A DNA stretch of 64,000 nucleotides, taken from Phyllobacterium endophyticum (GTDB taxonomy: Bacteria > Pseudomonadota > Alphaproteobacteria > Rhizobiales > Rhizobiaceae). The notes beneath the pieces are model-generated. The model made no database searches. It had not been told where the DNA came from and saw only the letters and a list, made by a program, of their open reading frames with translations. Each line of letters starts with the position of its first letter. The stretch's first letter is position 1. The stretch is taken from the NCBI RefSeq assembly GCF_003010935.1, contig NZ_PGGN01000007.1, positions 1 to 64,000 on the forward strand, read 5' to 3'. The position numbers and the translations under genes are program-made. This document shows positions 1 through 64,000 of this stretch, one piece after another.

Positions 1-216
1 CGGAGAAATGCGCGGCAAAACCGCAAGCAAACGTAAAGAGGGGCAGCCTCGTTCCGCCAGTGGGCCTCCAGTCCGGCCTGTTTCGGACCTATGCCCCGGC
101 ATGGTCAGACCTAAGTCTGATTACGCGACGGCAAGCCGTCGTTATCTGAGTTATGGAGTTCTTCCCCCGAGGCAGCGGGTTTCCCGCCCGCCAGGTCCGG
201 AATGACAGGAGGCACG

Positions 217-717
217 ATGCCTGCCCGCACGAGACCGGTACCCGTCCTTTGCACCGCCGCGCTGGCAACGGCGCTGGCGCTGGCGCCCTACACCTTCACT
301 TTCGACGGTCATTTCCCCACCTTGCAGCCCCAGGCAGCCCTCGCAAAGGACGGCAATAATGGCGGAGGCAATGGCAATGGCGGTGGTGGAAACAACGCCG
401 GCGGCAACGCTGGTGGCAATAACGGCAACGCTGGTGGCAATTCCGGCAACGCTGGTGGCAATTCCGGCAACGCTGGCGGCAACAATGGCAATGCCGGTGG
501 CAAGGGCAATTCTGCAGCTGCCGGCCCCGGCCGGTCCCCTTCGGCAGCGCCTGGCCGGGCGGCAAGCGACGGTCCTATCGAAGTTCGTCACAGGAATGGC
601 ATGAGCGAACGCATAAAGGACGGCCGCTATCTCATGAGTGACGCCAAAGGCCGCACGATCATCAACCGCACAGCGACACTAACCGACGAAAGTCGCCTGC
701 AGTCCCTTACCCGCTGA
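217..717 (+). CDS. Secreted Gly/Asn-rich repeat protein, function unknown
   Basis: The protein is 166 residues long. An N-terminal hydrophobic segment (about residues 9-25) looks like an export signal. A low-complexity middle (about 45-100) is built on the heptad GNAGGN(N/S). The C-terminal 60 residues are ordinary and charged, including EVRHRNGMSERIKDGRYLM. I chose the ATG at 217 over the in-frame ATG at 202 because AGGAGG at 207-212 precedes it. Similar proteins in rhizobia are unassigned secreted or cell-envelope proteins. I infer export but no function. The gene converges on the GMC oxidoreductase gene downstream. Confidence 0.6.
   Translation: MPARTRPVPVLCTAALATALALAPYTFTFDGHFPTLQPQAALAKDGNNGGGNGNGGGGNNAGGNAGGNNGNAGGNSGNAGGNSGNAGGNNGNAGGKGNSAAAGPGRSPSAAPGRAASDGPIEVRHRNGMSERIKDGRYLMSDAKGRTIINRTATLTDESRLQSLTR
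403..501 (+). repeat. 21-bp tandem repeat coding GNAGGN(N/S)
   Basis: Four full 21-bp units start at 403, 424, 445 and 466, followed by a partial unit at 487. All are in frame with the host gene. Units differ at a few bases, so the array is translated low-complexity sequence and is prone to slippage. It is not a CRISPR array. Confidence 0.8.
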
Positions 718-757
718 CACAGTTTCACAATTCCGGTGAAACCCTTGGCCGCCCGGC

Positions 758-2356
758 TCAAAGGCCGTCCTGCGCCGTGATGTGGTCGGCTAGGCGCAAT
801 GTCAGAGCGACGATAGTCAAAGTCGGCATGTCGTTGCCGCAGGTCGGAAATACCGAACTGCCGGCGACGTGAAGATTATGGATGCCGTGTACCTTGCAGT
901 TCCGGTCGACCACGCCCAGTCGGGGGTCGGTGTGCATGCGCGTCGTTCCCATGTGATGATTGCAGCCGATGATGGGGAGCTGTAGACCCGCATCGGCCCG
1001 CTCGAGGTCGACGCGCCCCATGCCCCCAGCTTCGAACTGGGCCTTCATTAAAGCCAGCATTCGCAGATGTGTGCGTTTTTCCAGATCGCCAACCCGCCAA
1101 TTCAGTTCGGCCCGGTTGAGGCCGAGACTATCACGTTGCCGCGAAAGAGTTATGCGGCTCTCCCTGTCCGGGACAGGCTCGACAACGCTTTCGATCTGGA
1201 AGTAGTCCGACTTTGCCGCCAGCCTCAGCCTTCGGTAGAGCAACGACGCCATCAGATTTGGGCTCCCGCGCGCAACCGTCGCAAAGGTCCGCAATTTGAT
1301 GTCGCGATAGTTCTTCAATCTTATGGCACTATAGAGCTCATGAAACCGCTCTGTGACGTCGCTGTCTTCTCCTGAACGGCACGCGCGGAAATAGGTGCGG
1401 CACTGCACCAGTTTTTCCCGCCGCTGCACCTGCTCCGCCAATCCGAAATGTGCGCTGGCGCTGGTGCCATCCACTGCAAGATCTGGATTGTGATAGGTGT
1501 GGCGGGCATCATAGAACCGGAAGGCCGCCGCATTGTTCAGAGGCACCATCTGTCCTTGCCGGATGCGCGGGTGTTCCATGAAATAGCGCCCGACAACATC
1601 GTAGTGGTTGCCAATTCCCTGTTGGGCGACTTTGTTGGAAAGCAGCATGAGACGCGCATTCTCAACGCCGCCTGCCGCAAGAATCGTACGTTTAGCCCGC
1701 ACGAATATCTTCTTGTGCTCGGCCGTCTCCACGTGGACGCCGGTAACCGTTGCGGCATCTTCGCTGGTCTCTATCTCGGTCACGTTCGCATTGAGTAGCA
1801 CTCTGGTTGTTGCAGCAGCAGCCAACGCCGCACGATAGTCCCGGCCGAAGCGGGTCGGCGGACTGAATTTACTCACGATCGTCTCAAGCGATCCATCGTT
1901 CAGCTCAAGCAGTTGCACTTGCTTGACGGACAGGTGTTCGCGCCAGAATTGCGGCTCGAAGCTGTGGTCGTTGACCTTGACGAGGTCGTTCGCGCGTTGG
2001 TAAAACGGCTCGACCTCCGTCCGGTCGAATGGCCAGCCGCTATTCGGCACCCAATCCCTTCGTTCAAAATCAATGTCAATAAATGGCCTGATCCAGCCTC
2101 CCCAGCAATTGGAACTGCCTCCCAATTGCCGGGTTCTGCTCGCGTGGAGATCGTATGCGAGACCGACATTCTCGCTCCGGTAGAGCGACTGCGATGCGGC
2201 GTTGAATTTGAGCCCACCGCCTTCAAGGACACATGTCTCGATACCGCGGCGTGCAAACTCGAGTGCAAGCGTGATACCTGCGACCCCACCCCCGACGATG
2301 CAGATCGCCGCATCCAGAACAGACCCGCCTGGCAGTTCTCTGGCATCGATAAACAT
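758..2356 (-). CDS. GMC-family FAD-dependent oxidoreductase
   Basis: A 532-residue flavoprotein of the glucose-methanol-choline family. Near the N-terminus is the dinucleotide-binding motif IVGGGVAGITLALEFARRG. The middle contains RQLGGSSNCWGGW, a typical substrate-side loop. The C-terminus has the family signature CNHHMGTTRMHTDPRLGVVD followed by AGSSVFPTCGNDMPT. Members oxidise alcohols or sugars using FAD. The ATG at 2356 is preferred because AGGTGG lies 10 nt upstream and homologues usually begin MFIDAR; in-frame starts upstream (GTG at 2410, ATG at 2398) lack a good site. No signal peptide is visible. The substrate is unknown. Confidence 0.85.
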   Translation of the reverse strand: MFIDARELPGGSVLDAAICIVGGGVAGITLALEFARRGIETCVLEGGGLKFNAASQSLYRSENVGLAYDLHASRTRQLGGSSNCWGGWIRPFIDIDFERRDWVPNSGWPFDRTEVEPFYQRANDLVKVNDHSFEPQFWREHLSVKQVQLLELNDGSLETIVSKFSPPTRFGRDYRAALAAAATTRVLLNANVTEIETSEDAATVTGVHVETAEHKKIFVRAKRTILAAGGVENARLMLLSNKVAQQGIGNHYDVVGRYFMEHPRIRQGQMVPLNNAAAFRFYDARHTYHNPDLAVDGTSASAHFGLAEQVQRREKLVQCRTYFRACRSGEDSDVTERFHELYSAIRLKNYRDIKLRTFATVARGSPNLMASLLYRRLRLAAKSDYFQIESVVEPVPDRESRITLSRQRDSLGLNRAELNWRVGDLEKRTHLRMLALMKAQFEAGGMGRVDLERADAGLQLPIIGCNHHMGTTRMHTDPRLGVVDRNCKVHGIHNLHVAGSSVFPTCGNDMPTLTIVALTLRLADHITAQDGL

Positions 2357-2560
2357 GGAATTGTAGCCACCTTTCCCCCGAGCAACCTTGTTCATCATAA
2401 CGCTCGACACGGCGCGAAATGAATGCGCCGCGAAGGGTGACGTGGCGTAGTCCTTTGGTGGAGGCCCCTCATCATTCGATTGGTGCTAGTACCCGGAACC
2501 GACGGATTATTTAAATCAGGCGCTGGTTATGATTAGGGATCGTAATGCCATTTGGACTAT

Positions 2561-3040
2561 CTATGTCGGCTGACGCTCAACAAGGCTGGCCAGTTGCTCT
2601 ACAACTGTCCCCCACCCGTCGAAAAAGCCCATTTCTTCGTGAGTATTCCGGTCGGAACCGTTCTTATGCATCACGTGGGCGCGATAGCCGGTGCCCGATG
2701 AATGATCTTGCAGGGTAATGATCGCCGTCATGAACGGCTGTTCTGCAGGTCTCCACCCGCCGACAAGAGAGTTTGTGAAGACAATCCGTTCAAGGTTATC
2801 GAGAGCGAGAAAGCAGCCGCTCAGATGGGGAACGAAATCGCCGCCGTTTTCACTCATCTCGGTGATCAATGCGCCGCCAGGGCGAAGATTCATTTCAACA
2901 ACCCTGCACTTGGCCGGTGCTGGAATCCACCATTGCTCAAAGCTTGACGCAGTGGTCCACGCGTTCCAGACGCTTGATCTTGGCGCTTTGATCACCCTTG
3001 AAATAACGAGGTCGAGATTTGGATCTACGGTCTGGCTCAT
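2561..3040 (-). CDS. SRPBCC/AHSA1-domain protein
   Basis: A 159-residue protein covering one START-like ligand-binding fold of the Activator-of-Hsp90-ATPase (AHSA1) type. It opens with DLVISRVIKAPRSSVWNAWT and contains the FEQWWIPAPAKC stretch typical of the family. It overlaps the upstream ArsR-type regulator gene by 4 nt (ATGA), so the two are translationally coupled. In many alphaproteobacteria such ArsR-SRPBCC pairs form a small autoregulated operon. The ligand is unknown. The family call is secure but the cellular role is not. Confidence 0.85.
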   Translation of the reverse strand: MSQTVDPNLDLVISRVIKAPRSSVWNAWTTASSFEQWWIPAPAKCRVVEMNLRPGGALITEMSENGGDFVPHLSGCFLALDNLERIVFTNSLVGGWRPAEQPFMTAIITLQDHSSGTGYRAHVMHKNGSDRNTHEEMGFFDGWGTVVEQLASLVERQPT

Positions 3041-3381
3041 TCTTGTCTTTCCTTCTTGTCGGCGTCAGTAACAAATTGCTCGAGCCTGTCGGTTCGGTCT
3101 TCCCAAAGTGCACGTTGTTCGGACAACCATGCGTCCACCGCGGCAAGCCGTTCCTTCTTGATCACACATGTTCTCACGCGACCTTGCTTGCGCGTCTGGA
3201 TGAGCCCGCTGCTTTCGAGGAAATGGATGTGCTTCAAAAAGGATGGCAAAGCCATGTCGAAAGGATCGGCCAGGTCGCTGATGCTTGCAGGCCCCTTCCC
3301 CAACCGGCTCAGGACGGCGCGACGGGTGGGATCGGCGAGCGCTTGGAATATATCGTTCAACTGGGTCGAATAGTTTTCCAT
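3037..3381 (-). CDS. ArsR-family winged-helix repressor
   Basis: A 114-residue regulator with the ArsR-type helix-turn-helix. The opening QLNDIFQALADPTRRAVLSRL and the recognition region DMALPSFLKHIHFLESSGLI are standard. There is no metal-binding Cys pair, so this belongs to the non-metal branch that accompanies SRPBCC proteins. The start could be the ATG at 3381 or at 3396; neither has a well-spaced ribosome site. The operator motifs at 3385-3427 surround both, which favours autoregulation and possibly a very short or absent leader. It is the first gene of a two-gene operon. Confidence 0.85.
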   Translation of the reverse strand: MENYSTQLNDIFQALADPTRRAVLSRLGKGPASISDLADPFDMALPSFLKHIHFLESSGLIQTRKQGRVRTCVIKKERLAAVDAWLSEQRALWEDRTDRLEQFVTDADKKERQE

Positions 3382-3384
3382 ATG

Positions 3385-3427
3385 GCTAACTATCATGTCC
3401 TGATACTTAGCGCAAGAGCTAACTATC
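3385..3427. promoter_or_regulatory. Triple operator of the ArsR-type gene
   Basis: The 10-mer GCTAACTATC occurs at 3385-3394 and 3418-3427, and its near-inverse GATACTTAGC (one mismatch to the reverse complement) at 3402-3411. Motif centres are about 16-17 bp apart. The middle and distal copies form an imperfect palindrome separated by 6 bp. The array sits on the start codon of the repressor gene, as expected for an autoregulatory operator. Binding itself is inferred. Confidence 0.6.
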
Positions 3428-3546
3428 GTGCCGAGACAAATGCATCTGCAACCAGCGCGTGGCCTGCCCCAAATGGGGCGCTTTTGAATTCTTCTCGCGT
3501 CTGCTACACTTGCTCCTATAATCAATAAAAAATACGGGGAACTACC

Positions 3547-4290
3547 ATGCATCGCGGTCTGACGTGCGGAGTTTTTCTAGCAGGAGTTGTGCTTTGCGCT
3601 TTTGCCGGCGCGGTTGCAGCAGATAGCGAAAACGATGTCGCAACGGGAGAGCGGCTTGCTGCTTTTTTGCGCGCGGGCCGGAACGTCATCTCAAGTCACC
3701 AGAATATCATCAATGATGCATCGATGGGCGACAAGAACCTCACTGGCCAGCGCGTTACAGATGAAGCGCTGGAAATCTTTGCCAAGGGGGACCCTGCACC
3801 CGAGAACACGTTCGACGCTCAGGACAAGCGGCTGTTCGATGCACAGGTCGCGGCATTGCGCGAAGTCGTGGACGAGCATCAGAAATTGATCAATACGGAA
3901 GGCGTTGGCTTCAAGGGGTTCATTCCTGCGACCTTCGCCCGTCTGGTCAACGAGCGCTTCGAAGAGAAAGTTGGCAACGAGGCAAAGATGAAGGTCACGG
4001 CGCCAAAGGATCTCGTGCGCAACCGCAAGGCGCTTCCCGATGAGTGGGAGCAGCAGGTAATAGAAACCAAATTTCTGGCACCCGATTGGCCCAAGGGCAA
4101 ACCCTTCGTCGAGGAAGTTTCAATGAAGGGGCGCCAGTCGTTTCGCATGCTCATACCTGAATACTACTCGAAGTCATGTCTCACTTGTCATGGTCAGCCC
4201 AAGGGCGAAGTGGACATTTCCGGCTATCCGAAAGAGGGTGGCGCCGAAGGCGACCTGGGCGGTGCGATCAGCATCACGCTCTTCAAATGA
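3547..4290 (+). CDS. Periplasmic Tll0287-like (DUF3365) CxxCH haem protein
   Basis: A 247-residue protein. Residues 1-25 form a signal peptide ending in VAA. The mature part matches the Tll0287-like/DUF3365 sensor fold, and near the C-terminus [20 protein letters not shown] carries a CxxCH haem c attachment motif. Related domains bind haem and usually act as redox or small-molecule sensors joined to signalling modules. A GGGGA site precedes the ATG. The stop overlaps the start of the hybrid kinase (ATGA), so I infer that this is its periplasmic input partner. It is divergent from the ArsR-SRPBCC operon. Confidence 0.8.
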
Positions 4291-6998
4291 ACGCCTTCAA
4301 CGCCATCGGATCCCGCATCGGGCGTTTGCTGGAGCGCAAGATACCGCTACGGCTCATCTGCCTTTCGGCGGGTCTCCTGGGCGCACTCCTTCTCAGCGTT
4401 GCCTTCATGGGCCACGATCTGCTTGACAATCAGCGACGCGTCGCGGCGGCAAATGCACGTTTTCACATGTTCAGCGAAGCAGCCAAGGCACATCGGCATT
4501 TTGGCGAAATGCGCTATTGGCTGACCGACCTGTCGGTCAGCCTTTTGACATTGTCGGAGCGCCGTGCCGCGACGGCAAGAGCCGCGCTCGAGGAGGATCT
4601 GGCACGAATCCGGGAGTTTGCGCCCGAAGCCGCCGATATGATCGAGAAAGGCGCAAAGGCCTATTACGATCAGGCAATGGAGGCGGTTGATGCCTATACG
4701 GCCGACAATCGCGTGATCGGCAACACGCGGCTGGCCTCGGCAAGAAACTATAGTGACGAGATCGACGGGGTGCTGACGGCGCTCGGGACGCGCCTTGAAA
4801 CCGAAGCCGATGCCGCGCGGGACATGGCCATCACTACCATGCGAAATACATTTCGCCGCGCCATGATCTCCGTCAGTGCAATCACGATCGTTGGCGCGAT
4901 AATGACGTGGCTCGTGCTCAGGTCAATTCTTGTGCCGCTTGGCCGCGTCGACAGAGCAATGGCTCAACTCACCCAAGGGCGCGAGGATGTCGAACTGCCT
5001 CCCGAAGGGCGCGACGAATTTGGCCGGCTTGCGACGACATTGCGGCTGCTGCGTGATGGTCAGGCGGAGCGGCGGGCCCTTGAAGCGGCTGCTGAACACC
5101 AGCGCAATACCGTAAGAACTGCCATCGAGACCATCCCCGATGGGTTTGCCCTTTTCGACGCAGAGGACAAGCTCGTTCTCGTAAACCAGCGCTATCTGGA
5201 AATCTTTCCCGAGACGGCTGACCTTATGAAGCCTGGAACAAGCTTCGAGGACATCATGCGGGCGCAGGCGGAGCGCGGGCGGACCGAGATAGATCGCGCT
5301 GAACGGGAGACCTGGCTCGAAGAGGCGATGCGACGCCAGCGGGATCCGCACGGCACCATGGAGCGGCAGTTTTCCAACGGCACCTGGATACGCGTTGCCA
5401 AGCGGAAGACGCCCGAAGGCGGCACAGTTGCGGTGTATACGGACATCACTGATCTGAAGCATCGTCAGGCCGAGCTCGAGGAGGCACGGCGCGGCGCGGA
5501 AGTCGCGAGCCAGGAAAAGAGCCGTTTCCTCGCTTCGATGAGTCATGAATTGCGAACGCCTCTCAACGCCATCATTGGCTATAGCGAGATGCTGATGGAG
5601 GATGCAAGCGATTGGGACAAACCGGGGTTCGTTGCTGACCTTGGCAAGATCATGGGGTCCGGCCGTCACCTTCTTGCACTGATAAACGATGTTCTCGATC
5701 TGTCGAAGATCGAGGCAGGCAAGATGGAGCTCTACATCGAGCCTGTAAGCGTAAAGCAGCTTCTGGCAGACGTGGAGAGCACCGTAGCTCCGCTCATCAC
5801 CAAGAAGGGCAATCGCCTCACGATCGAGGCATCGGTAGAACCAGACGAAATCGAGACCGATAAAACCAAGCTGCGGCAAAACCTGTTCAATCTGCTTTCC
5901 AATGCAGCGAAATTTACCCAGAACGACGAGATCCGCCTTTCGGTGAGGCGATATCATGACAGGGAAACCGGCGATCTGGTTGAGTTCGCGGTCAGCGACA
6001 ATGGTATCGGCATGACCGAGGAGCAGCAGACAAAACTGTTCCAGGCTTTCGTACAGGTCGATGCGTCCACCACCCGCAACTACGGCGGCACCGGCCTTGG
6101 CCTCGCGATCACCCAGCATTTCATCAAGATGATGGGCGGTACGATCGAGGTGGAAAGCAAGTTCGGCGAAGGATCGACCTTCCGTTTCACCATACCGGCA
6201 AATGGTGCAACACCCCTCGCCCCGGAAGCGGCTCCTGAGGAGCTGCCCGACAACGCAATGCGTGGAACTGTTCTGGTCATCGACGATGAGGAACGGGCAC
6301 GCAAGTTCATTTCGGAAGCGGTACGCAACGCAGGTTTCAACGTCATCGAAGCAGCTGGCGGCGAGGAGGGCATGACAAAGATACGCAAATCGCGCCCCGA
6401 CGCCATCATCCTCGATGTCATCATGCCGGGCCAGGACGGCTGGTCGGTGTTGCGCGAGATCAAGTCGGATCGGGCACTGCGGGATATCCCCGTGATCCTC
6501 GCAACGGTCGTCGCGGATCGTGAGATGGGAATGGCCTTCGGTGCAGCGGGCCACCTGGTCAAGCCCATCGATCCGCGCCAGCTCGTTGAAATGCTGAATG
6601 CGGTCGCAGGTACCGGGCAGCACGACGTGCTGATTGTCGACGACGATCCCGCAACGCGCGAATTGTTCCGCCGGGTGCTGGCCCGCGAGGGCTGGCGTGT
6701 GCGTGAGGCAATTGATGGCCAGCGCGGGCTCGCGGAGCTTGAGGCGGGACGCCCGACGGTAATGGTTCTCGATTTGATGATGCCGAACATGGACGGTTTT
6801 GCCCTGCTTCGGGCGATCCAGGACCGGACGGATCTGGTCGACATCCCTGTCGTCGTCGTGACCTCGAAGGATTTGACGCGGGACGAACTGGCCTGGCTCA
6901 ATACGCGTGCGAGTGAGGTTGTCCGAAAAGGAACAAAAGGCCGCGCCGACCTGATCGCAGCCTTGAAGCGGCACGTGCCGCTTCGCGAAGATGCTTGA
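4287..6998 (+). CDS. Membrane hybrid sensor histidine kinase with two receivers
   Basis: A 903-residue kinase. Transmembrane segments lie near residues 22-42 and 192-212 and flank a helical periplasmic domain. HAMP and PAS domains follow ([20 protein letters not shown]). The HisKA box is [20 protein letters not shown] (His near 420) and the ATPase has [15 protein letters not shown] and GGTGLGLAI. Two receiver domains fill the C-terminal third, with Asp in [11 protein letters not shown] and [11 protein letters not shown]. The ATG at 4287 overlaps the stop of the periplasmic haem-protein gene. The protein probably relays phosphate to the next two gene products. A longer in-frame extension to 4176 is unlikely because it would lie inside the upstream gene. 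Confidence 0.9.
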
Positions 6999-7009
6999 GG
7001 GAGCTGAAT

Positions 7010-7375
7010 ATGGTCAAGATTCTTCTCGTCGAAGACAATGAGATGAACCGCGACATGCTTTCGCGCCGATTGGAGCGGCGGGGATATGAGGTGATCATCG
7101 CCACGGACGGGCTCGCCGGCGTCGAAGCTGCAGTGAGCGGCAGGCCGGACCTCGTCCTGATGGATATGAGCCTGCCTGTGATCGACGGCTGGGAGGCGAC
7201 ACGGCGCATCAAGGGAAATCCCGTTACCGCCGCCATTCCTGTCATCGCGCTCACGGCCCACGCCATGGCCGGGGACAGGGAGAAGGCTATGGAAGCCGGC
7301 TGCGATGATTACGACACCAAACCGATCGAGTTGCCTGCGCTTCTCGACAAGATCGTCAGACTGACGGGAGCCTGA
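7010..7375 (+). CDS. Single-domain response regulator, DivK-like
   Basis: A 121-residue stand-alone receiver. It has the acidic pair in KILLVEDNEMNRD, the phospho-acceptor Asp in LVLMDMSLPVIDGWEATRRI, and the Thr and Lys of the ALTAHAM and DYDTKPIEL motifs. The closest named type is DivK, a shuttle without an output domain. The ATG at 7010 is chosen because GGGAG lies 6 nt before it; a TTG at 6995 has no such site. Sandwiched between a hybrid kinase and a receiver-cyclase, it is likely an intermediate in the same relay. It need not be the cell-cycle DivK. Confidence 0.85.
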   Translation: MVKILLVEDNEMNRDMLSRRLERRGYEVIIATDGLAGVEAAVSGRPDLVLMDMSLPVIDGWEATRRIKGNPVTAAIPVIALTAHAMAGDREKAMEAGCDDYDTKPIELPALLDKIVRLTGA

Positions 7376-7378
7376 GCC

Positions 7379-8932
7379 GTGTCGATCTCCACGGATATGG
7401 GCCGCCGCGTCTACGTCGCAAGGCTGGTGCAAAAGATCGCCGACCCGGCGCAGGCGATTTTGGGCTATCAGGAACTGGTGATCGAGGATGTACAGGCTTC
7501 CGGGCCCCATGATGCGTTGCCCGACCTCTACAAGGTTCTCGCCGCTGCGCGCGATCTGAACGACCTGATCAAGCGCCTGCTCGATACCGAGGCTTCCGGC
7601 AGTTCGGGCGTCTTCGCGGTCGACAGCGAATTACGCCATGACCTGCGAACCCCGATGAACGCCATTCTCGGCTATTCGGAGATGGTCATGGAAGAATTCG
7701 CAGGGAGCCTTTCCGCAAGCATCGCCGACGATATCGCAAAGATCATTCTCGAAAGCCGGTTCCTGCTGGAGCAGATCGATGGAAAGCTGGACGTTTTCTC
7801 CGACGACCCCCGCGAAAAGCTCACTGATCATGTTGACGTGACCATAGCGGCCGATCTGGTACGGACCATTGCCGCGCGTGTTGTCCGCTCCTCCAGCGAG
7901 ACCGGGCGTATCCTGATCGTCGATGATACAGCGTCGAACCGCGACCTTCTGAACAGGCGCCTCACCCGCGATGGCCATCTTGTTACCGCCGCCGGTTCCG
8001 GCGAGGAGGCCCTGAGCATCCTGGAGACCCAGGAGTTCGATCTGGCCTTGGCTGATATCCTGATGCCGGACATGAACGGCATTGAACTTCTCGGCCGTCT
8101 CAAGTCACATGAGCGCTTGCGCGAAATCCCGGTCATCATGATTTCGGGGTTGAAGGATGATGGCGCCATTATCCGCTGCATCGAGGCGGGAGCCGAGGAT
8201 TACCTGCACAAGCCCATCGATCCGGTCCTGTTGCGCGCCCGCATAACCGCCTGTCTTGAACGCAGCCGTTGGCGTGAGCGCGAAAGACGGTATCTCGCAC
8301 AGATCGAATTCGAAAAGGAACGCGCGGACACGCTGCTCGATGCCATCCTTCCAAGACAGGTGATAAAGCGGCTTGCCGATGGTGAAAAAGTTATCGCCGA
8401 TCGCATCGATATGGCCACCATCGTCTTTGCAGATATTGTCAATTTCACCCAGTTTGCTGCCCGGACCCCGCCCATCAAGTTGCTGCAGAGACTGGGTGAA
8501 CTATTTTCCCGTTTCGACGAACTTGCCGATCAGCATGGTGTCGAGAAGATAAAGACCATTGGCGATGCCTATATGGCTGCAGCAGGGATACCCGACCCGC
8601 GACCCGACCACGCACAGGCGGCCGTGGCGTTCGCAAGGGCAATGCTGGCCGAGATGTGCCGGACCACGGGTTCGGAACCGCGCCTCAATCTGCGCATTGG
8701 AATAAACACCGGACCGGTTATCGCTGGTTTGATAGGCCGCAAACGCTTTGTGTACGACGTGTGGGGTCACACGGTGAACGTTGCCAGCCGAATGGAATCC
8801 TGCGGGACGCCTGGGCGTATCCAGATATCCCAAAGCACGTTCGACGCGCTCGGCCCGGATTTCGGAGAGTGCCACCACGAAATCAGGGATATCCACGGGA
8901 TCGGTAAATATCCCACATACCTGCTTTTGTAG
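7379..8932 (+). CDS. Receiver-coupled class III adenylate cyclase
   Basis: A 517-residue protein. Residues about 75-105 hold a HisKA-like H-box (ELRHDLRTPMNAILGYSEMV) but no ATPase domain follows. A receiver occupies about 178-300, with Asp in LALADILMPDMNG. A class III cyclase fills the C-terminus. Both metal Asp residues are present (IVFADIVNFTQF and KTIGDAYM), as are the adenine-type Lys in EKIKTIGD, the Asp in VYDVWG and the transition-state Arg in VNVASRM. The start is a GTG with GGGAG 8 nt upstream. It should make cAMP when phosphorylated. The H-box may be a docking or phosphotransfer site. Confidence 0.85.
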   Translation: MSISTDMGRRVYVARLVQKIADPAQAILGYQELVIEDVQASGPHDALPDLYKVLAAARDLNDLIKRLLDTEASGSSGVFAVDSELRHDLRTPMNAILGYSEMVMEEFAGSLSASIADDIAKIILESRFLLEQIDGKLDVFSDDPREKLTDHVDVTIAADLVRTIAARVVRSSSETGRILIVDDTASNRDLLNRRLTRDGHLVTAAGSGEEALSILETQEFDLALADILMPDMNGIELLGRLKSHERLREIPVIMISGLKDDGAIIRCIEAGAEDYLHKPIDPVLLRARITACLERSRWRERERRYLAQIEFEKERADTLLDAILPRQVIKRLADGEKVIADRIDMATIVFADIVNFTQFAARTPPIKLLQRLGELFSRFDELADQHGVEKIKTIGDAYMAAAGIPDPRPDHAQAAVAFARAMLAEMCRTTGSEPRLNLRIGINTGPVIAGLIGRKRFVYDVWGHTVNVASRMESCGTPGRIQISQSTFDALGPDFGECHHEIRDIHGIGKYPTYLLL

Positions 8933-8982
8933 AGTCGTCGATCCGCTCTCTATTGGCTTGAAGTTTGCTTTACGCATACAAC

Positions 8983-9233
8983 ATGAAAAACATCGCTTAC
9001 AGCCGTGTTGCGTTGAAAGCGCTGAGCCGAATGCCGTTGAACACAGCGAAGCTGATCCGCTCGAAAATCGTCCAGTATGCCGAGTATCCGACATCACAGG
9101 TGCGTAACGTCGTCAAGCTTCAGGGCCTGGATATCGCCTTCGTGTTGAGGACTGGCGTGTGATTTTCGATGACCACGGAAATGTTCTGCACATCGAAGCT
9201 ATCGGCCCGCGCGGCGGCGTATATGGAAACTGA
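8983..9233 (+). pseudogene. RelE/ParE-family toxin gene broken by a frameshift
   Basis: Translation from the ATG at 8983 gives a normal RelE-type N-terminus (MKNIAYSRVALKALSRM through VVKLQGLD), then leaves frame near 9132-9135 and stops at 9162. In the +1-shifted frame the expected C-terminus follows: RLRVEDWRVIFDDHGNVLHI up to the TGA at 9231. One extra base (gat-tat-cgc instead of gatatcgc) would restore D-Y-R-L-R-V and a protein of about 83 residues. Either the toxin is inactivated or a base was lost in sequencing. The antitoxin gene starts 1 nt after the restored stop. Confidence 0.75.
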
Positions 9234-9234
9234 G

Positions 9235-9609
9235 ATGGTCAAACCTGATATTATCACAACTCCAAGCGGGGACCGGCTGGCGATATTGCCACTTGCCGAA
9301 TATGAGCGCCTTGTCGATGCGGCAGAAATGACCGCCGATGTTGCCGCATATGACGAATTTCACCGAAGACTATCGTCAGGGACTGAGGAATTGATACCGG
9401 CTGCGTTTGCCGATCGTATCATAGATGGAGAGAGCAAGATCAAAGTGTGGCGTGAGTTTCGCAATCTGTCAGCGCGGGAACTGGCTGCAAAAGCGGGAAT
9501 CAGTGCCGCCTTTCTCTCGCAAATTGAGAGTGGGGCAAGGGACGGAAGCTTTGACACCATCAAGAAAATCGCGGCTGCACTCGGCATCACCGTGGACGAG
9601 CTTGCGTGA
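9235..9609 (+). CDS. XRE-type antitoxin of a RelE-like toxin-antitoxin pair
   Basis: A 124-residue protein with two parts. The N-terminal 35 residues (ITTPSGDRLAILPLAEYERL) resemble a Phd/YefM-type or prevent-host-death-like start. Residues about 65-120 form an XRE helix-turn-helix (NLSARELAAKAGISAAFLSQ, IESGARDGSFDTIKKIAAAL). The ATG at 9235 lies 1 nt after the toxin frame; the longer frame from 9169 lies inside the toxin. The gene is intact although the toxin is frameshifted, so it may persist as an orphan antitoxin and operon repressor. It converges on the LysR gene with 2 bp between stops. Confidence 0.8.
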   Translation: MVKPDIITTPSGDRLAILPLAEYERLVDAAEMTADVAAYDEFHRRLSSGTEELIPAAFADRIIDGESKIKVWREFRNLSARELAAKAGISAAFLSQIESGARDGSFDTIKKIAAALGITVDELA

Positions 9610-9611
9610 TT

Positions 9612-10508
9612 TCATCCGACGACCTGCTTCCTTAGCTTTGGCACGGCAAAATCCAGGAATGCCCGCACTTTCAGCGGTACCAGTCCTTGCGCTACATAGA
9701 TCAGGCTGACCGGCCACTGCTCCGGTTCGAAGGCCTCGAGGACGATCTGCAATTCGCCGGCGGCGATGGACCGTGTCGCCTGATAGGACAAAAGCCTCGT
9801 CACGCCAAGACCTGCCACCGCCGCGTCGATCGCCGCATCGGCCGTGCTCACGCTCAGCCGGGAATGGACCGGGACGATTATCTCCTTTTTGCCCTTCATG
9901 AAGGTCCACGTCTGCGGTGAATTCAAACCTTCGAATGTAATGCAATCATGGCCATGCAGATCCTCTGGCCGCTCGGGCACTCCCCGCTGCGCAAGATATG
10001 AGGGGCTTGCATAGGTTGCCCGGCGAATCCAACCGACTCGGGTCGCGACAAGATTGCTGTCCGGCAGATTGCCGATCCGCAGCGCAAGATCGATATGGTC
10101 TTCCACCAGATTGACCTGACGGTCGCTGAGACTGAGCCGCAGATTGATGTCGGGATAAATCTTGAGAAACTCGATCACGACGGGCAGCACGTGGACGCGG
10201 CCGAAGACTACAGGCGCGGTCATCGTCATATCGCCCCTAGGAGTAGTGTACTCGCCGGCGACAGCCCGCTCGGCCTGTTCCACCTGCTCCAGAATGAGCC
10301 GGCTCGCCTCGATATAGCCACGGCCCGCGTCGGTGAGCGACACGCGGCGGCTCGACCGAATGAGCAAGCGCGTCTTCAGATGCGCCTCGAGGTCGGAGAT
10401 TTTTCGGCTGACAGTGGCGAGCGGCATGCCGAGCGTGCGGGAGGCGGCGGAAAGGCTGCCTGTCTGCGTAACACAAAGAAGCACTGCCATTGCGTCGAGG
10501 CGATCCAT
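9612..10508 (-). CDS. LysR-family transcriptional regulator
   Basis: A 298-residue regulator. The N-terminal winged helix is MDRLDAMAVLLCVTQTGSLS through TVSRKISDLEAHLKTRLLIR, and the remainder is a type 2 periplasmic-binding effector domain. The CrgA/PtsR-like branch fits the phrases RGDMTMTAPVVFGR and LALRIGNLPDSNLVATRVGW. I prefer the ATG at 10508 (GGAAGG 6 nt upstream) over 10514. It is divergent from the pyridoxamine-oxidase-like gene at 10633 and probably controls it, using the inverted repeat between them. The effector is unknown. Confidence 0.9.
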   Translation of the reverse strand: MDRLDAMAVLLCVTQTGSLSAASRTLGMPLATVSRKISDLEAHLKTRLLIRSSRRVSLTDAGRGYIEASRLILEQVEQAERAVAGEYTTPRGDMTMTAPVVFGRVHVLPVVIEFLKIYPDINLRLSLSDRQVNLVEDHIDLALRIGNLPDSNLVATRVGWIRRATYASPSYLAQRGVPERPEDLHGHDCITFEGLNSPQTWTFMKGKKEIIVPVHSRLSVSTADAAIDAAVAGLGVTRLLSYQATRSIAAGELQIVLEAFEPEQWPVSLIYVAQGLVPLKVRAFLDFAVPKLRKQVVG

Positions 10509-10515
10509 CTTCATC

Positions 10516-10573
10516 CTTCCATTTTATTGGAGGTTAGCTCCAGCTTATCATATCTACAGCAATTGGATGGAAG
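10516..10573. promoter_or_regulatory. Inverted repeat in the LysR divergent promoter
   Basis: CTTCCATTTTATTG at 10516-10529 and CAATTGGATGGAAG at 10560-10573 are inverted copies matching at 11 of 14 positions, with centres 44 bp apart. They lie between divergent promoters, where LysR proteins usually bind. The left arm overlaps the regulator's own ribosome-binding site. Function is inferred from position only. Confidence 0.35.
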
Positions 10574-10632
10574 AGCCTATGTTGTGCCTCCGCCATTCTT
10601 CCTGAGTGGCAGTTTGGATATTCGAGGTTCAC

Positions 10633-11247
10633 ATGCCCGAAAATTTGTATTCCAGCGATGTCGCCTTTACGCCGACCGTCAAAACAATCCAGACCCGCAA
10701 GGGCTCGCGCCATGGTTATGAAAGCATGGAGCAGCGTGGCTCGTGGCAAACCGGCATTACGCCCGATCTGGCTGATTTCATCCATGGCCAGACCAGCAGT
10801 TTCTTTGGCACAGTCAACGCGCAGGGCCAGCCCTATATTCAGCATCGTGGCGGGCCAGCCGGCTTCTTGCGGATTATGGATGAGAAGACGCTTGCATTTG
10901 CGGACTATACGGGCAACCGGCAGTACATAACCTCGGGCAACCTTGCGGATAATCCGAAAGCATTCCTTTTCCTCATCGATTACCGCAATCGCCAGAGGGT
11001 GAAGCTATGGGGCGAGGCGCGGACCGTAGAGGGTGATCTGGACTTGTTGCAACGCCTGATGCCGGAGGGCTATCGTGCTCGACCTGAGCAGGCGATCCTT
11101 TTCACCGTGACCGCATGGGACATGAACTGTCCTCAGCATATTCCCGTGCGTTTTGAAGCCAGCGACGTAGCCGCTTTGTTGGCGGAGCGCGACGAGCGTA
11201 TCAAAATGCTCGAAGCAGAACTCGCCCGCTTGCGGGCAGAAGCCTGA
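10633..11247 (+). CDS. Pyridoxamine 5'-phosphate oxidase-family flavin protein
   Basis: A 204-residue protein with the split-barrel flavin-binding fold. Diagnostic stretches are SSFFGTVNAQGQPYIQHRGG, FADYTGNRQYITSGNL and NPKAFLFLIDYRNRQRVKLWG. The C-terminal 25 residues are a short charged helix (AERDERIKMLEAELARL). Family members bind FMN or a deazaflavin and reduce diverse substrates; the vitamin B6 role is unlikely for this subfamily. The ATG at 10633 is chosen over upstream codons because the family homology starts there. Divergence from a LysR gene suggests inducible expression. Confidence 0.85.
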   Translation: MPENLYSSDVAFTPTVKTIQTRKGSRHGYESMEQRGSWQTGITPDLADFIHGQTSSFFGTVNAQGQPYIQHRGGPAGFLRIMDEKTLAFADYTGNRQYITSGNLADNPKAFLFLIDYRNRQRVKLWGEARTVEGDLDLLQRLMPEGYRARPEQAILFTVTAWDMNCPQHIPVRFEASDVAALLAERDERIKMLEAELARLRAEA

Positions 11248-11253
11248 CGCCGC

Positions 11254-11273
11254 GCGGTGGCTTATGCCACCGC
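11254..11273. terminator. Hairpin between convergent genes
   Basis: GCGGTGGC and GCCACCGC form a perfect 8-bp stem with a TTAT loop. It overlaps the stop codon of the small gene on the minus strand and follows the plus-strand gene by 6 nt. There is no T-tract on either side, so it may stabilise mRNA ends more than terminate transcription. Confidence 0.45.
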
Positions 11274-11513
11274 CTCTGTCCTCAGGCTTTCAATCCGGCT
11301 CTGCAGCAAAGTCGAAAACCGTGAATTCCCGGCTGTCGAACCTATGCTCGCTATCTCGTCAAAATCGACATCCAACAGGAGACCACGTGCACTCAGAAGT
11401 GACATCACTCCCGTTACCAGCGTGCGCTCGACTGCATAATCCATATTGAGCTGTGCGATTTCGTCCGATTGTTCTCTAAGAATGCTTATAAGCTGCCCCA
11501 GTTTTTCGTTCAT
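11262..11513 (-). CDS. Small conserved-looking hypothetical protein
   Basis: An 83-residue, mostly helical and acidic protein starting MNEKLGQLISILREQSDEIA. I recognise no domain. The composition is soluble and alpha-helical, possibly a short coiled coil at the N-terminus. The ATG at 11513 is the likely start; an upstream in-frame ATG at 11549 adds 12 poorly supported residues. No strong ribosome site is visible. It sits alone between the flavin-protein gene (convergent) and the MFS gene (same strand). Confidence 0.5.
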   Translation of the reverse strand: MNEKLGQLISILREQSDEIAQLNMDYAVERTLVTGVMSLLSARGLLLDVDFDEIASIGSTAGNSRFSTLLQSRIESLRTEAVA

Positions 11514-11619
11514 TATTGCTGCCCATAACGTAACCCCTGATCGAATCAATCCAGGATTCGCGGCGGAAACGTAATAGACTGTTTGGACTATTTATTGCAA
11601 AACTGCCTAAGCAATTTGG

Positions 11620-12738
11620 CTACGAGGCCTTGTCCACCCTCGCAGCTATCAAAAACACTGCCAGGACGCAGCACAACAGACCAAGCGACCATGGCAGCCC
11701 CTCATGGCCGATCAGTTGCATCGTGAGGCCTGTCGCAGGCGAGCCCACGATGCCCCCGATCCCCCATACAAACGCGAAGGCGGCGTTACCGGCGATCAGA
11801 GCATGACCCGTAAATCGCTCGGCGAGCTGGATCAGCGATTGAGTGTAGATGCCGAACGAAACGCCGCCCCAGACGACAACGAGTGGCCATATGAGCCATG
11901 AGTTGAATACAAGCGGCAAGAGCAGGCAACCAGCCAGGGCAGCGAGTACACAAAACAACATTGTCCGCCCGGAGCCAACCTGTTCGGCCAAGCGTCCGAG
12001 CAAGATTTGCAGGACGGCATTGCCTGCGATGAAACAGGTAATGAGCGAAGCAATACGCTCCTCGCCGCTGCCATATGCGGCGCCATAGACCGCAAACATG
12101 GACAGCACGGTCTGCTCGAAGGCGGCTGCGGAAAAAACCGCGAACAACAGCAGGGGCGCAAGTTTGAAGAAGCCGGCGACCGATGTTGGCTCCCCTTCAT
12201 GCGGCATCTTCGGCAGGCGTGGCACGACCGCAAGTACGGTCAGGCCGCAGAAAAGAAAGGCGGTGATGCCGATCATGAAGGGCGGCCATCCCTGCGTTCC
12301 GACCAGACCGAGGGACAGCGGGCCAATAGCGAACCCGCCCGAAACGATGGAGGAATAGAGCCCCATGATACGACCCCGGCGTGCAGCGGGCGTAATCGAG
12401 ATGAGCCAGGTTTCACTGATGACGTAAAGCGGGTTGGCGAAGAAACCGAGCAGGAAGCGCAGCGGCATCCAGGCCCAGACTTCCTGCGTCCAGCCAATAG
12501 CGATCAGGGCAACTGCCGCCATGCTTGAACAAAGGATCGCAAGTCGTGCCCCGCCCAGCCGCAGTGCCATCGCCGGAACCAATGGCGCAGATATGATGAA
12601 ACCCAGCGGCGTCATCGCCGCAGACAGACCGATCAGGCCGGGCGTCGTCCCCTGCCGCTCCAGGATGAAGCTGAGCAGCGGATAGGTTAGCCCCTGCGCC
12701 ACGGCGAAGACGGTGACGGTGGCAATGATGCCCGCCAA
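11620..12738 (-). CDS. MFS transporter
   Basis: A protein of about 372 residues with 11-12 hydrophobic segments. The major-facilitator loop motif occurs as LRFLLGFFANPLYVISETW followed by PAARRGRIMGLYSSI. It resembles the YcaD/UMF group of small-solute efflux carriers. The frame opens after a stop just upstream and has no ATG. GAGGAA lies 9 nt before a CTG at 12747 and 18 nt before a TTG at 12738. The start is therefore non-canonical, or the N-terminus carries a small frameshift. The substrate is unknown. Confidence 0.8.
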   Translation of the reverse strand: MAGIIATVTVFAVAQGLTYPLLSFILERQGTTPGLIGLSAAMTPLGFIISAPLVPAMALRLGGARLAILCSSMAAVALIAIGWTQEVWAWMPLRFLLGFFANPLYVISETWLISITPAARRGRIMGLYSSIVSGGFAIGPLSLGLVGTQGWPPFMIGITAFLFCGLTVLAVVPRLPKMPHEGEPTSVAGFFKLAPLLLFAVFSAAAFEQTVLSMFAVYGAAYGSGEERIASLITCFIAGNAVLQILLGRLAEQVGSGRTMLFCVLAALAGCLLLPLVFNSWLIWPLVVVWGGVSFGIYTQSLIQLAERFTGHALIAGNAAFAFVWGIGGIVGSPATGLTMQLIGHEGLPWSLGLLCCVLAVFLIAARVDKAS

Positions 12739-12809
12739 CGCGGCCAGGGGAATTCGTTCCTCTTGTAGCGGTATCGTTCTCTCGGCGCCGGTGTCATTTC
12801 AGAACTTGC

Positions 12810-13025
12810 TTATACTTGCCAGAAGGGCTTGGCGAGTTCCGCCTCGACCTGCCGTTTGGTCAGACCGATATCGTCGATCAGATATGGATTGTCTCTCGAA
12901 ATTTGTTCGAGGTCGCCGCGAAAACGGCTTCGCTCGCGCCAGGTGGCAATAATGTCTCGTAGGTTCGTCACGCTGCAGTGCCATCGCGCTATCGCCGCGT
13001 GTCGCGCTTTGAAAGTGTGATTCAT
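12810..13025 (-). CDS. DUF1127 small protein
   Basis: A 71-residue basic protein. Residues 21-65 match the DUF1127 (YjiS-like) domain: NLRDIIATWRERSRFRGDLE, then DNPYLIDDIGLTKRQVEAEL. In rhizobia and Brucella such proteins are stress- or regulator-controlled, and one class affects RNA metabolism and phosphate or carbon storage. The start ATG at 13025 has GGAG 9 nt upstream. A dispersed 110-bp repeat begins 27 bp upstream of the start codon, so the leader or promoter lies in or beyond it. Confidence 0.85.
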   Translation of the reverse strand: MNHTFKARHAAIARWHCSVTNLRDIIATWRERSRFRGDLEQISRDNPYLIDDIGLTKRQVEAELAKPFWQV

Positions 13026-13051
13026 GACATAGCTCCATGTCGTTCGAGGGT

Positions 13052-13160
13052 CCAGATACCCGCTCTGGAAGTAGAAATGAATTCTGCACGATGCGCGTGA
13101 CGCCGTAATTAAGCGCTTCCTAATAGTTCTAAAAATTTGCCAATCGGACTTCAGATGCAC
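13052..13160 (+). repeat. Dispersed 110-bp repeat, copy A
   Basis: This segment aligns with 60471-60580 at roughly three-quarters to four-fifths identity with a single 1-nt gap. The best shared blocks are GAATTCTGC.CGATGCGC, TTAAGCGCT and TTCTAAAAATTT. Copy A lies upstream of the DUF1127 gene; copy B lies directly before a regulator gene with the opposite relative orientation. No open frame is conserved, so it is likely a non-coding intergenic element. Confidence 0.7.
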
Positions 13161-13640
13161 CGACGTAATTTGTCGGTAGCAAAAGCAGTGCTTAGATTTG
13201 CGATGACTTCATGCGAAGACCCGGAAATTGCCGAACAAGGCGCGGAAATGGGGAGACGATGAGGGATTCTCGATGCTCAGAGATTGCCCACAGGCATATG
13301 TGGCTAACCGGGTGATCTTTGAAAAGGCACAGGGTACTTTACCTGCCTCGCTTCGGCCACGTCCAGCCTCCGCAGGAGCTGCGCAAAATGTTCGTCCGTC
13401 TCGGGGAGATCATGGCCACTCTGCATGTGCTCGGGGAGTTCTTTACGCCTGGTTGCTCTCCGGAAGACCTCAGCGAGGCCTCGGGGCTGTCCCTTCCTTC
13501 TCATAGGCTCCCAGCCCCGTGAACTTCTTTACCACGAACGCTCAATTCTCTCCGAGGTTCCCTGTCCAGTAAGACCTTTGCCGTCGTTCTGGGGCCATTG
13601 GTCTGATTGTCTGTCATGGAATAGATGATACGTTTCTGTT

Positions 13641-13721
13641 CCGACCCCCGTCGGCAGGTCCTTTTGAGGGCCATTAGCCCGATCAGCTGAATAACACCCT
13701 ACCTGCTGATCGGGCCTTTTT
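13641..13721 (+). ncRNA. Candidate small-RNA 3' end with three hairpins
   Basis: Three stem-loops follow each other within 81 nt. The first is CCGACCCCCGTCGG at 13641-13654 (5-bp stem). The second is GGTCCTTTTGAGGGCC at 13657-13672 (6-bp stem with one G-U). The third is the 11-bp terminator stem at 13677-13715, followed by five T. No open reading frame ends just before it. This is the usual 3' architecture of a trans-acting small RNA. The 5' end and promoter were not located, and the RNA family is not recognised. Confidence 0.4.
13677..13721 (+). terminator. Strong intrinsic terminator
   Basis: GCCCGATCAGC at 13677-13687 pairs perfectly with GCTGATCGGGC at 13705-13715 (11 bp, 17-nt loop), followed by CTTTTT. 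This is the clearest intrinsic terminator in the window. It faces the plus strand, where no protein gene precedes it. Confidence 0.85.
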
Positions 13722-14021
13722 ACGAGCCGGCAAAGCTGCGGACGATCTGATAGGCGAAAAAAGTGGCCGAAGCGCCAAAGCGAAAGGCGGTCTAGTGCGC
13801 GTTCTACTAAGTCGGCTTCGGCCCAGTGCTGCCATAAGTATTGGGGTCGGTTTGGGCAGGCAGCAACGCAAGAATAACCGTGAAAAATAGAAACGGCAAT
13901 TAATCCAATCTCTTAGATGCATCTCGACAACAGGAGCGATCCCGAGAATCAGAGTGAAGCTCTCCGGTGTAGCGTCAGGGTAAATGTGACTACTGCTGGA
14001 AGTTCCTTGCAGGGTGATTTA

Positions 14022-14771
14022 TCAACTTTCCACAATCCTGAGATCAGCCCCGCTTGGCGCATCCCGACGAGCCATAATCCGTTCGTACGCTTCCTCCGCC
14101 ATGCCATAAAAACCTCTTGCCTCGGCAATCAAACCGGCTCGGTCGAGTATCTGGACATTGCCACGTGTGGAACGGATCAAATGCTTGCCTTCAAGCACGT
14201 GCAGCGTTTCGGTAACCCACGGCCTATGCATTGCCAGCATCACCGCAATGAACTGGTGGGTGATGGCAATGTTCGATCCTGCACTACGGTCGTGCAGCAT
14301 CAGCAGCCATCGGGCCAGCCTTGTTTCCGCATCGGCTGTGCCATTGACCAAAGCCGTCGACGAGGCTTGGACGATCATGGTTTGTATGTATAGCAGCAGT
14401 CTCGCCTCCAAAGTGCGGCTCTGCTTGACCGCCGCCATAAACGCGCGTGCCGGTACAGCGTAACCATAGCCAGCCGACTGGACGTAGGTGTCGAGCGGCG
14501 CCGTGTCCCCTCGTAACACCAATGCCGTTCCGGACATTCCTTCAAATCCGATGAGACCAACCTCGACATCTTCGCCGCCGGGGCTGCTTGCAACCGTCGA
14601 TGCGATGGCAGAGTCGAAAAAGATGGCATAGTCTATCGGCTGGCCCTGGCGCTCGACATACTCCTTCAGCGCAAAGTTGCGGTAACGGAGATGCGGTTCC
14701 AATAGAGCGAAATCAGCAGCCCTAAGGCCGTTGAGCAACCTGTTTATGGTCATAAATTGTTGAATGGACAT
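14022..14771 (-). CDS. Crp/Fnr-family transcriptional regulator
   Basis: A 249-residue regulator with an N-terminal cyclic-nucleotide-binding-like jelly roll (RYRNFALKEYVERQGQPIDY, VEVGLIGFEGMSG) and a C-terminal Crp-type winged helix (ITHQFIAVMLAMHRPWVTET). The binding pocket lacks the conserved Arg-Ser/Thr pair of true cAMP receptors, and no Fe-S Cys cluster is visible. It belongs to the widespread, poorly characterised rhizobial Crp group. The ATG at 14771 is favoured by GGTGGA 9 nt upstream, although 14792 is possible. It is monocistronic and divergent from the small-peptide gene at 15253. Confidence 0.85.
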   Translation of the reverse strand: MSIQQFMTINRLLNGLRAADFALLEPHLRYRNFALKEYVERQGQPIDYAIFFDSAIASTVASSPGGEDVEVGLIGFEGMSGTALVLRGDTAPLDTYVQSAGYGYAVPARAFMAAVKQSRTLEARLLLYIQTMIVQASSTALVNGTADAETRLARWLLMLHDRSAGSNIAITHQFIAVMLAMHRPWVTETLHVLEGKHLIRSTRGNVQILDRAGLIAEARGFYGMAEEAYERIMARRDAPSGADLRIVES

Positions 14772-15024
14772 CGAAATCTTTCCACCAGGCATAGCTGGCC
14801 TGATGCTTCAGGATCGTTGTTTGATCCTGGGGGGCATGCCGCAGAGACTGGAAACGTTATCGCCACAAAGAGGGTGGGCAATATAATTGAGCTCAGAACA
14901 TTGAGCCGCTTCCCTGATTGAAGACATCATACACTACTCGACTCGAGTCTCCTAATCTAAGGCATCGCTGAAGAAGCTTGCGGCCTTGGAAGTCGTCTCG
15001 GTGCGAGCACGCTCCCCTTGGTCC

Positions 15025-15052
15025 GAGTAGAATGTGAATCTGTACGATGCGG
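15025..15052 (+). repeat. Partial, diverged copy of the dispersed repeat
   Basis: GAGTAGAATGTGAATCTGTA followed by CGATGCGG resembles the 5' block of copies A and B (GTAGAA.TGAATTCTGC.CGATGCGC). Only about 28 bp align and downstream blocks are not recognisable. It may be a decayed copy or a shared protein-binding site. Confidence 0.35.
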
Positions 15053-15083
15053 CGGACAACGCTCCGGTGAAGGCGTGAACCGA

Positions 15084-15108
15084 GGAACTTTTACTATAAT
15101 TCCTGGTT
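15084..15108 (+). promoter_or_regulatory. EcfG-like stress promoter candidate 1
   Basis: GGAAC at 15084-15088 and GGTT at 15105-15108 are separated by 16 nt. The general-stress sigma factor EcfG of alphaproteobacteria recognises GGAAC-N16/17-CGTT, so this differs at one position. A second element of the same form lies 59 bp downstream. Confidence 0.35.
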
Positions 15109-15142
15109 GCGCGCGCGGGCAGAGCTATCGCTGTCTTAATCG

Positions 15143-15167
15143 GGAACATTGGTGACTCGATCAGGTT
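15143..15167 (+). promoter_or_regulatory. EcfG-like stress promoter candidate 2
   Basis: GGAAC at 15143-15147 and GGTT at 15164-15167 have the same N16 spacing and the same one-base deviation from the EcfG consensus as the upstream element. It lies 85 bp before the start of the small secreted-peptide gene, a suitable distance for its promoter. Confidence 0.4.
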
Positions 15168-15252
15168 TGAATCTGGTCGCAGGGCCGAGGCTGGGCTCAA
15201 CCGCCGAGATCGCGTGGTTTTGCGCCAGGCCTCGATAATTCCGGAGTCGGTC

Positions 15253-15411
15253 ATGAGACAGCGATACCTGGTGCTCCCGGCACTTGTTGCAATATTTTCA
15301 CTCCTGGCAGCACTGGCATTTTGTTCCGGTCAGGATCCGCCGCCAGGCTCGGTCGAGCCAAACGCGGAAGTTGGCCTTGACAAGGATAAAGGGCCTGAGG
15401 GCCAGAATTAG
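15253..15411 (+). CDS. Small secreted or membrane-anchored peptide
   Basis: A 52-residue product. Residues 1-25 are a basic start followed by a hydrophobic core (MRQRYLVLPALVAIFSLLAA). Then comes ALAFCSGQDPPPGSVEPN and an acidic tail. The Cys after the core suggests a lipoprotein, but Phe at the preceding position is atypical. GGAG lies 6 nt before the ATG, which supports translation. It is preceded by two EcfG-like sites, so it may be a general-stress envelope peptide. No family is recognised. Confidence 0.5.
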   Translation: MRQRYLVLPALVAIFSLLAALAFCSGQDPPPGSVEPNAEVGLDKDKGPEGQN

Positions 15412-15710
15412 GAGGTCCATCGGCCAACGAGGTTGTGTCGCCGATCTCCGTGCTTGAGAGAGCTTGGATCTGTTGCTATGCAGCAACGGCGGAACTGTTC
15501 AGTAAGCAATATTGCCTACCGGGGGGCGGTACTGGGATGTACGGGCGTCGTTTGCCGCGCGATAGAGGAAAGAGCGGCAAGGAAGCGCGAACAAGACACG
15601 GGCCCCTGTCCGGATGCGTGTTGTAACTCCTGGAGGCATCATCTAATTGAGGCGCTCACCTTGACCGTGACGGGCGGCGGACTTACCCCTAATCAGATGA
15701 GGACGTTCCA
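15412..15710. other. Leader region of kup
   Basis: There is no convincing gene in these 299 bp. A palindrome GTTGCTATGCAGCAAC sits near the start and could form a small hairpin. The segment may be an untranslated leader of the potassium transporter gene. I recognise no known riboswitch; the c-di-AMP ydaO class is not expected in this lineage. Confidence 0.35.
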
Positions 15711-17621
15711 TTGATTTCCACCGAGCTGCGCGCCAGGGATCCGCAAGTTTCAAGCTCCGCTAACGGTTCACGCGGGATGCCGCTTCTGGTGCTCGGGGCA
15801 TTGGGCGTCGTTTATGGCGACATCGGCACCAGTCCGCTTTATGCCTTTCGCGAAGCCTTGCATGCGTCAGGCTCGTTGAACGTTTCATTCGCCCCGCTCG
15901 AGGTCCTCGGTTTGCTCTCCCTCATTGTATGGGCGCTTACAACCGTGGTGACGATCAAATATGTCAGCTTCGTGCTCAGGGCTGACAACAATGGCGAAGG
16001 CGGAACACTATCCCTGACTGCGCTGGCGCAACAGAGCTTTAAAAACAAGCCGTTGTGGGTCCTTGTACTCGGCGTCATAGGAGCCTCGCTGTTTATCGGT
16101 GATGCCATCATAACGCCCGCAATTTCCGTTCTGTCAGCTGTTGAAGGTCTGGAGGTTGTAGCGCCTACCTTGGCCCACTGGATCGTCACCATCACGGTCG
16201 CCATCATCCTTGCACTCTTTCTCGTGCAGAGGTTTGGAACGGAGCGTGTCGCCTCCGTGTTCGGTCCGATTACGGCGCTGTGGTTCGTCGCTCTGGGTGT
16301 CTCGGGGCTCGTTCATATCGTCGAGCAGCCGTCGATTCTGGCGGCGGTTAATCCCTATTACGGCATCAGATTTCTGGTTTTGCACGCGGAAATAGCAATT
16401 CCTGTTCTGGGCGCAGTCTTTCTCGCCGTAACCGGTGCCGAGGCGCTCTATGTCGATCTTGGACACTTTGGCCGTAGACCCATTGTCGTCGCCTGGTTCG
16501 CCATAGTTTTTCCCTGCCTGCTGCTGAATTATTTCGGACAGGGAGCGTTTGTACTGACAAATCCTGCTGCCGGGCATCCCTTCTTTGAGATGCAACCCGA
16601 CTGGGCACGTATGCCCATGGTCATTTTGGCAACGGCTGCCACCGTGATTGCCAGTCAGGCCGTGATATCGGGCGCCTATTCTCTCATACGCCAGGCTATG
16701 CATCTTAATCTGCTGCCGCGCTTTCATGTTCAGCATACGTCGGAGACGCAGTCCGGCCAGATCTATATGCCGCAGGTCAACACCCTGCTTATGATCTGCG
16801 TCATTATCCTGATCATCGGTTTCAGAAGCTCCAGTGCGCTCTCCGCGGCTTACGGTATAGCCGTTACCGGGGAGATGCTCATCACGGTCGCCCTGCTGTT
16901 CGTCGTTATGCGCAGGATCTGGCGATGGTCTTTGTTGCTGGCTTTGCTCGTTATCATTCCGCTCGCGATTATCGACACCGGCTTTTTCGTCGCCAACATA
17001 GCGAAATTTGCCCAAGGCGGCTGGGTGCCGGTTGTGGTCGCCCTGACCGTCGCCTTCCTGATGCAAACATGGATGGCCGGACGCCGGTTGCTCCTGGTGA
17101 AAACACGGGCAGATGAAATTCCCTTGCGAACTGTAATCGAGAGCCTGACGAAAAAGAAGCCGACAACCGTTCCAGGCACGGCAGTCTTCCTCACCAGCGA
17201 TGTTGAGGGGGCACCAACCGCCCTTCTTCATAGCCTGAAGCACTACAAGGTCTTGCATGAGAAAAACGTCATACTGAGCGTGGTGACAGCTCCTACGCCG
17301 TTTGTGGCCGACGACGACAAGATCTTCTACGAAAGTTTCACGCCGCATTTCAGCCGGGCGATCATCACCTTCGGCTATATGGAAACGCCAAATGTGCCGC
17401 GCGCCCTTATCCTTGCCAAAAAGCTTGGCTGGAAGTTTGACATCATGTCGACCTCGTTCTTCCTGTCGCGGCGCACATTGATACCGGCAGCAAAAGGCGG
17501 AATGCCATTTTGGCAGGATCGCGTCTTCATCGCGCTTGCCAGCAATGCCACCAGTGCGACGGATTACTTCCGTCTTCCTACGGGGCGCGTAGTCGAACTA
17601 GGGATCCAAACAACAATTTGA
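15711..17621 (+). CDS. kup: Kup-type potassium transporter
   Basis: A 636-residue low-affinity K+ uptake permease of the KUP/HAK/KT family (usual length about 620-640). It begins with the family signature LGALGVVYGDIGTSPLYAFR, continues with ADNNGEGGTLSLTALAQQ and GASLFIGDAIITPAISVLSA, and has 12 hydrophobic segments followed by a soluble C-terminal domain. The start is a TTG with GAGGA 7 nt upstream; no ATG is available nearby in frame. It imports K+ with protons. It stands alone on the plus strand behind a 300-bp leader. Confidence 0.95.
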   Translation: MISTELRARDPQVSSSANGSRGMPLLVLGALGVVYGDIGTSPLYAFREALHASGSLNVSFAPLEVLGLLSLIVWALTTVVTIKYVSFVLRADNNGEGGTLSLTALAQQSFKNKPLWVLVLGVIGASLFIGDAIITPAISVLSAVEGLEVVAPTLAHWIVTITVAIILALFLVQRFGTERVASVFGPITALWFVALGVSGLVHIVEQPSILAAVNPYYGIRFLVLHAEIAIPVLGAVFLAVTGAEALYVDLGHFGRRPIVVAWFAIVFPCLLLNYFGQGAFVLTNPAAGHPFFEMQPDWARMPMVILATAATVIASQAVISGAYSLIRQAMHLNLLPRFHVQHTSETQSGQIYMPQVNTLLMICVIILIIGFRSSSALSAAYGIAVTGEMLITVALLFVVMRRIWRWSLLLALLVIIPLAIIDTGFFVANIAKFAQGGWVPVVVALTVAFLMQTWMAGRRLLLVKTRADEIPLRTVIESLTKKKPTTVPGTAVFLTSDVEGAPTALLHSLKHYKVLHEKNVILSVVTAPTPFVADDDKIFYESFTPHFSRAIITFGYMETPNVPRALILAKKLGWKFDIMSTSFFLSRRTLIPAAKGGMPFWQDRVFIALASNATSATDYFRLPTGRVVELGIQTTI

Positions 17622-17783
17622 GTTGCACTCCTCGCCTGCCCGGCAGACCGGGTACTCTGATCTATATCGCCTGGGACACCGCCATATGCCAAATGCCATT
17701 AGGGAAGAGCTTTATTTGACCAATCGCCGATAACGTGACAAGCAAATATTCCACTTAAGTCGAAGCTCATGGGGAGGAAATCT

Positions 17784-18365
17784 GTGTCGGCCTTACTCGC
17801 GTTATCGAGAACAATTGATCGAATCAACGAACTGATCGGGCGTTATGTAGCTTGGCTCATTTTTTTGGCGGTTATCGTCAGCGCCGGTAATGCGGTCGTT
17901 CGCAAGACCTTCAATATGTCCTCGAATTCCTGGCTGGAACTGCAGTGGTACCTTTTCGGCGGCGCCTTTATGCTCGCTGCCGCATATACGCTCCAGCAGA
18001 ACGAACATATTCGCATTGACATCGTTTATGGAGCTTTTTCCCGGCGCGTGCAGCACTGGATCGATCTGTTCGGACATGTGGTATTTCTCATGCCGTTCGT
18101 AATTCTGATGATTTTCTACTTCATTCCTTACGTCAGGCTTTCCTACAATAGCGGCGAAGTGTCTTCCAGCGCCGGCGGGTTGATTCTCTGGCCCGCCAAA
18201 CTTGTCTTGTTGATTGGCTTCGTCCTCCTCGCCATGCAAGGGATTTCGGAGATCATCAAGAAGATTGCAGTGATCCGGGGAGATATCCCGGATCCCGCAC
18301 CGCCGATGTCGCGCGAGGAAATTGCGGAACAGGAAGTGGCCTTGGCGGAGGCCCGCAATGATTGA
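17784..18365 (+). CDS. TRAP transporter small permease (DctQ family)
   Basis: A 193-residue membrane protein with four hydrophobic segments. It contains the DctQ hallmark WLELQWYLFGGAFMLAAAYT followed by NEHIRIDIVYGAFSRR. GGGAGG sits 6 nt before the GTG at 17784, which decides this start; the in-frame ATG at 17769 has no site and would place that SD inside the gene. It overlaps the large permease gene by 8 nt. Together they form the membrane part of a TRAP importer for an organic acid or polyol. No DctP solute-binding gene is adjacent. Confidence 0.9.
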   Translation: MSALLALSRTIDRINELIGRYVAWLIFLAVIVSAGNAVVRKTFNMSSNSWLELQWYLFGGAFMLAAAYTLQQNEHIRIDIVYGAFSRRVQHWIDLFGHVVFLMPFVILMIFYFIPYVRLSYNSGEVSSSAGGLILWPAKLVLLIGFVLLAMQGISEIIKKIAVIRGDIPDPAPPMSREEIAEQEVALAEARND

Positions 18366-20124
18366 GTTTATAGCGCAAAACATGGCGCCAATCATGTTCG
18401 CTTCCCTGATCATCTTCATGCTCATCGGCTACCCGGTGGCGTTTGCCCTTGCGGCCAACGGCTTGCTGTTCTTTTTCGTGGGCGTTCAACTGGCACCCTA
18501 TTCCAACGGAAGTATTACGCTCTCCTGGCCCTTGCTCTATGCGTTGCCCGAGCGCTTCTGGGGCACAATGTCCAATGAAACTCTTCTTGCCATTCCGTTC
18601 TTCACCTTCATGGGCATAGTCCTCGAGCGCTCCGGCATGGCCGAAGACCTTCTCGATACGATTGGCCAGCTGTTTGGCCCGGTCCGAGGTGGCTTGGCTT
18701 ATGCCGTTATTTTCGTTGGGGCGCTGCTTGCGGCAACCACTGGCGTGGTCGCTGCCTCCGTGATCGCAATGGGCCTGATCTCGCTGCCCATCATGCTGCG
18801 TTATGGCTATGACCGCCGCGTTGCATCCGGTGTCATTGCGGCCTCTGGGACGTTGGCGCAGATCATACCGCCGTCGCTGGTGCTGATCGTTCTCGCCGAC
18901 CAGCTGGGCCGTTCGGTCGGAGATATGTATCATGGTGCACTTATTCCCGGTCTTGTTCTTACCGGGCTCTATGTCGGCTATATCCTACTGATGACCTTTT
19001 GGAAGCGGGATTCCATGCCAGCTCTTCCTATCGAAGCCCGTACTTTGGGCTCTGGCATCGCCTCCCTCCTCGTCACACTCGCCATCGCCGGTGCTGGTGC
19101 CTATGCAGCCAGCCGCCTGCTCGCGACTTTTGCCGGAGCGAACGCCGATATTTGGGGTGCTACGCTTGCAATTGTTATCATCTATGGGTTTGCTCTCGTT
19201 GACCGGACGCTCAAACTTAACCTGATGTCGCGCTTGGCCCAGCAAGTCATCATCGTCATGATACCGCCACTTGCCTTGATCTTTCTCGTTCTCGGCACAA
19301 TTTTCCTAGGCATTGCAACGCCTACCGAAGGTGGCGCAATGGGCGCGGTGGGCGCTTTGATCATGGCGGCCTCAAAGGGAAGACTGAGCTTGAGCGTCAT
19401 AAGTCAAGCTCTAGCCTCCACAACGCGGCTGTCATCATTTGTGATGTTTATCCTGCTAGGGGCACGCGTCTTCTCGTTGACCTTTTATGGCGTGAACGGT
19501 CACGTATGGGTCGAGCATCTGCTGGTTGGCCTGCCCGGCGGTGAGGTCGGCTTTCTTATCGTCGTCAATGTGCTGGTATTTTTCCTTGCCTTCTTCCTCG
19601 ATTTTTTCGAGCTCGCTTTTATCGTCGTGCCTCTGCTCGCGCCCGCTGCCGACAAACTCGGGATCGATTTGATCTGGTTCGGCGTTCTTCTTGGCATCAA
19701 CATGCAAACGAGTTTCATGCATCCGCCTTTCGGTTTCGCCTTGTTCTATCTGCGATCCGTCGCGGCAAAAGTGCCTTATCTCGATAAGATAACCGGAAAG
19801 AAAATCCAGCCCGTCACCACGGGTCAGATTTATTGGGGCGCCGTGCCCTTCGTCTGCATTCAGGTAATAATGATAGGATTGACGATCGCATTCCCGCAGA
19901 TGGTGATGCATTACAAAGGCACGGGTCCTGCAACAGATCCTGCAACAATGAAGATCGAAATCCCAGGTTTCGACCAAGGCAACGGTCTGGGTGGCGGATT
20001 GGGCGGGGGCCTTGGTGGCGGGGCTGACAACGATCTGAGTTCACCACCCTTCGGCAAGCCCGCAACTGATCCCGCTGTGCCCGCGCCGCCGGCACCGAAC
20101 TTGAACGAGCCGCCGAAAATGTAG
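18358..20124 (+). CDS. TRAP transporter large permease (DctM family)
   Basis: A 588-residue permease with about 12 or more membrane segments. Family motifs include NETLLAIPFFTFMGIVLERS, ATTGVVAASVIAMGLISLPI, ASGTLAQIIPPSLVLIVLAD and ATPTEGGAMGAVGALI. It is longer than the usual 430-residue DctM. There is an extra central insert with two hydrophobic segments (about residues 220-285) and a glycine-repeat, proline-rich cytoplasmic tail (GLGGGLGGGLGGG then APPAPNLNEPPKM). This matches the mannitol/chloroaromatic-type large subfamily. GGAG precedes the ATG at 18358. The substrate is unknown. Confidence 0.9.
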   Translation: MIEFIAQNMAPIMFASLIIFMLIGYPVAFALAANGLLFFFVGVQLAPYSNGSITLSWPLLYALPERFWGTMSNETLLAIPFFTFMGIVLERSGMAEDLLDTIGQLFGPVRGGLAYAVIFVGALLAATTGVVAASVIAMGLISLPIMLRYGYDRRVASGVIAASGTLAQIIPPSLVLIVLADQLGRSVGDMYHGALIPGLVLTGLYVGYILLMTFWKRDSMPALPIEARTLGSGIASLLVTLAIAGAGAYAASRLLATFAGANADIWGATLAIVIIYGFALVDRTLKLNLMSRLAQQVIIVMIPPLALIFLVLGTIFLGIATPTEGGAMGAVGALIMAASKGRLSLSVISQALASTTRLSSFVMFILLGARVFSLTFYGVNGHVWVEHLLVGLPGGEVGFLIVVNVLVFFLAFFLDFFELAFIVVPLLAPAADKLGIDLIWFGVLLGINMQTSFMHPPFGFALFYLRSVAAKVPYLDKITGKKIQPVTTGQIYWGAVPFVCIQVIMIGLTIAFPQMVMHYKGTGPATDPATMKIEIPGFDQGNGLGGGLGGGLGGGADNDLSSPPFGKPATDPAVPAPPAPNLNEPPKM

Positions 20125-20135
20125 CGTCTGCTATG

Positions 20136-20178
20136 GTTTGGAAGTCTGGTCAGGCTACAGCGCTGGCGGCTTCCAAAC
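20136..20178 (+). terminator. Hairpin after the TRAP operon
   Basis: GTTTGGAAG at 20136-20144 pairs perfectly with CTTCCAAAC at 20170-20178 (9 bp, 25-nt loop), 11 bp after the dctM stop. There is no T-tract, so it may act as an mRNA 3' stabiliser or a factor-assisted terminator. Confidence 0.4.
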
Positions 20179-20329
20179 GTCCGACTTGCGCGGTGTGGAA
20201 CCTTGGCGGGGAACATGGCGATCACAGGCGCCTGTCGGAGCCTTTCTTCAAGGTACGTGACGATTGCTGATTTTGCTTACGACAGGGTCTTGAGTCACGA
20301 CCAACGTGACTGGCCCATGGAGGATAGCG

Positions 20330-21544
20330 TTGCGGGTTGCAATTCAAACTTACGGCACGAGAGGTGACGTGCAGCCATACATCGCTCTTGCTTCTGGGCT
20401 GATGTCCCGCGGCCACGAGGTCCAGCTTGCCGGACCGGAGCAATTCTCGTCAATGGCATGTGAGTACAAAATACCATTCGTGCCCCTGCCGGGAAGTATG
20501 CTGGCACTGATCGATACGCCCGAGGGACGGTCCGCCTTGGCGAGTGGCAAGGGGTTCAGTGCAGGATTCAAGCTCCTCCAACATGTGCGACCGATGATGC
20601 GTCAGCTCCTTGACGCCGAATGGAGCGCGCTTCAACAGTTCGCGCCACACGTCATCGTCCATCATCCCAAATCCATCGCTTCCCCTCACATCGCGGAGGC
20701 GCTTGGTGTTCCCTCAATACTCGCCTCTCCTTTGCCAGGATTTACACCGACATCCTACTTTCCCAGTCCGATGTTGCCGTTTTCAAACCTTGGACCACTT
20801 AACAAGGCAAGCCACACTTTGGCGATCAAGGGAGCAGAGTTAATCTTCGGCAAATTGATCAGACAGTGGCGGACAACATCGCTGCATCTTTCGAAGCACC
20901 GGACCGCTTCTTCCTTTCCATCCCGTACGCTTTATGCCTACAGCAGGCATGTGGTGCCGGTGCCGCCGGATTGGGGGAGCGACGTCCTTGTCAGCGGATA
21001 TTGGTTTGTCGATAGCAGCGCATGGCAGCCTACCGAACCCCTTGCCGCGTTCCTCGGTGATGGCGATCCTCCTGTCTATATCGGATTTGGAAGCATGCCG
21101 GGCCTTGATCCTGAAAAGCTGACAAACCTTGTTATGGAGTCTTTGGCAATGACCGGAAAGCGCGGAATACTGGCTACAGGTGGCGGTGCCTTGTCGGCAG
21201 GAGCCACCTCCCCGAATATCCACATAATCGAAGGCGCGCCGCATGACCGGGTATTTCCTAGGGTCTCAGGTGTTATCCATCATGGAGGTGCCGGAACCAC
21301 CGCAGCCGCATTGCGCGCCGGAAAGCCTAGCGCAATCTGCCCCTTTTTTGGGGATCAACCTTTCTGGGCCAAACGCATCGCCTCATTGGGGGCCGGTCCA
21401 GAACCGCTCGAGCGAAAGAAACTCTCAGCCCACGATCTGGCATTGGCGATTAAGGCAATGGACAGTGATGCGGTCCAGCGAAAAGCCGATGAGATCGGGA
21501 CGGCAATCCGCAAGGAAGACGGCAGCTGCCGTGGCGTTTATTGA
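20330..21544 (+). CDS. UGT-type glycosyltransferase, C-terminus frameshifted
   Basis: A 404-residue GT1/GT28-fold enzyme. It opens with MRVAIQTYGTRGDVQPYIAL (the sterol/MGT-type donor loop). Its C-terminal half has VYIGFGSMPG and the nucleotide-sugar signature IHHGGAGTTAAALRAGKPS. It resembles sterol glucosyltransferases and macrolide-type UGTs. The start is a TTG with GGAGG 6 nt upstream. The annotated end is odd: after RKEDG the frame runs SCRGVY then stops, whereas the next frame reads AAVAFIEAALVANNIA, a typical UGT ending at 21575. A single missing base near 21520 would explain this. The acceptor is unknown. Confidence 0.8.
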   Translation: MRVAIQTYGTRGDVQPYIALASGLMSRGHEVQLAGPEQFSSMACEYKIPFVPLPGSMLALIDTPEGRSALASGKGFSAGFKLLQHVRPMMRQLLDAEWSALQQFAPHVIVHHPKSIASPHIAEALGVPSILASPLPGFTPTSYFPSPMLPFSNLGPLNKASHTLAIKGAELIFGKLIRQWRTTSLHLSKHRTASSFPSRTLYAYSRHVVPVPPDWGSDVLVSGYWFVDSSAWQPTEPLAAFLGDGDPPVYIGFGSMPGLDPEKLTNLVMESLAMTGKRGILATGGGALSAGATSPNIHIIEGAPHDRVFPRVSGVIHHGGAGTTAAALRAGKPSAICPFFGDQPFWAKRIASLGAGPEPLERKKLSAHDLALAIKAMDSDAVQRKADEIGTAIRKEDGSCRGVY

Positions 21545-21585
21545 AGCCGCTCTCGTTGCGAATAATATCGCTTGATACGATTGGT

Positions 21586-22458
21586 TCAAGGCTCATGATT
21601 GAAAGCCGGCAGCTTGTACGCCTCGATGGCCGATCCGCCGAAAATCTGATCGCGTTGTTGCGCTGTCAAATCCGGCAGACTTTCACGCAAGGCACCCATA
21701 ACATCATCATAGCTGCCGGCAACCAGGCAGACCGGCCAATCGGTGCCAAACATGCAGCGGTCGGGACCAAAGATTTCAAGGACATGATCCACATAGGGCT
21801 TCAGATCAGCTGGCGTCCAATCGTGCCAATCGGCTTCGGTGACCATACCTGACAGTTTGCACCAGACATGCCGCCGCTCCCTGCGGAAGCCTTGCATGAG
21901 CTCGGCCCACTCATCGTACTCGCGGTTCTTGATGTTCGGCTTGGACATGTGATCGAGAACAAAGCGCAACTCGGGAAAAGTTTTCGTCGTCTCGATCGCC
22001 GAAGGGAGTTGAGGAAGGTTGGGAACGAGGTCGTAGACCAGACCCGCATCCTGCACTGCCTGAAGACCTCGGCGTACATCGTCGCGCAAAAGCCAGTTCG
22101 GATCGGGTTCCGTCTGAATCAGATGCCGTATACCAACGAGCCACTTTCCGTTCGGACTTTGCTGGAGTTCCGCAAGCGTATCTGCCACGTGCGGATCGGT
22201 CAGATCGACCCAGCCGACCACGCCAGCGACAAAATCGGTGTTTGCTGCCGTTTCGATGAAGTCCCAGGTCTCGCCGAGATCATTCCAGGTCTGCACGAGG
22301 ATAGTTCCAACCACACCGTTGGCCTGCAAAGCCGGGTGCAGATCGCGCGGCTCGAACTTTCGGTTGAGCGGCTCGAAGGGACCGCTCAGCCACCCATAGT
22401 CACCACCACTTGCCGGATCCCAAAAATGTTGATGTGAATCGATAATCGGAGATGCCAT
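21586..22458 (-). CDS. Amidohydrolase, sugar-lactonase (L-fuconolactonase) type
   Basis: A 290-residue metal-dependent hydrolase of the COG3618 amidohydrolase group. It has the HxH metal motif in IIDSHQHFWDP, ELRFVLDHMSKPNIK in the middle and CMFGTDWPVCL with the catalytic Asp near the end. Characterised relatives open L-fucono-, L-rhamnono- or galactaro-lactones, or 2-pyrone-4,6-dicarboxylate. The ATG at 22458 with GGTGA upstream is the likely start. It lies 6 bp downstream of the aldo/keto reductase gene, so a dehydrogenase-lactonase sequence (sugar to lactone to sugar acid) is plausible. Confidence 0.85.
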   Translation of the reverse strand: MASPIIDSHQHFWDPASGGDYGWLSGPFEPLNRKFEPRDLHPALQANGVVGTILVQTWNDLGETWDFIETAANTDFVAGVVGWVDLTDPHVADTLAELQQSPNGKWLVGIRHLIQTEPDPNWLLRDDVRRGLQAVQDAGLVYDLVPNLPQLPSAIETTKTFPELRFVLDHMSKPNIKNREYDEWAELMQGFRRERRHVWCKLSGMVTEADWHDWTPADLKPYVDHVLEIFGPDRCMFGTDWPVCLVAGSYDDVMGALRESLPDLTAQQRDQIFGGSAIEAYKLPAFNHEP

Positions 22459-22464
22459 GCTCAA

Positions 22465-23451
22465 TCACCAGCGTTGATGCACATAGGGCTTGATGTCCTG
22501 CTGATAGATTTCCCTGATCTTTTCCATCGTGTCAGTGGTTATCGGAGCAAGTTCGACTGCTTCGGCATTCGAGCGCGCCTGTTGAGGATTGCGGGCACCA
22601 GGAATTGCAACCGTGACCGCGTCGAACATCAGGATCCAGCGCAATGCAAATTTGGCCATTGTCGTGTCGCCCGAAACGAGGGCACGGACCTTCTCGACCG
22701 CGTCTAGGCCTTTTTCATAAGGAACACCGGAAAAGGTTTCACCAACATCGAAAGCTTCGCCATTGCGGTTGAAATGGCGATGATCGTTCTCGGCGAACTT
22801 CGTATCGCGCTTGAACTTGCCGGAAAGCAGGCCGCTGGCAAGCGGCACACGGGCGATGATCGCCGTCTTCGTCTCCTTGGCAAGGTCGAAGAACCGCTCG
22901 GCCGGACGCTGGCGGAATGCATTGAAGATGATCTGCACGCTGACGACGCCCGGATATTCGAGGGCCTTGAGGGCTTCTTCAACGCGCTCGACACTGACGC
23001 CGTAGTTGCGAATCTTGCCCTGCTGGACGAGTTTGTCGAGTCGCTCGAAAACTTCCGGATGATAGTAAAGGTCCGTTGGCGGGCAGTGTAACTGCACCAG
23101 ATCCAGCGTGTCGGTTTGAAGGTTCTTCAAACTGCGCTCTATATAATTCGAAAGGTTCTCGGCGCTATAGCCGGCAACGGTCTGTTCCGGCAGGCGCCGG
23201 CCTGCCTTGGTGGCGATGAACGGTCTTTCGCCGCCGCGCTCCCTGACAACCTTGGCGATCAACTGTTCCGAATGGCCATCACCATAGACGTCGGCGGTAT
23301 CGATGAAATTGACACCGCTGTCGAGCGCCGCATGAAGCGCCGCCAGCGCCTCCTCGTCATTCACCTCACCCCAGGCAGCACCGATAGCCCACGCACCAAA
23401 ACCGATTTCACTGACCTTGCGGCCAGTGCGTCCAAAATCTCTCATTCGCAT
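22465..23451 (-). CDS. Aldo/keto reductase
   Basis: A 328-residue NADP-dependent TIM-barrel oxidoreductase. Catalytic tetrad residues appear as Asp and Tyr in SGVNFIDTADVYGDGHSE, Lys in FIATKAGRR and His in LVQLHCPP. The coenzyme region near the end has AIPGARNPQQARSNAEAVEL. Paired with a lactonase, it could act as a sugar 1-dehydrogenase, a role known for some aldo/keto reductases (D-threo-aldose 1-dehydrogenase). It is the first gene of a two-gene operon. GGGAG precedes the ATG, and a TTGT-N3-ACAA operator lies 84 bp upstream. Confidence 0.9.
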   Translation of the reverse strand: MRMRDFGRTGRKVSEIGFGAWAIGAAWGEVNDEEALAALHAALDSGVNFIDTADVYGDGHSEQLIAKVVRERGGERPFIATKAGRRLPEQTVAGYSAENLSNYIERSLKNLQTDTLDLVQLHCPPTDLYYHPEVFERLDKLVQQGKIRNYGVSVERVEEALKALEYPGVVSVQIIFNAFRQRPAERFFDLAKETKTAIIARVPLASGLLSGKFKRDTKFAENDHRHFNRNGEAFDVGETFSGVPYEKGLDAVEKVRALVSGDTTMAKFALRWILMFDAVTVAIPGARNPQQARSNAEAVELAPITTDTMEKIREIYQQDIKPYVHQRW

Positions 23452-23532
23452 GTGTCAACTCCCTGTCGGCGCCGTGTCGTTATCTCACCTGCAGCGCATC
23501 AAACGCAGTGTTCCAATACATATCGAATATCT

Positions 23533-23547
23533 GATTGTACGACAACC
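23533..23547. promoter_or_regulatory. GntR-type operator before the reductase-lactonase operon
   Basis: GATTGTACGACAACC carries the palindrome TTGT-N3-ACAA. It differs at one position from the site at 25277-25291 and closely matches the perfect palindrome at 44131-44145. Such 11-15-bp sites are typical for FCD-type GntR repressors, two of which are encoded in the island. Confidence 0.6.
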
Positions 23548-23571
23548 CGGTAACATGATCTTAACGCTTCT

Positions 23572-25155
23572 TTATGCGCCATTGCGGATCATATCGGCAG
23601 CTTTCTCTCCTATCATGACAGTGGCGGCGTTGGTGTTCGAGGAGATCAGCCTTGGCATGATCGAACTGTCGCAGACACGCAGCCCCTCGATGCCGCGAAC
23701 GCGAAGTTGCGGATCGACAACTGCTCCCTCCCCTGTTCCCATGCGGCATGTACCGACAGGGTGATAGGCGGAGCGCGCATATTGTCTGGCGAAGAGAGCA
23801 GCACTTTCCCGCGACGTTACCGCATCGCCGGGAAGGTGTTCACGGCGAATGAATGGCCGAAAGGCGGGCTGCGCGAGAATCTCGCGGCTCAACATTATCC
23901 CGTCGATGGCCCGTTCCAGATCATAGGGCTCCGAGAAGGCGTTCGGATCGATGATCGGCGCATCGCGCGGATCGGATGAACGCAAGGTGACCGAACCACG
24001 CGAACGCGGCCGGACATGATACGAATTCAACGTACAACCATTGCCTCCAGGCACCGAACCGATGCCTTCCTCTACACCCGCGCCCGGCAGAAAATGAAAT
24101 TGGATATCCGGCGTCTTCTCACTCTTGTCGCCCCACCAGAAAGCGCCGCCTTCCACAATGTTGGATGCAATGGGTCCTTTGCCGAACAGTGTGTATTCGA
24201 GACCGGCCATGAATTGCCAACGGCGCTTCTTGTAGCGATCAATGCCATAAGGTCCCGAGAGTTCCGCCAGCACATCGACATCCATGTGGTCCTGCAGGTT
24301 TTGCCCGACACCCGGGAGATCATGAATGACTTCGACACCTTTGGCTTTGAGATGCCTCGCATCGCCAATTCCCGAAAGCATCAGCAGTTTTGGCGAGCCA
24401 ATTGCACCCGCTGCCACAATCACTTCCCGTTCAGCCCGCAGGATTGAAGGATTGCCATGCTCGATGATTTCGATGCCTCTTGCGTGTCCGTTCTCGATGA
24501 CAATACGATTGACGAAAACGCCTGTTCGAACCGTGAGGTTTTTGCGACCAAGCGCAGGCTTGAGGTAGCCGACGGCGGTACTGCTGCGCTTGCCCCTTTT
24601 CGTCGTAGTTTGATAGAACCCGGTCCCCTGCTGATGGGCAGCGTTGAAATCGGCAGTGAAAGGCAGCCCCGCCTGTTGTGCAGCCTGCACGAATATTCGG
24701 GTTAGCGGGTGCGGATTGCAAAAGCTGACGCCGAGCGGGCCCTCATTGCCGTGGTAATCGCCGACGAATGTGTCATTGCCTTCAGACTTCTTGAAGTACG
24801 GAAGCACGTCCTTGAATGACCAGCCGGTGCATCCCTCGTCCAGAGCCCAGGCGTCATAATCTTCCGGGCACCCGCGCGTGAATACCTGCGCATTGATGGA
24901 ACTGCCACCACCCAGAACCCGTGCTTGCGGATAGACCATGGTGCGGCCATCGATCTCGCGCCCTGCAGCAGTTTCATAGCCCCAGATCAATGGGCCCGCG
25001 GTCATCTTGAAAAACCCTACAGGCAGATGGATGTAGAAGTTCGTATCGCGCGGACCAGCCTCGATCAGCGTGACGGATATGCTCGGATCCTCTGACAATC
25101 TCGCAGCCATGACGCAGCCGGCGGAGCCGCCGCCAACGATGATATAATCGGACAT
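23572..25155 (-). CDS. GMC-family alcohol/choline dehydrogenase
   Basis: A 527-residue FAD enzyme of the choline-dehydrogenase branch. The N-terminus is DYIIVGGGSAGCVMAARLSE, then RVLGGGSSINAQVFTRG (GMC signature 1) and AGAIGSPKLLMLSGIG (signature 2). The active-site His is in ARSAYHPVGTCRMG and the pair-member Asn in RLISSNTNAATVMIGEKAAD. It oxidises a primary or secondary alcohol and likely passes electrons to the membrane quinone pool. It is transcribed away from the sugar ABC operon, with an operator at 25277-25291 between them. The substrate is presumably the imported compound or its lactone precursor. Confidence 0.9.
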   Translation of the reverse strand: MSDYIIVGGGSAGCVMAARLSEDPSISVTLIEAGPRDTNFYIHLPVGFFKMTAGPLIWGYETAAGREIDGRTMVYPQARVLGGGSSINAQVFTRGCPEDYDAWALDEGCTGWSFKDVLPYFKKSEGNDTFVGDYHGNEGPLGVSFCNPHPLTRIFVQAAQQAGLPFTADFNAAHQQGTGFYQTTTKRGKRSSTAVGYLKPALGRKNLTVRTGVFVNRIVIENGHARGIEIIEHGNPSILRAEREVIVAAGAIGSPKLLMLSGIGDARHLKAKGVEVIHDLPGVGQNLQDHMDVDVLAELSGPYGIDRYKKRRWQFMAGLEYTLFGKGPIASNIVEGGAFWWGDKSEKTPDIQFHFLPGAGVEEGIGSVPGGNGCTLNSYHVRPRSRGSVTLRSSDPRDAPIIDPNAFSEPYDLERAIDGIMLSREILAQPAFRPFIRREHLPGDAVTSRESAALFARQYARSAYHPVGTCRMGTGEGAVVDPQLRVRGIEGLRVCDSSIMPRLISSNTNAATVMIGEKAADMIRNGA

Positions 25156-25276
25156 TCAAATCCTCCCATGCCGGATGTAAGCTTTGGAACTGGCAGAGCA
25201 CCGGCAACCTTCAGAACCTACAATCTCAAGTCTCTTGTGAAGCGTCAAGAGAAAGGGTATGGTTATCGTGTTGGAG

Positions 25277-25291
25277 GGTTGTCGTACAATT
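25277..25291. promoter_or_regulatory. GntR-type operator between GMC gene and sugar ABC operon
   Basis: GGTTGTCGTACAATT is the reverse-strand version of the site at 23533-23547 (14 of 15 identical). It lies 121 bp from the GMC start and 90 bp from the substrate-binding-protein start, so one site can serve both divergent promoters. Confidence 0.65.
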
Positions 25292-25381
25292 AGGAGGCTA
25301 CAGGCATCAGCTCCGCTTGCATTGCATGCCTTGAGGAGAGGCATTTCCACAGCATCTGATTTTCATTGGGAGGATAGAGGA

Positions 25382-26464
25382 ATGAGTGACAGGGCTAGTA
25401 TTTCACATTTCGGCCGGATGAATCGCCGGACATTGATGATGGGCGCAAGTGCTGGCCTGGCAGTGGCGGCAATGCCAAAACGGCTGTGGGCACAGGGAGC
25501 GCCAACGCTGGTTACTTCGATTCGCTCGCTTTCGAACCCTTACCACGCTGTGTGGAAGACAGGCGCAGAGGCCTATGCGGCGTCGGTCGGTCTGGAGCAC
25601 GTTACGCTTGTGTCCGAGGGCAACAGCGAAAAAGGGATTGCCGACATCAAGGCCATGCTTGCAAAGACCGGCGGCAATATGGTCCTCAATTCCGATCCCA
25701 ACGATACGCCGGATGCCCGCCCCATTGTTGAAGCCTGCAAGAGTGCCGGTGCCTCGGTGGTGACCCAATGGAACAAGCCCGCTGATCTGCACCCGCGCGA
25801 CTTCAATCCGAATTACGTATCGCACATCGAGTTCGATGGTATCGCCAGCGGCAAGCAGATTGCCGAGGTCCTCTTCAAGACGATGGGCGGCTCGGGCGGC
25901 ATCATTGCCCTTGGAGGCCTGATTTCGACGACAGCTGCCATCGAACGCAAAAAGGGTCTCGACGAGGCTCTTGCCGCAAACCCGAACATCAAGCTTCTGG
26001 ATTTTCAGGTCGCAAACTGGAAGTCCACCGAGGCGTTTGACCTGACCAGCAATCTCCTCACGCGCTTTGGTGATGACATCAAGGGCGTATGGGCGGCCAA
26101 TGACGACATGGGGACGGGGGCGCTCGAGGCGCTTCGCGCCGAAGGTCTGGCCGGCAAGGTTCCAATCGTCGGCATCGACGGCATCAAGACCGCCGTCGAC
26201 GCCGTGCGTACGGGAGAATTTGCCTGCACAATCACGTCTGATCCGTTCTGGCAGGGCGGCATGGGCCTTTCCATCGGCTACAATGCCCACATGAAGAAAT
26301 TCGATCCCGCGACCCAGCCACCGGAACACCGCGAGTTCTATGGCAAGGTGGTTTCCATCACCAAGGACAATGTCGAGGAATATTACAAGAATAACATCGA
26401 CTCCAAGCCGACCATGGATTGGAACGACCTATGGGGCCGGGTGACCGGCGCCATTCGCGCCTGA
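25382..26464 (+). CDS. Sugar ABC transporter substrate-binding protein, Tat-exported
   Basis: A 360-residue periplasmic protein of the RbsB/type 1 binding family. The N-terminus contains the twin-arginine signal MNRRTLMMGASAGLAVAAMP, so export in folded form is likely. The mature domain has GIADIKAMLAKTGGNMVLNS, GVWAANDDMGTGALEALRAE and VPIVGIDGIKTAVDAVRTGE, typical hinge and ligand-site regions. GGGAGG lies 8 nt before the ATG at 25382. It begins an operon with two permease genes flanking an ATPase gene. The ligand is probably a sugar or sugar acid handled by the neighbouring enzymes. Confidence 0.9.
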   Translation: MSDRASISHFGRMNRRTLMMGASAGLAVAAMPKRLWAQGAPTLVTSIRSLSNPYHAVWKTGAEAYAASVGLEHVTLVSEGNSEKGIADIKAMLAKTGGNMVLNSDPNDTPDARPIVEACKSAGASVVTQWNKPADLHPRDFNPNYVSHIEFDGIASGKQIAEVLFKTMGGSGGIIALGGLISTTAAIERKKGLDEALAANPNIKLLDFQVANWKSTEAFDLTSNLLTRFGDDIKGVWAANDDMGTGALEALRAEGLAGKVPIVGIDGIKTAVDAVRTGEFACTITSDPFWQGGMGLSIGYNAHMKKFDPATQPPEHREFYGKVVSITKDNVEEYYKNNIDSKPTMDWNDLWGRVTGAIRA

Positions 26465-26587
26465 AGACCGGCAATCGAGGACTCGGCCCGGCCGCGTCCT
26501 CCATTGCAAGGGCGGCGTTGGTTTCGCTGCCTGTTCTTTCCCATTTTTCACGCGGGATGTAGTCTGTTGACAGTTAACTCTGAAACC

Positions 26588-27598
26588 ATGAAGTCCATTT
26601 TGAACATGGAGCCGAAAACGGCGATGCGATCGTTCTGGAGCCGTGCGGGCAAGGCGAGGCGTTGGCGTGCGTTCGCACCTTTGGGCGTTCTGATCGTCCT
26701 TTGTATCCTGATTGCGATCGCCAACCCGAATTTCATTGAACCACGCAATCTCATACGCGTTGCAAATTCAGCCGCGGTGCCTTTGACGCTTGCCATGGGC
26801 ATGACCTTCATCATCCTGCTTGGCAGTATCGACCTTTCCGTTGAAGGTGCGATGTCTGTCGCGGCAATGGTGCTGGTGCTGCTGGCGACCAACGACAGCA
26901 ATGCCAACAATTACGGTTGGTTAGCCGTGGTCGCAGCCATAGCGGCGAGCACGGTGATGGGTCTGGCGAGTGGATTTCTCCAAACCACGCTGCGGATACC
27001 GTCCTTCATGGCGACGCTCGGTGTATGGTTCATTGGCCTCGGCTTTTCGGTCTATATGCTCGGCGGTTCGGCAGTAAGGCTAATGGACGAAAACATCCGC
27101 GCCTTGGCGTTGTCGCGCTTCCTCGGATTCCCGCTGGCGGTCTGGATCGCGCTTGCTGCATTCGCCGTCGCAATCGTTATCCAATACCACACACGTATTG
27201 GCCGTCACATCATGGCTATCGGCGGCGGTGAAGACGTTGCCGAACTTTCCGGCATAAATTTGCGCCGCGTGCGCATCATTGCTTTCGGACTTGCCGGTTT
27301 CTTCTTCGGTGTCGCCGGTGTACTCGCCGCTGCACAACTCGGTCAGTCCAATGCGGTGATTGCCGATGGCCGCCTATTTGCAGCGGTGACCGCGGTCGTC
27401 GTAGGCGGCACCGCACTGACCGGAGGCGAAGGCGGCGTTCTCAACACGCTGGTCGGCGTTTTGATCGTGACTGTGCTTGCCAACGGCATGATCCTTCTTG
27501 GCATCTCTCCGTATATTCAGCAGACGGTGCAGGGCCTGATGATTATTGCTGCTGTCGCTCTGTCGCTGGATCGCTTCAACCTCAAGATCGTGAAGTGA
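26588..27598 (+). CDS. Sugar ABC transporter permease 1 (RbsC type)
   Basis: A permease of about 336 residues with eight to ten hydrophobic segments. It has the RbsC-type features GMTFIILLGSIDLSVEGAMS, TRIGRHIMAIGGGEDVAELS and AAVTAVVVGGTALTGGEGGV. The N-terminal 30 residues are basic and cytoplasmic. The start is uncertain: in-frame ATGs at 26588, 26606 and 26624 all lack a clear ribosome site. It forms the channel with the second permease at 29115. Confidence 0.9.
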   Translation: MKSILNMEPKTAMRSFWSRAGKARRWRAFAPLGVLIVLCILIAIANPNFIEPRNLIRVANSAAVPLTLAMGMTFIILLGSIDLSVEGAMSVAAMVLVLLATNDSNANNYGWLAVVAAIAASTVMGLASGFLQTTLRIPSFMATLGVWFIGLGFSVYMLGGSAVRLMDENIRALALSRFLGFPLAVWIALAAFAVAIVIQYHTRIGRHIMAIGGGEDVAELSGINLRRVRIIAFGLAGFFFGVAGVLAAAQLGQSNAVIADGRLFAAVTAVVVGGTALTGGEGGVLNTLVGVLIVTVLANGMILLGISPYIQQTVQGLMIIAAVALSLDRFNLKIVK

Positions 27599-27602
27599 CG
27601 CC

Positions 27603-29105
27603 ATGTTTGCAGCAAACGGGATCAGCAAATCTTTTGTCGGCACACACGCATTGAAGAATGTCGATATCGAAATTCGCCCCAATGAAGTGGTCGGGCTTAT
27701 CGGCGAAAACGGCGCTGGAAAATCAACACTGATGCGCATTCTTGCCGGCACGCATCGACCGGATTCGGGCACGCTCACGCTCGATGGTCAGCCACTTCGC
27801 CTGCGCAACGCGCGCGATGCCGCGGGCCATGGCATTGGCATGGTGTTTCAGGAGCAGTCGCTACTCCTGAACATGACAGTCGCAGAGAACATCTATCTCG
27901 GGCAGGAGCACCAGTTCACCCGCTTTGGTATTCTCAACTGGCGGGCAATGAACGATGCCTCGCGCCGCCAGCTTGCAAAGATCGGCGTCGACATCGACGT
28001 GACTGCTCGCGCCTCTGGACTGACTTTTGCCGCACGCCAGATGGTGGAACTTGCCAAGGCGCTCACTCTCGAGGAAAGTGTGGACCGGCCACTGGTCATC
28101 CTGCTGGATGAGCCCACTTCCGTCCTGAGCGCTTCGGACATCGATGTGCTGTTTGCACGGGTAAAGTCGCTTAAATCCCGCGCGAGCTTCGTATTCGTCT
28201 CGCACCGTCTCGAGGAAGTCCTACGGATATCCGACCGCGTCTATACAATGAAGGACGGAGCAGTCGTGGCCGAGCACCGCTCGCAGGATGTTACCGCCCC
28301 TGCCCTGCACGAGATCATGGTCGGCCGCGGTTTGCATACCGAACATTACAAGGAGAGCAAGCAGAGCGTCCCGCGCAGCGAAGTCATCGTGGAGGCATCG
28401 AAGCTCGGTGTCGCCGGTGCTTTCCACGATGTGAGCTTCAAGATACATGCAGGAGAAATCATAGGTATCGCGGGGGTCGTCGGCTCGGGACGCGAGGAAA
28501 TCACACGCACGATAGGCGGTTTTTTGCCTCAGACCGAAGGTGCGCTCAGGATCAAGGATGCCTCCGTGCGCTTCACGTCGCCAGAGCAGGCCGTGCGCAA
28601 GAGCATCGGTTATATCCCGCGCGAGCGGCGCGTCGAGGGGCTGGTGATGTTTCTCTCGGTTGCTGAGAACATAACGCTCGCTGATCTTTCCTGCGTCATG
28701 CGCGGCGGAGCGATCAATTACAAGGAAGAGCGAAAACTCGCCGTCGACTGGATCAAAAAGCTGCGCATCAAGACGCCTGGACCGGATGCTGCCTGCCGCA
28801 AGTTAAGCGGAGGCAACCAGCAAAAGGTGGTTCTGGCACGCTGGATGACAGCGGGTTCGCAAATATTGATCCTCGATCATCCAACACGCGGTCTCGATGT
28901 CGGCGCAAAGGAAGAGGTCTACGACCTTGTCAGGGACCTTTCAGCTCAAGGTATCGCGATCCTGCTTATCTCCGACACGCTCGACGAGACGATCGGTCTC
29001 TCGCACAGGGTACTCGTCATGCGCGACGGTGAAGTCACCGCAGAGTTCGATGCCAGTCGCGGCAACAAGCCGGATCAGGTCGAACTGTTGCGCGAGATGG
29101 TTTGA
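27603..29105 (+). CDS. Sugar ABC transporter ATP-binding protein (RbsA type)
   Basis: A 500-residue protein with two fused ATPase domains, the usual arrangement for ribose/galactose-type importers. The first has Walker A GENGAGKSTLMRILAG and Walker B VILLDEPTSVLS. The second has a degenerate Walker A region (VVGSGREEI) and an intact signature LSGGNQQKVVLARW. The first signature motif is replaced by LTFAARQMVELAKAL, normal for this class. It lies 4 bp after permease 1 and 9 bp before permease 2. It powers uptake of the island's substrate. Confidence 0.95.
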   Translation: MFAANGISKSFVGTHALKNVDIEIRPNEVVGLIGENGAGKSTLMRILAGTHRPDSGTLTLDGQPLRLRNARDAAGHGIGMVFQEQSLLLNMTVAENIYLGQEHQFTRFGILNWRAMNDASRRQLAKIGVDIDVTARASGLTFAARQMVELAKALTLEESVDRPLVILLDEPTSVLSASDIDVLFARVKSLKSRASFVFVSHRLEEVLRISDRVYTMKDGAVVAEHRSQDVTAPALHEIMVGRGLHTEHYKESKQSVPRSEVIVEASKLGVAGAFHDVSFKIHAGEIIGIAGVVGSGREEITRTIGGFLPQTEGALRIKDASVRFTSPEQAVRKSIGYIPRERRVEGLVMFLSVAENITLADLSCVMRGGAINYKEERKLAVDWIKKLRIKTPGPDAACRKLSGGNQQKVVLARWMTAGSQILILDHPTRGLDVGAKEEVYDLVRDLSAQGIAILLISDTLDETIGLSHRVLVMRDGEVTAEFDASRGNKPDQVELLREMV

Positions 29106-29114
29106 GGAGCGGCG

Positions 29115-30083
29115 ATGAAGAATTCTTTCGATTTCAGATCCATGATATCCAATAGCTGGGTCCAGGGCGCAATCCCTCCTGCGCTGCTCGCCGTGCTCAT
29201 CATCATCGTCGAAATTGGTTCCCCCGGCTTCCTGACCGGCGAAACCCTGGCGCTGCTCTTGTCCAACACGGCGGTACTGTTCATTCTGGCGACCGGCGTC
29301 ACGTTCGTCATCCTTATTGGTGGCATCGATCTCTCCATTCAGGCCGTTGCCTCGCTTGCCAGTGTCATTCTCGCCCAGCTGCTGCCGTCGATGGGGCTGC
29401 TCGCCTTTCCCGTCGCCATTGCGGCAGGTCTGGTATTTGGCATTCTCAGCGGCGTTGTCCATGTCTGGTTACGCGTGCCGTCTTTCGTGGCAACGCTTGC
29501 GACGGGCGGCGTGGTTGCGGGAATGGCGTTGTGGCTGGCGAACGGACGGGCGATCACCATCGAAGAAGGCGGGCGCGCAAGCACTTCCTGGATCAATGCC
29601 ACCATTGTAGGAACACCCGTTGTTGTCCTGATCGCCATAGGCGTCGGACTTGCGAGCTATCTCGGCTTGCGCTACTCCCGTTTCGGAAGGCAGAGCCTTG
29701 CTGTGGGCGCCGGTGAACCGGCAGCCTATGCGGCAGGCATCAATGTGGATCGCACCAAGATTGTTGCATTCGCTCTTTCCGGAACCCTCGCCGCCATCGC
29801 CGGCGTCGTCCTCGCTGCCCGGCTTTCAAGCGGTTCGCCCAGCCTTGCCAACCAGCTGCTGCTCCCGGCAATTGCTGCGGTTATCGTCGGCGGCACGGCG
29901 ATTACAGGCGGTCTCGGAGGCGTTGGCCGCACTGCCGTAGGCGCACTGATAATCTCGATCGTTCGCATCGGCATGACGTTCGTCGGCGTGAATATTTTCG
30001 CGGAGAACGTGGTTTTTGGCGCTGTGCTGATAGCAGCCGTGGCCATCACCATCGACCGCAGCAAGATCGCAATCATCAAATGA
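29115..30083 (+). CDS. Sugar ABC transporter permease 2 (RbsC type)
   Basis: A 322-residue membrane protein homologous to permease 1. It has GVTFVILIGGIDLSIQAVAS, SRFGRQSLAVGAGEPAAYAA and AVIVGGTAITGGLGGVGRTA. GAGG lies 7 nt before the ATG. Two different RbsC-like subunits suggest a heteromeric channel. It is the last gene of the importer operon and converges on the glyoxalase gene with 74 bp between stops. Confidence 0.9.
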   Translation: MKNSFDFRSMISNSWVQGAIPPALLAVLIIIVEIGSPGFLTGETLALLLSNTAVLFILATGVTFVILIGGIDLSIQAVASLASVILAQLLPSMGLLAFPVAIAAGLVFGILSGVVHVWLRVPSFVATLATGGVVAGMALWLANGRAITIEEGGRASTSWINATIVGTPVVVLIAIGVGLASYLGLRYSRFGRQSLAVGAGEPAAYAAGINVDRTKIVAFALSGTLAAIAGVVLAARLSSGSPSLANQLLLPAIAAVIVGGTAITGGLGGVGRTAVGALIISIVRIGMTFVGVNIFAENVVFGAVLIAAVAITIDRSKIAIIK

Positions 30084-30157
30084 GCAGAACGAGGACTGGG
30101 CAGACGAGCTGTTGGAGCCGCACCGCAAGGACGTGGAAGCGGCTCCGCCGGCAGAAT

Positions 30158-30574
30158 CTATTTCATCGTATCGAGGCCAATCAATTCGATCTTGTAACCG
30201 TCGGGATCTTCGATAAAGGCGATATGCGTGGTGCCATGCTTCATCGGTCCCGGCTTGCGCGGAATGCTGGCGCCGTTGCGTTCAAGCTCGGAGCAAACCG
30301 CGTAAATGTCATTGACGCCAAGGGCCAGGTGTCCGAATCCGCTTCCGATCTCATAGGGAGTCGCCTGGTCCCAGTTATGGGTAAGCTCCACAACGGTGTT
30401 GTTCTCCTCCGGACCATAGCCGACGAAGGCGAGCGTGAACTTGCCGTCGGGATACTCGTCGCGACGCAACAATGTCATGCCAAGCAACTCGGTGTAGAAT
30501 TTGATCGACTTCTCCAGGTCGAAAACCCGGATCATGGTGTGCATCATTCGAAAGCGTGTGCTTTGATCGCTCAT
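30158..30574 (-). CDS. gloA: Lactoylglutathione lyase (glyoxalase I)
   Basis: A 138-residue metalloenzyme that isomerises the methylglyoxal-glutathione adduct to S-lactoylglutathione. The four metal ligands are visible: His in RMMHTMIRVFDLEKS, Glu in NNTVVELTHNW, His in GFGHLALGV and Glu in GYKIELIGLD. Length matches the proteobacterial Ni/Co-type enzyme (about 135). AGGAGG lies before the ATG. It is divergent from the FAD hydroxyacid dehydrogenase gene. Its product pathway ends in D-lactate, the natural substrate type of that neighbour. Confidence 0.9.
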   Translation of the reverse strand: MSDQSTRFRMMHTMIRVFDLEKSIKFYTELLGMTLLRRDEYPDGKFTLAFVGYGPEENNTVVELTHNWDQATPYEIGSGFGHLALGVNDIYAVCSELERNGASIPRKPGPMKHGTTHIAFIEDPDGYKIELIGLDTMK

Positions 30575-30668
30575 GGTGTTTTTCCTCCTGTAGATGATCG
30601 CTCTATGTTGATTTTCAACAACAATTGGCAAAAGGCAAGGCGGCTGCCGCTTGAAGTTACAAACCATA

Positions 30669-30681
30669 GTTGTATGATAAC
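30669..30681. promoter_or_regulatory. Weaker GntR-type operator candidate
   Basis: GTTGTATGATAAC between the divergent glyoxalase and FAD-dehydrogenase genes keeps the TTGT half and the spacing but has ATAA in place of ACAA. It may be a low-affinity member of the operator family seen at 23533, 25277 and 44131. Confidence 0.35.
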
Positions 30682-30733
30682 ATGGCAACAGGGATAATTG
30701 TCCAGTTGTTTTCGCTGTCGCGGAGAATCTGAA

Positions 30734-32188
30734 ATGAACGTGTTGCCGCCCTCTAACAAAAAGTCACTTGCTGCGATGACCGCAGCAATGCCGGAGGGTA
30801 TTTTACTGACCGCTGAGACGGACATGGCGCCCTATAGCCGTGACTGGTCGGGCGACCACTTTGGGCGGCCGTTGGCCGTTGCACGTCCGCGCACAGTCGA
30901 AGATGTTTCGACGCTTATGAAAATCTGCTTCAGGGAAGGCATTCCGGTCGTGCCGCAGGGTGGCCTGACTGGTCTCGTGGGTGCTGCTGTCGCGGCGCCT
31001 CTAGGCGGTGAAGTCGTCATCTCGCTGGAACGCCTGAATCGATTGCGCTCCATCAGCGCCATTGATTTTGCCATGGTGGTCGAGGCAGGCTGCATTCTTG
31101 AGGAAGCCAAAAACTTTGCTGAAGCGCATGACTGCGTGCTCCCCATAACCTTCGGCGCGCAAGGCAGCTGCCGCATTGGCGGCAATGTCGCAACCAATGC
31201 GGGCGGCTTCAATGTCCTGCGCTATGGCATGACGCGCGACCTTGTGCTTGGCCTTGAGGTTGTCCTCGGCGACGGGCGGGTGTGGAATGGCTTGAAGGTC
31301 CTGCGCAAGGATAACCGGGGCTACGATTTGAAGCAATTGTTCATCGGCAGCGAGGGTACGCTGGGCATCATTACCGCCGCCGCGTTCAAGCTGTTCCCGC
31401 GGCCCACGCAGGTGGAAACCGCGCTGGTCGGCCTACGATCTGTCGAAGATGCCATGGCGCTCTATGCCCGCGCCCGGCGCGAATGCAGCGACTTGCTGAC
31501 AGCCTTCGAGCTGATCCTGCGTGGCGGTATTGATATTGCGTTGAATGCAGGTACCGGGCTTACCGACCCATTGACCGCGCCCTATCCTGTTTACGTTCTG
31601 ATCGAGGCTTCTGCCGGTGGCAGGGTGGATCTGAAGGCGATCCTCGAAGACTTCCTTGGCGATGCCGCAGATATTGTGGCAGATGGCGTCGTGGCGTCCA
31701 GCAAAGCCCAAGCCGAGCGGCTTTGGCTGTTGCGGGAGACGATGGTCGAGGCCCAAGGTGGCGGCGGGCGTTATCTGAGGACGGACGTTTCAGTGCCGAT
31801 CTCGAAGCTTGCGGATTTCGTCACCGATACGCTGGCGGCGCTGGCCCACCACCATCCAGAGGCCTTGGCCGTGACGTATGGTCATGTGGGGGATGGTAAT
31901 GTCCATCTCAACATCGTACCCCCACAGAACAGCACTCCCGATGCAATCGAGGTTCTGTTTCACAAGACGGAAACGATCATCTTCGATGTGGTGGATCGTT
32001 ACAGTGGCTCGATCAGCGCTGAACATGGCATTGGGCGTGTCAAACAAAAGGCGTTTCTGGACCGGGTGGATAAAGTTAGTCTCGACATTGCGGGCCGACT
32101 CAAGGACGCTTTTGATCCGATGCACATTCTAAGTGATGGGCGGATTCTAGGGGCACATTCAAGTATTGGGGGTATAGCGGATCGATGA
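30734..32188 (+). CDS. FAD-linked 2-hydroxyacid dehydrogenase (GlcD/D-LDH/D2HGDH type)
   Basis: A 484-residue flavoprotein. The FAD-binding (PCMH) half has VVPQGGLTGLVGAAV and GSCRIGGNVATNAGGFNVLR. The C-terminal cap contains TYGHVGDGNVHLNI and SAEHGIGRVKQ, whose His residues bind a metal and the hydroxyacid. The enzyme oxidises a D-2-hydroxyacid (lactate, 2-hydroxyglutarate or similar) to the 2-oxoacid. GGAG lies 8 nt before the ATG at 30734. The stop overlaps the GntR gene start. It would remove the D-isomer produced by a racemase such as LarA in the same island. Confidence 0.9.
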   Translation: MNVLPPSNKKSLAAMTAAMPEGILLTAETDMAPYSRDWSGDHFGRPLAVARPRTVEDVSTLMKICFREGIPVVPQGGLTGLVGAAVAAPLGGEVVISLERLNRLRSISAIDFAMVVEAGCILEEAKNFAEAHDCVLPITFGAQGSCRIGGNVATNAGGFNVLRYGMTRDLVLGLEVVLGDGRVWNGLKVLRKDNRGYDLKQLFIGSEGTLGIITAAAFKLFPRPTQVETALVGLRSVEDAMALYARARRECSDLLTAFELILRGGIDIALNAGTGLTDPLTAPYPVYVLIEASAGGRVDLKAILEDFLGDAADIVADGVVASSKAQAERLWLLRETMVEAQGGGGRYLRTDVSVPISKLADFVTDTLAALAHHHPEALAVTYGHVGDGNVHLNIVPPQNSTPDAIEVLFHKTETIIFDVVDRYSGSISAEHGIGRVKQKAFLDRVDKVSLDIAGRLKDAFDPMHILSDGRILGAHSSIGGIADR

Positions 32189-32901
32189 CGTTGAAGCTCG
32201 ACAAGGTCAATCGCGGGCCGCATCTTTCGACATTGGTGGCCAGCTCGATCTCCCGCGAAATCGCGCAAGGGCGGCTGAACCCCGGTGACCAATTGCCGAC
32301 CGAACAGGCGCTTGCGACCACCTTCGGCGTCAGCCGGAATGTGGTGCGTGAGGCCATTGCCCGGTTGCGTTCCGAGGGTCGCATATGGTCCCAGCAAGGG
32401 CGCGGAGCTTTTGTGGCAGACGTTGCGAATTCTCCGGTTCTGACCATCGATCACGATGCCCTGCAACAGGCGGACGCGTTCAAGAGCCTGTTCGAGCTGC
32501 GCGGTGCGCTGGAGGTGAAGGCTGCGGCCTTTGCTGCCCAACGCCGCACCGATGCCGACCTCCAGGCCATGAAAAGCGCATTGGCGGCAATGAACACTGC
32601 GCCCTATGGCAGTGTCGCCTGGTTGAAGGCCGATCTCGAATTTCATCGCGCCGTCGTCGCGGCAACCCGCAACAGCTACATGGAACAGTTTTTGATCTTC
32701 GTGTCCGAGCGGGTGCGCGAGAGTATTCTCGCGGCGGGCAACCAGCAGGGCTCCGATGACATGGCAAGCACGACCCTTGGCGAACACAATCGTATTCTCG
32801 ATGCGATTACCGCCGGCGATGCCAATGCTGCCCAGGAAGCCATGCAGTTGCACCTCAATGGCGCGGCGCAGCGTGTCGGCCTGCATGTCAATGATCTTTG
32901 A
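32185..32901 (+). CDS. GntR-family regulator, FCD type (1)
   Basis: A 238-residue regulator. The N-terminal GntR winged helix is QLPTEQALATTFGVSRNVVR. The C-terminal helical FCD domain carries metal-ligand motifs ADLEFHRAVV and LGEHNRILDAI with a late His in QLHLNGA. FCD domains commonly bind hydroxyacids or sugar acids. The gene overlaps the dehydrogenase stop (ATGA) and precedes the SDR gene, so it is part of the catabolic operon. It is a candidate for the TTGT-N3-ACAA operators. Confidence 0.9.
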   Translation: MTLKLDKVNRGPHLSTLVASSISREIAQGRLNPGDQLPTEQALATTFGVSRNVVREAIARLRSEGRIWSQQGRGAFVADVANSPVLTIDHDALQQADAFKSLFELRGALEVKAAAFAAQRRTDADLQAMKSALAAMNTAPYGSVAWLKADLEFHRAVVAATRNSYMEQFLIFVSERVRESILAAGNQQGSDDMASTTLGEHNRILDAITAGDANAAQEAMQLHLNGAAQRVGLHVNDL

Positions 32902-32955
32902 AACAATCGCTATGCAGGCGCATTGCTTCAACCCCAACAGTTTCAAGGACGAGAA

Positions 32956-33699
32956 ATGACAGGCAGGCTTGAGGGAAAAACGGCAGTCGTAACGGCTGCC
33001 GGACAGGGAATGGGGCGTGCCGCTGTCCTGGCGCTTTCACGCGAGGGTGCAAAGGTGATAGCCACTGATCTGGATCAAGCCAGACTGGATACGCTGGATG
33101 ACGTCGCCGGGGTCAGCATCCGCCGGCTGGACGTGCTCGACGCCGCAGCCATCACCGGCTTTGCCGCCGAAACGACTGCACCCGATATTCTCTTCAACTG
33201 TGCCGGGTTCGTCCATCACGGCGCCCTTCTTGATTGCGATGAGGATGCCTTTGATTTTTCCGTCAGTCTGAACGTCCGCGCCATGTACCGGATGATCCGG
33301 GCTTTCCTTCCCGGCATGATCGACCGCGGTGATGGCTCGATCATCAACATGGCCTCGGTTGCTTCGACGATCATAGCTGCGCCCAACCGCTTCATCTACG
33401 GCACGACCAAGGCCGCCGTCATCGGCCTGACGAAATCGGTCGCTCTCGACTACGTCGGCAAAGGTATCCGGGCCAATGCAATCTGCCCTGGGACGGTCGA
33501 CAGCCCCTCATTGCATGATCGGATGCGAGCACTGGGTGACTACGAAGCCGCGCGGTCGGCCTTTATCGCGCGCCAGCCGATGGGCCGGCTGGGCACACCC
33601 GAAGAGGTCGCCGAGCTTGTGGTTTTCCTCGCGAGTGCAGACTCGGCCTTCATGACCGGCAATGCCATTGTCGTCGATGGCGGCTGGTCAAACGCCTGA
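32956..33699 (+). CDS. SDR oxidoreductase, 2-keto-3-deoxy-L-fuconate dehydrogenase-like
   Basis: A 247-residue short-chain dehydrogenase. It has the coenzyme loop TAAGQGMGRAAVLALSREGA, NCAG in LFNCAGFVHHGALLDC, catalytic Ser in NMASVASTI, and Tyr and Lys in FIYGTTKAAVIGLTKSVALD. The phrases GFVHHG.LLDCDEDAFDFS, LNVRAMYRMIRAFLPGM and NAICPGTVDSPSL strongly recall the family that oxidises 2-keto-3-deoxy-L-fuconate in the non-phosphorylated fucose pathway; mammalian relatives are BDH2-like. AAGGA precedes the ATG at 32956. The last 12 bp overlap the end of larB. Confidence 0.85.
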   Translation: MTGRLEGKTAVVTAAGQGMGRAAVLALSREGAKVIATDLDQARLDTLDDVAGVSIRRLDVLDAAAITGFAAETTAPDILFNCAGFVHHGALLDCDEDAFDFSVSLNVRAMYRMIRAFLPGMIDRGDGSIINMASVASTIIAAPNRFIYGTTKAAVIGLTKSVALDYVGKGIRANAICPGTVDSPSLHDRMRALGDYEAARSAFIARQPMGRLGTPEEVAELVVFLASADSAFMTGNAIVVDGGWSNA

Positions 33700-34365
33700 G
33701 TGGCGCAGCCGTTCATAGCTCGATAGTACACGCAGCGCGGCGCTGGCCGCGCCATAACCATTGTCTATGTTGCAGACCACGAGGCCGGGTGCGCAACTGG
33801 CAAGCATGGCGTTAAGCGCGGTGCGACCCGCTTCGGCAGCACCATAGCCGACCGATGTCGGCACGCATATAATGGTACCTGATACCAATCCGCCAAGCAC
33901 GCTCGCCAACGCCGCATCCATTCCAGCGACGGCAATGACGATTGGATGTGTTCGTATCTCTTCCAATCGTTCGGTGAGGCGCCAGAGACCCGCGACACCT
34001 ACGTCGGCAATCACCGTCGCCTCGACGCCAGCATGGCGGAGCGTTCGCTCTGCCTCGCGCGCAACCCCGACATCCGAGGTGCCGGCGGCGATTATTGCCA
34101 CGGCTCGTCGTGAAACGATCCGCCTTACGGAACCGAAGAACCCGGTGCTGGAAACCGCGCAATAGTCAATCGCATCACGCCTTGCGGCGGACAGACCTTC
34201 CAGCTTTTCCACCGTCAGTCTCGTGAGCAGCAATCCGGCACCGCGCTCTTCCGCCAATTCTAGAATGGCTTCGATCTGCTCCACGGATTTCCCGGCGCAG
34301 AAGATTGCTTCATCGAGGCCGATACGATTGAACCGGTCAAAATCAAGGACGGTTTCCGTTGTCAT
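33688..34365 (-). CDS. larB: LarB, pyridinium carboxylase/hydrolase of nickel-pincer cofactor synthesis
   Basis: A 225-residue protein. The C-terminal two-thirds are the PurE-like (AIR-carboxylase) domain: VAIIAAGTSDVGVAREAERT, then VIAVAGMDAALASVLGGLVS and IICVPTSVGYGAAEAGRTAL. The N-terminal LarB-specific part has DEAIFCAGKSVEQIEAILEL. LarB carboxylates nicotinic acid adenine dinucleotide and releases AMP, the first step to the SCS-pincer cofactor of LarA. The ATG at 34365 overlaps the larE stop (ATGA). An upstream extension of the frame inside larE is not real. Confidence 0.92.
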   Translation of the reverse strand: MTTETVLDFDRFNRIGLDEAIFCAGKSVEQIEAILELAEERGAGLLLTRLTVEKLEGLSAARRDAIDYCAVSSTGFFGSVRRIVSRRAVAIIAAGTSDVGVAREAERTLRHAGVEATVIADVGVAGLWRLTERLEEIRTHPIVIAVAGMDAALASVLGGLVSGTIICVPTSVGYGAAEAGRTALNAMLASCAPGLVVCNIDNGYGAASAALRVLSSYERLRHSGV

Positions 34366-35162
34366 GATGGGCCGGTCCGCAGGAAGGCGCTGCCGTTCCG
34401 ATATGGCGCGAAGGCAAGGGTTTTTCCAGCCAGATTGGGCGGCATGAGCGATATGATCGACGTCTCCAGCCATGTGCTGTCTGCCACCGTCAGCGACTGC
34501 AAGCTTTGCGCATCGAGTTCGACGACCACTCCAGTGCTGCGAACCCGGCAGCGCACTGTCCGGGGCTGGAGTTTCTCGGCAAGGAATGTTTCCACCGAAT
34601 GGATGAAACCCAGTGTTTCGGGCTCTATTCGAATCGACGTTTCCACACGGCTGGAAAGACAAGGCGACGAAGGAAGCTCGGCGACATCGCCAAGTCCAAG
34701 TTCGCGTGCAAGCTGACGGACATCGTTCTTGTACATTTCGGCTTCGACATAGGGGTGCCGCACTCCATGGTCACGCGCCGCATCGAGTCCAGGTCGATAT
34801 TCACCGAGATCATCGACATTGGCGCCGGACACGATCTGCCGACTCGAGTAGCGGGCGATCGTTCCATAAAGGCTGCCCTTGCAGTAAAAGCAGCGATTGA
34901 CCGGATTGCTCCGATAATTGACGTCGTCAAATTCGCCCGCGTCCACTATCTCAAGGTCCCAGCCTTCCCGGCTCGCCCAATCCCGCACCCGTTGCGTGGC
35001 CTCGGGAGGCACCGCGGGCGAAGCAGCGTGAACCATATTCACGCCGCTGCGTCCGGCGAGGCGATGCGCAGCCGCTGCGAGTGTCATTGAATCGACCCCG
35101 CCACTGACGGCAACTGTCAACGGACTTGACCTGACCAGTATATCTTCAAGCGTCTTCTTCAC
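34362..35162 (-). CDS. larE: LarE, sulfur insertase of nickel-pincer cofactor synthesis
   Basis: A 266-residue PP-loop ATPase. The ATP motif is TVAVSGGVDSMTLAAAAHRL. It activates the carboxylated pyridinium by adenylation and inserts sulfur twice. Cys occur at 91 and 94 (NRCFYCKGS) and at 168 (SSPCLSSR). The last matches the position of the sacrificial Cys of Lactiplantibacillus LarE, but three Cys together could instead hold a [4Fe-4S] cluster as in Fe-S-type LarE. The start is a GTG overlapping the larC stop. Confidence 0.92.
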   Translation of the reverse strand: MKKTLEDILVRSSPLTVAVSGGVDSMTLAAAAHRLAGRSGVNMVHAASPAVPPEATQRVRDWASREGWDLEIVDAGEFDDVNYRSNPVNRCFYCKGSLYGTIARYSSRQIVSGANVDDLGEYRPGLDAARDHGVRHPYVEAEMYKNDVRQLARELGLGDVAELPSSPCLSSRVETSIRIEPETLGFIHSVETFLAEKLQPRTVRCRVRSTGVVVELDAQSLQSLTVADSTWLETSIISLMPPNLAGKTLAFAPYRNGSAFLRTGPS

Positions 35163-36358
35163 GATTTCTTTCCAGTCTTTGCTGCCGCTTCCGCCTCTTG
35201 TCTGCGTCTGTGCCTCTCCGCTGCGTTGGCCGTATCGCCAATATCACTGGCCTCCGCTTTCGCAGTCAGTCCGCTCGGCCGCTTCACCAGTTTGACACGC
35301 ATGCGCGCGGTTTCCACCTCTGTCTCAACCATTTCGCGCTGCAGGATCATGCGGTCGGCAATAGCGTGACGAATGCCGATTGTCGTGGTTTCATCGAAGG
35401 CCAAGGCCGCGACCTGCGCAACCGCGTCGGGCCTTGCCAAAATGCGCACGCTGGTCATCATCCGGCCCCTCTTGCCGAAGACAGGCGTCTGGACCACGTC
35501 GAGCACATCCTTGTGCGCTCGCAATTTTTCAATCCCTAGGGCGAGATCTTCGCCTGTCTGGTCATCGATTTCAAACTCCAGAACCGCGATCTTATCGCTA
35601 CCGGCAACATCCGTTGGGGGCGACTCGAAACAAAGGACGCGCACGCAATTGCTAATTCCCGGCAATTTGCGCGTGCCAAAGCCAAAACCCGATGCGACAA
35701 GCCGCCGGGGTTGTGACGACGTCGTTCCTTGCTCGCAAAGATAGCGCAGGATGGCCGCCCCGGTGGGTGTCACCCGTTCCCCGGGAACCCCATCGTCTAT
35801 GGTTGGCATGCCCTCGAGCAGCAAGGCCGCTGCCGGTGCCGGAACGGGCAGAATACCATGCGCCGTGCGCACTCTGCCTGAACCGAGTGGGGCGGCGCTC
35901 GACGTCCAGCGCGCTGCATTCATCTGCGCAATCAGATAGGCGGCAGCGACGATATCGGCGATTGAATCCCATGCGCCGACTTCATGAAACTCCACGGCTT
36001 CGGCTGCAGTGCCGTGCACGCGCGCTTCTGCATCTGCCAGTAACGAGAATATGCCAATGGCGTGGCGGATGGTTTCTGCGTCAAGCGACGAAGCCGACAA
36101 CGCCGCCCGGATATCGCGCCATGCGGTATGGTGATGATGATCGTGGGATGTATCCGGACCCGGCCGTTCGACGAGGAAGCGGCGGCCCGTCAAGATACCA
36201 TCGTCATGTCTGACTGTCCTGCACGCTACACCCTCCAGCATCGGGGCAGATGACAGTGCATTCATCAGTCCCGTCTCCAGATCGGGTCGCAGATCGAGCA
36301 TGGCAGCAACGAACATGTCACCTGCAATGCCGCCAACAAGATCGAGATGCAGTTCCAT
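35159..36358 (-). CDS. larC: LarC, nickel insertase of nickel-pincer cofactor synthesis
   Basis: A 399-residue CTP-dependent cyclometallase that places nickel into the pincer ligand. The N-terminus HLDLVGGIAGDMFVAAMLDL and VEFHEVGAWDSIADIVAAAY are family signatures. A His cluster at about 70-77 (TSHDHHHHT) is suited to bind Ni. The C-terminal LarC2 part follows in the same frame (GFGFGTRKLPGISN, TTIGIRH), so no programmed frameshift is needed, unlike in Lactiplantibacillus plantarum. The tail is Lys/Ala-rich. It heads the larC-larE-larB overlap series behind a dehydrogenase gene. Confidence 0.92.
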   Translation of the reverse strand: MELHLDLVGGIAGDMFVAAMLDLRPDLETGLMNALSSAPMLEGVACRTVRHDDGILTGRRFLVERPGPDTSHDHHHHTAWRDIRAALSASSLDAETIRHAIGIFSLLADAEARVHGTAAEAVEFHEVGAWDSIADIVAAAYLIAQMNAARWTSSAAPLGSGRVRTAHGILPVPAPAAALLLEGMPTIDDGVPGERVTPTGAAILRYLCEQGTTSSQPRRLVASGFGFGTRKLPGISNCVRVLCFESPPTDVAGSDKIAVLEFEIDDQTGEDLALGIEKLRAHKDVLDVVQTPVFGKRGRMMTSVRILARPDAVAQVAALAFDETTTIGIRHAIADRMILQREMVETEVETARMRVKLVKRPSGLTAKAEASDIGDTANAAERHRRRQEAEAAAKTGKKS

Positions 36359-36375
36359 GAAATTCTGAATTCCTG

Positions 36376-37287
36376 TCAGTCGGCAGATAGTGCCGGGCCG
36401 GTCAGCGATACGCCATTGAGAGCTGCTATCACATCGGACAATGCGGGCACGAATTCCTCGCCGTGCCCGGTTGCAACGGCCGTCGCGAAGGAATTGCGGA
36501 CAGCCGCGCCAATGGGATTGGCGATGGAAGCCGACTGCGCAAAGGAGGCGAGATAGGACATGTCCTTGAGTGCATTGACCATGGCAAATCGTTGCGCGTT
36601 CGGATTGCGGTTGAGGACGAACTCGAAGAAGGCTTGATAAAATCCGCAGTCCATCCTGCTGCCGCGTATGACGCTGTCGAAGACCTGAGGCGTCAACCCT
36701 GCCTTCGCACCAAGCGCAAGCGCCTCAGAATAGATTGTGGCATAGCCCATCGAAAGGAAGTTGTTGAGGAGCTTCATCGTGTGGCCGCTGCCCGTCGGAC
36801 CCGTGTGGATGATGCGCGCGGCGAATGCCTCGAGGATTGGCTTTGCCCGCGCCACCGCTTCTGCAGATCCGCCTATCATGACGTCGAGCGTGCCTTCCGC
36901 TGCTTCTTTCGGCGTCCGGGCCAGCGGTGCATCGACGAGGATGCTGCCTTGGTGCGCCAGTTCCGTTGCCATTTGCGCGGTTATGGCGGGATTGGACGTC
37001 GAGCAATCGATGATGAACAGCTCTTTGCCCGCTGCGAGCAATCCGTCCACGCCCTTCAGCAACTGTTCGACCTGGGGCGAACCCGTAACGCAGAGAATGA
37101 CGACATCCGAGGCAAGGGCGAGGTCCCTTGGCGTCGCAGCCTCTGTCGCCCCGTCCTTGACCAGCCGCTCGAGCGCCTCGCGGCTGCGGTGCGCGAAAAC
37201 AGTCATCGGCCAGCCTTTGGCAAGCAGATTTGCGGCCATGCCAGACCCCATGCTTCCCAGTCCAATGAAGCCGATCTTTTCTTTCAT
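36376..37287 (-). CDS. NAD(P)-dependent beta-hydroxyacid dehydrogenase (HIBADH/GarR type)
   Basis: A 303-residue dehydrogenase. It has IGFIGLGSMGSGMAANLLAK, a Rossmann motif with family-specific GLGxMG, the substrate loop LVDAPLARTPKEAAEGTLDV, and the catalytic Lys region TGSGHTMKLLNNFLSMGYAT. Relatives include 3-hydroxyisobutyrate dehydrogenase and tartronate semialdehyde reductase. GGGAGG precedes the ATG. It is first in the unit with larC, larE and larB, and divergent from the second GntR gene. A role on a C3-C4 intermediate of the island is likely but not fixed. Confidence 0.85.
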   Translation of the reverse strand: MKEKIGFIGLGSMGSGMAANLLAKGWPMTVFAHRSREALERLVKDGATEAATPRDLALASDVVILCVTGSPQVEQLLKGVDGLLAAGKELFIIDCSTSNPAITAQMATELAHQGSILVDAPLARTPKEAAEGTLDVMIGGSAEAVARAKPILEAFAARIIHTGPTGSGHTMKLLNNFLSMGYATIYSEALALGAKAGLTPQVFDSVIRGSRMDCGFYQAFFEFVLNRNPNAQRFAMVNALKDMSYLASFAQSASIANPIGAAVRNSFATAVATGHGEEFVPALSDVIAALNGVSLTGPALSAD

Positions 37288-37310
37288 ACTGTCCTCCCAG
37301 GGATGGTGAT

Positions 37311-37357
37311 CGTGTGGACCACGCCCGTTTTGCTTTTTTCCGTTCGTTGCGATAGCA
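37311..37357. promoter_or_regulatory. Palindromes between the lar unit and the second GntR gene
   Basis: CGTGTGGACCACG (37311-37323; CGTG-N5-CACG) and GTTGCGATAGCAAC (37344-37357; 5-bp arms) lie in the 122-bp divergent region. They do not match the TTGT-N3-ACAA sites, so this promoter may answer to a different regulator, possibly the adjacent GntR protein itself. Confidence 0.3.
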
Positions 37358-37409
37358 ACATTGTCATGAGATCTCTCAATGCGAGTCCCAACGAAGGTCG
37401 TTTCAGACT

Positions 37410-38162
37410 ATGAAGGAGCAGGAAACCACGCTGTTCAATACGATCCAGCAAACGCCCAATCTGCGCAGTGGTTTGGTGGACACGCTCATTGCCCAGATTG
37501 AATCGGGCGACCTTGCACCTGGTCAGCGCCTGCCGACCGAACAGGCGATCATGACCGCGACCGGCGTCAGCCGCACAGTTGTCCGTGAGGCTCTGGCCTC
37601 GCTGCGTGCCAAGGGCCTTATCACCACCAGGCAAGGTCTTGGAGCGTTTGTCTCGGACGATCCGACGCCCAGATCCTTTTCCATCATACCGACCGACCTT
37701 GAATCGATCGATGACGTACTGCGTATCCTCGAGTTGCGAATGGGTATCGAGGTCGAGGCGGCCGGGCTTGCTGCGCGGCGTCGCACGCAAGACGATGTGG
37801 AGCGGATGGCATCGAGACTTGATGCGCTCGAAAAGTCCATCCAGGCGGGCGGTCCGGGCGCTGAAGAGGATTTCGGCTTCCACCGTGCTATCCTTGTCGC
37901 AACCCAGAACTCCTACTACGCCCGGCTGTTCGATACCTTCGGCAGCACCATGGTCCCGCGCCAATGGGTCAGGTTCGACACGATGGACGCTGCGGAACGG
38001 CAAAAACACGTCGCCCGAATGCAGCGTGAACACCGCGCGATCCTGTCGGCAATCCGCGACCAGGATGAACGTGCTGCCCAGAAAGCCGTTCGAACGCATC
38101 TGACCAAAAGCTCCGCCCGCTTCGTCGAGCTGCGCGACCGTGCCCGGACAGGCCAAAGCTGA
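37410..38162 (+). CDS. GntR-family regulator, FCD type (2)
   Basis: A 250-residue regulator. The winged helix is RLPTEQAIMTATGVSRTVVR and the FCD domain has DFGFHRAILVATQNSYYARL, EHRAILSAIRD and a final HLTKSS His. It is similar to, but distinct from, the regulator at 32185; the recognition helices are nearly alike (TGVSRTVVREAL against FGVSRNVVREAI), so they could share or compete for sites. It is divergent from the dehydrogenase-lar unit and convergent with larA, with 4 bp between stops. Confidence 0.9.
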   Translation: MKEQETTLFNTIQQTPNLRSGLVDTLIAQIESGDLAPGQRLPTEQAIMTATGVSRTVVREALASLRAKGLITTRQGLGAFVSDDPTPRSFSIIPTDLESIDDVLRILELRMGIEVEAAGLAARRRTQDDVERMASRLDALEKSIQAGGPGAEEDFGFHRAILVATQNSYYARLFDTFGSTMVPRQWVRFDTMDAAERQKHVARMQREHRAILSAIRDQDERAAQKAVRTHLTKSSARFVELRDRARTGQS

Positions 38163-38166
38163 CCTG

Positions 38167-39459
38167 TCAGGCTGCGAAACGCGGAACGACATAGGGGCCC
38201 TCCGGTATGATCGCGACCGCCGTATCGCCGCTCTTGGCGATGCTTCTTTCGATGGCCTTGCCGATATCGTCAATCATATGAACGCCTGTGAGCATCCGGT
38301 CATCACCGGACAGTCCGGTGGTGTAAAGCTCGACACGCCCGAGCCGCATCGGCTTCAACTGCATCTCGGTTTGCCACTCGTCGATTTCCGCAAGGTTTTT
38401 CGCGGTAAGTGTCGCTAGGAAGCGCTCTGGTCCGAGATCGACAAGACGTGCCTGAGCTTCGCGGAACTCGGCCGAGCCAAAACCTTCCGAACATTCGGAC
38501 GCGATGATGAGTGTGCCGCCGGGTTCAAGTATATCGAGCGGGGTCACCATGCCCTTGATCGTCTGGTAATAGGTCTTGTCGAGTGGATAGCCGGCCGACG
38601 ACGTGACGATTGTCGAGAACTTCCTCGGCGACGCAATTTGCGTAACCTCACTGACATAAGCTACCGCCGCCGCATGGCTCGCTATGATCTCACCAAAGGT
38701 GACGCAAACCAGATCGCGATCTTCATCCAGGACCGTGTTGAGGCCATAGACATCGCCAAGCATCCTGACGATTTCCAGCTGCTCTTCGTGGAGGGGATTA
38801 CCGATCAAGTTACACTGGACCGCGAGCGGATCCTCCATGAACCGGGCCGAATGGAACGTGCGGATCGTCTCATGGTGTGCCACACCCGGCGCAATCACCT
38901 TCCGTCCGCCTGACCAGCCGGCCATGAAGTGCGGTTCGACAAGCCCGGTCGCAATGCGCAGATCGGCTTCGACAAACCGCCGATCCAGCTTGACCGGAGT
39001 TCCACGCGTCCGAGTTGGCCCAAGATCGATATGATCTTCCTCGTTGCGGGCATAATGATTTTCCACCCGTACGTTTTCGAGAACCCAGGAATCGCCGACA
39101 AGTTCGGCAAGCTCATCGCCGAGGTTAGGCCTGTGCAAGCCGGTGGCAATGAGGACGATGATCTTGTCACGGGGTATCCCCGCTCCGATCATGGCTTGGA
39201 TCATCGGGCGCAGAAACAGCCCATTTGGCACCGGGCGCGTGATGTCACAGATGAGAATGCATGCGCTATTGCGTCCGCGTGCAAGTTGGGCCAACGGCGG
39301 GGACCCGATGGGCTCGTTCAGCGCCGCTGTGATGGCGGCCGGCTGATCGGCGATCTTCGGCAACGCTCGCTTCCGGATGATTGTCGGTCGTACGATCGCT
39401 GGCAGGCTCAATGGGAGATGGCCGCGACCGAAAGATATGGTGATTGTTTCATCCGTCAT
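38167..39459 (-). CDS. larA: LarA-type nickel-pincer hydroxyacid racemase/epimerase
   Basis: A 430-residue enzyme of the LarA superfamily, which racemises or epimerises 2-hydroxyacids by hydride transfer to a Ni-pincer nucleotide. All key residues of the L. plantarum enzyme have counterparts: Asp72 and Arg75 in CDITRPVPNG, His109 in TGLHRPN, His177 in EPHFMAGWSGG, Lys187 in GGRKVIAPG and His203 in TFHSARF. The superfamily includes lactate, malate and short-chain racemases and sugar-acid 2-epimerases; the specificity is not readable here. AGGA precedes the ATG at 39459. It is the last gene of a Liv-type importer operon. Confidence 0.9.
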   Translation of the reverse strand: MTDETITISFGRGHLPLSLPAIVRPTIIRKRALPKIADQPAAITAALNEPIGSPPLAQLARGRNSACILICDITRPVPNGLFLRPMIQAMIGAGIPRDKIIVLIATGLHRPNLGDELAELVGDSWVLENVRVENHYARNEEDHIDLGPTRTRGTPVKLDRRFVEADLRIATGLVEPHFMAGWSGGRKVIAPGVAHHETIRTFHSARFMEDPLAVQCNLIGNPLHEEQLEIVRMLGDVYGLNTVLDEDRDLVCVTFGEIIASHAAAVAYVSEVTQIASPRKFSTIVTSSAGYPLDKTYYQTIKGMVTPLDILEPGGTLIIASECSEGFGSAEFREAQARLVDLGPERFLATLTAKNLAEIDEWQTEMQLKPMRLGRVELYTTGLSGDDRMLTGVHMIDDIGKAIERSIAKSGDTAVAIIPEGPYVVPRFAA

Positions 39460-39463
39460 TTTC

Positions 39464-40183
39464 CTACCCCGCAACGCCGCCAAGATAGAGCTCGCGCATG
39501 AGCGACATGTCCCTGAGCTCTTCGATCGGTCCTGATGTAGCGATGCGTCCGTTTTGCATCAGATACCCCCGGCTTGCAACCGAAAGTGCAAGCCCTGCAT
39601 TCTGTTCAACCAGCAAAACGGAAGCGCCGAAGCGGTCGCCGATACCGAGGATAATGCCCTGGATTTCCTTGACCAGCAGCGGCGAAAGACCGAGCGACGG
39701 CTCATCGAGCAGAAGGATACGTGGCCGCGCCATGAGACCCCTGGCGATTGCCAGCATTTGTTGCTGGCCGCCGCTCAGTGAGCCACCCTTCTCCCGGCGC
39801 TTGACTGCGAGAATCGGAAAGAATGATTCCATTGTTCTGACATCCGCGTCGACCCCCTCCCCGTCCCGGCGCGTATAAGCTCCGAGCCGCAAATTTTCTT
39901 CGACAGTCATATCGGTAAAGATACGGCGTCCTTCGGGGACGAGCACTATTCCACGTTTCGCCATGACATCGGGCGCCTGCCCGGTGACATCAGCGCCATC
40001 GAAAATGACCGAGCCGCTTCGGGGTTTCACCAAACCGGCGAGCGTGCGCAACAGTGTCGACTTGCCCGCGCCGTTCGGCCCGAGAACCGTTACGATTTCC
40101 CGTGCCGCCAGGGTTAGCGAAACGCCGCGGTTGACGATGGTCGGGCCATAGCCTGTGGTCATGTCGGAGATGGTGAGCAGCAT
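39464..40183 (-). CDS. livF: Branched-chain-type ABC transporter ATPase (LivF)
   Basis: A 239-residue ATPase. Walker A is VLGPNGAGKSTLLRTLAGLV, the signature is GSLSGGQQQMLAIARGLMAR and Walker B is ILLLDEPSLGLSP. The opening TGYGPTIVNRGVSLTL and VPEGRRIFTDMTVEENLRLG are LivF-type. It overlaps the livG stop by 1 nt (TAATG). In this operon it probably serves uptake of a hydroxyacid rather than an amino acid, given the larA gene 4 bp downstream. Confidence 0.92.
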   Translation of the reverse strand: MLLTISDMTTGYGPTIVNRGVSLTLAAREIVTVLGPNGAGKSTLLRTLAGLVKPRSGSVIFDGADVTGQAPDVMAKRGIVLVPEGRRIFTDMTVEENLRLGAYTRRDGEGVDADVRTMESFFPILAVKRREKGGSLSGGQQQMLAIARGLMARPRILLLDEPSLGLSPLLVKEIQGIILGIGDRFGASVLLVEQNAGLALSVASRGYLMQNGRIATSGPIEELRDMSLMRELYLGGVAG

Positions 40184-40905
40184 TACAGCGCTCCTCCGAG
40201 ATAGACTTCAAGCACTTTGGGATCGTTCAGCACGTCCGCGGTGGGCCCGTCGGCAATCTTTGAACCGAAGTCCAATACGGCGAGGCGTCGGCACAGCATC
40301 TGCATCAGTTTCATGTCGTGATCGATGACACAAACGCTAATACCATGCTCCGGAAACTGTTCAACCAGATGCACCAGTGTCGTTGTTTCGCGATCGTTCA
40401 AACCCGCCGCGGGCTCGTCCAGCAAGATGAGCGATGGCCGCGTTGCCAGCGCCAAAGCCAGACCCAGCAAACGAAGGCGTCCGAATGGCAATATGCCTGC
40501 TTTTTCCTCGGACAACCCTGACAGGCCGACGAATTCAAGTAGACTTGCCGGCGTCGTCCAGGGAAAGTTTGCAAGTGTATTGCTGCAATGCTCCGTCGCG
40601 ATCTGGACGTTTTCGAAAACGCTCAAGCCGGTAAATGCCATGGCCTGTTGAAAAGTATAGGCGATGCCGGCGCGCGATACGGCGTTTGCCGGGATACCCG
40701 TGAGGTCCCGGCCACGCCATGAGACGGTACCCGCAGTCGGCTTGTGCACCCCTGTCACGCAATTGAACAATGTGGTTTTGCCCGAGCCATTCGGCCCAAC
40801 GACACCTAGGATCTCTCCTTCGTTGACGGTCAGGTCCACACCCGCGAGCGCGGTAACGCCGCCGAACTCCTTGCGCAGGCCCTTGATATCGAGCAGTGCA
40901 CCCAT
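40183..40905 (-). CDS. livG: Branched-chain-type ABC transporter ATPase (LivG)
   Basis: A 240-residue ATPase. It has LRKEFGGVTALAGVDLTVNE, Walker A VVGPNGSGKTTLFNCVTGV, LPFGRLRLLGLALALATRPS in place of the usual signature, and Walker B LILLDEPAAGLND. The signature is weak (FGRLRLLGLA rather than LSGGQQ), as is common in LivG (YGxQRRLEIARAL). The ATG at 40905 has GGGAGGG 6 nt upstream and overlaps the livM stop by 1 nt. Confidence 0.9.
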   Translation of the reverse strand: MGALLDIKGLRKEFGGVTALAGVDLTVNEGEILGVVGPNGSGKTTLFNCVTGVHKPTAGTVSWRGRDLTGIPANAVSRAGIAYTFQQAMAFTGLSVFENVQIATEHCSNTLANFPWTTPASLLEFVGLSGLSEEKAGILPFGRLRLLGLALALATRPSLILLDEPAAGLNDRETTTLVHLVEQFPEHGISVCVIDHDMKLMQMLCRRLAVLDFGSKIADGPTADVLNDPKVLEVYLGGAL

Positions 40906-41903
40906 CACTTGCCCTCCCGCTCGACAGCAGGCTCGTTTGGTTGAACGGGGCGGCGGTCGAAGAACCTGTACCAGCCGGCGACAATTCCGGCGATCAGACC
41001 ATTTGGAAGAAGCAGGATCACCGCGATCAGGCAGACACCGTAGAGAATGCGCGACTGCACAGGATCAAGGTTCAGGAGCTCCGGCAGAAATGCAACGAGT
41101 ATTCCGCCAGCCAGGGGTCCAAGCAGAAGCCGCGCCCCGCCAATCATCACCATCAAGGCGAGATAGATGCTTGGGAAGGACGCAAACTGGCTGGGCGAGA
41201 TATGGCGCAGGAAATAAGCGAGCAGAACACCCGATACACCAGCAAATATACCGCTGACAACGAAGGCACCGATCTTGTGGCGGCCGACATTGATGCCAAG
41301 TGAAGCTGCGAGTTTTTCGTTCTCGCGGATCGCGCGAAGAGTTCGGCCGTAGCGGGAATTGATGATAGCCCAGCTGGCAATGGCGCTCAACGCCACGAAG
41401 GAGACCACCATCAGATAGTAGTGCGTCAGCACGTCCATCGACAAACCGAACAAGGCCACGGGCTGCTGCACATCAAGCCCGGAAGCGGCTCCGGTATAGT
41501 CGCCGCCATTGGTCAGGATGATCGACAGCAACTGGCCGAATGCAAACGTCATGATGACGAAATGATGGCCGCTGACACGAAGCGAAGGGACGCCTATGAG
41601 TGCCGCTACGATGGCTGCCATGATCCCCGCCAGTGGAATGGAGAGCCAGAACCCTACGTTGAAATCGCGCGCGACGATTGCGGCCGTATACGCACCGATT
41701 CCCACCAGTGCGGCATGGCCCATCGAGAGTATGCCGGTTTGGCCGAAGAGAACAGACAGACCGTAAAGCGCGATGACGTTGATTCCGGCGGAGATAGCCA
41801 ACGAGAGAAAGCGGTTGCTCGGTGATAACAGCGGGACGAGTGCAAACAGCACAAGCAGAATGAGGACTGGTAGAAGCGATCGGAGTGAATTGCTTACGGG
41901 CAT
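40905..41903 (-). CDS. livM: Branched-chain-type ABC transporter permease (LivM)
   Basis: A permease of about 332 residues with eight to ten hydrophobic segments. Family features are LSVLFGQTGILSMGHAALVG, SRYGRTLRAIRENEKLAASL and MVMIGGARLLLGPLAGGILV. AGGAAG lies before the ATG at 41903, which I prefer; an ATG at 41927 immediately after the livH stop is also possible. It pairs with LivH to form the channel. Confidence 0.9.
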   Translation of the reverse strand: MPVSNSLRSLLPVLILLVLFALVPLLSPSNRFLSLAISAGINVIALYGLSVLFGQTGILSMGHAALVGIGAYTAAIVARDFNVGFWLSIPLAGIMAAIVAALIGVPSLRVSGHHFVIMTFAFGQLLSIILTNGGDYTGAASGLDVQQPVALFGLSMDVLTHYYLMVVSFVALSAIASWAIINSRYGRTLRAIRENEKLAASLGINVGRHKIGAFVVSGIFAGVSGVLLAYFLRHISPSQFASFPSIYLALMVMIGGARLLLGPLAGGILVAFLPELLNLDPVQSRILYGVCLIAVILLLPNGLIAGIVAGWYRFFDRRPVQPNEPAVEREGK

Positions 41904-41927
41904 CAGGGCACTCTTCCTATATCTCAT

Positions 41928-42797
41928 TCATGCCATCTTCGGGCCGCTGGTCCCGCCGAAGAGACCATTGGGCCGGAAAAGCAATACGAGAATCATCAGC
42001 CCGAACGAATAGGCGTCGGTCCACCCGGAGAAACCGTAACCGGCGCTCAGACCCTCGACGATGCCGAGAATGAGACCGGCGACCACCGCTCCTGTGAGAT
42101 TCCCGAGCCCGCCGATGAGTGCGACCGCGAAGCCCTTCATCACCATCGTTCCTCCGGTGAAGGGAGTGATCGGAAACAATGCAATGAGAAGACCCCCGCC
42201 AAGTCCGGCAAGTGCACTTCCGAGAACGAAAACACCTGTGATGTAACGGCGAACCGGAATTCCCATCAATGCCGCCGTATCGCGGTCTTCGACACTGGCG
42301 CGCAGCGCGCGGCCATAACGGCTTCTGGTTATGGCAACGAACGTCATGGCGACGACTGCGGCGGTTATGAAGATCACCATGACCCGCACGGACGCGATGC
42401 GTACGCCGCCGATCTCCCATACAGTGTTGAGGGGCCGCGGAATGCTCTTCTGATTGGCGTTCCAGAACAGGATGACGATGTGCTGCAGGACTATGATCAA
42501 ACCCAGCGAAACGATGAATCCATTTGTCGGCCGCTCGAGGGTGAAGCGGAAAAGACCTCGCTCCAAAGCAAAGCCCATCACTGCCACGACGATCATCGCA
42601 AGGATGATGGCCAACCAGAAGCTGACACCGTTGCTGACGGCAAGCCATGTCACAATGCTTCCGACCATCAGGAATTCGCCATGGGCAAAATTGATGATAC
42701 CCGTCAGGCCGAAGATCAATGTGACACCGACGGCTATCAGCGTGATTACGCTGGCAATCGAGAGCCCGTTGAGAATTTGTTGCAGGAGTACGTCCAC
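41928..42797 (-). CDS. livH: Branched-chain-type ABC transporter permease (LivH)
   Basis: A 289-residue permease with about eight hydrophobic segments. It has QQILNGLSIASVITLIAVGV, FGLTGIINFAHGEFLMVGSI and the loop RSRYGRALRASVEDRDTAAL. The start is a GTG with GGAAG 6 nt upstream. It follows the binding-protein gene by 75 bp and precedes livM without a gap. Confidence 0.9.
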   Translation of the reverse strand: MDVLLQQILNGLSIASVITLIAVGVTLIFGLTGIINFAHGEFLMVGSIVTWLAVSNGVSFWLAIILAMIVVAVMGFALERGLFRFTLERPTNGFIVSLGLIIVLQHIVILFWNANQKSIPRPLNTVWEIGGVRIASVRVMVIFITAAVVAMTFVAITRSRYGRALRASVEDRDTAALMGIPVRRYITGVFVLGSALAGLGGGLLIALFPITPFTGGTMVMKGFAVALIGGLGNLTGAVVAGLILGIVEGLSAGYGFSGWTDAYSFGLMILVLLFRPNGLFGGTSGPKMA

Positions 42798-42872
42798 GGT
42801 CTGCTTCCGGTTCAGATGATCATTCGGATAGCGTTCCGGCCGCCCCGAGGGCGACCGGGGGTCCTTGGGGGA

Positions 42873-44093
42873 CTATTGCTTCGGCGCGTCAGCCGGCGGT
42901 TCCTGCATGGCGCAGGTGATATCGCCACCCGGCGCTGCTGCGCAGACTTCGGTGGCGTGGGTCACCTGATGCGTTGCGTTGAATGCGAGGTCGTCCGAAA
43001 CCACACCCTTGTGGTGCAATGTTTTCAGCGCTTCAACCGTCTTGTCGGGATCGAGAGAACCAGCTTTTTCCCATGCTTCGGCAAGGAAATGCACATAATC
43101 GTAATAGAGCAGCGACACGGACGACGTCACGCCCTTTGGTGCGCCGGCCGCAAAATACGCGTCGAAGTATGCTTTGGCCTTCGGATTGGACGACTCGCCC
43201 CAGCAGACTGGCACGCAGCTCATCGCCACGGGGACATCTGCCGACAACCCTTGCTCTTTCCATATACCGGGGTCGACACCGAAGAGGAAATAGCTCGGTG
43301 CGACACCGAGTTCCAGCGCCTGGGGAAGTGCAGTCAGCGTCGAGTCGCCATTGTACCAGAAATGGACGACATCCGGCTTCAGGCTCTTGGCGCGCGTAAG
43401 AAAGGGCGAAAAGTCCGTCGTGTCCGGAGGATAGAATATGATGTCCGGAACGTCCTGGCCTTCGGATTTCAGCGCAGCAAAATAATAGGAGGACAGGAAT
43501 TGCCCGGTCGCGTCGTTGCCGACAATCAGCACGGATTTTTTAAGCGGGTGACCGACAAGCGGCTCCAGCAGTTTGAGCACGCCGCGCGCGGTCGAACCGC
43601 TGCGCTGAAACTCCTGAGGCTCAGTCTGGAAGAGATAGTGATCTTCTCCGCCGTTGGCGACAGAACTCTCCGTCAGCACTTTGGCAAGCGTACTGTTGCC
43701 GGCGAAATGCAGGACCTTGGCCGGTTGCGTGATCTTGGCCATGGCCAGTGTGAAGTCGTGGGTTTCCGATCCGAAGATCGCCGCGACTTTCTCGTCGCGC
43801 ACGAGCTCTTGTGTTGCCGCGATTGCCGTCGAAATGTCAGTACGGTCATCGCGCTTTAGAAGTTCGAGCCTGTAGGTCTTGTCGCCGACCTTTACACCTC
43901 CCTCGTCATTGATCTCCTTGACGGCGAGGCTGACACCTGCAGGCAGCGTGTGGCCTGCGGAGACGAAGGCCCCGGACTCGGCTGCCACGACACCGATCTT
44001 GATTGTCTCTGCCGCATCCTCAGCCAGCACTGGATATGTGAGTACGCCGAGGAACAGCGCGAGGCTCGCGCTCCTCAATAAAGTCGATTCCAT
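42873..44093 (-). CDS. Branched-chain-type ABC transporter substrate-binding protein
   Basis: A 406-residue periplasmic protein of the Leu/Ile/Val-binding (type 1) family. Residues 1-24 form a signal peptide (LFLGVLTYPVLAED). The mature protein starts IKIGVVAAESGAFVSAGHTL and contains RLELLKRDDRTDISTAIAAT. Extra Cys residues near the C-terminus (EVCAAAPGGDITCAM and CVPVCWG) suggest disulfides, less usual for this family. GGGAGG lies 7 nt before the ATG at 44093. A perfect TTGT-N3-ACAA palindrome lies 38 bp upstream. The ligand is inferred to be the LarA substrate or its isomer. Confidence 0.9.
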   Translation of the reverse strand: MESTLLRSASLALFLGVLTYPVLAEDAAETIKIGVVAAESGAFVSAGHTLPAGVSLAVKEINDEGGVKVGDKTYRLELLKRDDRTDISTAIAATQELVRDEKVAAIFGSETHDFTLAMAKITQPAKVLHFAGNSTLAKVLTESSVANGGEDHYLFQTEPQEFQRSGSTARGVLKLLEPLVGHPLKKSVLIVGNDATGQFLSSYYFAALKSEGQDVPDIIFYPPDTTDFSPFLTRAKSLKPDVVHFWYNGDSTLTALPQALELGVAPSYFLFGVDPGIWKEQGLSADVPVAMSCVPVCWGESSNPKAKAYFDAYFAAGAPKGVTSSVSLLYYDYVHFLAEAWEKAGSLDPDKTVEALKTLHHKGVVSDDLAFNATHQVTHATEVCAAAPGGDITCAMQEPPADAPKQ

Positions 44094-44130
44094 AATAGAT
44101 CCTCCCGATCCATATCTTGCAATCTTACCG

Positions 44131-44145
44131 GGTTGTCGTACAACC
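44131..44145. promoter_or_regulatory. Perfect GntR-type operator of the liv-larA operon
   Basis: GGTTGTCGTACAACC has 6-bp perfect arms around a 3-bp centre. It is the best copy of the motif also found at 23533-23547 and 25277-25291, and is placed where a repressor would block the promoter 38-52 bp upstream of the start codon. Confidence 0.7.
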
Positions 44146-44308
44146 ATGTTCTCTGTTAATCCTGCGGTCGGTGATTGTCAAGTCGCAGCGGAAGAACCCG
44201 CGCCGAGCCACCCCTGCGGCGAGCGATTGGGTCGGGCATGATCTGGGCCCAGGAGATGCCAGGGTCAAACCTGTGGGGCCGGGATCGACGATAGAAACTA
44301 CCGCCGCA

Positions 44309-44956
44309 TCACTCGTCGAAAGGCGCTGCAGCGACGAGATCGACCGAGGAAGAAGCCTTGTAACCGGGAACCAGACGCTCGCCAAAATCCCGGACAAAAT
44401 TGTCGTAGGTGGTTTCCGGCTGCGTTTGGGCGATGTGGCAAAAACATGCAGTCATTCTTTCCTTCATTCCAAGTCGGGGGAACTCGGCAATAATCGCCTG
44501 CACCTCGGACCGAGGAATAAGACTATAGCCGAGGCCCACAACATCAAGGCAGATACCGGTCGTGCAAAGTGCAATTTCCGTCTCCTTGTAGAGCCCGATC
44601 GAAGGCGTCGAGTTGAGAGCCACGCTGTCCCAGATCAGTTGGGCGCGCCGTCGATCGAGCCCGGATTCGATCGCGAAATTTCGAGCAAGATCGGCGGCTT
44701 CCACTTCGAAACGGCGAGGCCCCGCAAATCGGTCATTGAGGGTGATGTCGTGCAGTAACGCGCCGACTGCGAGCACTTCGGCGTCGTGCGTTGCGTTCTG
44801 CACCTCGGCGATCTTCACCGCAAAGAGCCAGGATCGCATGACATGATTGAAGAGATAAGGCTCACAGGCCTCCCGCGCATAGTTGATTGCTCGCTCGACG
44901 AGCTTCGTTCTGGGAACCGAAATACCGGCGATCATGCGTGTTTCCATCGCAGTCAT
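44309..44956 (-). CDS. HD-domain hydrolase
   Basis: A 215-residue protein of the HD superfamily. Metal-ligand motifs are visible as FNHVMRSWLFA (first His), GALLHDITLND (HD pair) and a later region DSVALNSTPSIGLYKETEI. It resembles the cyanamide-hydratase-like/YP-HD group more than nucleotide phosphohydrolases. The residue near the second metal site differs, so the substrate is open. GAGAGG lies 7 nt before the ATG at 44956. It stands upstream of, and in line with, the liv-larA operon but 215 bp away with its own operator between, so it is probably separate. Confidence 0.75.
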   Translation of the reverse strand: MTAMETRMIAGISVPRTKLVERAINYAREACEPYLFNHVMRSWLFAVKIAEVQNATHDAEVLAVGALLHDITLNDRFAGPRRFEVEAADLARNFAIESGLDRRRAQLIWDSVALNSTPSIGLYKETEIALCTTGICLDVVGLGYSLIPRSEVQAIIAEFPRLGMKERMTACFCHIAQTQPETTYDNFVRDFGERLVPGYKASSSVDLVAAAPFDE

Positions 44957-45032
44957 GTTTCAACCTCTCTGCTGTAGGGTGATAATCGGGGAGCACGCGG
45001 CGCTTCAGCACCGTTCCCTTTCCTTCGAAGTG

Positions 45033-45068
45033 CCGCATGCGATCTCCTGGATATCCGATCGCATGCGG
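45033..45068. repeat. Long perfect inverted repeat (possible terminator)
   Basis: CCGCATGCGATC at 45033-45044 and GATCGCATGCGG at 45057-45068 are perfect 12-bp arms around TCCTGGATATCC, which itself contains the palindrome GGATATCC. It lies 31 bp past the MBL stop and 76 bp before the HD start. No T-tract follows on either strand. Confidence 0.55.
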
Positions 45069-45098
45069 TAGCCGTCTGGCACCTAAGCCAATATGCGC

Positions 45099-46067
45099 TT
45101 AGTAGTCCCAGAAGACTGGTACCCAACGAAAGGCATCGCCATCGACTGCAACGTGGCCGACCGACGGGAACGGCATATGAGTGGCCACCAGCAGTTCCCC
45201 TGTCGCCGCCAATTCCCGCAAGAGCCGGACCCGAACGCGCGCAGCTTCCTCGGGATCATGCTCGAAGCCGTTGAACCAGTCGGGGTGCTCGAAGCCAACC
45301 GCGAACACGGCATCGCCGGCGAACATCAGCCGGTCGTTGCCGGATGCAACGCGGACGACGCTGTGCCCGGGGGTATGGCCGCCGGTGCGAGAGACGACGA
45401 CACCCGGAGCCACCTCGTATTCCTCATCGAACAGCCGTAGCTGATCATGGTATTCCTTGGCGAACTGTTTGGCAGCCGCCCGAAGTGCATCCGGGAAGCC
45501 GGTAGGCATGTTGACACGCGTGAAATCGGGCGCCTCCCAGAACTTGACCTCGGCAGCGGCAACGTGAATGCGCAGGTCCGGACGCAACCTGTCCTTCACG
45601 CCTTCGACGAGCAGCCCGCCAACGTGGTCCATATGCATGTGAGTCAGCACGACGTCGGTAACGGACCCGAGTTCTATACCGGCTCCCTCCAGCCGCTTCA
45701 CCAATTGCCCAGCCCGGGGCAGGTTCAATTCCGGATCGAGCCCAAGTCCGGCATCGATAAGGATGACCTGTGCGCCGCTGCGCACCACCACAGCGTTCAG
45801 CGCCCAGTCGAAAGCGTCCCGAGGCAGGAACATGTGGTCCAGCCATGCGGCGCGTTCCGTGGGGTCGGCATTATGTCCCAACATTTTAGTCGGAAGGGGC
45901 AGCACCCCATCGCTGATCACCAGCACTTCAATATCGCCGATCTTCACCGCATAGCGCGATGGAACCAGTTCATCGGTTGCCGATCGACCGGCGCGTCGGG
46001 TGTTGTCCAAGCTCTTGTCTTTCTCCTGCTGATCCATCCTTGGGGGATTTGCTAATGCCTGCGTCAT
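45099..46067 (-). CDS. MBL-fold metallo-hydrolase
   Basis: A 322-residue metallo-beta-lactamase-fold protein. The dinuclear metal motif is VVLTHMHMDHVGGLLVEGVK (HxHxDH), with further ligands in SRTGGHTPGHSVV and MFAGDAVFAVGFEHPDW. It fits the lactonase/AttM-like or general hydrolase group; a quorum-quenching activity is possible but not shown. The N-terminal 35 residues are polar and probably disordered, with no signal peptide. A start at the internal Met 11 is an alternative. It is monocistronic. Confidence 0.85.
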   Translation of the reverse strand: MTQALANPPRMDQQEKDKSLDNTRRAGRSATDELVPSRYAVKIGDIEVLVISDGVLPLPTKMLGHNADPTERAAWLDHMFLPRDAFDWALNAVVVRSGAQVILIDAGLGLDPELNLPRAGQLVKRLEGAGIELGSVTDVVLTHMHMDHVGGLLVEGVKDRLRPDLRIHVAAAEVKFWEAPDFTRVNMPTGFPDALRAAAKQFAKEYHDQLRLFDEEYEVAPGVVVSRTGGHTPGHSVVRVASGNDRLMFAGDAVFAVGFEHPDWFNGFEHDPEEAARVRVRLLRELAATGELLVATHMPFPSVGHVAVDGDAFRWVPVFWDY

Positions 46068-46316
46068 GATGCGCTCCTGTTCTGCGGGATTGGAACGTGC
46101 CGGGCACGAACCATGCAGCGGAGTGTATTGGGACGCATTTGGGCGGTCGATTGGCTCAAGGAAGAGGAGAAGCTACACCAGAGAACAGGGTAGACTGACC
46201 TGTTCGTTTACAAGCACAGAGGTTTAGCCAAGGCGAAGCTGGCGTGAGGAACGGGGCCACCTATCAACGCAGCCGTGATACCGACCCTGAAAAACCCGCC
46301 AAAGTGTGGATTCGGA

Positions 46317-46682
46317 TCAGCATTGTCGGTCGTCCAGGGCCTTGCGGACGGCGGCGAGCAGGGTGTGCCCGTCGAAAGGCTTGCGCAGAAACCCGTCAAT
46401 GCCCCGGGCGCGTTGCTGGTCTGCGATTTCATGGCGTCCTGTGATCAGGAATATAGGCAGTTGCGGATTCGTCTGCCGGGCAAGATCCCGGAGTTCGAAT
46501 CCATCGGCGCCGGGCATACCGATATCGGTAATCAACACATCGACGCCTTCAAGCCCGGAAGCGAGCAGCGCCTCACCCGAGAGGAAGCTGCGAGTTCCGT
46601 ACCCCCCCGATTCCAGGAGTTCCACCAATGAGGCAAGCACCCTCGGGTCGTCGTCGACGATCGCAACCACAGGCTTGTTCAT
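46317..46682 (-). CDS. Single-domain response regulator
   Basis: A 121-residue receiver. It has the acidic pair in VAIVDDDPRVLASLVELLES, the phospho-acceptor Asp in VDVLITDIGMPGADGFELRD, and Thr and Lys in FLITGRHE and FLRKPFDGHTLL. There is no output domain. It is 29 bp downstream of the three-PAS kinase gene, so it is the likely cognate partner, probably passing the signal on or acting as a phosphate sink. It resembles the receiver part of FixJ-type regulators. Confidence 0.9.
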   Translation of the reverse strand: MNKPVVAIVDDDPRVLASLVELLESGGYGTRSFLSGEALLASGLEGVDVLITDIGMPGADGFELRDLARQTNPQLPIFLITGRHEIADQQRARGIDGFLRKPFDGHTLLAAVRKALDDRQC

Positions 46683-46711
46683 ATCGTCCTCCCTATGGCC
46701 CAGCTATCTGG

Positions 46712-48685
46712 TCACGGCATCTTCGCCACGTCCAGCGGCAGGGTGAAAACGAATTTCGCGCCGTGCGGTTCATTCTTTTCGGCCCATAACCGACCACCAT
46801 GCGATTCGACGATCGAGCGGCAAATTGCCAGGCCCATACCCATTCCCTGGTCTTTGGTAGTAAAAAACGGCTCGAAAATCTTGTCGGGGAACTGGACGCC
46901 CCTCCCCCTGTCGCTGACCTCGACGCGAACCATATCGCCCGCGCGGCAGGCACGGATATGGAGAACACGTTCGCTCGAAACGGAAGCCATCGCATCCATG
47001 CCGTTGCGCATGAGATTGACCAGCACCTGCTGAATCTGTACCCGGTCGAACGGGACGAGCCGAAGACCGCTCTCGCCTTCGATAACCGTAGCAATGCGTC
47101 GACGACCCGCCTCCTCCGCAAGCAGGTCACGCGCCTGCCTGACAACGGCGCCAAGCTCGGCACTGTCACGCTTGTCTGTCGATTGCTTGAAGAGCGCGCG
47201 AATGCGGCTGATGACATCCGCTGCGGAATTGGCGCTATGAACTATGCGATCCAGCGTTTTCTGAGCGCGGTCGATATTGGGCGGCTCGGCGTTGAGCCAG
47301 CGCTGGCAGGCGCTGGAGTAGTTCATGACTGCCGAAAGCGGCTGGTTTATCTCATGCGCGATAGAGGCTGACAATTCTGCGAGGCTGGCGGCCTGACTGG
47401 AGCGGGCGAGATTTTCCTGGGCTCGGCTCAGTTCCTCTTGGGCATGCACCTGATCCTCGATATCCAGACAGATTCCGTTCCATTGAACGATTTCGCCGTC
47501 GCCATTGCGCATTGCCGAAGCACGGGTCTCCACCCAGCGGTACACGCCGTCAAAGCGCCGCAGCCGGTGTCGCAGCAGATAGGGCTCTCCGGTTGCCAGT
47601 GAGTGGGCGTACCGTACTTTGACCATGGCCAGATCGTCGGGATGGATCACGGTGTCGAGCGTACCGTCCAGCCGGGATTTTCCGAGACCATCCGTTTCTT
47701 CGAGATTGAAACCGAGATACTGGCGGAGACGCTGACTGCGATATATCGGCTTGCCGTCCGGCAAAGCGCAATAGATCAGCGCGGGCAACGTCTCGACGAG
47801 TTGCTGAAGGTGTTGCTCGCTCTCGCGCAGCGCTTCCTGGGTGGTTATCAGGTCATGGATGTCGGAGCTCACGCCATACCATTTGACGATCGTGCCCGAT
47901 TCATCCCGCAACGGTTCGGCCCGCGTCTCGGTCCAGCGATAGTTGCCGCCGGCACGCTGCTGGCGGTATCGCTGGATGTAAGGAACACCTGCCTTGACCG
48001 AATGCAGGAAAGCCTCTCGCGCTGCCGCCCTGTCCTCCGGGTGAACGACGCCGAGCGAAGGCGATTGATCCGGCGCGGTCATATATTCGAGCGTGGCACC
48101 GGTCACTTCCGCGAAGGACTTGTTGACATAGGTCGGAGTTCCATTGGCCGTTGTGCTCCAGATGAGCGCCGGTACAGTGTCGATAAGCTGCTGCAATTGC
48201 CGTTCGCGCACTCGGAGTGCGGCCTCGGTTCTCTTCGACATATCGGGGGCTTCGGTGCTGGTCCCGTAATCCGCGACGATCACGGTGCCGTACCATCCGG
48301 CGATTGCGCCGTCTCCGTCATGGATCGGCTGCCCGGTGTTGCGCGCCCAGCCATAGATTCCGCTCGCGCGTAGCATCCGGTGCTCGACATTGTAGTGCTC
48401 GCCCGTTTGCAGGCACCGGCGCCATTCGACAGCGGCCGCATCGTAGTCTTCCGGGTGGATGACCTGTCTCCAGCCCAACTTGTCCGGCTGCGAATTGAGG
48501 CTTTCCAGGCTTATGCCGAAAAAGCCGCGCGCAGCCGGTGTCACATAGATAAAATTGCCGGCGGCATCCGTTGACCAGGCATTACCGGTAATCCGTTCGA
48601 CCACCTTCGCCGCCTGTACGGCATCGATATCGGGGTATCGTGACGATCCACTCTCCACCCCCGATGTTCCTGCGAACTTCGACAT
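46712..48685 (-). CDS. Cytoplasmic three-PAS sensor histidine kinase
   Basis: A 657-residue kinase without membrane segments. Three PAS/PAC units follow each other (about residues 28-150, 170-290 and 300-420), marked by YGWARNTGQPIHDGDGAIAG, YRWTETRAEPLRDESGTIVK and YRWVETRASAMRNGDGEIVQ. A HisKA domain of the HWE-free NtrB/FixL-like type follows (ASLAELSASIAHEINQPLSA), then the ATPase (LVNLMRNGMDAM, VSDRGRGV, GMGMGLAICRSIVESHGGRL). No haem-pocket His of FixL type stands out. The ATG at 48685 is most likely; 48721 is possible. Confidence 0.9.
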   Translation of the reverse strand: MSKFAGTSGVESGSSRYPDIDAVQAAKVVERITGNAWSTDAAGNFIYVTPAARGFFGISLESLNSQPDKLGWRQVIHPEDYDAAAVEWRRCLQTGEHYNVEHRMLRASGIYGWARNTGQPIHDGDGAIAGWYGTVIVADYGTSTEAPDMSKRTEAALRVRERQLQQLIDTVPALIWSTTANGTPTYVNKSFAEVTGATLEYMTAPDQSPSLGVVHPEDRAAAREAFLHSVKAGVPYIQRYRQQRAGGNYRWTETRAEPLRDESGTIVKWYGVSSDIHDLITTQEALRESEQHLQQLVETLPALIYCALPDGKPIYRSQRLRQYLGFNLEETDGLGKSRLDGTLDTVIHPDDLAMVKVRYAHSLATGEPYLLRHRLRRFDGVYRWVETRASAMRNGDGEIVQWNGICLDIEDQVHAQEELSRAQENLARSSQAASLAELSASIAHEINQPLSAVMNYSSACQRWLNAEPPNIDRAQKTLDRIVHSANSAADVISRIRALFKQSTDKRDSAELGAVVRQARDLLAEEAGRRRIATVIEGESGLRLVPFDRVQIQQVLVNLMRNGMDAMASVSSERVLHIRACRAGDMVRVEVSDRGRGVQFPDKIFEPFFTTKDQGMGMGLAICRSIVESHGGRLWAEKNEPHGAKFVFTLPLDVAKMP

Positions 48686-48947
48686 GCCCCAACCCGATCC
48701 TGTTGCATATAAGACCGCCATGCTGCGCCACGAATCGGGACAGCACCTACGGCCTATCTGTAGCAACGGTATATGGGAGCTTGCGACAAAAACACCTGTT
48801 CTGAAGGATAGGGCTGGGATTACGAGGCAAATTCAGCCCTCGAACGCTGCCGGCGGATGTCCGCCAGGCTCCAGACGCCCGGCGCGTAAACCGTGGCCCT
48901 CGTCCTTCCTTTGATGTTTTCGATTGGTTTAGGCTTGCCGCCGACAT

Positions 48948-50438
48948 TCAGGTGCTGAAGATCGTCCGGATCGACTTCAAGAAAGCGGAAGCGCTCCGCT
49001 CGTGTTTTACCGCTGCCAGCGGCAGCTGGCCGGTATCGCCGGACCGTGCGGCGAGCATTGACGCGACCTCTTCGGCTATCGCCGGGCGGTCGGCGATCAG
49101 GCGCGCAAAACTCTTCTGGTCGATCTCGTAAGCTGTGACCCGTGTCAGCGCTTGAAGCGTGTAGGCTTCATGCATTCCCGCAAGGAGCCCTGTTTCACCG
49201 AAGAAGTCGCCCGGCGAAAGCCGTCGTCTTTCCTGCTCGTCGTGCTGCATCGATACGACGCCGGTGCGGATAATCATCATCGTGGGCAGCGCCTGTCCCT
49301 GGGAGACGATGACATCGCCCCTGTGATATTCACGCTCCATGCCCGTTTGAGCCAGTTTCTCTCTTTCCGATCCGGTCAGGCCGGAGAAGATCGGATTTTC
49401 ATCGATGACTTCCTGCAGCGTCGCTTGAGGTGATCTGCCGGTTTCACCCGACGCAATTCCGTTGAATCTGGCGATTGCCGAGGGCGGCATCGCAAGCTGC
49501 AATCCGGTGGATCGGCAATGCCGGTAGAAACGATCGATCACCTCGTTTTGCGCCTTCATCCTCAGCATCGGATTGCTCACCCGGAAAAACAGATGGATTT
49601 CCAGTGCGGTCGCATCCAGGCCGCTTATCGAGACCAAGGGCGGCGGCTCCCGCATAATGGAATTGCAGCCCGCCAGAACCGTCAGCATGGCCTCCTCGAC
49701 AATCGAAGGAGCGTGTGTCGGCACCAGTCGCACATTTATCTTGAGGAGATGCGTTTCGTCTGGCCGGCTGACATTGGTCAGCTTCAGCTTCGCAAGGACG
49801 CTGTTGGGCAATACCACGATATTGTTGGCGCCCGTCAAAATCTGCGTCGAGCGCCAGGTGCTCGCGGTGACGCGTCCTTCCGTGCCGTCCTCAAGCAGTA
49901 TCCAATCGCCCAGCGCGTAGGTATGCCCGAAATTGAGGGCGACACCGGAAAAGACGTCGCCAAGCGTATTCTGGAGAGCAAGGCCGAGCGCAATGGCGAT
50001 GACGCCGGAAGTCGCGATCAGCGTTCCGACCGGAGCGTCGAAAACAAAAGCCAGTGCGGCGAGCGTGACGCACATGTAAACCGCGCCGACGACGATATCT
50101 TGAAGCAGGCGGGCCTCGCGCGGCCTGCCTTCCAGAACCAGATAGATCCGCACGAACCCAATGACAGCCCAGGAGAGATGGAGCCACCACAGCAACTGGG
50201 CGAAGACGATGAAAGCGGTCTGCTCGTCGCCAATATGAAGGCCTTTCGATTGACCAAGCGGAATATCTGCGAGAACAAGGACGCAAGTCATGGCTGCAAA
50301 GAAGATGATCTGCACCACGAGCCGCAGATTGGAACGCACGGGTCCAATGAATTTCCACACAACTATTCCGGTCAGGCCAAGAATGATCAGCCATGCCAGC
50401 GGCGTAGCGGCGATTTCAACCAGATAAGCCTGAACCAT
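48948..50438 (-). CDS. MscS-type channel with C-terminal cyclic-nucleotide-binding fold
   Basis: A 496-residue membrane protein. Four to five hydrophobic helices lead to the MscS pore helix (TSGVIAIALGLALQNTLGDV) and the beta domain (FGHTYALGDWILLEDGTEG, NNIVVLPNSVLAKLKLTNVS). Residues about 355-470 form a cNMP-binding fold: IFSGLTGSEREKLAQTGMER, then SPGDFFGETGLLAGMHEAYT. In that last motif the phosphate-binding Arg of real cAMP sites is Glu, so nucleotide binding is doubtful. It is downstream of the CBS gene with 24 bp between, hence a likely two-gene operon. Confidence 0.9.
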   Translation of the reverse strand: MVQAYLVEIAATPLAWLIILGLTGIVVWKFIGPVRSNLRLVVQIIFFAAMTCVLVLADIPLGQSKGLHIGDEQTAFIVFAQLLWWLHLSWAVIGFVRIYLVLEGRPREARLLQDIVVGAVYMCVTLAALAFVFDAPVGTLIATSGVIAIALGLALQNTLGDVFSGVALNFGHTYALGDWILLEDGTEGRVTASTWRSTQILTGANNIVVLPNSVLAKLKLTNVSRPDETHLLKINVRLVPTHAPSIVEEAMLTVLAGCNSIMREPPPLVSISGLDATALEIHLFFRVSNPMLRMKAQNEVIDRFYRHCRSTGLQLAMPPSAIARFNGIASGETGRSPQATLQEVIDENPIFSGLTGSEREKLAQTGMEREYHRGDVIVSQGQALPTMMIIRTGVVSMQHDEQERRRLSPGDFFGETGLLAGMHEAYTLQALTRVTAYEIDQKSFARLIADRPAIAEEVASMLAARSGDTGQLPLAAVKHERSASAFLKSIRTIFST

Positions 50439-50462
50439 GGTGATCGTCCCGATGTCCGGCGG

Positions 50463-50894
50463 TCAGTAACCGATGCCGGCGATATAGTTCGCCAGCATAT
50501 GTTCCTGCAGTTGTTCCTGCTCGAAGAGCACTTTCAGGGCGTCGCGGATATCAAGGACACCAAGCGGTTTTGCATCCACGCCGAGGACCGGCATGTTCTG
50601 GATGCGGTTTTCCACCATGACCTGCCATGCGGCCTGCAATTCGTCGACCGGGCTGCAGGAAATGATGTTACGGCTCATCAGCGTCTCGATACTGGTGTTC
50701 GGCTCGCGATCCGTCAGATGGCGAATGAGATCGGATTTGCTGAGCACCCCTGCCGCCTTGCCGCCTTCCTCGCTGACGACGGCCAGTCCTATCTGCGGAT
50801 TGGAAAGCGTCAACGCGGCCGTCTGCAGCGTCGCGGCGAGATCGATCACCATCAGGCGAGCCGATGTCATGGGATAGAGTTTTTCGATGCGCAT
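50463..50894 (-). CDS. CBS-domain pair protein
   Basis: A 143-residue protein made of two CBS motifs. The first spans about residues 8-65 (LQTAALTLSNPQIGLAVVSE then GVLSKSDLIRHLTDRE) and the second about 70-125 (CSPVDELQAAWQVMVENRIQ then KPLGVLDIRDALKVLFEQE). CBS pairs bind adenosine nucleotides and gate partner proteins. AGGAGG precedes the ATG at 50894, so upstream in-frame codons are not needed. It lies just before the MscS-like channel gene, and I infer that it modulates that channel or shares its regulation. Confidence 0.85.
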   Translation of the reverse strand: MRIEKLYPMTSARLMVIDLAATLQTAALTLSNPQIGLAVVSEEGGKAAGVLSKSDLIRHLTDREPNTSIETLMSRNIISCSPVDELQAAWQVMVENRIQNMPVLGVDAKPLGVLDIRDALKVLFEQEQLQEHMLANYIAGIGY

Positions 50895-51059
50895 GGGTTC
50901 CTCCTGGCGGCACTCGCTGGCGCTGCCGGGTATGTCGGTATTGGTCGGAACCGGCATGGCGCCGGCTATCGGTGCCATACCGTTGTCGATGTCAGGCAAC
51001 AGCCGCCGCCAAGGTCGGATCTGGTCAGCAAGTCCGAAGCCGCGGTCGCCTGAGCGGGC

Positions 51060-51473
51060 TTACTTTTCGTAAACCGTCAGGTTGGTTTCTTTCGTGTCGA
51101 CGACGAACACCGCAAGCAGGCGGGCGCGCTCCGTCTTGCTTGCGTTTTCGCTCACAGCGTGATGATCGCCGGGGAACTCGGAAAAGCTTTCGCCGGCACG
51201 GTAGACAGTCACGGGCCCGCCATTGACCTGGCTGGTGATCGCCCCCTCAAGCACCGTCGCGTAGATGAATGCAGAACTCGCGTGCGTATGGGCCGGCGAG
51301 GTGCCGCCGGGCGCATATTCGACAAGCACGCCCTTCATGCTCTTGCCGGGTACGTTCGGCAGCGGCTGGTCGTAGACCATCGTCACCTTTTCACCGCGCG
51401 AGGCGTCATGGGCCATGGCTGAAGGCACAGCGGCGAATAAGAGAGTCGTCGCGCAAAGCATTATCCTGATCAT
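51060..51473 (-). CDS. Secreted cupin-domain protein
   Basis: A 137-residue protein with a clear signal peptide (MIRIMLCATTLLFAAVPSAM, cleavage after AMA). The mature part is one small cupin barrel. The two motifs VEYAPGGTSPAHTHASSAFI and GESFSEFPGDHHAVSENASK carry the His and Glu metal-ligand positions. Function is not assigned; periplasmic single cupins often bind metal or small acids. AGGAG precedes the ATG at 51473. The gene follows the NmrA-like gene in the same direction with a 72-bp gap. Confidence 0.85.
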   Translation of the reverse strand: MIRIMLCATTLLFAAVPSAMAHDASRGEKVTMVYDQPLPNVPGKSMKGVLVEYAPGGTSPAHTHASSAFIYATVLEGAITSQVNGGPVTVYRAGESFSEFPGDHHAVSENASKTERARLLAVFVVDTKETNLTVYEK

Positions 51474-51545
51474 TTTTTCGTCTCCTTGTTGAATAGAGGT
51501 GTGCCGGTCCGTCGGGCGGCGAAACCGAAGTAATTTGCGAGGCAC

Positions 51546-52304
51546 TTATTTCTTTAGCGCTGCGGCGGACTGCAGCCAGTCCTCGAAGCGGATCGAGCCG
51601 AGGCGAGCGCCGTCACCCGGAACCAGTGTCCGGTCATCGATCTCGACCTCGAAATAACGGGCGTGCGGGTCCGCGACGAGGATGCGCCGATCGTTGGTGG
51701 CCTTGAGGTAACGCGCGATGAACTCGTCCATTGGCGCTAGCTCCGGACCGGCGATCTCGATCACGCCGTTCAACGGTTCGGCCAGAGCGGCATCGGCCAT
51801 GGTATCGGCGACATTGTCCGCTGCGACCGGCTGGAATGCGCCTGTGGGCGCGCGAACATTCGTTCCCTCCGTCGCAGACTGGGCGATGGCCCCCACAAAT
51901 TCGAAGAACTGCGTTGCATGGACGATCGTGTAGGGAATTCCGGAATTCCGGATGTGCTCTTCCTGGCGCAGCTTGGCGCGGAAATAACCCATCGCCTGCA
52001 TGCGGTCTGTACCGACGACCGACAGCGCGACGTGATGCCTGACGCCTGCAGTCTTTTCCGCAGCGAAGAGATTACGGCCGGCCGCTTCGAAAAAATCCAT
52101 GGCGGCTTTTTCTTCGAAGGACGGCGAGTTCGCGAGGTCGATAACAACCTGCGCGCCGGCAAGAGCTTCGGCAAGGCCTTCTCCGGTGACGGTGTTCACA
52201 CCTGAGTTCGGAGAGGCAGCCAGCACCTCGTGGCCCTTCTTGCGAAGCCTTTCAACGGTCTTCGAGCCAATGAGGCCCGTGCCTCCGATGACGACGATTT
52301 TCAT
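51546..52304 (-). CDS. NmrA/SDR-a-type NAD(P)-binding protein
   Basis: A 252-residue atypical short-chain dehydrogenase. The Rossmann motif is MKIVVIGGTGLIGSKTVERL. It continues with VIDLANSPSFEEKAAMDFFE and HHVALSVVGTDRMQAMGYFR, where the catalytic Tyr-x3-Lys of classical SDRs is only loosely kept (YFRAK). Relatives act as redox sensors or quinone/ether reductases. AGGAGA lies 6 nt before the ATG at 52304; a TTG two codons earlier is in frame. The cupin gene downstream may be cotranscribed. Confidence 0.85.
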   Translation of the reverse strand: MKIVVIGGTGLIGSKTVERLRKKGHEVLAASPNSGVNTVTGEGLAEALAGAQVVIDLANSPSFEEKAAMDFFEAAGRNLFAAEKTAGVRHHVALSVVGTDRMQAMGYFRAKLRQEEHIRNSGIPYTIVHATQFFEFVGAIAQSATEGTNVRAPTGAFQPVAADNVADTMADAALAEPLNGVIEIAGPELAPMDEFIARYLKATNDRRILVADPHARYFEVEIDDRTLVPGDGARLGSIRFEDWLQSAAALKK

Positions 52305-52639
52305 GTTCAATCTCCTGGTTTCAAGTTTGATGTCGGTATTACGGCATTGCCCGCCGGCGATGCGTCGACGCGGGTGCTTCCTCGATCAGTGAGGCTGCGG
52401 GGATCGCCAGTGTTTTGGAGGTATCGCGCACTCTGTGTCTCCTGTTGGGCCCTTTTCGGCTGGTCAGGAGAATGCGTCACAGCGGGCCGCCCGCCTATCG
52501 AACACAGGCATCGGACAGCTAGTCCCAGAGTACAGGTATGTTAGATCGGGTGATTAGACGCCCTGCTTGAACTCACCGCCTTGCACCCCTTTTACGAGGA
52601 ACGGGTTCTGGCTTCAGCATTCTTCATGTGTCCGCAAGC
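52305..52639. other. 335-bp intergenic region
   Basis: This stretch separates the NmrA-like gene (its promoter side) from the stop of the FixJ-like gene on the same strand. I see no gene, strong hairpin or repeat in it. Confidence 0.5.
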
Positions 52640-53290
52640 TCAGGCTTGCGGCTTCTCGCGCAGGCCGGAAGGCAGGGAATCCCATGCACGAATGAGTTCA
52701 CCGACGGAAATAGTCCGCATCTTGCGCATCACATTGCTGCGGTGGAGTTTTACCGTGATCTCGCTGATCCCGAGTTCGAAGGCGATCTGCTTGTTGAGCC
52801 GCCCGCGTGCGACTTCGCGAAGGACTTGCCGTTCGCGTGGGGTAAGGGTCGCAAATCGGGTGGAATGCTGGTGGATGTTCTTTTCCTGCGCTCTTTTCTC
52901 CACGTCCCACTGGATACCGGCAATCACGGCGTCGAGCAGGGTCTGATCCCGCACGGGCTTCGTCAGGAAATCGACGGCCCCCGCCTTCATGGCTTGCACG
53001 GTCATCGGGATGTCGCCGTATCCCGTAAGGAAGACGATTGGTTTCGTGACCCCGCGCGCCGAGAGCTGGTGCTGCAGGTCGAGGCCGCTCGCGCCCGGCA
53101 TGCGGACGTCCAGCACCAGGCACCCGGGCCGGTCGGGAAGGCCGGCACTCAACAGTTCGCGTGGCGAAGGGAAACATGCAACGTCGAGGCCGACGGATTC
53201 CATGAGTTCCTGAAGGGAGTTGCGAACATCTTCATCATCATCGACAACAACGACCAGCGGATTATCTGCAACAACAGCCGAGCTTGCCAT
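52640..53290 (-). CDS. FixJ-like response regulator with LuxR output
   Basis: A 216-residue two-domain regulator. The receiver has VVVVDDDEDVRNSLQELMES, Asp in CLVLDVRMPGASGLDLQHQL and Lys in AVDFLTKPVRDQ. The LuxR-type helix-turn-helix is LTPRERQVLREVARGRLNKQ followed by FELGISEITVKLHRSN. The layout and the receiver sequence are FixJ/NarL-like. No kinase gene is adjacent; the three-PAS kinase 4 kb away is a candidate partner because such kinases usually pair with FixJ-type regulators. Confidence 0.9.
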   Translation of the reverse strand: MASSAVVADNPLVVVVDDDEDVRNSLQELMESVGLDVACFPSPRELLSAGLPDRPGCLVLDVRMPGASGLDLQHQLSARGVTKPIVFLTGYGDIPMTVQAMKAGAVDFLTKPVRDQTLLDAVIAGIQWDVEKRAQEKNIHQHSTRFATLTPRERQVLREVARGRLNKQIAFELGISEITVKLHRSNVMRKMRTISVGELIRAWDSLPSGLREKPQA

Positions 53291-53511
53291 CTGATCATCT
53301 CCCCATACGGCAGATTGCAGGTGCTACCATGTGCAGAGCACTCGCCTTACCGCGCTGCGACCGAACGCGCACCGACAAGTGAAGTGCGCCATTGCCGGCC
53401 AAGATGTATTCATCCTTCATTGATCCAGATCCCCATCTGCCAGAGCGGCCGCATCTCAGCTCCGCTTGGCTGCAATTCCAGCCGAAATCCATGCCACGCT
53501 TCTCCCGCCCG

Positions 53512-54051
53512 TCAGGACAACGCTCCATCTTCTATTGCGCCGTTGCGGGTCCGGCTCTTTGTCCTGTCCGCAAGCCATTTGCGGACGTCGTCAGAGAATT
53601 CCGGCGGCGCCTTGCGCCCGAAGTCCCCGGCAATATCGACCAGCGTCTGGCTCGCAAGCGAATCCCGCATTGCTTTTTCCGCGCGCAGCATTACTGCGTG
53701 AATTGCGCATACGCCTTTGGTTGCCCATGACGGCGGCCGCTCCCGGAACACGGCGCAGCGGCCGCGGATTTCCTGGCAGTCGAACAAGGGCTTCCTGCCT
53801 TCGATCGCATCAACAACCTCCAGAACCGTGATATCTCCAGGCTGCCTTGCGAGCAGATATCCACCTTTGATGCCCTCGGAGGCGGACACGATCCCCGCCT
53901 TTTCCAGCTTCGGAAATATTTTCGCCAGGAAACTCGGGGAAATTCCCTGAAATTCCGCCAGGTCGCGGCTGCTGAGCGGCGTCCCCGGCGAACTCGCCAA
54001 CCACAGGAGACAATGCAACCCGTATTCCACACCTGCCGTCAAATGTGCCAT
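53512..54051 (-). CDS. Rrf2-family transcriptional repressor
   Basis: A 179-residue regulator. The N-terminus is AHLTAGVEYGLHCLLWLASS followed by SPSFLAKIFPKLEKAGIVSA, the Rrf2 winged helix. Three Cys occur in DCQEIRGRCAVF and GVCAIHAVM, at the region where IscR and NsrR bind an Fe-S cluster, so redox or cluster sensing is plausible. The ATG at 54051 lies inside a 31-bp perfect palindrome, an autoregulatory operator. An upstream in-frame start at 54087 would read through the palindrome and is unlikely. Confidence 0.88.
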   Translation of the reverse strand: MAHLTAGVEYGLHCLLWLASSPGTPLSSRDLAEFQGISPSFLAKIFPKLEKAGIVSASEGIKGGYLLARQPGDITVLEVVDAIEGRKPLFDCQEIRGRCAVFRERPPSWATKGVCAIHAVMLRAEKAMRDSLASQTLVDIAGDFGRKAPPEFSDDVRKWLADRTKSRTRNGAIEDGALS

Positions 54052-54079
54052 AACGCGGACTATATTAGTCCGCGTTATG
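54049..54079. promoter_or_regulatory. 31-bp perfect palindrome over the rrf2 start codon
   Basis: CATAACGCGGACTA (54049-54062) and TAGTCCGCGTTATG (54066-54079) are exact inverted arms around TAT. The left arm contains the start codon of the Rrf2 gene. It can act as operator and, in RNA, would hide the start codon in a stem. A perfect 14-bp arm is unlikely by chance. Confidence 0.8.
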
Positions 54080-54151
54080 GCTGGCAAGCACTAATTTGAA
54101 CCGCCGGGCGAAATACCTCGGCACAGCAAAGCAATGACAGGAACAACCCCG

Positions 54152-55042
54152 TCAGGCTGGCTCCTGGATGCGACGTCGAGCTGCTCGGACATCGCGGGAC
54201 GGCGGGAGGCCGAACATTCGTCCATATTCGCGGGTGAACTGCGGCACGCTTTCATAACCAACCGCATAGGCTGCGTTGCTGATTGTCGCGCCCTCGGCAA
54301 GAAGCATTCGCCTCGCCTCGATCAGGCGCAGCTGCTTTTGAAATTGCAGCGGGGTCAGCGACGTAATCATGCGAAAATGCTCATGAAAAGCGGAAGCGCT
54401 CATTCCCGCCGCCTCGGCAAGCTCCTGCACGCGCAATGTCTTCGCGTAGTCCGAGCGTATCATGGAGACCGCACGCGCGACACGTTGCGCATAACTATTG
54501 GTGACACCGAGCGTCCGGATAGCACCGCCGTGCCGCCCGGACAGCAGCCAGAAGTGGAGTTCGCGGATCAGTTGGTCCTGCAACACCGGCAAGGCGGCGG
54601 GGCGATCAAGCAGGCGCATCAATCGCAGCGCTGCGTCCTTTACCTCTTCCTCCGTCGTATCGACCCGGACTGGCTCACCCGGCGCGAAGGGTACCGAACC
54701 CATCTCGATCACAAGTGCTTCGATCACAGCAGGATCAAGGTCGATCACGAGCGAGAGGTAAGGGCAGCCGGCGCTCGCTTGCGTGATCTGGCTGACAGTT
54801 GGCACGTCCGTGGTGATCAAAAGCGACTGCCCTGCGCCGAAGTCGAACGTGCTGCTCCCAAGCGTCACCCGCTTGCCACCCTGAAGGACGATCGCCACGA
54901 GCGGTTTCGAAATTGCGTATTCCAATGGACTGGGCACCAACTCCCGCAAGACTGTAAGGCCGCGGATAGGCGTGGGCGCTACACCGTCGCGGCAATGCCC
55001 ATCGGCATGGCGACGGGCGGCATCGAGAAGCATGTCGTTCAT
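54152..55042 (-). CDS. AraC-family regulator
   Basis: A 296-residue regulator. The N-terminal effector domain (AraC_N/arabinose-binding-like type: KPLVAIVLQGGKRVTLGSST, GAGQSLLITTDVPTVSQITQ) leads to a C-terminal double helix-turn-helix (LRVQELAEAAGMSASAFHEH, YAVGYESVPQFTREYGRMFG). It is divergent from the SDR gene at 55292, the common arrangement of a regulator controlling a short-chain or aldo/keto reductase. The start is either the ATG at 55042 or at 55033; neither has a strong site. Confidence 0.9.
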   Translation of the reverse strand: MNDMLLDAARRHADGHCRDGVAPTPIRGLTVLRELVPSPLEYAISKPLVAIVLQGGKRVTLGSSTFDFGAGQSLLITTDVPTVSQITQASAGCPYLSLVIDLDPAVIEALVIEMGSVPFAPGEPVRVDTTEEEVKDAALRLMRLLDRPAALPVLQDQLIRELHFWLLSGRHGGAIRTLGVTNSYAQRVARAVSMIRSDYAKTLRVQELAEAAGMSASAFHEHFRMITSLTPLQFQKQLRLIEARRMLLAEGATISNAAYAVGYESVPQFTREYGRMFGLPPSRDVRAARRRIQEPA

Positions 55043-55291
55043 GCCCGGTATTTACGCCACCCCTTGTTCTTTTGCAATCGAGACGCGAGGATTAGGCAAT
55101 AGTCGCGAGCGCAGCATCGCGGAGCTTCGCAGGTAAGAGTCTGCGATTGGTCAACTTTGAGCAGTCGCGAGACAAGGCGGCAGCTTGGTCAATTCGGAGA
55201 AACAGGCAAAAACGAACGAGGATCAGGCAACATGGAACGATAGATCCGGCTCATAAAGGCGTCATCTCGCAACCCATCATGGAGCACTTCG

Positions 55292-56047
55292 ATGACCACA
55301 ATTTCCCTCGTAACCGGCGCGAGCCGCGGCCTTGGCCGCAACACCGCCATCAGCATCGCGCGCCACGGCGGCGACGTGATCCTGACTTACCGAAACGGAG
55401 CCGAAGAGGCGAAGGCCGTTGTCGCCGCAATCGAGGCGCTGGGCCGCAAGGCGGTCGCCATCCAGCTGGACGTCACAAATGTCTCCTCATTCGAACCGTT
55501 CGCGAACAGCATACGCTCGGCACTTCACGACGTATGGGACCGCGATACATTCGACCACCTCGTCAACAATGCCGGCCACGGCGACATGGCGAGCTTCGCT
55601 GAGACGACCGAAGCGCAGTTCGACGCTCTTTTCGACACACATGTGAAAGGCGTGTTCTTTTTGACACAGGCGCTTCTGCCGGCCCTCGCGGATGGCGGCC
55701 GGATCGTGAACTTCTCCTCGGGCCTCACCCGCATCTCCTTTGCAGGCTTCTCGGCCTATTCGGCAGCCAAGGGCGCGGTCGAGGTGTTGAGCGTCTACAT
55801 GGCGAAGGAACTTGGCGCTCGCGGCATCACCGTGAACACCGTCGCGCCCGGCGCCATCGAAACCGACTTTCTGGGTGGAGCCGTGCGCGACATGCCCGAT
55901 CTCAACCGGCAGTTCGCGGACATGACTGCACTTGGCCGCGTCGGCGTGCCGGATGACATCGGCCCCATGATCGCCAGCCTGCTCGGCCCGGACAACCGCT
56001 GGGTCAATGGACAACGCATCGAGGTTTCGGGCGGCCAGACCATCTGA
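55292..56047 (+). CDS. SDR-family oxidoreductase
   Basis: A 251-residue classical short-chain dehydrogenase. It has ISLVTGASRGLGRNTAISIA, LVNNAG, catalytic Ser in RIVNFSSGLTRI, and Tyr and Lys in FSAYSAAKGAVEVLSVYMAK. The absence of an acidic residue after the second beta-strand (TYRNGAEE) suggests NADP(H). GGAG lies 7 nt before the ATG. It is divergent from the AraC gene, which probably controls it. The substrate is unknown. Confidence 0.9.
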   Translation: MTTISLVTGASRGLGRNTAISIARHGGDVILTYRNGAEEAKAVVAAIEALGRKAVAIQLDVTNVSSFEPFANSIRSALHDVWDRDTFDHLVNNAGHGDMASFAETTEAQFDALFDTHVKGVFFLTQALLPALADGGRIVNFSSGLTRISFAGFSAYSAAKGAVEVLSVYMAKELGARGITVNTVAPGAIETDFLGGAVRDMPDLNRQFADMTALGRVGVPDDIGPMIASLLGPDNRWVNGQRIEVSGGQTI

Positions 56048-56083
56048 TGGAGGTACCGTTCATGCTGGAGGCTATCGGCAAAG

Positions 56084-56425
56084 TCATTGTTCTGAAACTC
56101 CGCAGACCTTTGACCGTGTCAGAAATCTCACCTCCCGACCATTGTCGAGCGAAAACATGCCGCCGCGGCCAGGGACGACGTCGATGATGAGTTCAGTGTG
56201 CTTCCACACGTCGTATTGCAAGGCGCTGATATAGACCGGAGCTCCGCCGATCTCGCCGAGCCGAACATCCTGGTCGCCGATGATGAAATCGCCTTTTGGA
56301 TAACACATCGGCGACGAGCCGTCGCAGCACCCGCCAGATTGGTGAAACAAGATCGGCCCGTACTCCGACTGAAGCGTCGCTATCAGTTCAAGTGCAGCAG
56401 GCGTAGCGCTGACCTTATCTTGCAT
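56084..56425 (-). CDS. DUF779 protein linked to aldehyde dehydrogenase
   Basis: A 113-residue protein of the DUF779 family. The hallmark is FHQSGGCCDGSSPMCYPKGD, with three Cys suited to metal or redox chemistry, followed by YISALQYDVWKHTELIIDVV. It is typically encoded next to ExaC/AldA-type aldehyde dehydrogenases; here it is 62 bp downstream of one. GGAGG lies before the ATG at 56425. Its biochemical role is not known. Confidence 0.9.
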   Translation of the reverse strand: MQDKVSATPAALELIATLQSEYGPILFHQSGGCCDGSSPMCYPKGDFIIGDQDVRLGEIGGAPVYISALQYDVWKHTELIIDVVPGRGGMFSLDNGREVRFLTRSKVCGVSEQ

Positions 56426-56487
56426 CGTTCCTCCGCAAAACATTCATCGGTGGCGCAAAGGTGCCACCGATGACTTTAGCTATGATC

Positions 56488-58005
56488 TTAAAAGAAACCG
56501 AGCTTTTTGGGGCTATAGCTGACGAGCATGTTCTTCGTCTGCTGATAGTGATCCAGCATCTTCAGATGGTTTTCACGGCCAATACCAGACTGCTTGTAAC
56601 CACCGAATGCCGCATGCGCCGGATAGGCATGGTAACAATTTGTCCACACGCGCCCTGCTTGAATCGCACGTCCGAAGCGGTAGCAAGTATTTGCATCACG
56701 GCTCCAGATGCCCGCTCCAAGGCCGTAGAGCGTATCGTTGGCGATCGACAGCGCCTCGTCATTATCCTTGAAGGTCGTCACTGAAACAACAGGTCCGAAT
56801 ATCTCCTCCTGGAAGATGCGCATGCGATTATGGCCCTTGAAAACGGTCGGTTGGACATAATATCCACCCGCCAGATCACCGGCCAGCAAATTGCGTCCGC
56901 CGCCGATCAGTACCTCGGCACCCTCCTGTTTGCCGATATCCATGTAGGAGAGAATCTTCTCAAGTTGTTCGCTCGAAGCCTGAGCGCCGATCATGGTCGC
57001 CGGGTCCAACGGATCGCCCTGCACAATCGCTTCCACGCGCTTCAATGCCTTTTCCATGAACCTGTTATAGATGGATTCATGGATGAGAGCGCGGCTCGGA
57101 CATGTGCACACCTCGCCCTGATTGAGGGCGAACATGACGAAACCCTCGATCGCCTTGTCAAAGAAATCATCATCTTCGGCCGTGACGTCCTTGAAGAAAA
57201 TGTTGGGGGACTTGCCGCCCAGTTCCAGTGTCACTGGTATCAGGTTCTGGCTGGCATATTGCATGATCAGCCGTCCGGTCGTCGTCTCGCCGGTAAAAGC
57301 TATCTTGGCAATGCGCGGGCTGGAAGCGAGCGGCTTTCCAGCCTCGAGACCAAAACCGTTGACGATGTTGAGCACGCCAGGCGGCAGGATATCTGCGATC
57401 AACTCGGCGAGGACCAGGATGGATGCAGGGGTCTGTTCAGCGGGCTTCAAAACGACGCAATTGCCCGCTGCCAACGCCGGTGCGAGCTTCCACACTGCCA
57501 TCAGGATCGGGAAGTTCCACGGGATGATCTGACCGACGACACCAAGCGGTTCATGGAAATGATAGGCCACCGTATCGTGGTCGATTTCCGAGATGCCACC
57601 TTCTTGTGCGCGGATTGCACCGGCGAAATAGCGGAAATGATCGATGGCGAGCGGGAGATCAGCCGCCGTGGTTTCACGGATCGGCTTGCCGTTATCCCAG
57701 GTTTCCGCCTGGGCAAGCACAGCGAGGTTGTCTTCCATTACCTGCGCGATTTTGTTGAGCATGACGCTGCGTTCGGCAGCGCTGGTGCGGCCCCAGGCTT
57801 CCTTTGCAGCATGCGCGGCATCGAGCGCCGCATCGACATCGCTGGCGTCGGAGCGGGCAATTTCACAAAGTACCTGGCCGTTCACTGGCGAGGTGTTCTC
57901 GAAATACCGCCCGGCATTGGGTTCAACGAACCTTCCGCCGATGAAATTGCCATAACGTGGTTTGAAGTTGGGCTTGACTGTTCGGTGGAACTCTACCTTG
58001 TTCAT
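56488..58005 (-). CDS. NAD-dependent aldehyde dehydrogenase (ExaC/AcoD type)
   Basis: A 505-residue enzyme. Catalytic Glu is in [14 protein letters not shown] and the nucleophile Cys in [20 protein letters not shown]; the coenzyme region is [20 protein letters not shown]. The N-terminus ([12 protein letters not shown]) and the GEVCTCPSR motif mark the group that oxidises acetaldehyde and short aldehydes from alcohol or acetoin breakdown. AGGGAGG precedes the ATG at 58005. An 18-bp palindrome lies 152 bp upstream, and an AcoR-like regulator gene lies beyond it. The DUF779 gene follows in the same unit. Confidence 0.93.
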
Positions 58006-58156
58006 GGATTTTCCTCCCTGGCGCTGTCTCCCATGGAGCAAAAATGCACCACTGGAAGAACTCTGCGCTGTTACGTGCCGCCTCCTGCGGCATCTCTACA
58101 GGGTCATCCAAGTGGCTGCGCATGTCATCGGGCGGACAACAGTCAGCTGACAGTTC

Positions 58157-58174
58157 TGTCGCAGTTTTGCGACA
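58157..58174. promoter_or_regulatory. Palindromic activator site before the aldehyde dehydrogenase gene
   Basis: TGTCGCAGTTTTGCGACA has 7-bp perfect arms (TGTCGCA/TGCGACA) around GTTT. It lies between the AcoR-like regulator gene and its probable target, 152 bp upstream of the start codon. TGTCGC...GCGACA sites are typical of the AcoR/MimR regulator group. Confidence 0.65.
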
Positions 58175-58196
58175 TATCGGGTCTAAATCGCCAGGA

Positions 58197-59171
58197 TCAG
58201 TTTAGCCCGAGACGCTTCAGCTTTCGATGCAGCGTGGCGCGGCTCATGCCCATCATTGTGGCTGCAACGGAGACATTGCCACCGGCATTCCTCAAGACCC
58301 GCTGGATCACGCTCCGTTCCGCGGCGGCGAAACCCCGCTCCGCATCCGTATCCTGTCCAAGCAGGTTCGCTGCGGGCAGCGGACTGGCCAAACTCTCATC
58401 CGTCAACGCAAACAGGTGGCGAGCCGACCGAGATGCCCCGACAACGAGGTCGTCTTCATCGACAGCAATCAAGGCATTGACCGCCTTTTCATTGATCGCA
58501 TTTTCACGGCCTTGCGCCACGACTATCCTGGCCTTGGGAAAGGCCCGCCGGAAATTCTCCGCCTCCACTCGCCGCGCAGCGTCCACCACTGCGACGGCGA
58601 TCAATTTGACAAAATCCTCGGTAAGGTCCGAGCGGGCGGACGACACGTCGATTGCGGCCATTAGACGACCGCGATGATCGAAGATAGGAGCGACAGTGCA
58701 TGAAAGCGCGGTGTTCTTGCTGCGGAAGTGCTGATCGCGATGAATCGTCAAAGGCCGTTGCTCGGCAAGCGATGTCCCGATGCCATTGGTGCCTTCGCTC
58801 TCTTCGCTCCATACGACGCCTGTCCAAAGACCGATCTTGTAGAAAGTGGTATTGTCGCCCTCATAACCCCGGCGAGCGACCGGAACACCGTCTTTGTCTG
58901 CAAGCAGCACGCAGCAGCCTGCACCCCCGACGGCAGAGTAAAGACGATCCAAAGTTCCTTGCGCAGTTGCGACCAGGGACCCCAAGCGATCCCGGGCTTC
59001 TCTGAGCTCACGGTCCGTCAGCACGTTGGGTGGTGCTTTTTCTTCCGGGTTCAACCCATAGAGGCGCATGGAACGGCCCCAGGATGCCACTAGCGCAGAT
59101 TGTGCTGCGGCATGTCCTGTCAGTGCAGACTGGATATGTTCGGCATGCAAGCCGTCGTGCTGCGTTCCCAT
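58197..59171 (-). CDS. AcoR-like regulator lacking the AAA+ domain
   Basis: A 324-residue protein. It has the AcoR-type N-terminal region (VLTDRELREARDRLGSLVAT), a GAF sensor (EGTNGIGTSLAEQRPLTIHR and APIFDHRGRLMAAIDVSSAR) and a C-terminal Fis helix-turn-helix (RNAGGNVSVAATMMGMSRAT). The central sigma-54-activating ATPase of AcoR, with its GAFTGA loop, is absent, so it cannot drive sigma-54 promoters by the usual mechanism. GGAGG precedes the ATG at 59171. It probably controls the aldehyde dehydrogenase unit through the 58157 palindrome. Confidence 0.85.
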   Translation of the reverse strand: MGTQHDGLHAEHIQSALTGHAAAQSALVASWGRSMRLYGLNPEEKAPPNVLTDRELREARDRLGSLVATAQGTLDRLYSAVGGAGCCVLLADKDGVPVARRGYEGDNTTFYKIGLWTGVVWSEESEGTNGIGTSLAEQRPLTIHRDQHFRSKNTALSCTVAPIFDHRGRLMAAIDVSSARSDLTEDFVKLIAVAVVDAARRVEAENFRRAFPKARIVVAQGRENAINEKAVNALIAVDEDDLVVGASRSARHLFALTDESLASPLPAANLLGQDTDAERGFAAAERSVIQRVLRNAGGNVSVAATMMGMSRATLHRKLKRLGLN

Positions 59172-59337
59172 GGTCTCCTCCCAGAAGTCCACGACGATAC
59201 GCCGATCGTCCATTCGCCAGCGTAAGAAAGTTCAGCGCTACGTCAAGCAGAGAACTCAGGTTCCCGCTAATGGATTAGGCACGACGACTTCATAATATGT
59301 TAAAAGAAGGGCGGCCGAAACAAGGAGAGCAACCACC

Positions 59338-59847
59338 ATGGATGCTGCCGCACTGCGCGCCATTCAGGCGCCGATCAAGGAGCGTTACAAGACCAATCCC
59401 TCGGACGCGTATATTACGTTGACAGCGCGTGGCACGCTCGATGATCGAAATATCGCCTGCAAGGTGGAGACCGGACGCCTTCTCGCCGTTGCGGGCCTGC
59501 ATCCCGCGACAGGGGGAACCGGGCTGGAACTATGCTCCGGTGACATGCTGCTCGAAGCACTCGTTGCCTGCGCGGGCGTGACCATGAAGGCAGTGGCGAC
59601 GGCGCTGGAAATTCCGCTTCAATCCGCAGCAGTCTCGGCAGAAGGTGATCTCGATTTCCGCGGCACCCTCGGCGTTGACAAGGAGACAGCGGTTGGTTTT
59701 TCCCAGATCCGCCTGACCTTCGATGTTGAAACGGACGCACCGCAAGACAGGCTGGACCAACTTCTCAAGCTTACCGAACGCTACTGCGTGGTGTACCAGA
59801 CCATTCGCAGCGGACCGCCCGTAGAGGTAATGCTGCGGCGTTCGTAA
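59338..59847 (+). CDS. OsmC-family peroxide-resistance protein
   Basis: A 169-residue protein of the OsmC/Ohr fold. The reactive Cys lie in GTGLELCSGDMLLEALVACA (two Cys 13 residues apart, slightly offset from classical Ohr). The N-terminal half has the domain-swapped beta sheet. Members reduce organic hydroperoxides with lipoyl or thiol donors. AAGGAG precedes the ATG. It is divergent from the AcoR-like gene. The exact substrate is not readable. Confidence 0.88.
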   Translation: MDAAALRAIQAPIKERYKTNPSDAYITLTARGTLDDRNIACKVETGRLLAVAGLHPATGGTGLELCSGDMLLEALVACAGVTMKAVATALEIPLQSAAVSAEGDLDFRGTLGVDKETAVGFSQIRLTFDVETDAPQDRLDQLLKLTERYCVVYQTIRSGPPVEVMLRRS

Positions 59848-60075
59848 CGCTTTTGTTCGTAGGGGCGGGTCTTGAGCCAGGCAAGACGCTGTCTCGGGTC
59901 CAAGTTGCCTTCGAAGGCGCCGGTTGCGAGTAGCAGTGCTGACAACACTCGGCGGTTGCAGCCGAGAGTGAACCTCGGCCGGATTGTGTGGGAGCAAAAT
60001 GCGTTCCGAGGTTGGCTTGTATTCGATACACTTCCGACGAGAGTGCAGTTTCGCTCCCCGAAGGAGGAGGCGCCC

Positions 60076-60462
60076 ATGTCCCGTCTGAGACTGTTGCAGA
60101 TCGCCCTGGTTGCATTCGGTGTCGTATTCTGTCTGGTCTATCCGCTCGCGATCATCTGGCCGTCCGGTTGGACCTGGCATGATGGCCCTCCCACGGCCTC
60201 GCACTATTTCATAATGATCGTAGGCATATACGCAACGCTTGGGGTATTTCTGATCCGTGCGGCTCCCGACCCTATGGCACATCGGTCGCTAATCGACTTC
60301 ACGATCTGGTCGAGTGTCGTGCATGCGCTGATCATGGCGATCCAGTCTTACAGCGCCGATGCGCATATGGGTCATATGCTGGGTGATGTGCCGGCCTTGC
60401 TACTCGTGGCGGCTGTGCTCGGCGGGTTGACCTATTCCGGCGGCGCAACGAGCGACGGATAA
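60076..60462 (+). CDS. DUF6632-type four-helix membrane protein
   Basis: A 128-residue inner-membrane protein with four hydrophobic segments (about residues 5-25, 45-63, 73-92 and 102-120). WPSGWTWHDGPPTASHYFIM and HALIMAIQSYSADAHMGHML hold several His residues that could bind metal. It resembles the DUF6632 family of unknown function. AAGGAGG lies before the ATG at 60076. The earlier in-frame starts lie in a hairpin-rich leader and are not supported. Confidence 0.75.
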   Translation: MSRLRLLQIALVAFGVVFCLVYPLAIIWPSGWTWHDGPPTASHYFIMIVGIYATLGVFLIRAAPDPMAHRSLIDFTIWSSVVHALIMAIQSYSADAHMGHMLGDVPALLLVAAVLGGLTYSGGATSDG

Positions 60463-60470
60463 CGGTCTGA

Positions 60471-60580
60471 TCCGCTACCCGGTCGGGAAGTAGAAGTGAA
60501 TTCTGCGCGATGCGCACCGCGCCGTAGTTAAGCGCTCGCTGCTAGGTTCTAAAAATTTCCCGATCGGGCTATAGATGCGC
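60471..60580 (+). repeat. Dispersed 110-bp repeat, copy B
   Basis: This is the partner of 13052-13160 (single 1-nt gap; shared blocks GAATTCTGC.CGATGCGC, TTAAGCGCT and TTCTAAAAATTT). Its 3' end is 2 nt before the start codon of the winged-helix/TPR regulator. A TATAGA near 60570-60575 could serve as a -10 element for a leaderless transcript; copy A has no such hexamer. Confidence 0.7.
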
Positions 60581-60582
60581 CC

Positions 60583-62091
60583 ATGCAGGGATCGCGCTTT
60601 GCCTTTGGACCGTTCGTACTTGATTCCGGTGCGGGAACGCTCCTTCGGAACGATCTCCCGGTTGCGGTCGGGTACCGGGCGCTGAAATTGCTCGAAGCCT
60701 TCGTCGGCCGACCGGGAGAAATCCTGACCAAGGCTGAGTTGATGGATGCAGCCTGGCCGGGCACTGCTGTCGAGGAAGGCAATCTCACTGTCCAGATCGC
60801 GCTGCTGCGGAAGGTTCTCGGTCCAACCGCCAATGGCGGCCAATGGATAGCAACTGTTCCGCGCGTCGGCTACCGATTCACGGTCGCCGTCGAACAGCCC
60901 GGCGACGCGACTCGAAAGCCTTTATCGCTACCTGGAAAACCATCGATAGCTGTGCTGCCTTTCATCAATGTCAGCAAAGATCCAGAGCAGGAATCCTTTG
61001 CTGATGGGTTGACGGAAGACCTGATCACCGACCTGTCCAGAATTCCGGGCCTGTTCGTCATCGCCCGCAACTCGGTCTTTGCATATAAAGGAAAGGCTGT
61101 GGACGTGCGAAGGATCGCTGAGGACCTTGGCGTGCGCTATCTTCTGGAGGGCAGTGCAAGACGCGCTGCGGGGCGCGTGCGCATAAACGCCCAGCTTGTC
61201 GATGCGGTGAGCGGCGATCACCTCTGGGCGGAACGTTTCGATCGCAGCATGGAAGATGTATTCGCGGTCCAGGACGAGGTGACGAGCAAGATCATGCAGG
61301 CATTGCTCGGCCGGCTGCACGCATCGCCGCCACGTAACCGGCCGAGCAATCTTGAGGCCTACGATCTCTGCGTGCGGGCCCGCAAACTGATGGACGATTC
61401 ACCGCAGACGGCGCAGGAGGCGCATCTCATGCTCACGCGCGCAGTATCGCTCGACCCGCAATACGCCGAGGCCTATCGCTGGCTGGCCATGAACCACTGG
61501 ATGGGCTGGGTCCATAGCGGCGGGCCAGCGGAACCTGCCCGCGAGGTCGCACTGGAACTGGCGCGCAAGGCTGTGGCGATCGATCCCAACGATGCCGGCT
61601 GCCGCTGGATTCTGGCCTATCTGCTTGCCTATGAGCGCAGCTTCGCCGAGGCGGACAAGGAATTCGCCACGGCGATAGAGCTCGACCCGAACGAGGCCGA
61701 TACATGGGCGGCACTCTCCGACATCGCGGTCCTCGGCGGGCGCGTCGAAGAGGGTCTGGAACACATTCGCAAGGCATTCCGGCTGAACCCGTTTCCGGCG
61801 AGCTGGTATTATCTGACGCTCGGTCAGGCGCAATATGCGGCGCGCGAGTACACGGCCGCCGTGGAGACATTGCGGCGCGACGAAACCTACCGCACGAGTT
61901 CACGCCGTTTTCTGGCGGCGAGCCTCGCTCAGTTGGGCCGTCTCGACGAGGCACGGGCAGAAGTAGAGCTTTTCCTCATCGGCAACCCCAGGTTTTCGAC
62001 GCGTCACTGGGCCGCGACAGAGCCATTCCGCGACGCCGCAACGCTCGAGCATTTCATCGATGGCTATCGCAAGGCCGGTCTTCCGGAATGA
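60583..62091 (+). CDS. Winged-helix regulator fused to a TolB-like/TPR module
   Basis: A 502-residue soluble protein. Residues 1-105 form an OmpR/CadC-type DNA-binding domain (LTKAELMDAAWPGTAVEEGN, LTVQIALLRKVLG, ATVPRVGYRF). Residues about 120-250 match the TolB-N-like domain of guanylate-cyclase-linked proteins (SIAVLPFINVSKDPEQESFA, DGLTEDLITDLSRIPGLFVI, YLLEGSARRAAGRVRINAQL). TPR repeats fill the rest. There is no receiver and no cyclase catalytic core. No ribosome site precedes the ATG, only the repeat, so leaderless translation is possible. Targets are unknown. Confidence 0.85.
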   Translation: MQGSRFAFGPFVLDSGAGTLLRNDLPVAVGYRALKLLEAFVGRPGEILTKAELMDAAWPGTAVEEGNLTVQIALLRKVLGPTANGGQWIATVPRVGYRFTVAVEQPGDATRKPLSLPGKPSIAVLPFINVSKDPEQESFADGLTEDLITDLSRIPGLFVIARNSVFAYKGKAVDVRRIAEDLGVRYLLEGSARRAAGRVRINAQLVDAVSGDHLWAERFDRSMEDVFAVQDEVTSKIMQALLGRLHASPPRNRPSNLEAYDLCVRARKLMDDSPQTAQEAHLMLTRAVSLDPQYAEAYRWLAMNHWMGWVHSGGPAEPAREVALELARKAVAIDPNDAGCRWILAYLLAYERSFAEADKEFATAIELDPNEADTWAALSDIAVLGGRVEEGLEHIRKAFRLNPFPASWYYLTLGQAQYAAREYTAAVETLRRDETYRTSSRRFLAASLAQLGRLDEARAEVELFLIGNPRFSTRHWAATEPFRDAATLEHFIDGYRKAGLPE

Positions 62092-62115
62092 CGCGTCTTG
62101 TCCGGACCTGGCGAT

Positions 62116-62508
62116 CTATTCCTCGAAGCGGCCCGTCGCATCGCGATCCTGTTCGTATCGTCTCGTGAGCGGAAACGGCGGCAACCAGGTCTCTCGCCGG
62201 ACAATCCAGCTTTCATAGGTCGGGGTCAGCTGGTCAGGCGCATCGAGCGATCCCAGGTTCACTTCGATTTCGTCGCCGGTGCGGGCGAAGACAGTCGAGC
62301 CGCAGCGCGGGCAGAAAAACCTTCCGGCATAGTCGCGTGTTTCGCCCTTGATCGTCACCGCCCCCTCGGGGAAAACAGCCGAAGCGTGAAAAAGCGCCCC
62401 ATGATGCTTGCGGCAGTCGAGACAATGGCAGATGCCGACCCGGTATGGACGTCCCGATGCCACCATCCGGATGTTGCCGCACAGGCAACCGCCCGTATAT
62501 CGGTCCAT
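62116..62508 (-). CDS. GFA-family Zn-binding protein
   Basis: A 130-residue protein of the GFA (glutathione-dependent formaldehyde-activating, CENP-V-like) family. Zinc ligands are GGCLCGNIR, GICHCLDCRKHHGA and RFFCPRCGST. Despite the name, most bacterial members have no proven formaldehyde activity. AAGGA precedes the ATG. It converges on the winged-helix/TPR gene with a 24-bp gap. Confidence 0.9.
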   Translation of the reverse strand: MDRYTGGCLCGNIRMVASGRPYRVGICHCLDCRKHHGALFHASAVFPEGAVTIKGETRDYAGRFFCPRCGSTVFARTGDEIEVNLGSLDAPDQLTPTYESWIVRRETWLPPFPLTRRYEQDRDATGRFEE

Positions 62509-62614
62509 GTTTAATGTCCTTAGAAATTCAAGCGCCTGAAATGTTACAACGAACAGCGCTGCCCTGCAATTGCAGCGCCCCCTCGGTCAAACGCGGGGTG
62601 CCTGGCATGAAGTG

Positions 62615-62890
62615 TCAGCTTGCCGTAAGTTGCGATTGCGATACGCAGCCCTCGACATAGATATCGGCTTCCTTCGCCGCGTCTACGAACACCGAGCGTG
62701 CCATGTCGCCGGTTGCGCTGCCATCCATCGCCTCGAGGCAGGCCTGCTGGGCAAGACCATGCAATCTGCCGCGCTTCCCCGGCCATTCGTTGAGCAGGAA
62801 TTCCGCGGCCTCCGCCACTGATTGTATCGTCCGGAGCTTGTTCGGGAACAGTGATTCGACGGTGACAGACTTGAAGTGTACGTTTTCCAT
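62615..62890 (-). CDS. DUF982 protein
   Basis: A 91-residue protein of DUF982, a family almost confined to rhizobia. It has FKSVTVESLFPNKLRTIQSV, FLLNEWPGKRGRLHGLAQQA and CLEAMDGSATGDMARSVFVD. Function is unknown; other members are often stress induced. A consensus EcfG promoter ends 8 nt before the ATG, so the transcript would have little or no leader. No ribosome site is visible, in keeping with leaderless translation. Confidence 0.85.
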   Translation of the reverse strand: MENVHFKSVTVESLFPNKLRTIQSVAEAAEFLLNEWPGKRGRLHGLAQQACLEAMDGSATGDMARSVFVDAAKEADIYVEGCVSQSQLTAS

Positions 62891-62898
62891 CGCGCTGA

Positions 62899-62923
62899 AA
62901 CGCCGAAGCGCTGCTTATGTTCC
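62899..62923 (-). promoter_or_regulatory. Consensus EcfG general-stress promoter
   Basis: On the minus strand GGAAC (62923-62919) and CGTT (62902-62899) are separated by exactly 16 nt, which matches the EcfG consensus of alphaproteobacteria at all nine positions. It directs transcription into the DUF982 gene; the expected start point falls within a few bases of the start codon. Confidence 0.7.
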
Positions 62924-63099
62924 CCTGCCCCATGCATCCTTATAGCTAGTTGAACTTGCGGCACTGTCGGCGGAATGTGAGCGTGTCATGTTCACGCAAT
63001 ACCGCTTGTGATACGTTCGCAGACCTGAAATGAATGAACAAATTCGCTCCGTTCGCGCGGCGGCGGGCGGAACCTTGAAACACCACGGGAGAAACACAA

Positions 63100-63759
63100 A
63101 TGGGCCTTCGCATCAACGACACTGCACCGGATTTCACCGCTGAAACCACGCAGGGCGAGATCCATTTCCACGACTGGATCGATGGCAGCTATGCTGTTCT
63201 GTTCAGCCATCCGAAGAATTTCACCCCGGTCTGCACGACCGAGCTCGGTTACATGGCGGGGCTCGCGCCGGAATTTGCCAAGCGCAATGCCAAGATCATC
63301 GGGATATCTGTCGATCCGGTCGAAAACCACGAAAAATGGAAAGCCGATATCAAGACCGCGACAGGTCACGAGGTCGATTACCCCCTGATCGGCGACAAGG
63401 ACCTGAAGGTGGCAAAGCTATACGACATGCTGCCTGCAGACGCCGGCGATAGTTCCGAAGGCCGCACGCCGGCCGACAATGCCACGGTACGCTCTGTATT
63501 CGTTATCGGACCCGACAAGAAGGTGAAGATGACCCTCACCTATCCTATGACCACCGGACGCAATTTCGACGAGATACTGCGTGCTATCGACAGTATCCAG
63601 CTGACCGCCAAGCATCAGGTGGCAACACCTGCGCAGTGGAAGCAGGGCGAGGACGTCATCGTCACCGCAGCCGTGTCGGACGAGGATGCAAACCAGCGCT
63701 TTGGCGGCTTCGAACGCGTCCTGCCCTATCTGCGCAAGACAAAGCAGCCCAGCGCCTGA
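63100..63759 (+). CDS. 1-Cys peroxiredoxin (Prx6 type)
   Basis: A 219-residue peroxidase. The peroxidatic Cys45 lies in SHPKNFTPVCTTELGYM (PxxxTxxC with the Prx6-type TPVCTTE). The long C-terminal part with PADNATVRSVFVIGPDKKVK and YPMTTGRNFDEILRAIDSIQ is characteristic of the Prx6 group (about 215-225 residues). There is no resolving Cys. It reduces hydrogen and organic peroxides in the cytoplasm. GGGAG lies before the ATG. Its neighbours (OsmC, GFA, DUF982) fit a stress context. Confidence 0.93.
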   Translation: MGLRINDTAPDFTAETTQGEIHFHDWIDGSYAVLFSHPKNFTPVCTTELGYMAGLAPEFAKRNAKIIGISVDPVENHEKWKADIKTATGHEVDYPLIGDKDLKVAKLYDMLPADAGDSSEGRTPADNATVRSVFVIGPDKKVKMTLTYPMTTGRNFDEILRAIDSIQLTAKHQVATPAQWKQGEDVIVTAAVSDEDANQRFGGFERVLPYLRKTKQPSA

Positions 63760-63894
63760 TCCAACCAGCACGCAAAGAAGGCTCGTCAGCGTTCACTCGT
63801 GCCCGCTGCAGAGTGCTTGACGCTACTTTAGACTAATTGTGTTTAAATCTTCTGTCTTCTAACCTTCAGGATAGGGAATGCGGACGGATGGCCA

Positions 63895-64000
63895 ATGGCG
63901 AATAAATTGCGAATTATCCTGGCAGTGTGCTTTACGGTTGGCATGATCAGCGGCGCCTCAGCAGATATGAGAATTTCATTCGAATGGGGCCCGACCAAAA
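63895..64000 (+). CDS. Secreted protein, truncated by the window edge
   Basis: The first 35 codons are in the window. Residues 1-23 are a signal peptide (NKLRIILAVCFTVGMISGAS then A), followed by DMRISFEWGPTK. The ATG at 63895 is the only nearby start whose frame stays open to the edge; ATGs at 63878 and 63888 soon hit stops. The mature start resembles a family of rhizobial PEBP-like (YbhB/YbcL-type) periplasmic proteins, but too little is visible to be sure. Confidence 0.55.
   Translation, partial: MANKLRIILAVCFTVGMISGASADMRISFEWGPTK

Follow-up and report, generated by a model that had tools for sequence, protein, structure and literature searches.

The 64,000-nucleotide stretch of contig NZ_PGGN01000007.1 of Phyllobacterium endophyticum that was analysed (the window) carries, at 21586-44147, a lar island in which larA, larB, larC and larE lie among sugar-acid genes. 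Its left part consists of an amidohydrolase resembling L-fucono-1,5-lactonases (AH, 21586-22464, PF04909), an aldo/keto reductase (AKR, 22465-23451, PF00248) and a GMC-family FAD dehydrogenase (23572-25155, PF00732 and PF05199), all on the minus strand, and a divergent plus-strand operon for a sugar-type ABC importer with an RbsB-like binding protein (SBP, 25382-26464, PF13407, in an ORF opening at 25259), a first permease (26504-27598, PF02653), an ATPase (27603-29105, PF00005) and a second permease (29115-30083, PF02653). Next come the lactoylglutathione lyase GloA (30158-30574, minus strand, TIGR00068, ORF to 30688) and, on the plus strand, a GlcD-like FAD-linked 2-hydroxyacid dehydrogenase (GLCD, 30746-32188, PF02913 and PF01565, ORF from 30698), a GntR/FCD regulator (32185-32901, PF00392 and PF07729) and an SDR of the L-2-keto-3-deoxyfuconate (L-KDF) 4-dehydrogenase type (32956-33699, ORF from 32923, assigned by alignment with 8y11). 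LarB (33688-34365, NF033503, ORF to 34662), LarE (34362-35162, TIGR00268), LarC with its LarC1 and LarC2 parts in a single frame (35159-36358, TIGR00299 and NF052512) and a beta-hydroxyacid dehydrogenase located between larC and larA (BHAD, 36376-37287, PF03446 and PF14833) are read from the minus strand, as are, beyond a second GntR/FCD regulator (GntR2, 37410-38162, plus strand), LarA (38167-39459, PF09861 and PF21113, ORF opening at 39483) and a Liv-type ABC importer made up of LivF-type (39464-40183) and LivG-type (40183-40908) ATPases, LivM-type (40905-41927) and LivH-type (41928-42797) permeases and a LivK-type binding protein (42873-44093, PF13458, ORF opening at 44147). The start codons of SBP, GloA, GLCD, LarB, LarA and LivK were taken from the P. 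zundukense annotation.

The four lar genes are intact, LarA having both the Lar_N and the LarA_C domain, and the family matches bear out what an earlier sequence-only reading of this DNA had named around them, namely the lactonase-like amidohydrolase, AKR, GMC dehydrogenase, SDR, FAD enzyme, glyoxalase I and two importers; the two regulators, BHAD and the common 13-mer described below had escaped it. Two long ORFs, at 30080-30697 (plus strand) and 37284-38273 (minus strand), gave no match in family searches and lie opposite real genes. The grouping of the genes exceeds chance, since most of the set is kept in 23 related loci, hand-picked for their Liv-LarA arrangement, while the HD and MBL genes directly to the right of the island have a match in none of the related loci compared. 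Among the 23 the SDR is kept in 18 and a diketo-acid hydrolase in 15; the SDR was not seen in the stretch read of L024, L028 (which stops at a contig edge), L046, L051 and L124, and the hydrolase is missing from the window island and from three other Phyllobacterium loci (L012, L013 and L092). Most loci were read with flanks of at most 10 kb, so that a distant SBP, GMC dehydrogenase or island glycerate kinase would not be visible there.

The 13-mer GGTTGTCGTACAA was found as an exact match upstream of three island operons: AKR-AH (23535-23547, minus strand), the sugar-ABC operon with GMC divergent (25277-25289, plus strand) and LivKHMGF-LarA (44131-44143, plus strand). These are the only exact copies in the 5.5-Mb genome, where 0.12 would be expected; with up to two mismatches allowed there is no enrichment (79 matches vs 147 for the reversed control). 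Across the loci, window counted, TNGTNNNACNA is found upstream of AKR in 19/20, the second site is kept at SBP in 7/7 and at GMC in 5/5, and the third is kept upstream of LivK in 21/22. A single motif for all island promoters was rejected, TNGTNNNACNA being absent upstream of AH, GLCD, GloA, BHAD, GntR2 and the SDR (0 of 19 to 23 loci each), including the BHAD-larCEB promoter (0/23), and present near LarA itself in 1/24. The GloA/GLCD promoter carries instead a variant block with the core GTTATCATACAAC (30669-30682, minus strand), of which 13 columns are invariant in 19/19 aligned promoters, and the alignment of BHAD/GntR2 promoters revealed a different conserved block. Sharing the same rare conserved palindrome, the three operons are predicted to form a regulon under one GntR/FadR-type operator. 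The proposed link between a deoxysugar route and a nickel-pincer enzyme thereby goes beyond proximity, the exact 13-mer being common to the racemase and the sugar operons.

LarA matches PF09861 (179 bits) and PF21113 (53.5 bits) over both cut-offs, and an alignment showed that the equivalents of R75, H108, H174, K184, H200, Q295 and K298, whose catalytic roles are described in excerpts of PMC11770544 and PMC11851776, are all kept. By domains and catalytic residues it is assigned to the LarA superfamily of NPN-dependent 2-hydroxyacid racemases and epimerases. The set for NPN biosynthesis is whole, each protein scoring over its curated cut-off: LarB 237 bits to NF033503 (cut-off 175), LarE 251 to TIGR00268 (cut-off 150) and LarC 178 to TIGR00299 (cut-off 90) and 104 to NF052512 (cut-off 50). 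The four scored pocket positions of LarA are F/M/W/Q, as in 25/25 island sequences and 13/13 sequences from a kinase or KdgT context among the 95 aligned. The tree comprises the same 95 rows, 91 of them different; L034 is absent from tree and pocket counts, the LarA loci examined are the best 80 of 382, and four were entered twice with identical LarA (L003/L026, L005/L035, L006/L044 and L007/L047).

This pocket bears on the suggestion that the substrate of LarA is the sugar acid itself, epimerised at C2. Its place among sugar-acid genes and the gluconate 2-epimerases known from the superfamily (excerpts of PMC11770544 and PMC7583248) speak for such a role, but gluconate 2-epimerase (GntE) usually has E/V/A/H at the four positions (PMC11770544, in part), LarA scores 59 bits to NF052592 (LarAH14/15/16; cut-off 740) and the identical pocket is found in glycerate-kinase operons. 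As the pocket is of the small-substrate type, a D-gluconate 2-epimerase or other sugar-acid epimerase was rejected, and the suggestion is judged very improbable. Malate racemase was discarded as well, LarA reaching 269 and 242 bits to NF052593 and NF052595 (cut-offs 500 and 462) and having W and Q where H/Q and K are expected at the W358/T359 positions. Sulfolactate racemase was also considered; the four scored pocket positions hold no basic residue, and BHAD, with sulfolactaldehyde reductase as its best NCBIfam model (176 bits) and 6sm7 as its best PDB match, misses the cut-off of 348.

The nearest model of AH is NF052480 (L-fucono-1,5-lactonase; 211 bits, under the cut-off of 400) and its best PDB match is the 4dlf group (160 bits), which we take to be a fuconolactonase; on these two matches AH is lactonase-like and may work as an L-fucono-1,5-lactonase. 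The SDR keeps the equivalents of R148-T183-R192-R214 and of W252 when aligned with 8y11, which fits the earlier assignment, the four residues with a hydrophobic one at 252 being the type-1 L-KDF 4-dehydrogenase pattern in the excerpts of PMC11199699. Neither a diketo-acid hydrolase nor a dehydratase is encoded in the window. Both of these steps, sought in the rest of the genome, have candidates there: a 72% identical counterpart of the island hydrolase, whose nearest PDB entry is L-2,4-diketo-3-deoxyrhamnonate hydrolase (314 bits), and, on the same contig, a relative of L-fuconate dehydratase (567 bits to 2hne/1yey) adjoined by a second SDR 60% identical to that of the window, in a separate cluster from which a LarA gene is absent. 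In L092, AH is followed by a dehydrogenase, AKR2, which the window lacks; for the dehydratase that L093 and L126, both R. leguminosarum islands, carry, the best-scoring match in this genome is only 28% identical. Of non-phosphorylating route 3 of L-fucose degradation, the genome thus has putative lactonase-like, dehydratase, SDR and hydrolase candidates, but no near AKR2 relative (best match 43%). The absence of hydrolase, dehydratase, AKR2 and glycerate kinase from the window island counts against the main reading given next, as do the hydrolase missing from L012, L013 and L092, the SDR missing from five loci, the kinase missing from L092 and from most non-island loci, and the lack of enrichment of the 13-mer once mismatches are allowed.

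From these sequence features and from the glycerate kinases described below we infer the reactions, the sugar, the binding of a regulator and the end product as follows, this reading as a whole having a probability of roughly 0.6. A GntR/FadR-type regulon would import an L-fucose- or L-galactose-like hexose, or its acid, and pass it through a non-phosphorylating diketo route of 1-dehydrogenase, lactonase (AH), dehydratase, 4-dehydrogenase (SDR) and diketo-acid hydrolase, the last step giving pyruvate and an L-configured C3 2-hydroxyacid, which would be L-glycerate if the sugar is 6-hydroxy and L-lactate if it is 6-deoxy. Using NPN made by LarB, LarE and LarC, LarA would turn this acid into its D form. 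A glycerate kinase would then phosphorylate D-glycerate, and GLCD would oxidise D-lactate or another D-acid. As substrate of LarA glycerate is favoured, by about two to one, with lactate second, because glycerate kinases occur near LarA and the genome encodes an LldD-like L-lactate dehydrogenase.

Glycerate kinases of two families lie within 3 kb of LarA in 10/64 non-island loci, the other 54 having none within the stretch read (the 64 exclude L004, L008-L011, L128 and duplicates, with L034 counted here). If each 5 Mb holds 2-4 kinase copies and each stretch measures 22 kb, the chance of this is 2.7e-10 to 1.8e-7, or 1.1e-3 with related loci collapsed to 5/59. A glycerate kinase is also found at the far end of 4/6 islands read far enough (L093, L124, L125 and L126), all on Rhizobium plasmids; that of the L019 island is deduced solely from coordinates and labelled so in the tree. 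The islands of the window and L092 have none, the kinase of this genome being located elsewhere. Most genomes or records contain a MOFRL kinase somewhere (33/36 and 34/44, L064 left out), so presence is uninformative and only nearness to LarA counts. LarA relatives with the identical scored pocket recur with glycerate kinase: the L052 operon beside LarA encodes a tartronate-semialdehyde reductase (487 bits, cut-off 397) and a glycerate kinase (495 bits, cut-off 168), L054 joins it by clustering as a tartronate-semialdehyde reductase context, and a free-standing operon of Rhodovastum has the order KdgT-LarA-LarC-LarE-LarB-glycerate kinase. When the 108 operonic neighbours of LarA at 40 non-island loci are counted, Gly_kinase occurs five times and LUD (lactate utilisation) twice within the first 25 of 78 families, a Pfam count that overlooks the MOFRL kinase in L022 and in L025, where another ORF was picked.

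This recurrence weighs against the reading in which L-fucose or L-rhamnose would yield L-lactate and LarA would invert this to D-lactate, the substrate of the FAD dehydrogenase, with glyoxalase I feeding the same pool. That AH is nearest to L-fucono-1,5-lactonase agrees with it, as do the retained W252, a residue touching the C6 methyl of L-KDF, and the invariant block in the promoter common to GloA and the FAD enzyme; both W252 and the position of GloA next to the FAD enzyme, which fits D-lactate better, count against the glycerate-centred main reading. The LarA pocket is of the lactate type, and excerpts of PMC11851776 state that LarAIp, its nearest solved relative, prefers L-lactate over L-glycerate, a further point against the main reading together with the 325 bits of LarA to the lactate-racemase model NF033504, below the curated equivalog cut-off of 460. 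Published LARs accept both lactate and glycerate. Lactate is disfavoured by the LUD and Gly_kinase counts, by the LldD-like enzyme, by the L-fuconate dehydratase and SDR cluster lacking LarA and by GLCD. The best PDB match of the latter is 3pm9, a 'putative oxidoreductase' (360 bits), followed by D-2-hydroxyglutarate dehydrogenase (307) and D-LDH (155), an order that also counts against the main reading. Among the residues whose roles in D-2-hydroxyglutarate dehydrogenase are given in PMC7801405, GLCD keeps the equivalents of R386, H434, H441, E475, H476, Y432 and N443 and has V for T390 and R for K401. Its score to the GlcD model TIGR00387 is 237 bits (cut-off 568), and on score, PDB ranking and residues neither a plain GlcD nor a plain D-LDH is supported; GloA reaches 157 bits to TIGR00068 (cut-off 120). 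Inversion of L-lactate to D-lactate by the nickel racemase, as suggested earlier, is then possible yet not the best-supported end of the pathway, and the reading as a whole is considered unlikely, with an appreciable chance.

A third reading would make the Liv-LarA operon an independent uptake unit for an external L-hydroxyacid, its regulator merely being common with the sugar operons. Liv-type importers often transport amino acids or small acids, LarA occurs without sugar genes in many loci and the Rhodovastum operon stands by itself; against this, the 13-mer is identical across the operons and, outside the 23 loci, L009 has an L-KDFDH-like SDR directly beside LarA and L038 has an SDR and a hydrolase nearby. 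We regard this reading as improbable.

Returning to the regulon with a glycerate end, the common site, the conserved island and the recurrent D-glycerate enzymes suggest one testable role for this mainly proteobacterial LarA clade. With odds a little short of even, it may be a physiological nickel-dependent glycerate racemase supplying D-glycerate kinases and, in rhizobial islands, wired into an L-hexose diketo route. If so, the diketo route would have an outlet for its L-C3 product and reach central metabolism by way of a nickel-pincer step, and root-associated bacteria could depend on the nickel supply when growing on certain sugars of plants. Excerpts of PMC7583248 and PMC11770544 describe genome context as not always informative for LarA genes, and in vivo roles as largely unassigned; PMC11770544 assigns none to LarAH43.

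The nearest solved relative, LarAH2/Sar (LarAIp), is a short-chain 2-hydroxyacid racemase of Isosphaera pallida (9eid/9eia, 340 bits), with equal catalytic residues and three of four equal pocket positions (M, W and Q); it differs in the residue following the second catalytic His, which is L instead of F, and the literature excerpts read name no sugar-acid genes alongside it. LarAH43 of Enterocloster asparagiformis, a glycerate-preferring LAR, is like island LarA in its Gln at the T359 position and its small-acid pocket, as far as the description in parts of PMC11770544 allows. Route 3 (FucA-FucB-FucC-FucF-FucG), in the portion of PMC11199699 available, has the lactonase-like protein and type-1 SDR in common with the island, as well as a hydrolase that is found here in the related islands and at another place in the genome, and ends at L-lactate with no racemase named, whereas here the operon of the nickel-pincer racemase carries the common site. 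Lactiplantibacillus plantarum likewise has LarA, LarB, LarC and LarE, and the NPN chemistry is probably common to both; its LarA1 gives only 192 bits with island LarA and has the pocket F/F/W/T, and the gene neighbours differ. In L. plantarum larC is split into larC1 and larC2, unlike the single frame here. Among plasmid members of the LarA clade, four of seven records are annotated, and those four are named lactate racemase.

The genes larA, larB, larC and larE lie, as the sequence-only reading had stated, among the named sugar-acid genes, in an island at 21586-44147 on contig C10 of the 5.5 Mb genome. The island consists of two convergent gene sets. The left set holds an amidohydrolase (AH), an aldo/keto reductase (AKR) and a GMC dehydrogenase on the minus strand, together with a sugar ABC importer, GloA (minus strand), an FAD-linked 2-hydroxyacid dehydrogenase (GLCD), a GntR regulator and an SDR. 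In the right set, a LivKHMGF-type importer, LarA, a beta-hydroxyacid dehydrogenase (BHAD), LarC, LarE and LarB are all encoded on the minus strand, and one GntR regulator on the plus strand. Just left of the island (15711-20124) lie a K+ transporter gene of the K_trans family and, after it, the DctQ and DctM genes of a TRAP transporter.

The 13-mer GGTTGTCGTACAA is present in the window with zero mismatches at 23535 (upstream of AKR-AH), 25277 (upstream of the sugar-ABC/FAD/SDR operon and the divergent GMC gene) and 44131 (upstream of LivK-LarA). These three island promoters hold all exact copies in the genome, where 0.12 would be expected, and two further copies have one mismatch. The core TTGTNNNACAA occurs three times in the window, always at these sites. 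Looser searches were uninformative: up to three mismatches gave 16 matches in 64 kb (9.6 expected; 4 of 100 shuffles reached at least that number) and up to two gave 79 in the whole genome, fewer than the 147 for the reversed control. The palindrome of the shared site, a candidate operator, is presumably of the GntR/FadR type.

To compare related islands, 23 loci with the Liv-LarA arrangement were hand-picked from 91 scanned loci and plasmid records added later; their record names are Rhizobium, Phyllobacterium, Kaistia, Rhizobiales or Alphaproteobacteria, and a single record bears the name Mycobacterium sp. KBS0706. LarA and LivF are present in 23/23 by selection, and some absences reflect short flanks. 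BHAD is kept in 22, GntR1, GntR2, LarB, LarE and LarC each in 21, GLCD in 20, GloA, AH and AKR each in 19, SDR (not found in L024, L028, L046, L051 and L124) and a second aldo/keto reductase (AKR2) each in 18, and a diketo-acid hydrolase (FAH) in 15. TNGTNNNACNA stands upstream of LivK in 21/22 loci, AKR in 19/20, the sugar-ABC binding protein in 7/7 and GMC in 5/5, the window counted, against a background of 0.036 per 290 bp; these are not four independent counts, because a single site frequently lies upstream of both LivK and AKR, or of both the binding protein and GMC. In the GloA-GLCD promoters 13 consecutive columns are invariant (19/19), with the variant block GTTATCATACAAC, and in the BHAD-GntR2 promoters a different stretch of 9 columns (22/22). 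The AKR-AH block lies at opposite island ends in P. zundukense and R. leguminosarum, and each of the units separated between them retains the shared site; the island is read as one unit. L028 is an outlier, also without the shared site. L061 has the most divergent gene content otherwise, LivMGF-LarA-BHAD facing SDR-GntR-GLCD-sugar ABC, with LarB, LarC and LarE not found within the stretch covered. Outside these 23 loci, an SDR adjoins LarA in L009, and FAH, SDR and BHAD are all close to LarA in L038. The nearest relative of BHAD (36376-37287; in 22 of the 23 loci) is sulfolactaldehyde reductase, below cut-off.

The nearest structures to the SDR are BDH2 (2ag5, 299 bits) and L-2-keto-3-deoxyfuconate (L-KDF) 4-dehydrogenase (8y11, 281 bits), and alignment with the latter revealed equivalents of R148, T183, R192, R214 and W252, the type-1 L-KDF 4-dehydrogenase pattern according to the excerpts of PMC11199699. 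The same source gives a 5.3-fold lower kcat/KM for L-KDGal than for L-KDF, and has route 3 of L-fucose breakdown finish at pyruvate and L-lactate; a 6-hydroxy sugar passing through this chemistry would yield L-glycerate. The FAH of the relatives is nearest to L-2,4-diketo-3-deoxyrhamnonate hydrolase (314 bits; 414 on NF053535, under its cut-off of 500), and a relative with 72% identity is encoded elsewhere in the genome at C4:505232 (433, likewise under 500), adjoining a dihydroxy-acid-dehydratase-family gene. Contig C10 encodes a protein scoring 567 bits to L-fuconate dehydratase 2hne/1yey and 722 to 4ip4, next to a second SDR 60% identical to that of the window. The region C10:98000-116000 is a second sugar cluster, without LarA, containing the L-fuconate-dehydratase relative, the second L-KDF-dehydrogenase-like SDR, a further member of the enolase superfamily and what is probably a sugar ABC importer.

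The nearest chains to AKR2 of the relatives are named L-galactose dehydrogenase (98 bits). The window has no AKR2; a glycosyltransferase gene adjoins AH in its place, and the island seems to have lost AKR2. This left-edge gene (20306-21544) is Glycosyltransferase-28/EryCIII-like; L092 has the second aldo/keto reductase there. Islands L093 and L126 have an additional enolase-superfamily gene, and L093, L124, L125 and L126 an additional glycerate kinase; the L092 and window islands have neither.

The genome has no Lar_N match other than the LarA of the window. LarA is patchily distributed: of 297 genomes in the order, 10 contain a match, this genome counted, and the two weakest of these matches are 27-29% identical. 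Among named loci the closest are those of Phyllobacterium (94-95% LarA identity). Among solved structures the LarA of the window is closest to 9eid/9eia of Isosphaera pallida (340 bits), against 192 bits for L. plantarum LarA. The protein is under cut-off in all five NCBIfam LarA models matched, which leaves it without a curated function. It retains the catalytic and cofactor residues, and the four specificity positions are F, M, W and Q. In the parts of PMC11770544 consulted, lactate-type enzymes usually have F, F, W, E/Q and gluconate epimerases E, V, A, H; glycerate is also racemised by lactate-type enzymes, and LarAH43 prefers it. LarAIp has L and M at the first two positions, and its kcat/KM order puts L-lactate and 2-hydroxybutyrate before L-glycerate (PMC11851776, in excerpt). 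In an alignment of 95 LarA sequences, 91 of them distinct, W-Q never varies and 93 have F-M, among them 25/25 from islands and 13/13 from glycerate-kinase/KdgT contexts.

Among 64 non-island LarA loci, in a collection based on the best 80 of 382 LarA loci found, 10 have a glycerate kinase gene within 3 kb of LarA, from two families: MOFRL-type, annotated as glycerate kinase (L022, L025, L034, L094), and GlxK-type (L044, L052, L053, L054, L067, L127). L022, L025 and L094 fall at separate places inside the island clade of a quick-method LarA tree with one support value, and the L052 LarA operon includes a tartronate-semialdehyde reductase above cut-off. The gene order in Rhodovastum is KdgT-larA-larC-larE-larB-glycerate kinase, with KdgT possibly a permease for glycerate; this operon stands alone on the R. 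atsumiense plasmid (L127:2656-9034). When 108 operonic neighbours from 40 non-island loci were scanned with Pfam, the counts among the 25 of 78 families listed were KdgT 8, ABC_tran 7, Gly_kinase 5, LysR 4, DctM 3, 2-Hacid_dh_C 3, NAD_binding_2 2 and LUD 2. The genome itself carries a single glycerate kinase of MOFRL type and a single LldD-like L-lactate dehydrogenase (443 on PRK11197, cut-off 376; 390 on the LldD model, under its cut-off of 550). The sequence-only reading is partly borne out: the nickel-pincer racemase seems to be tied to a diketo route of the L-fucose/L-galactose type, but glycerate is the more probable acid for LarA to invert, and lactate comes next.

In the open-licence full-text literature no match was found for lactate racemase with fuconate or with glycerate kinase, for glycerate racemase, or for L-galactonate with L-glycerate and hydrolase; lactate racemase with Rhizobium and nickel gave nothing relevant, a Clostridioides match being unrelated by title. 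In papers naming both, titles and abstract beginnings showed no link between lactate racemase and fucose, and in PMC11851776 fucose figures as a crystallisation additive and in a reference. In vitro glycerate racemisation by LarA enzymes has already been published (PMC11770544, in excerpt), so that any novelty would lie in the physiological role alone.

In two Alphaproteobacteria MAG loci (L081, L086) TRAP-transporter genes, DctP/DctM by sequence, come after LarA, which gives this LarA clade yet another genomic setting. On a Rhizobium ruizarguesonis plasmid (L094:13819-25340) LarA-LarC-LarE-LarB-glycerate kinase has as neighbours a gene of the SMP-30/gluconolactonase family and one for a 3,5-dioxohexanoate:acetyl-CoA cleavage enzyme (533 bits on NF053538, cut-off 430); this may be a further route to L-glycerate.

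Compared with D-2-hydroxyglutarate dehydrogenase, whose residue roles are described in PMC7801405 (seen in part), the FAD enzyme retains R386, H434, H441, E475, H476, Y432 and N443, with T390 replaced by V and K401 by R; it is read as a probable D-2-hydroxyacid dehydrogenase of uncertain side-chain preference. A paralogue at C11:105129-106537 is in several pieces with an internal stop and is apparently broken.
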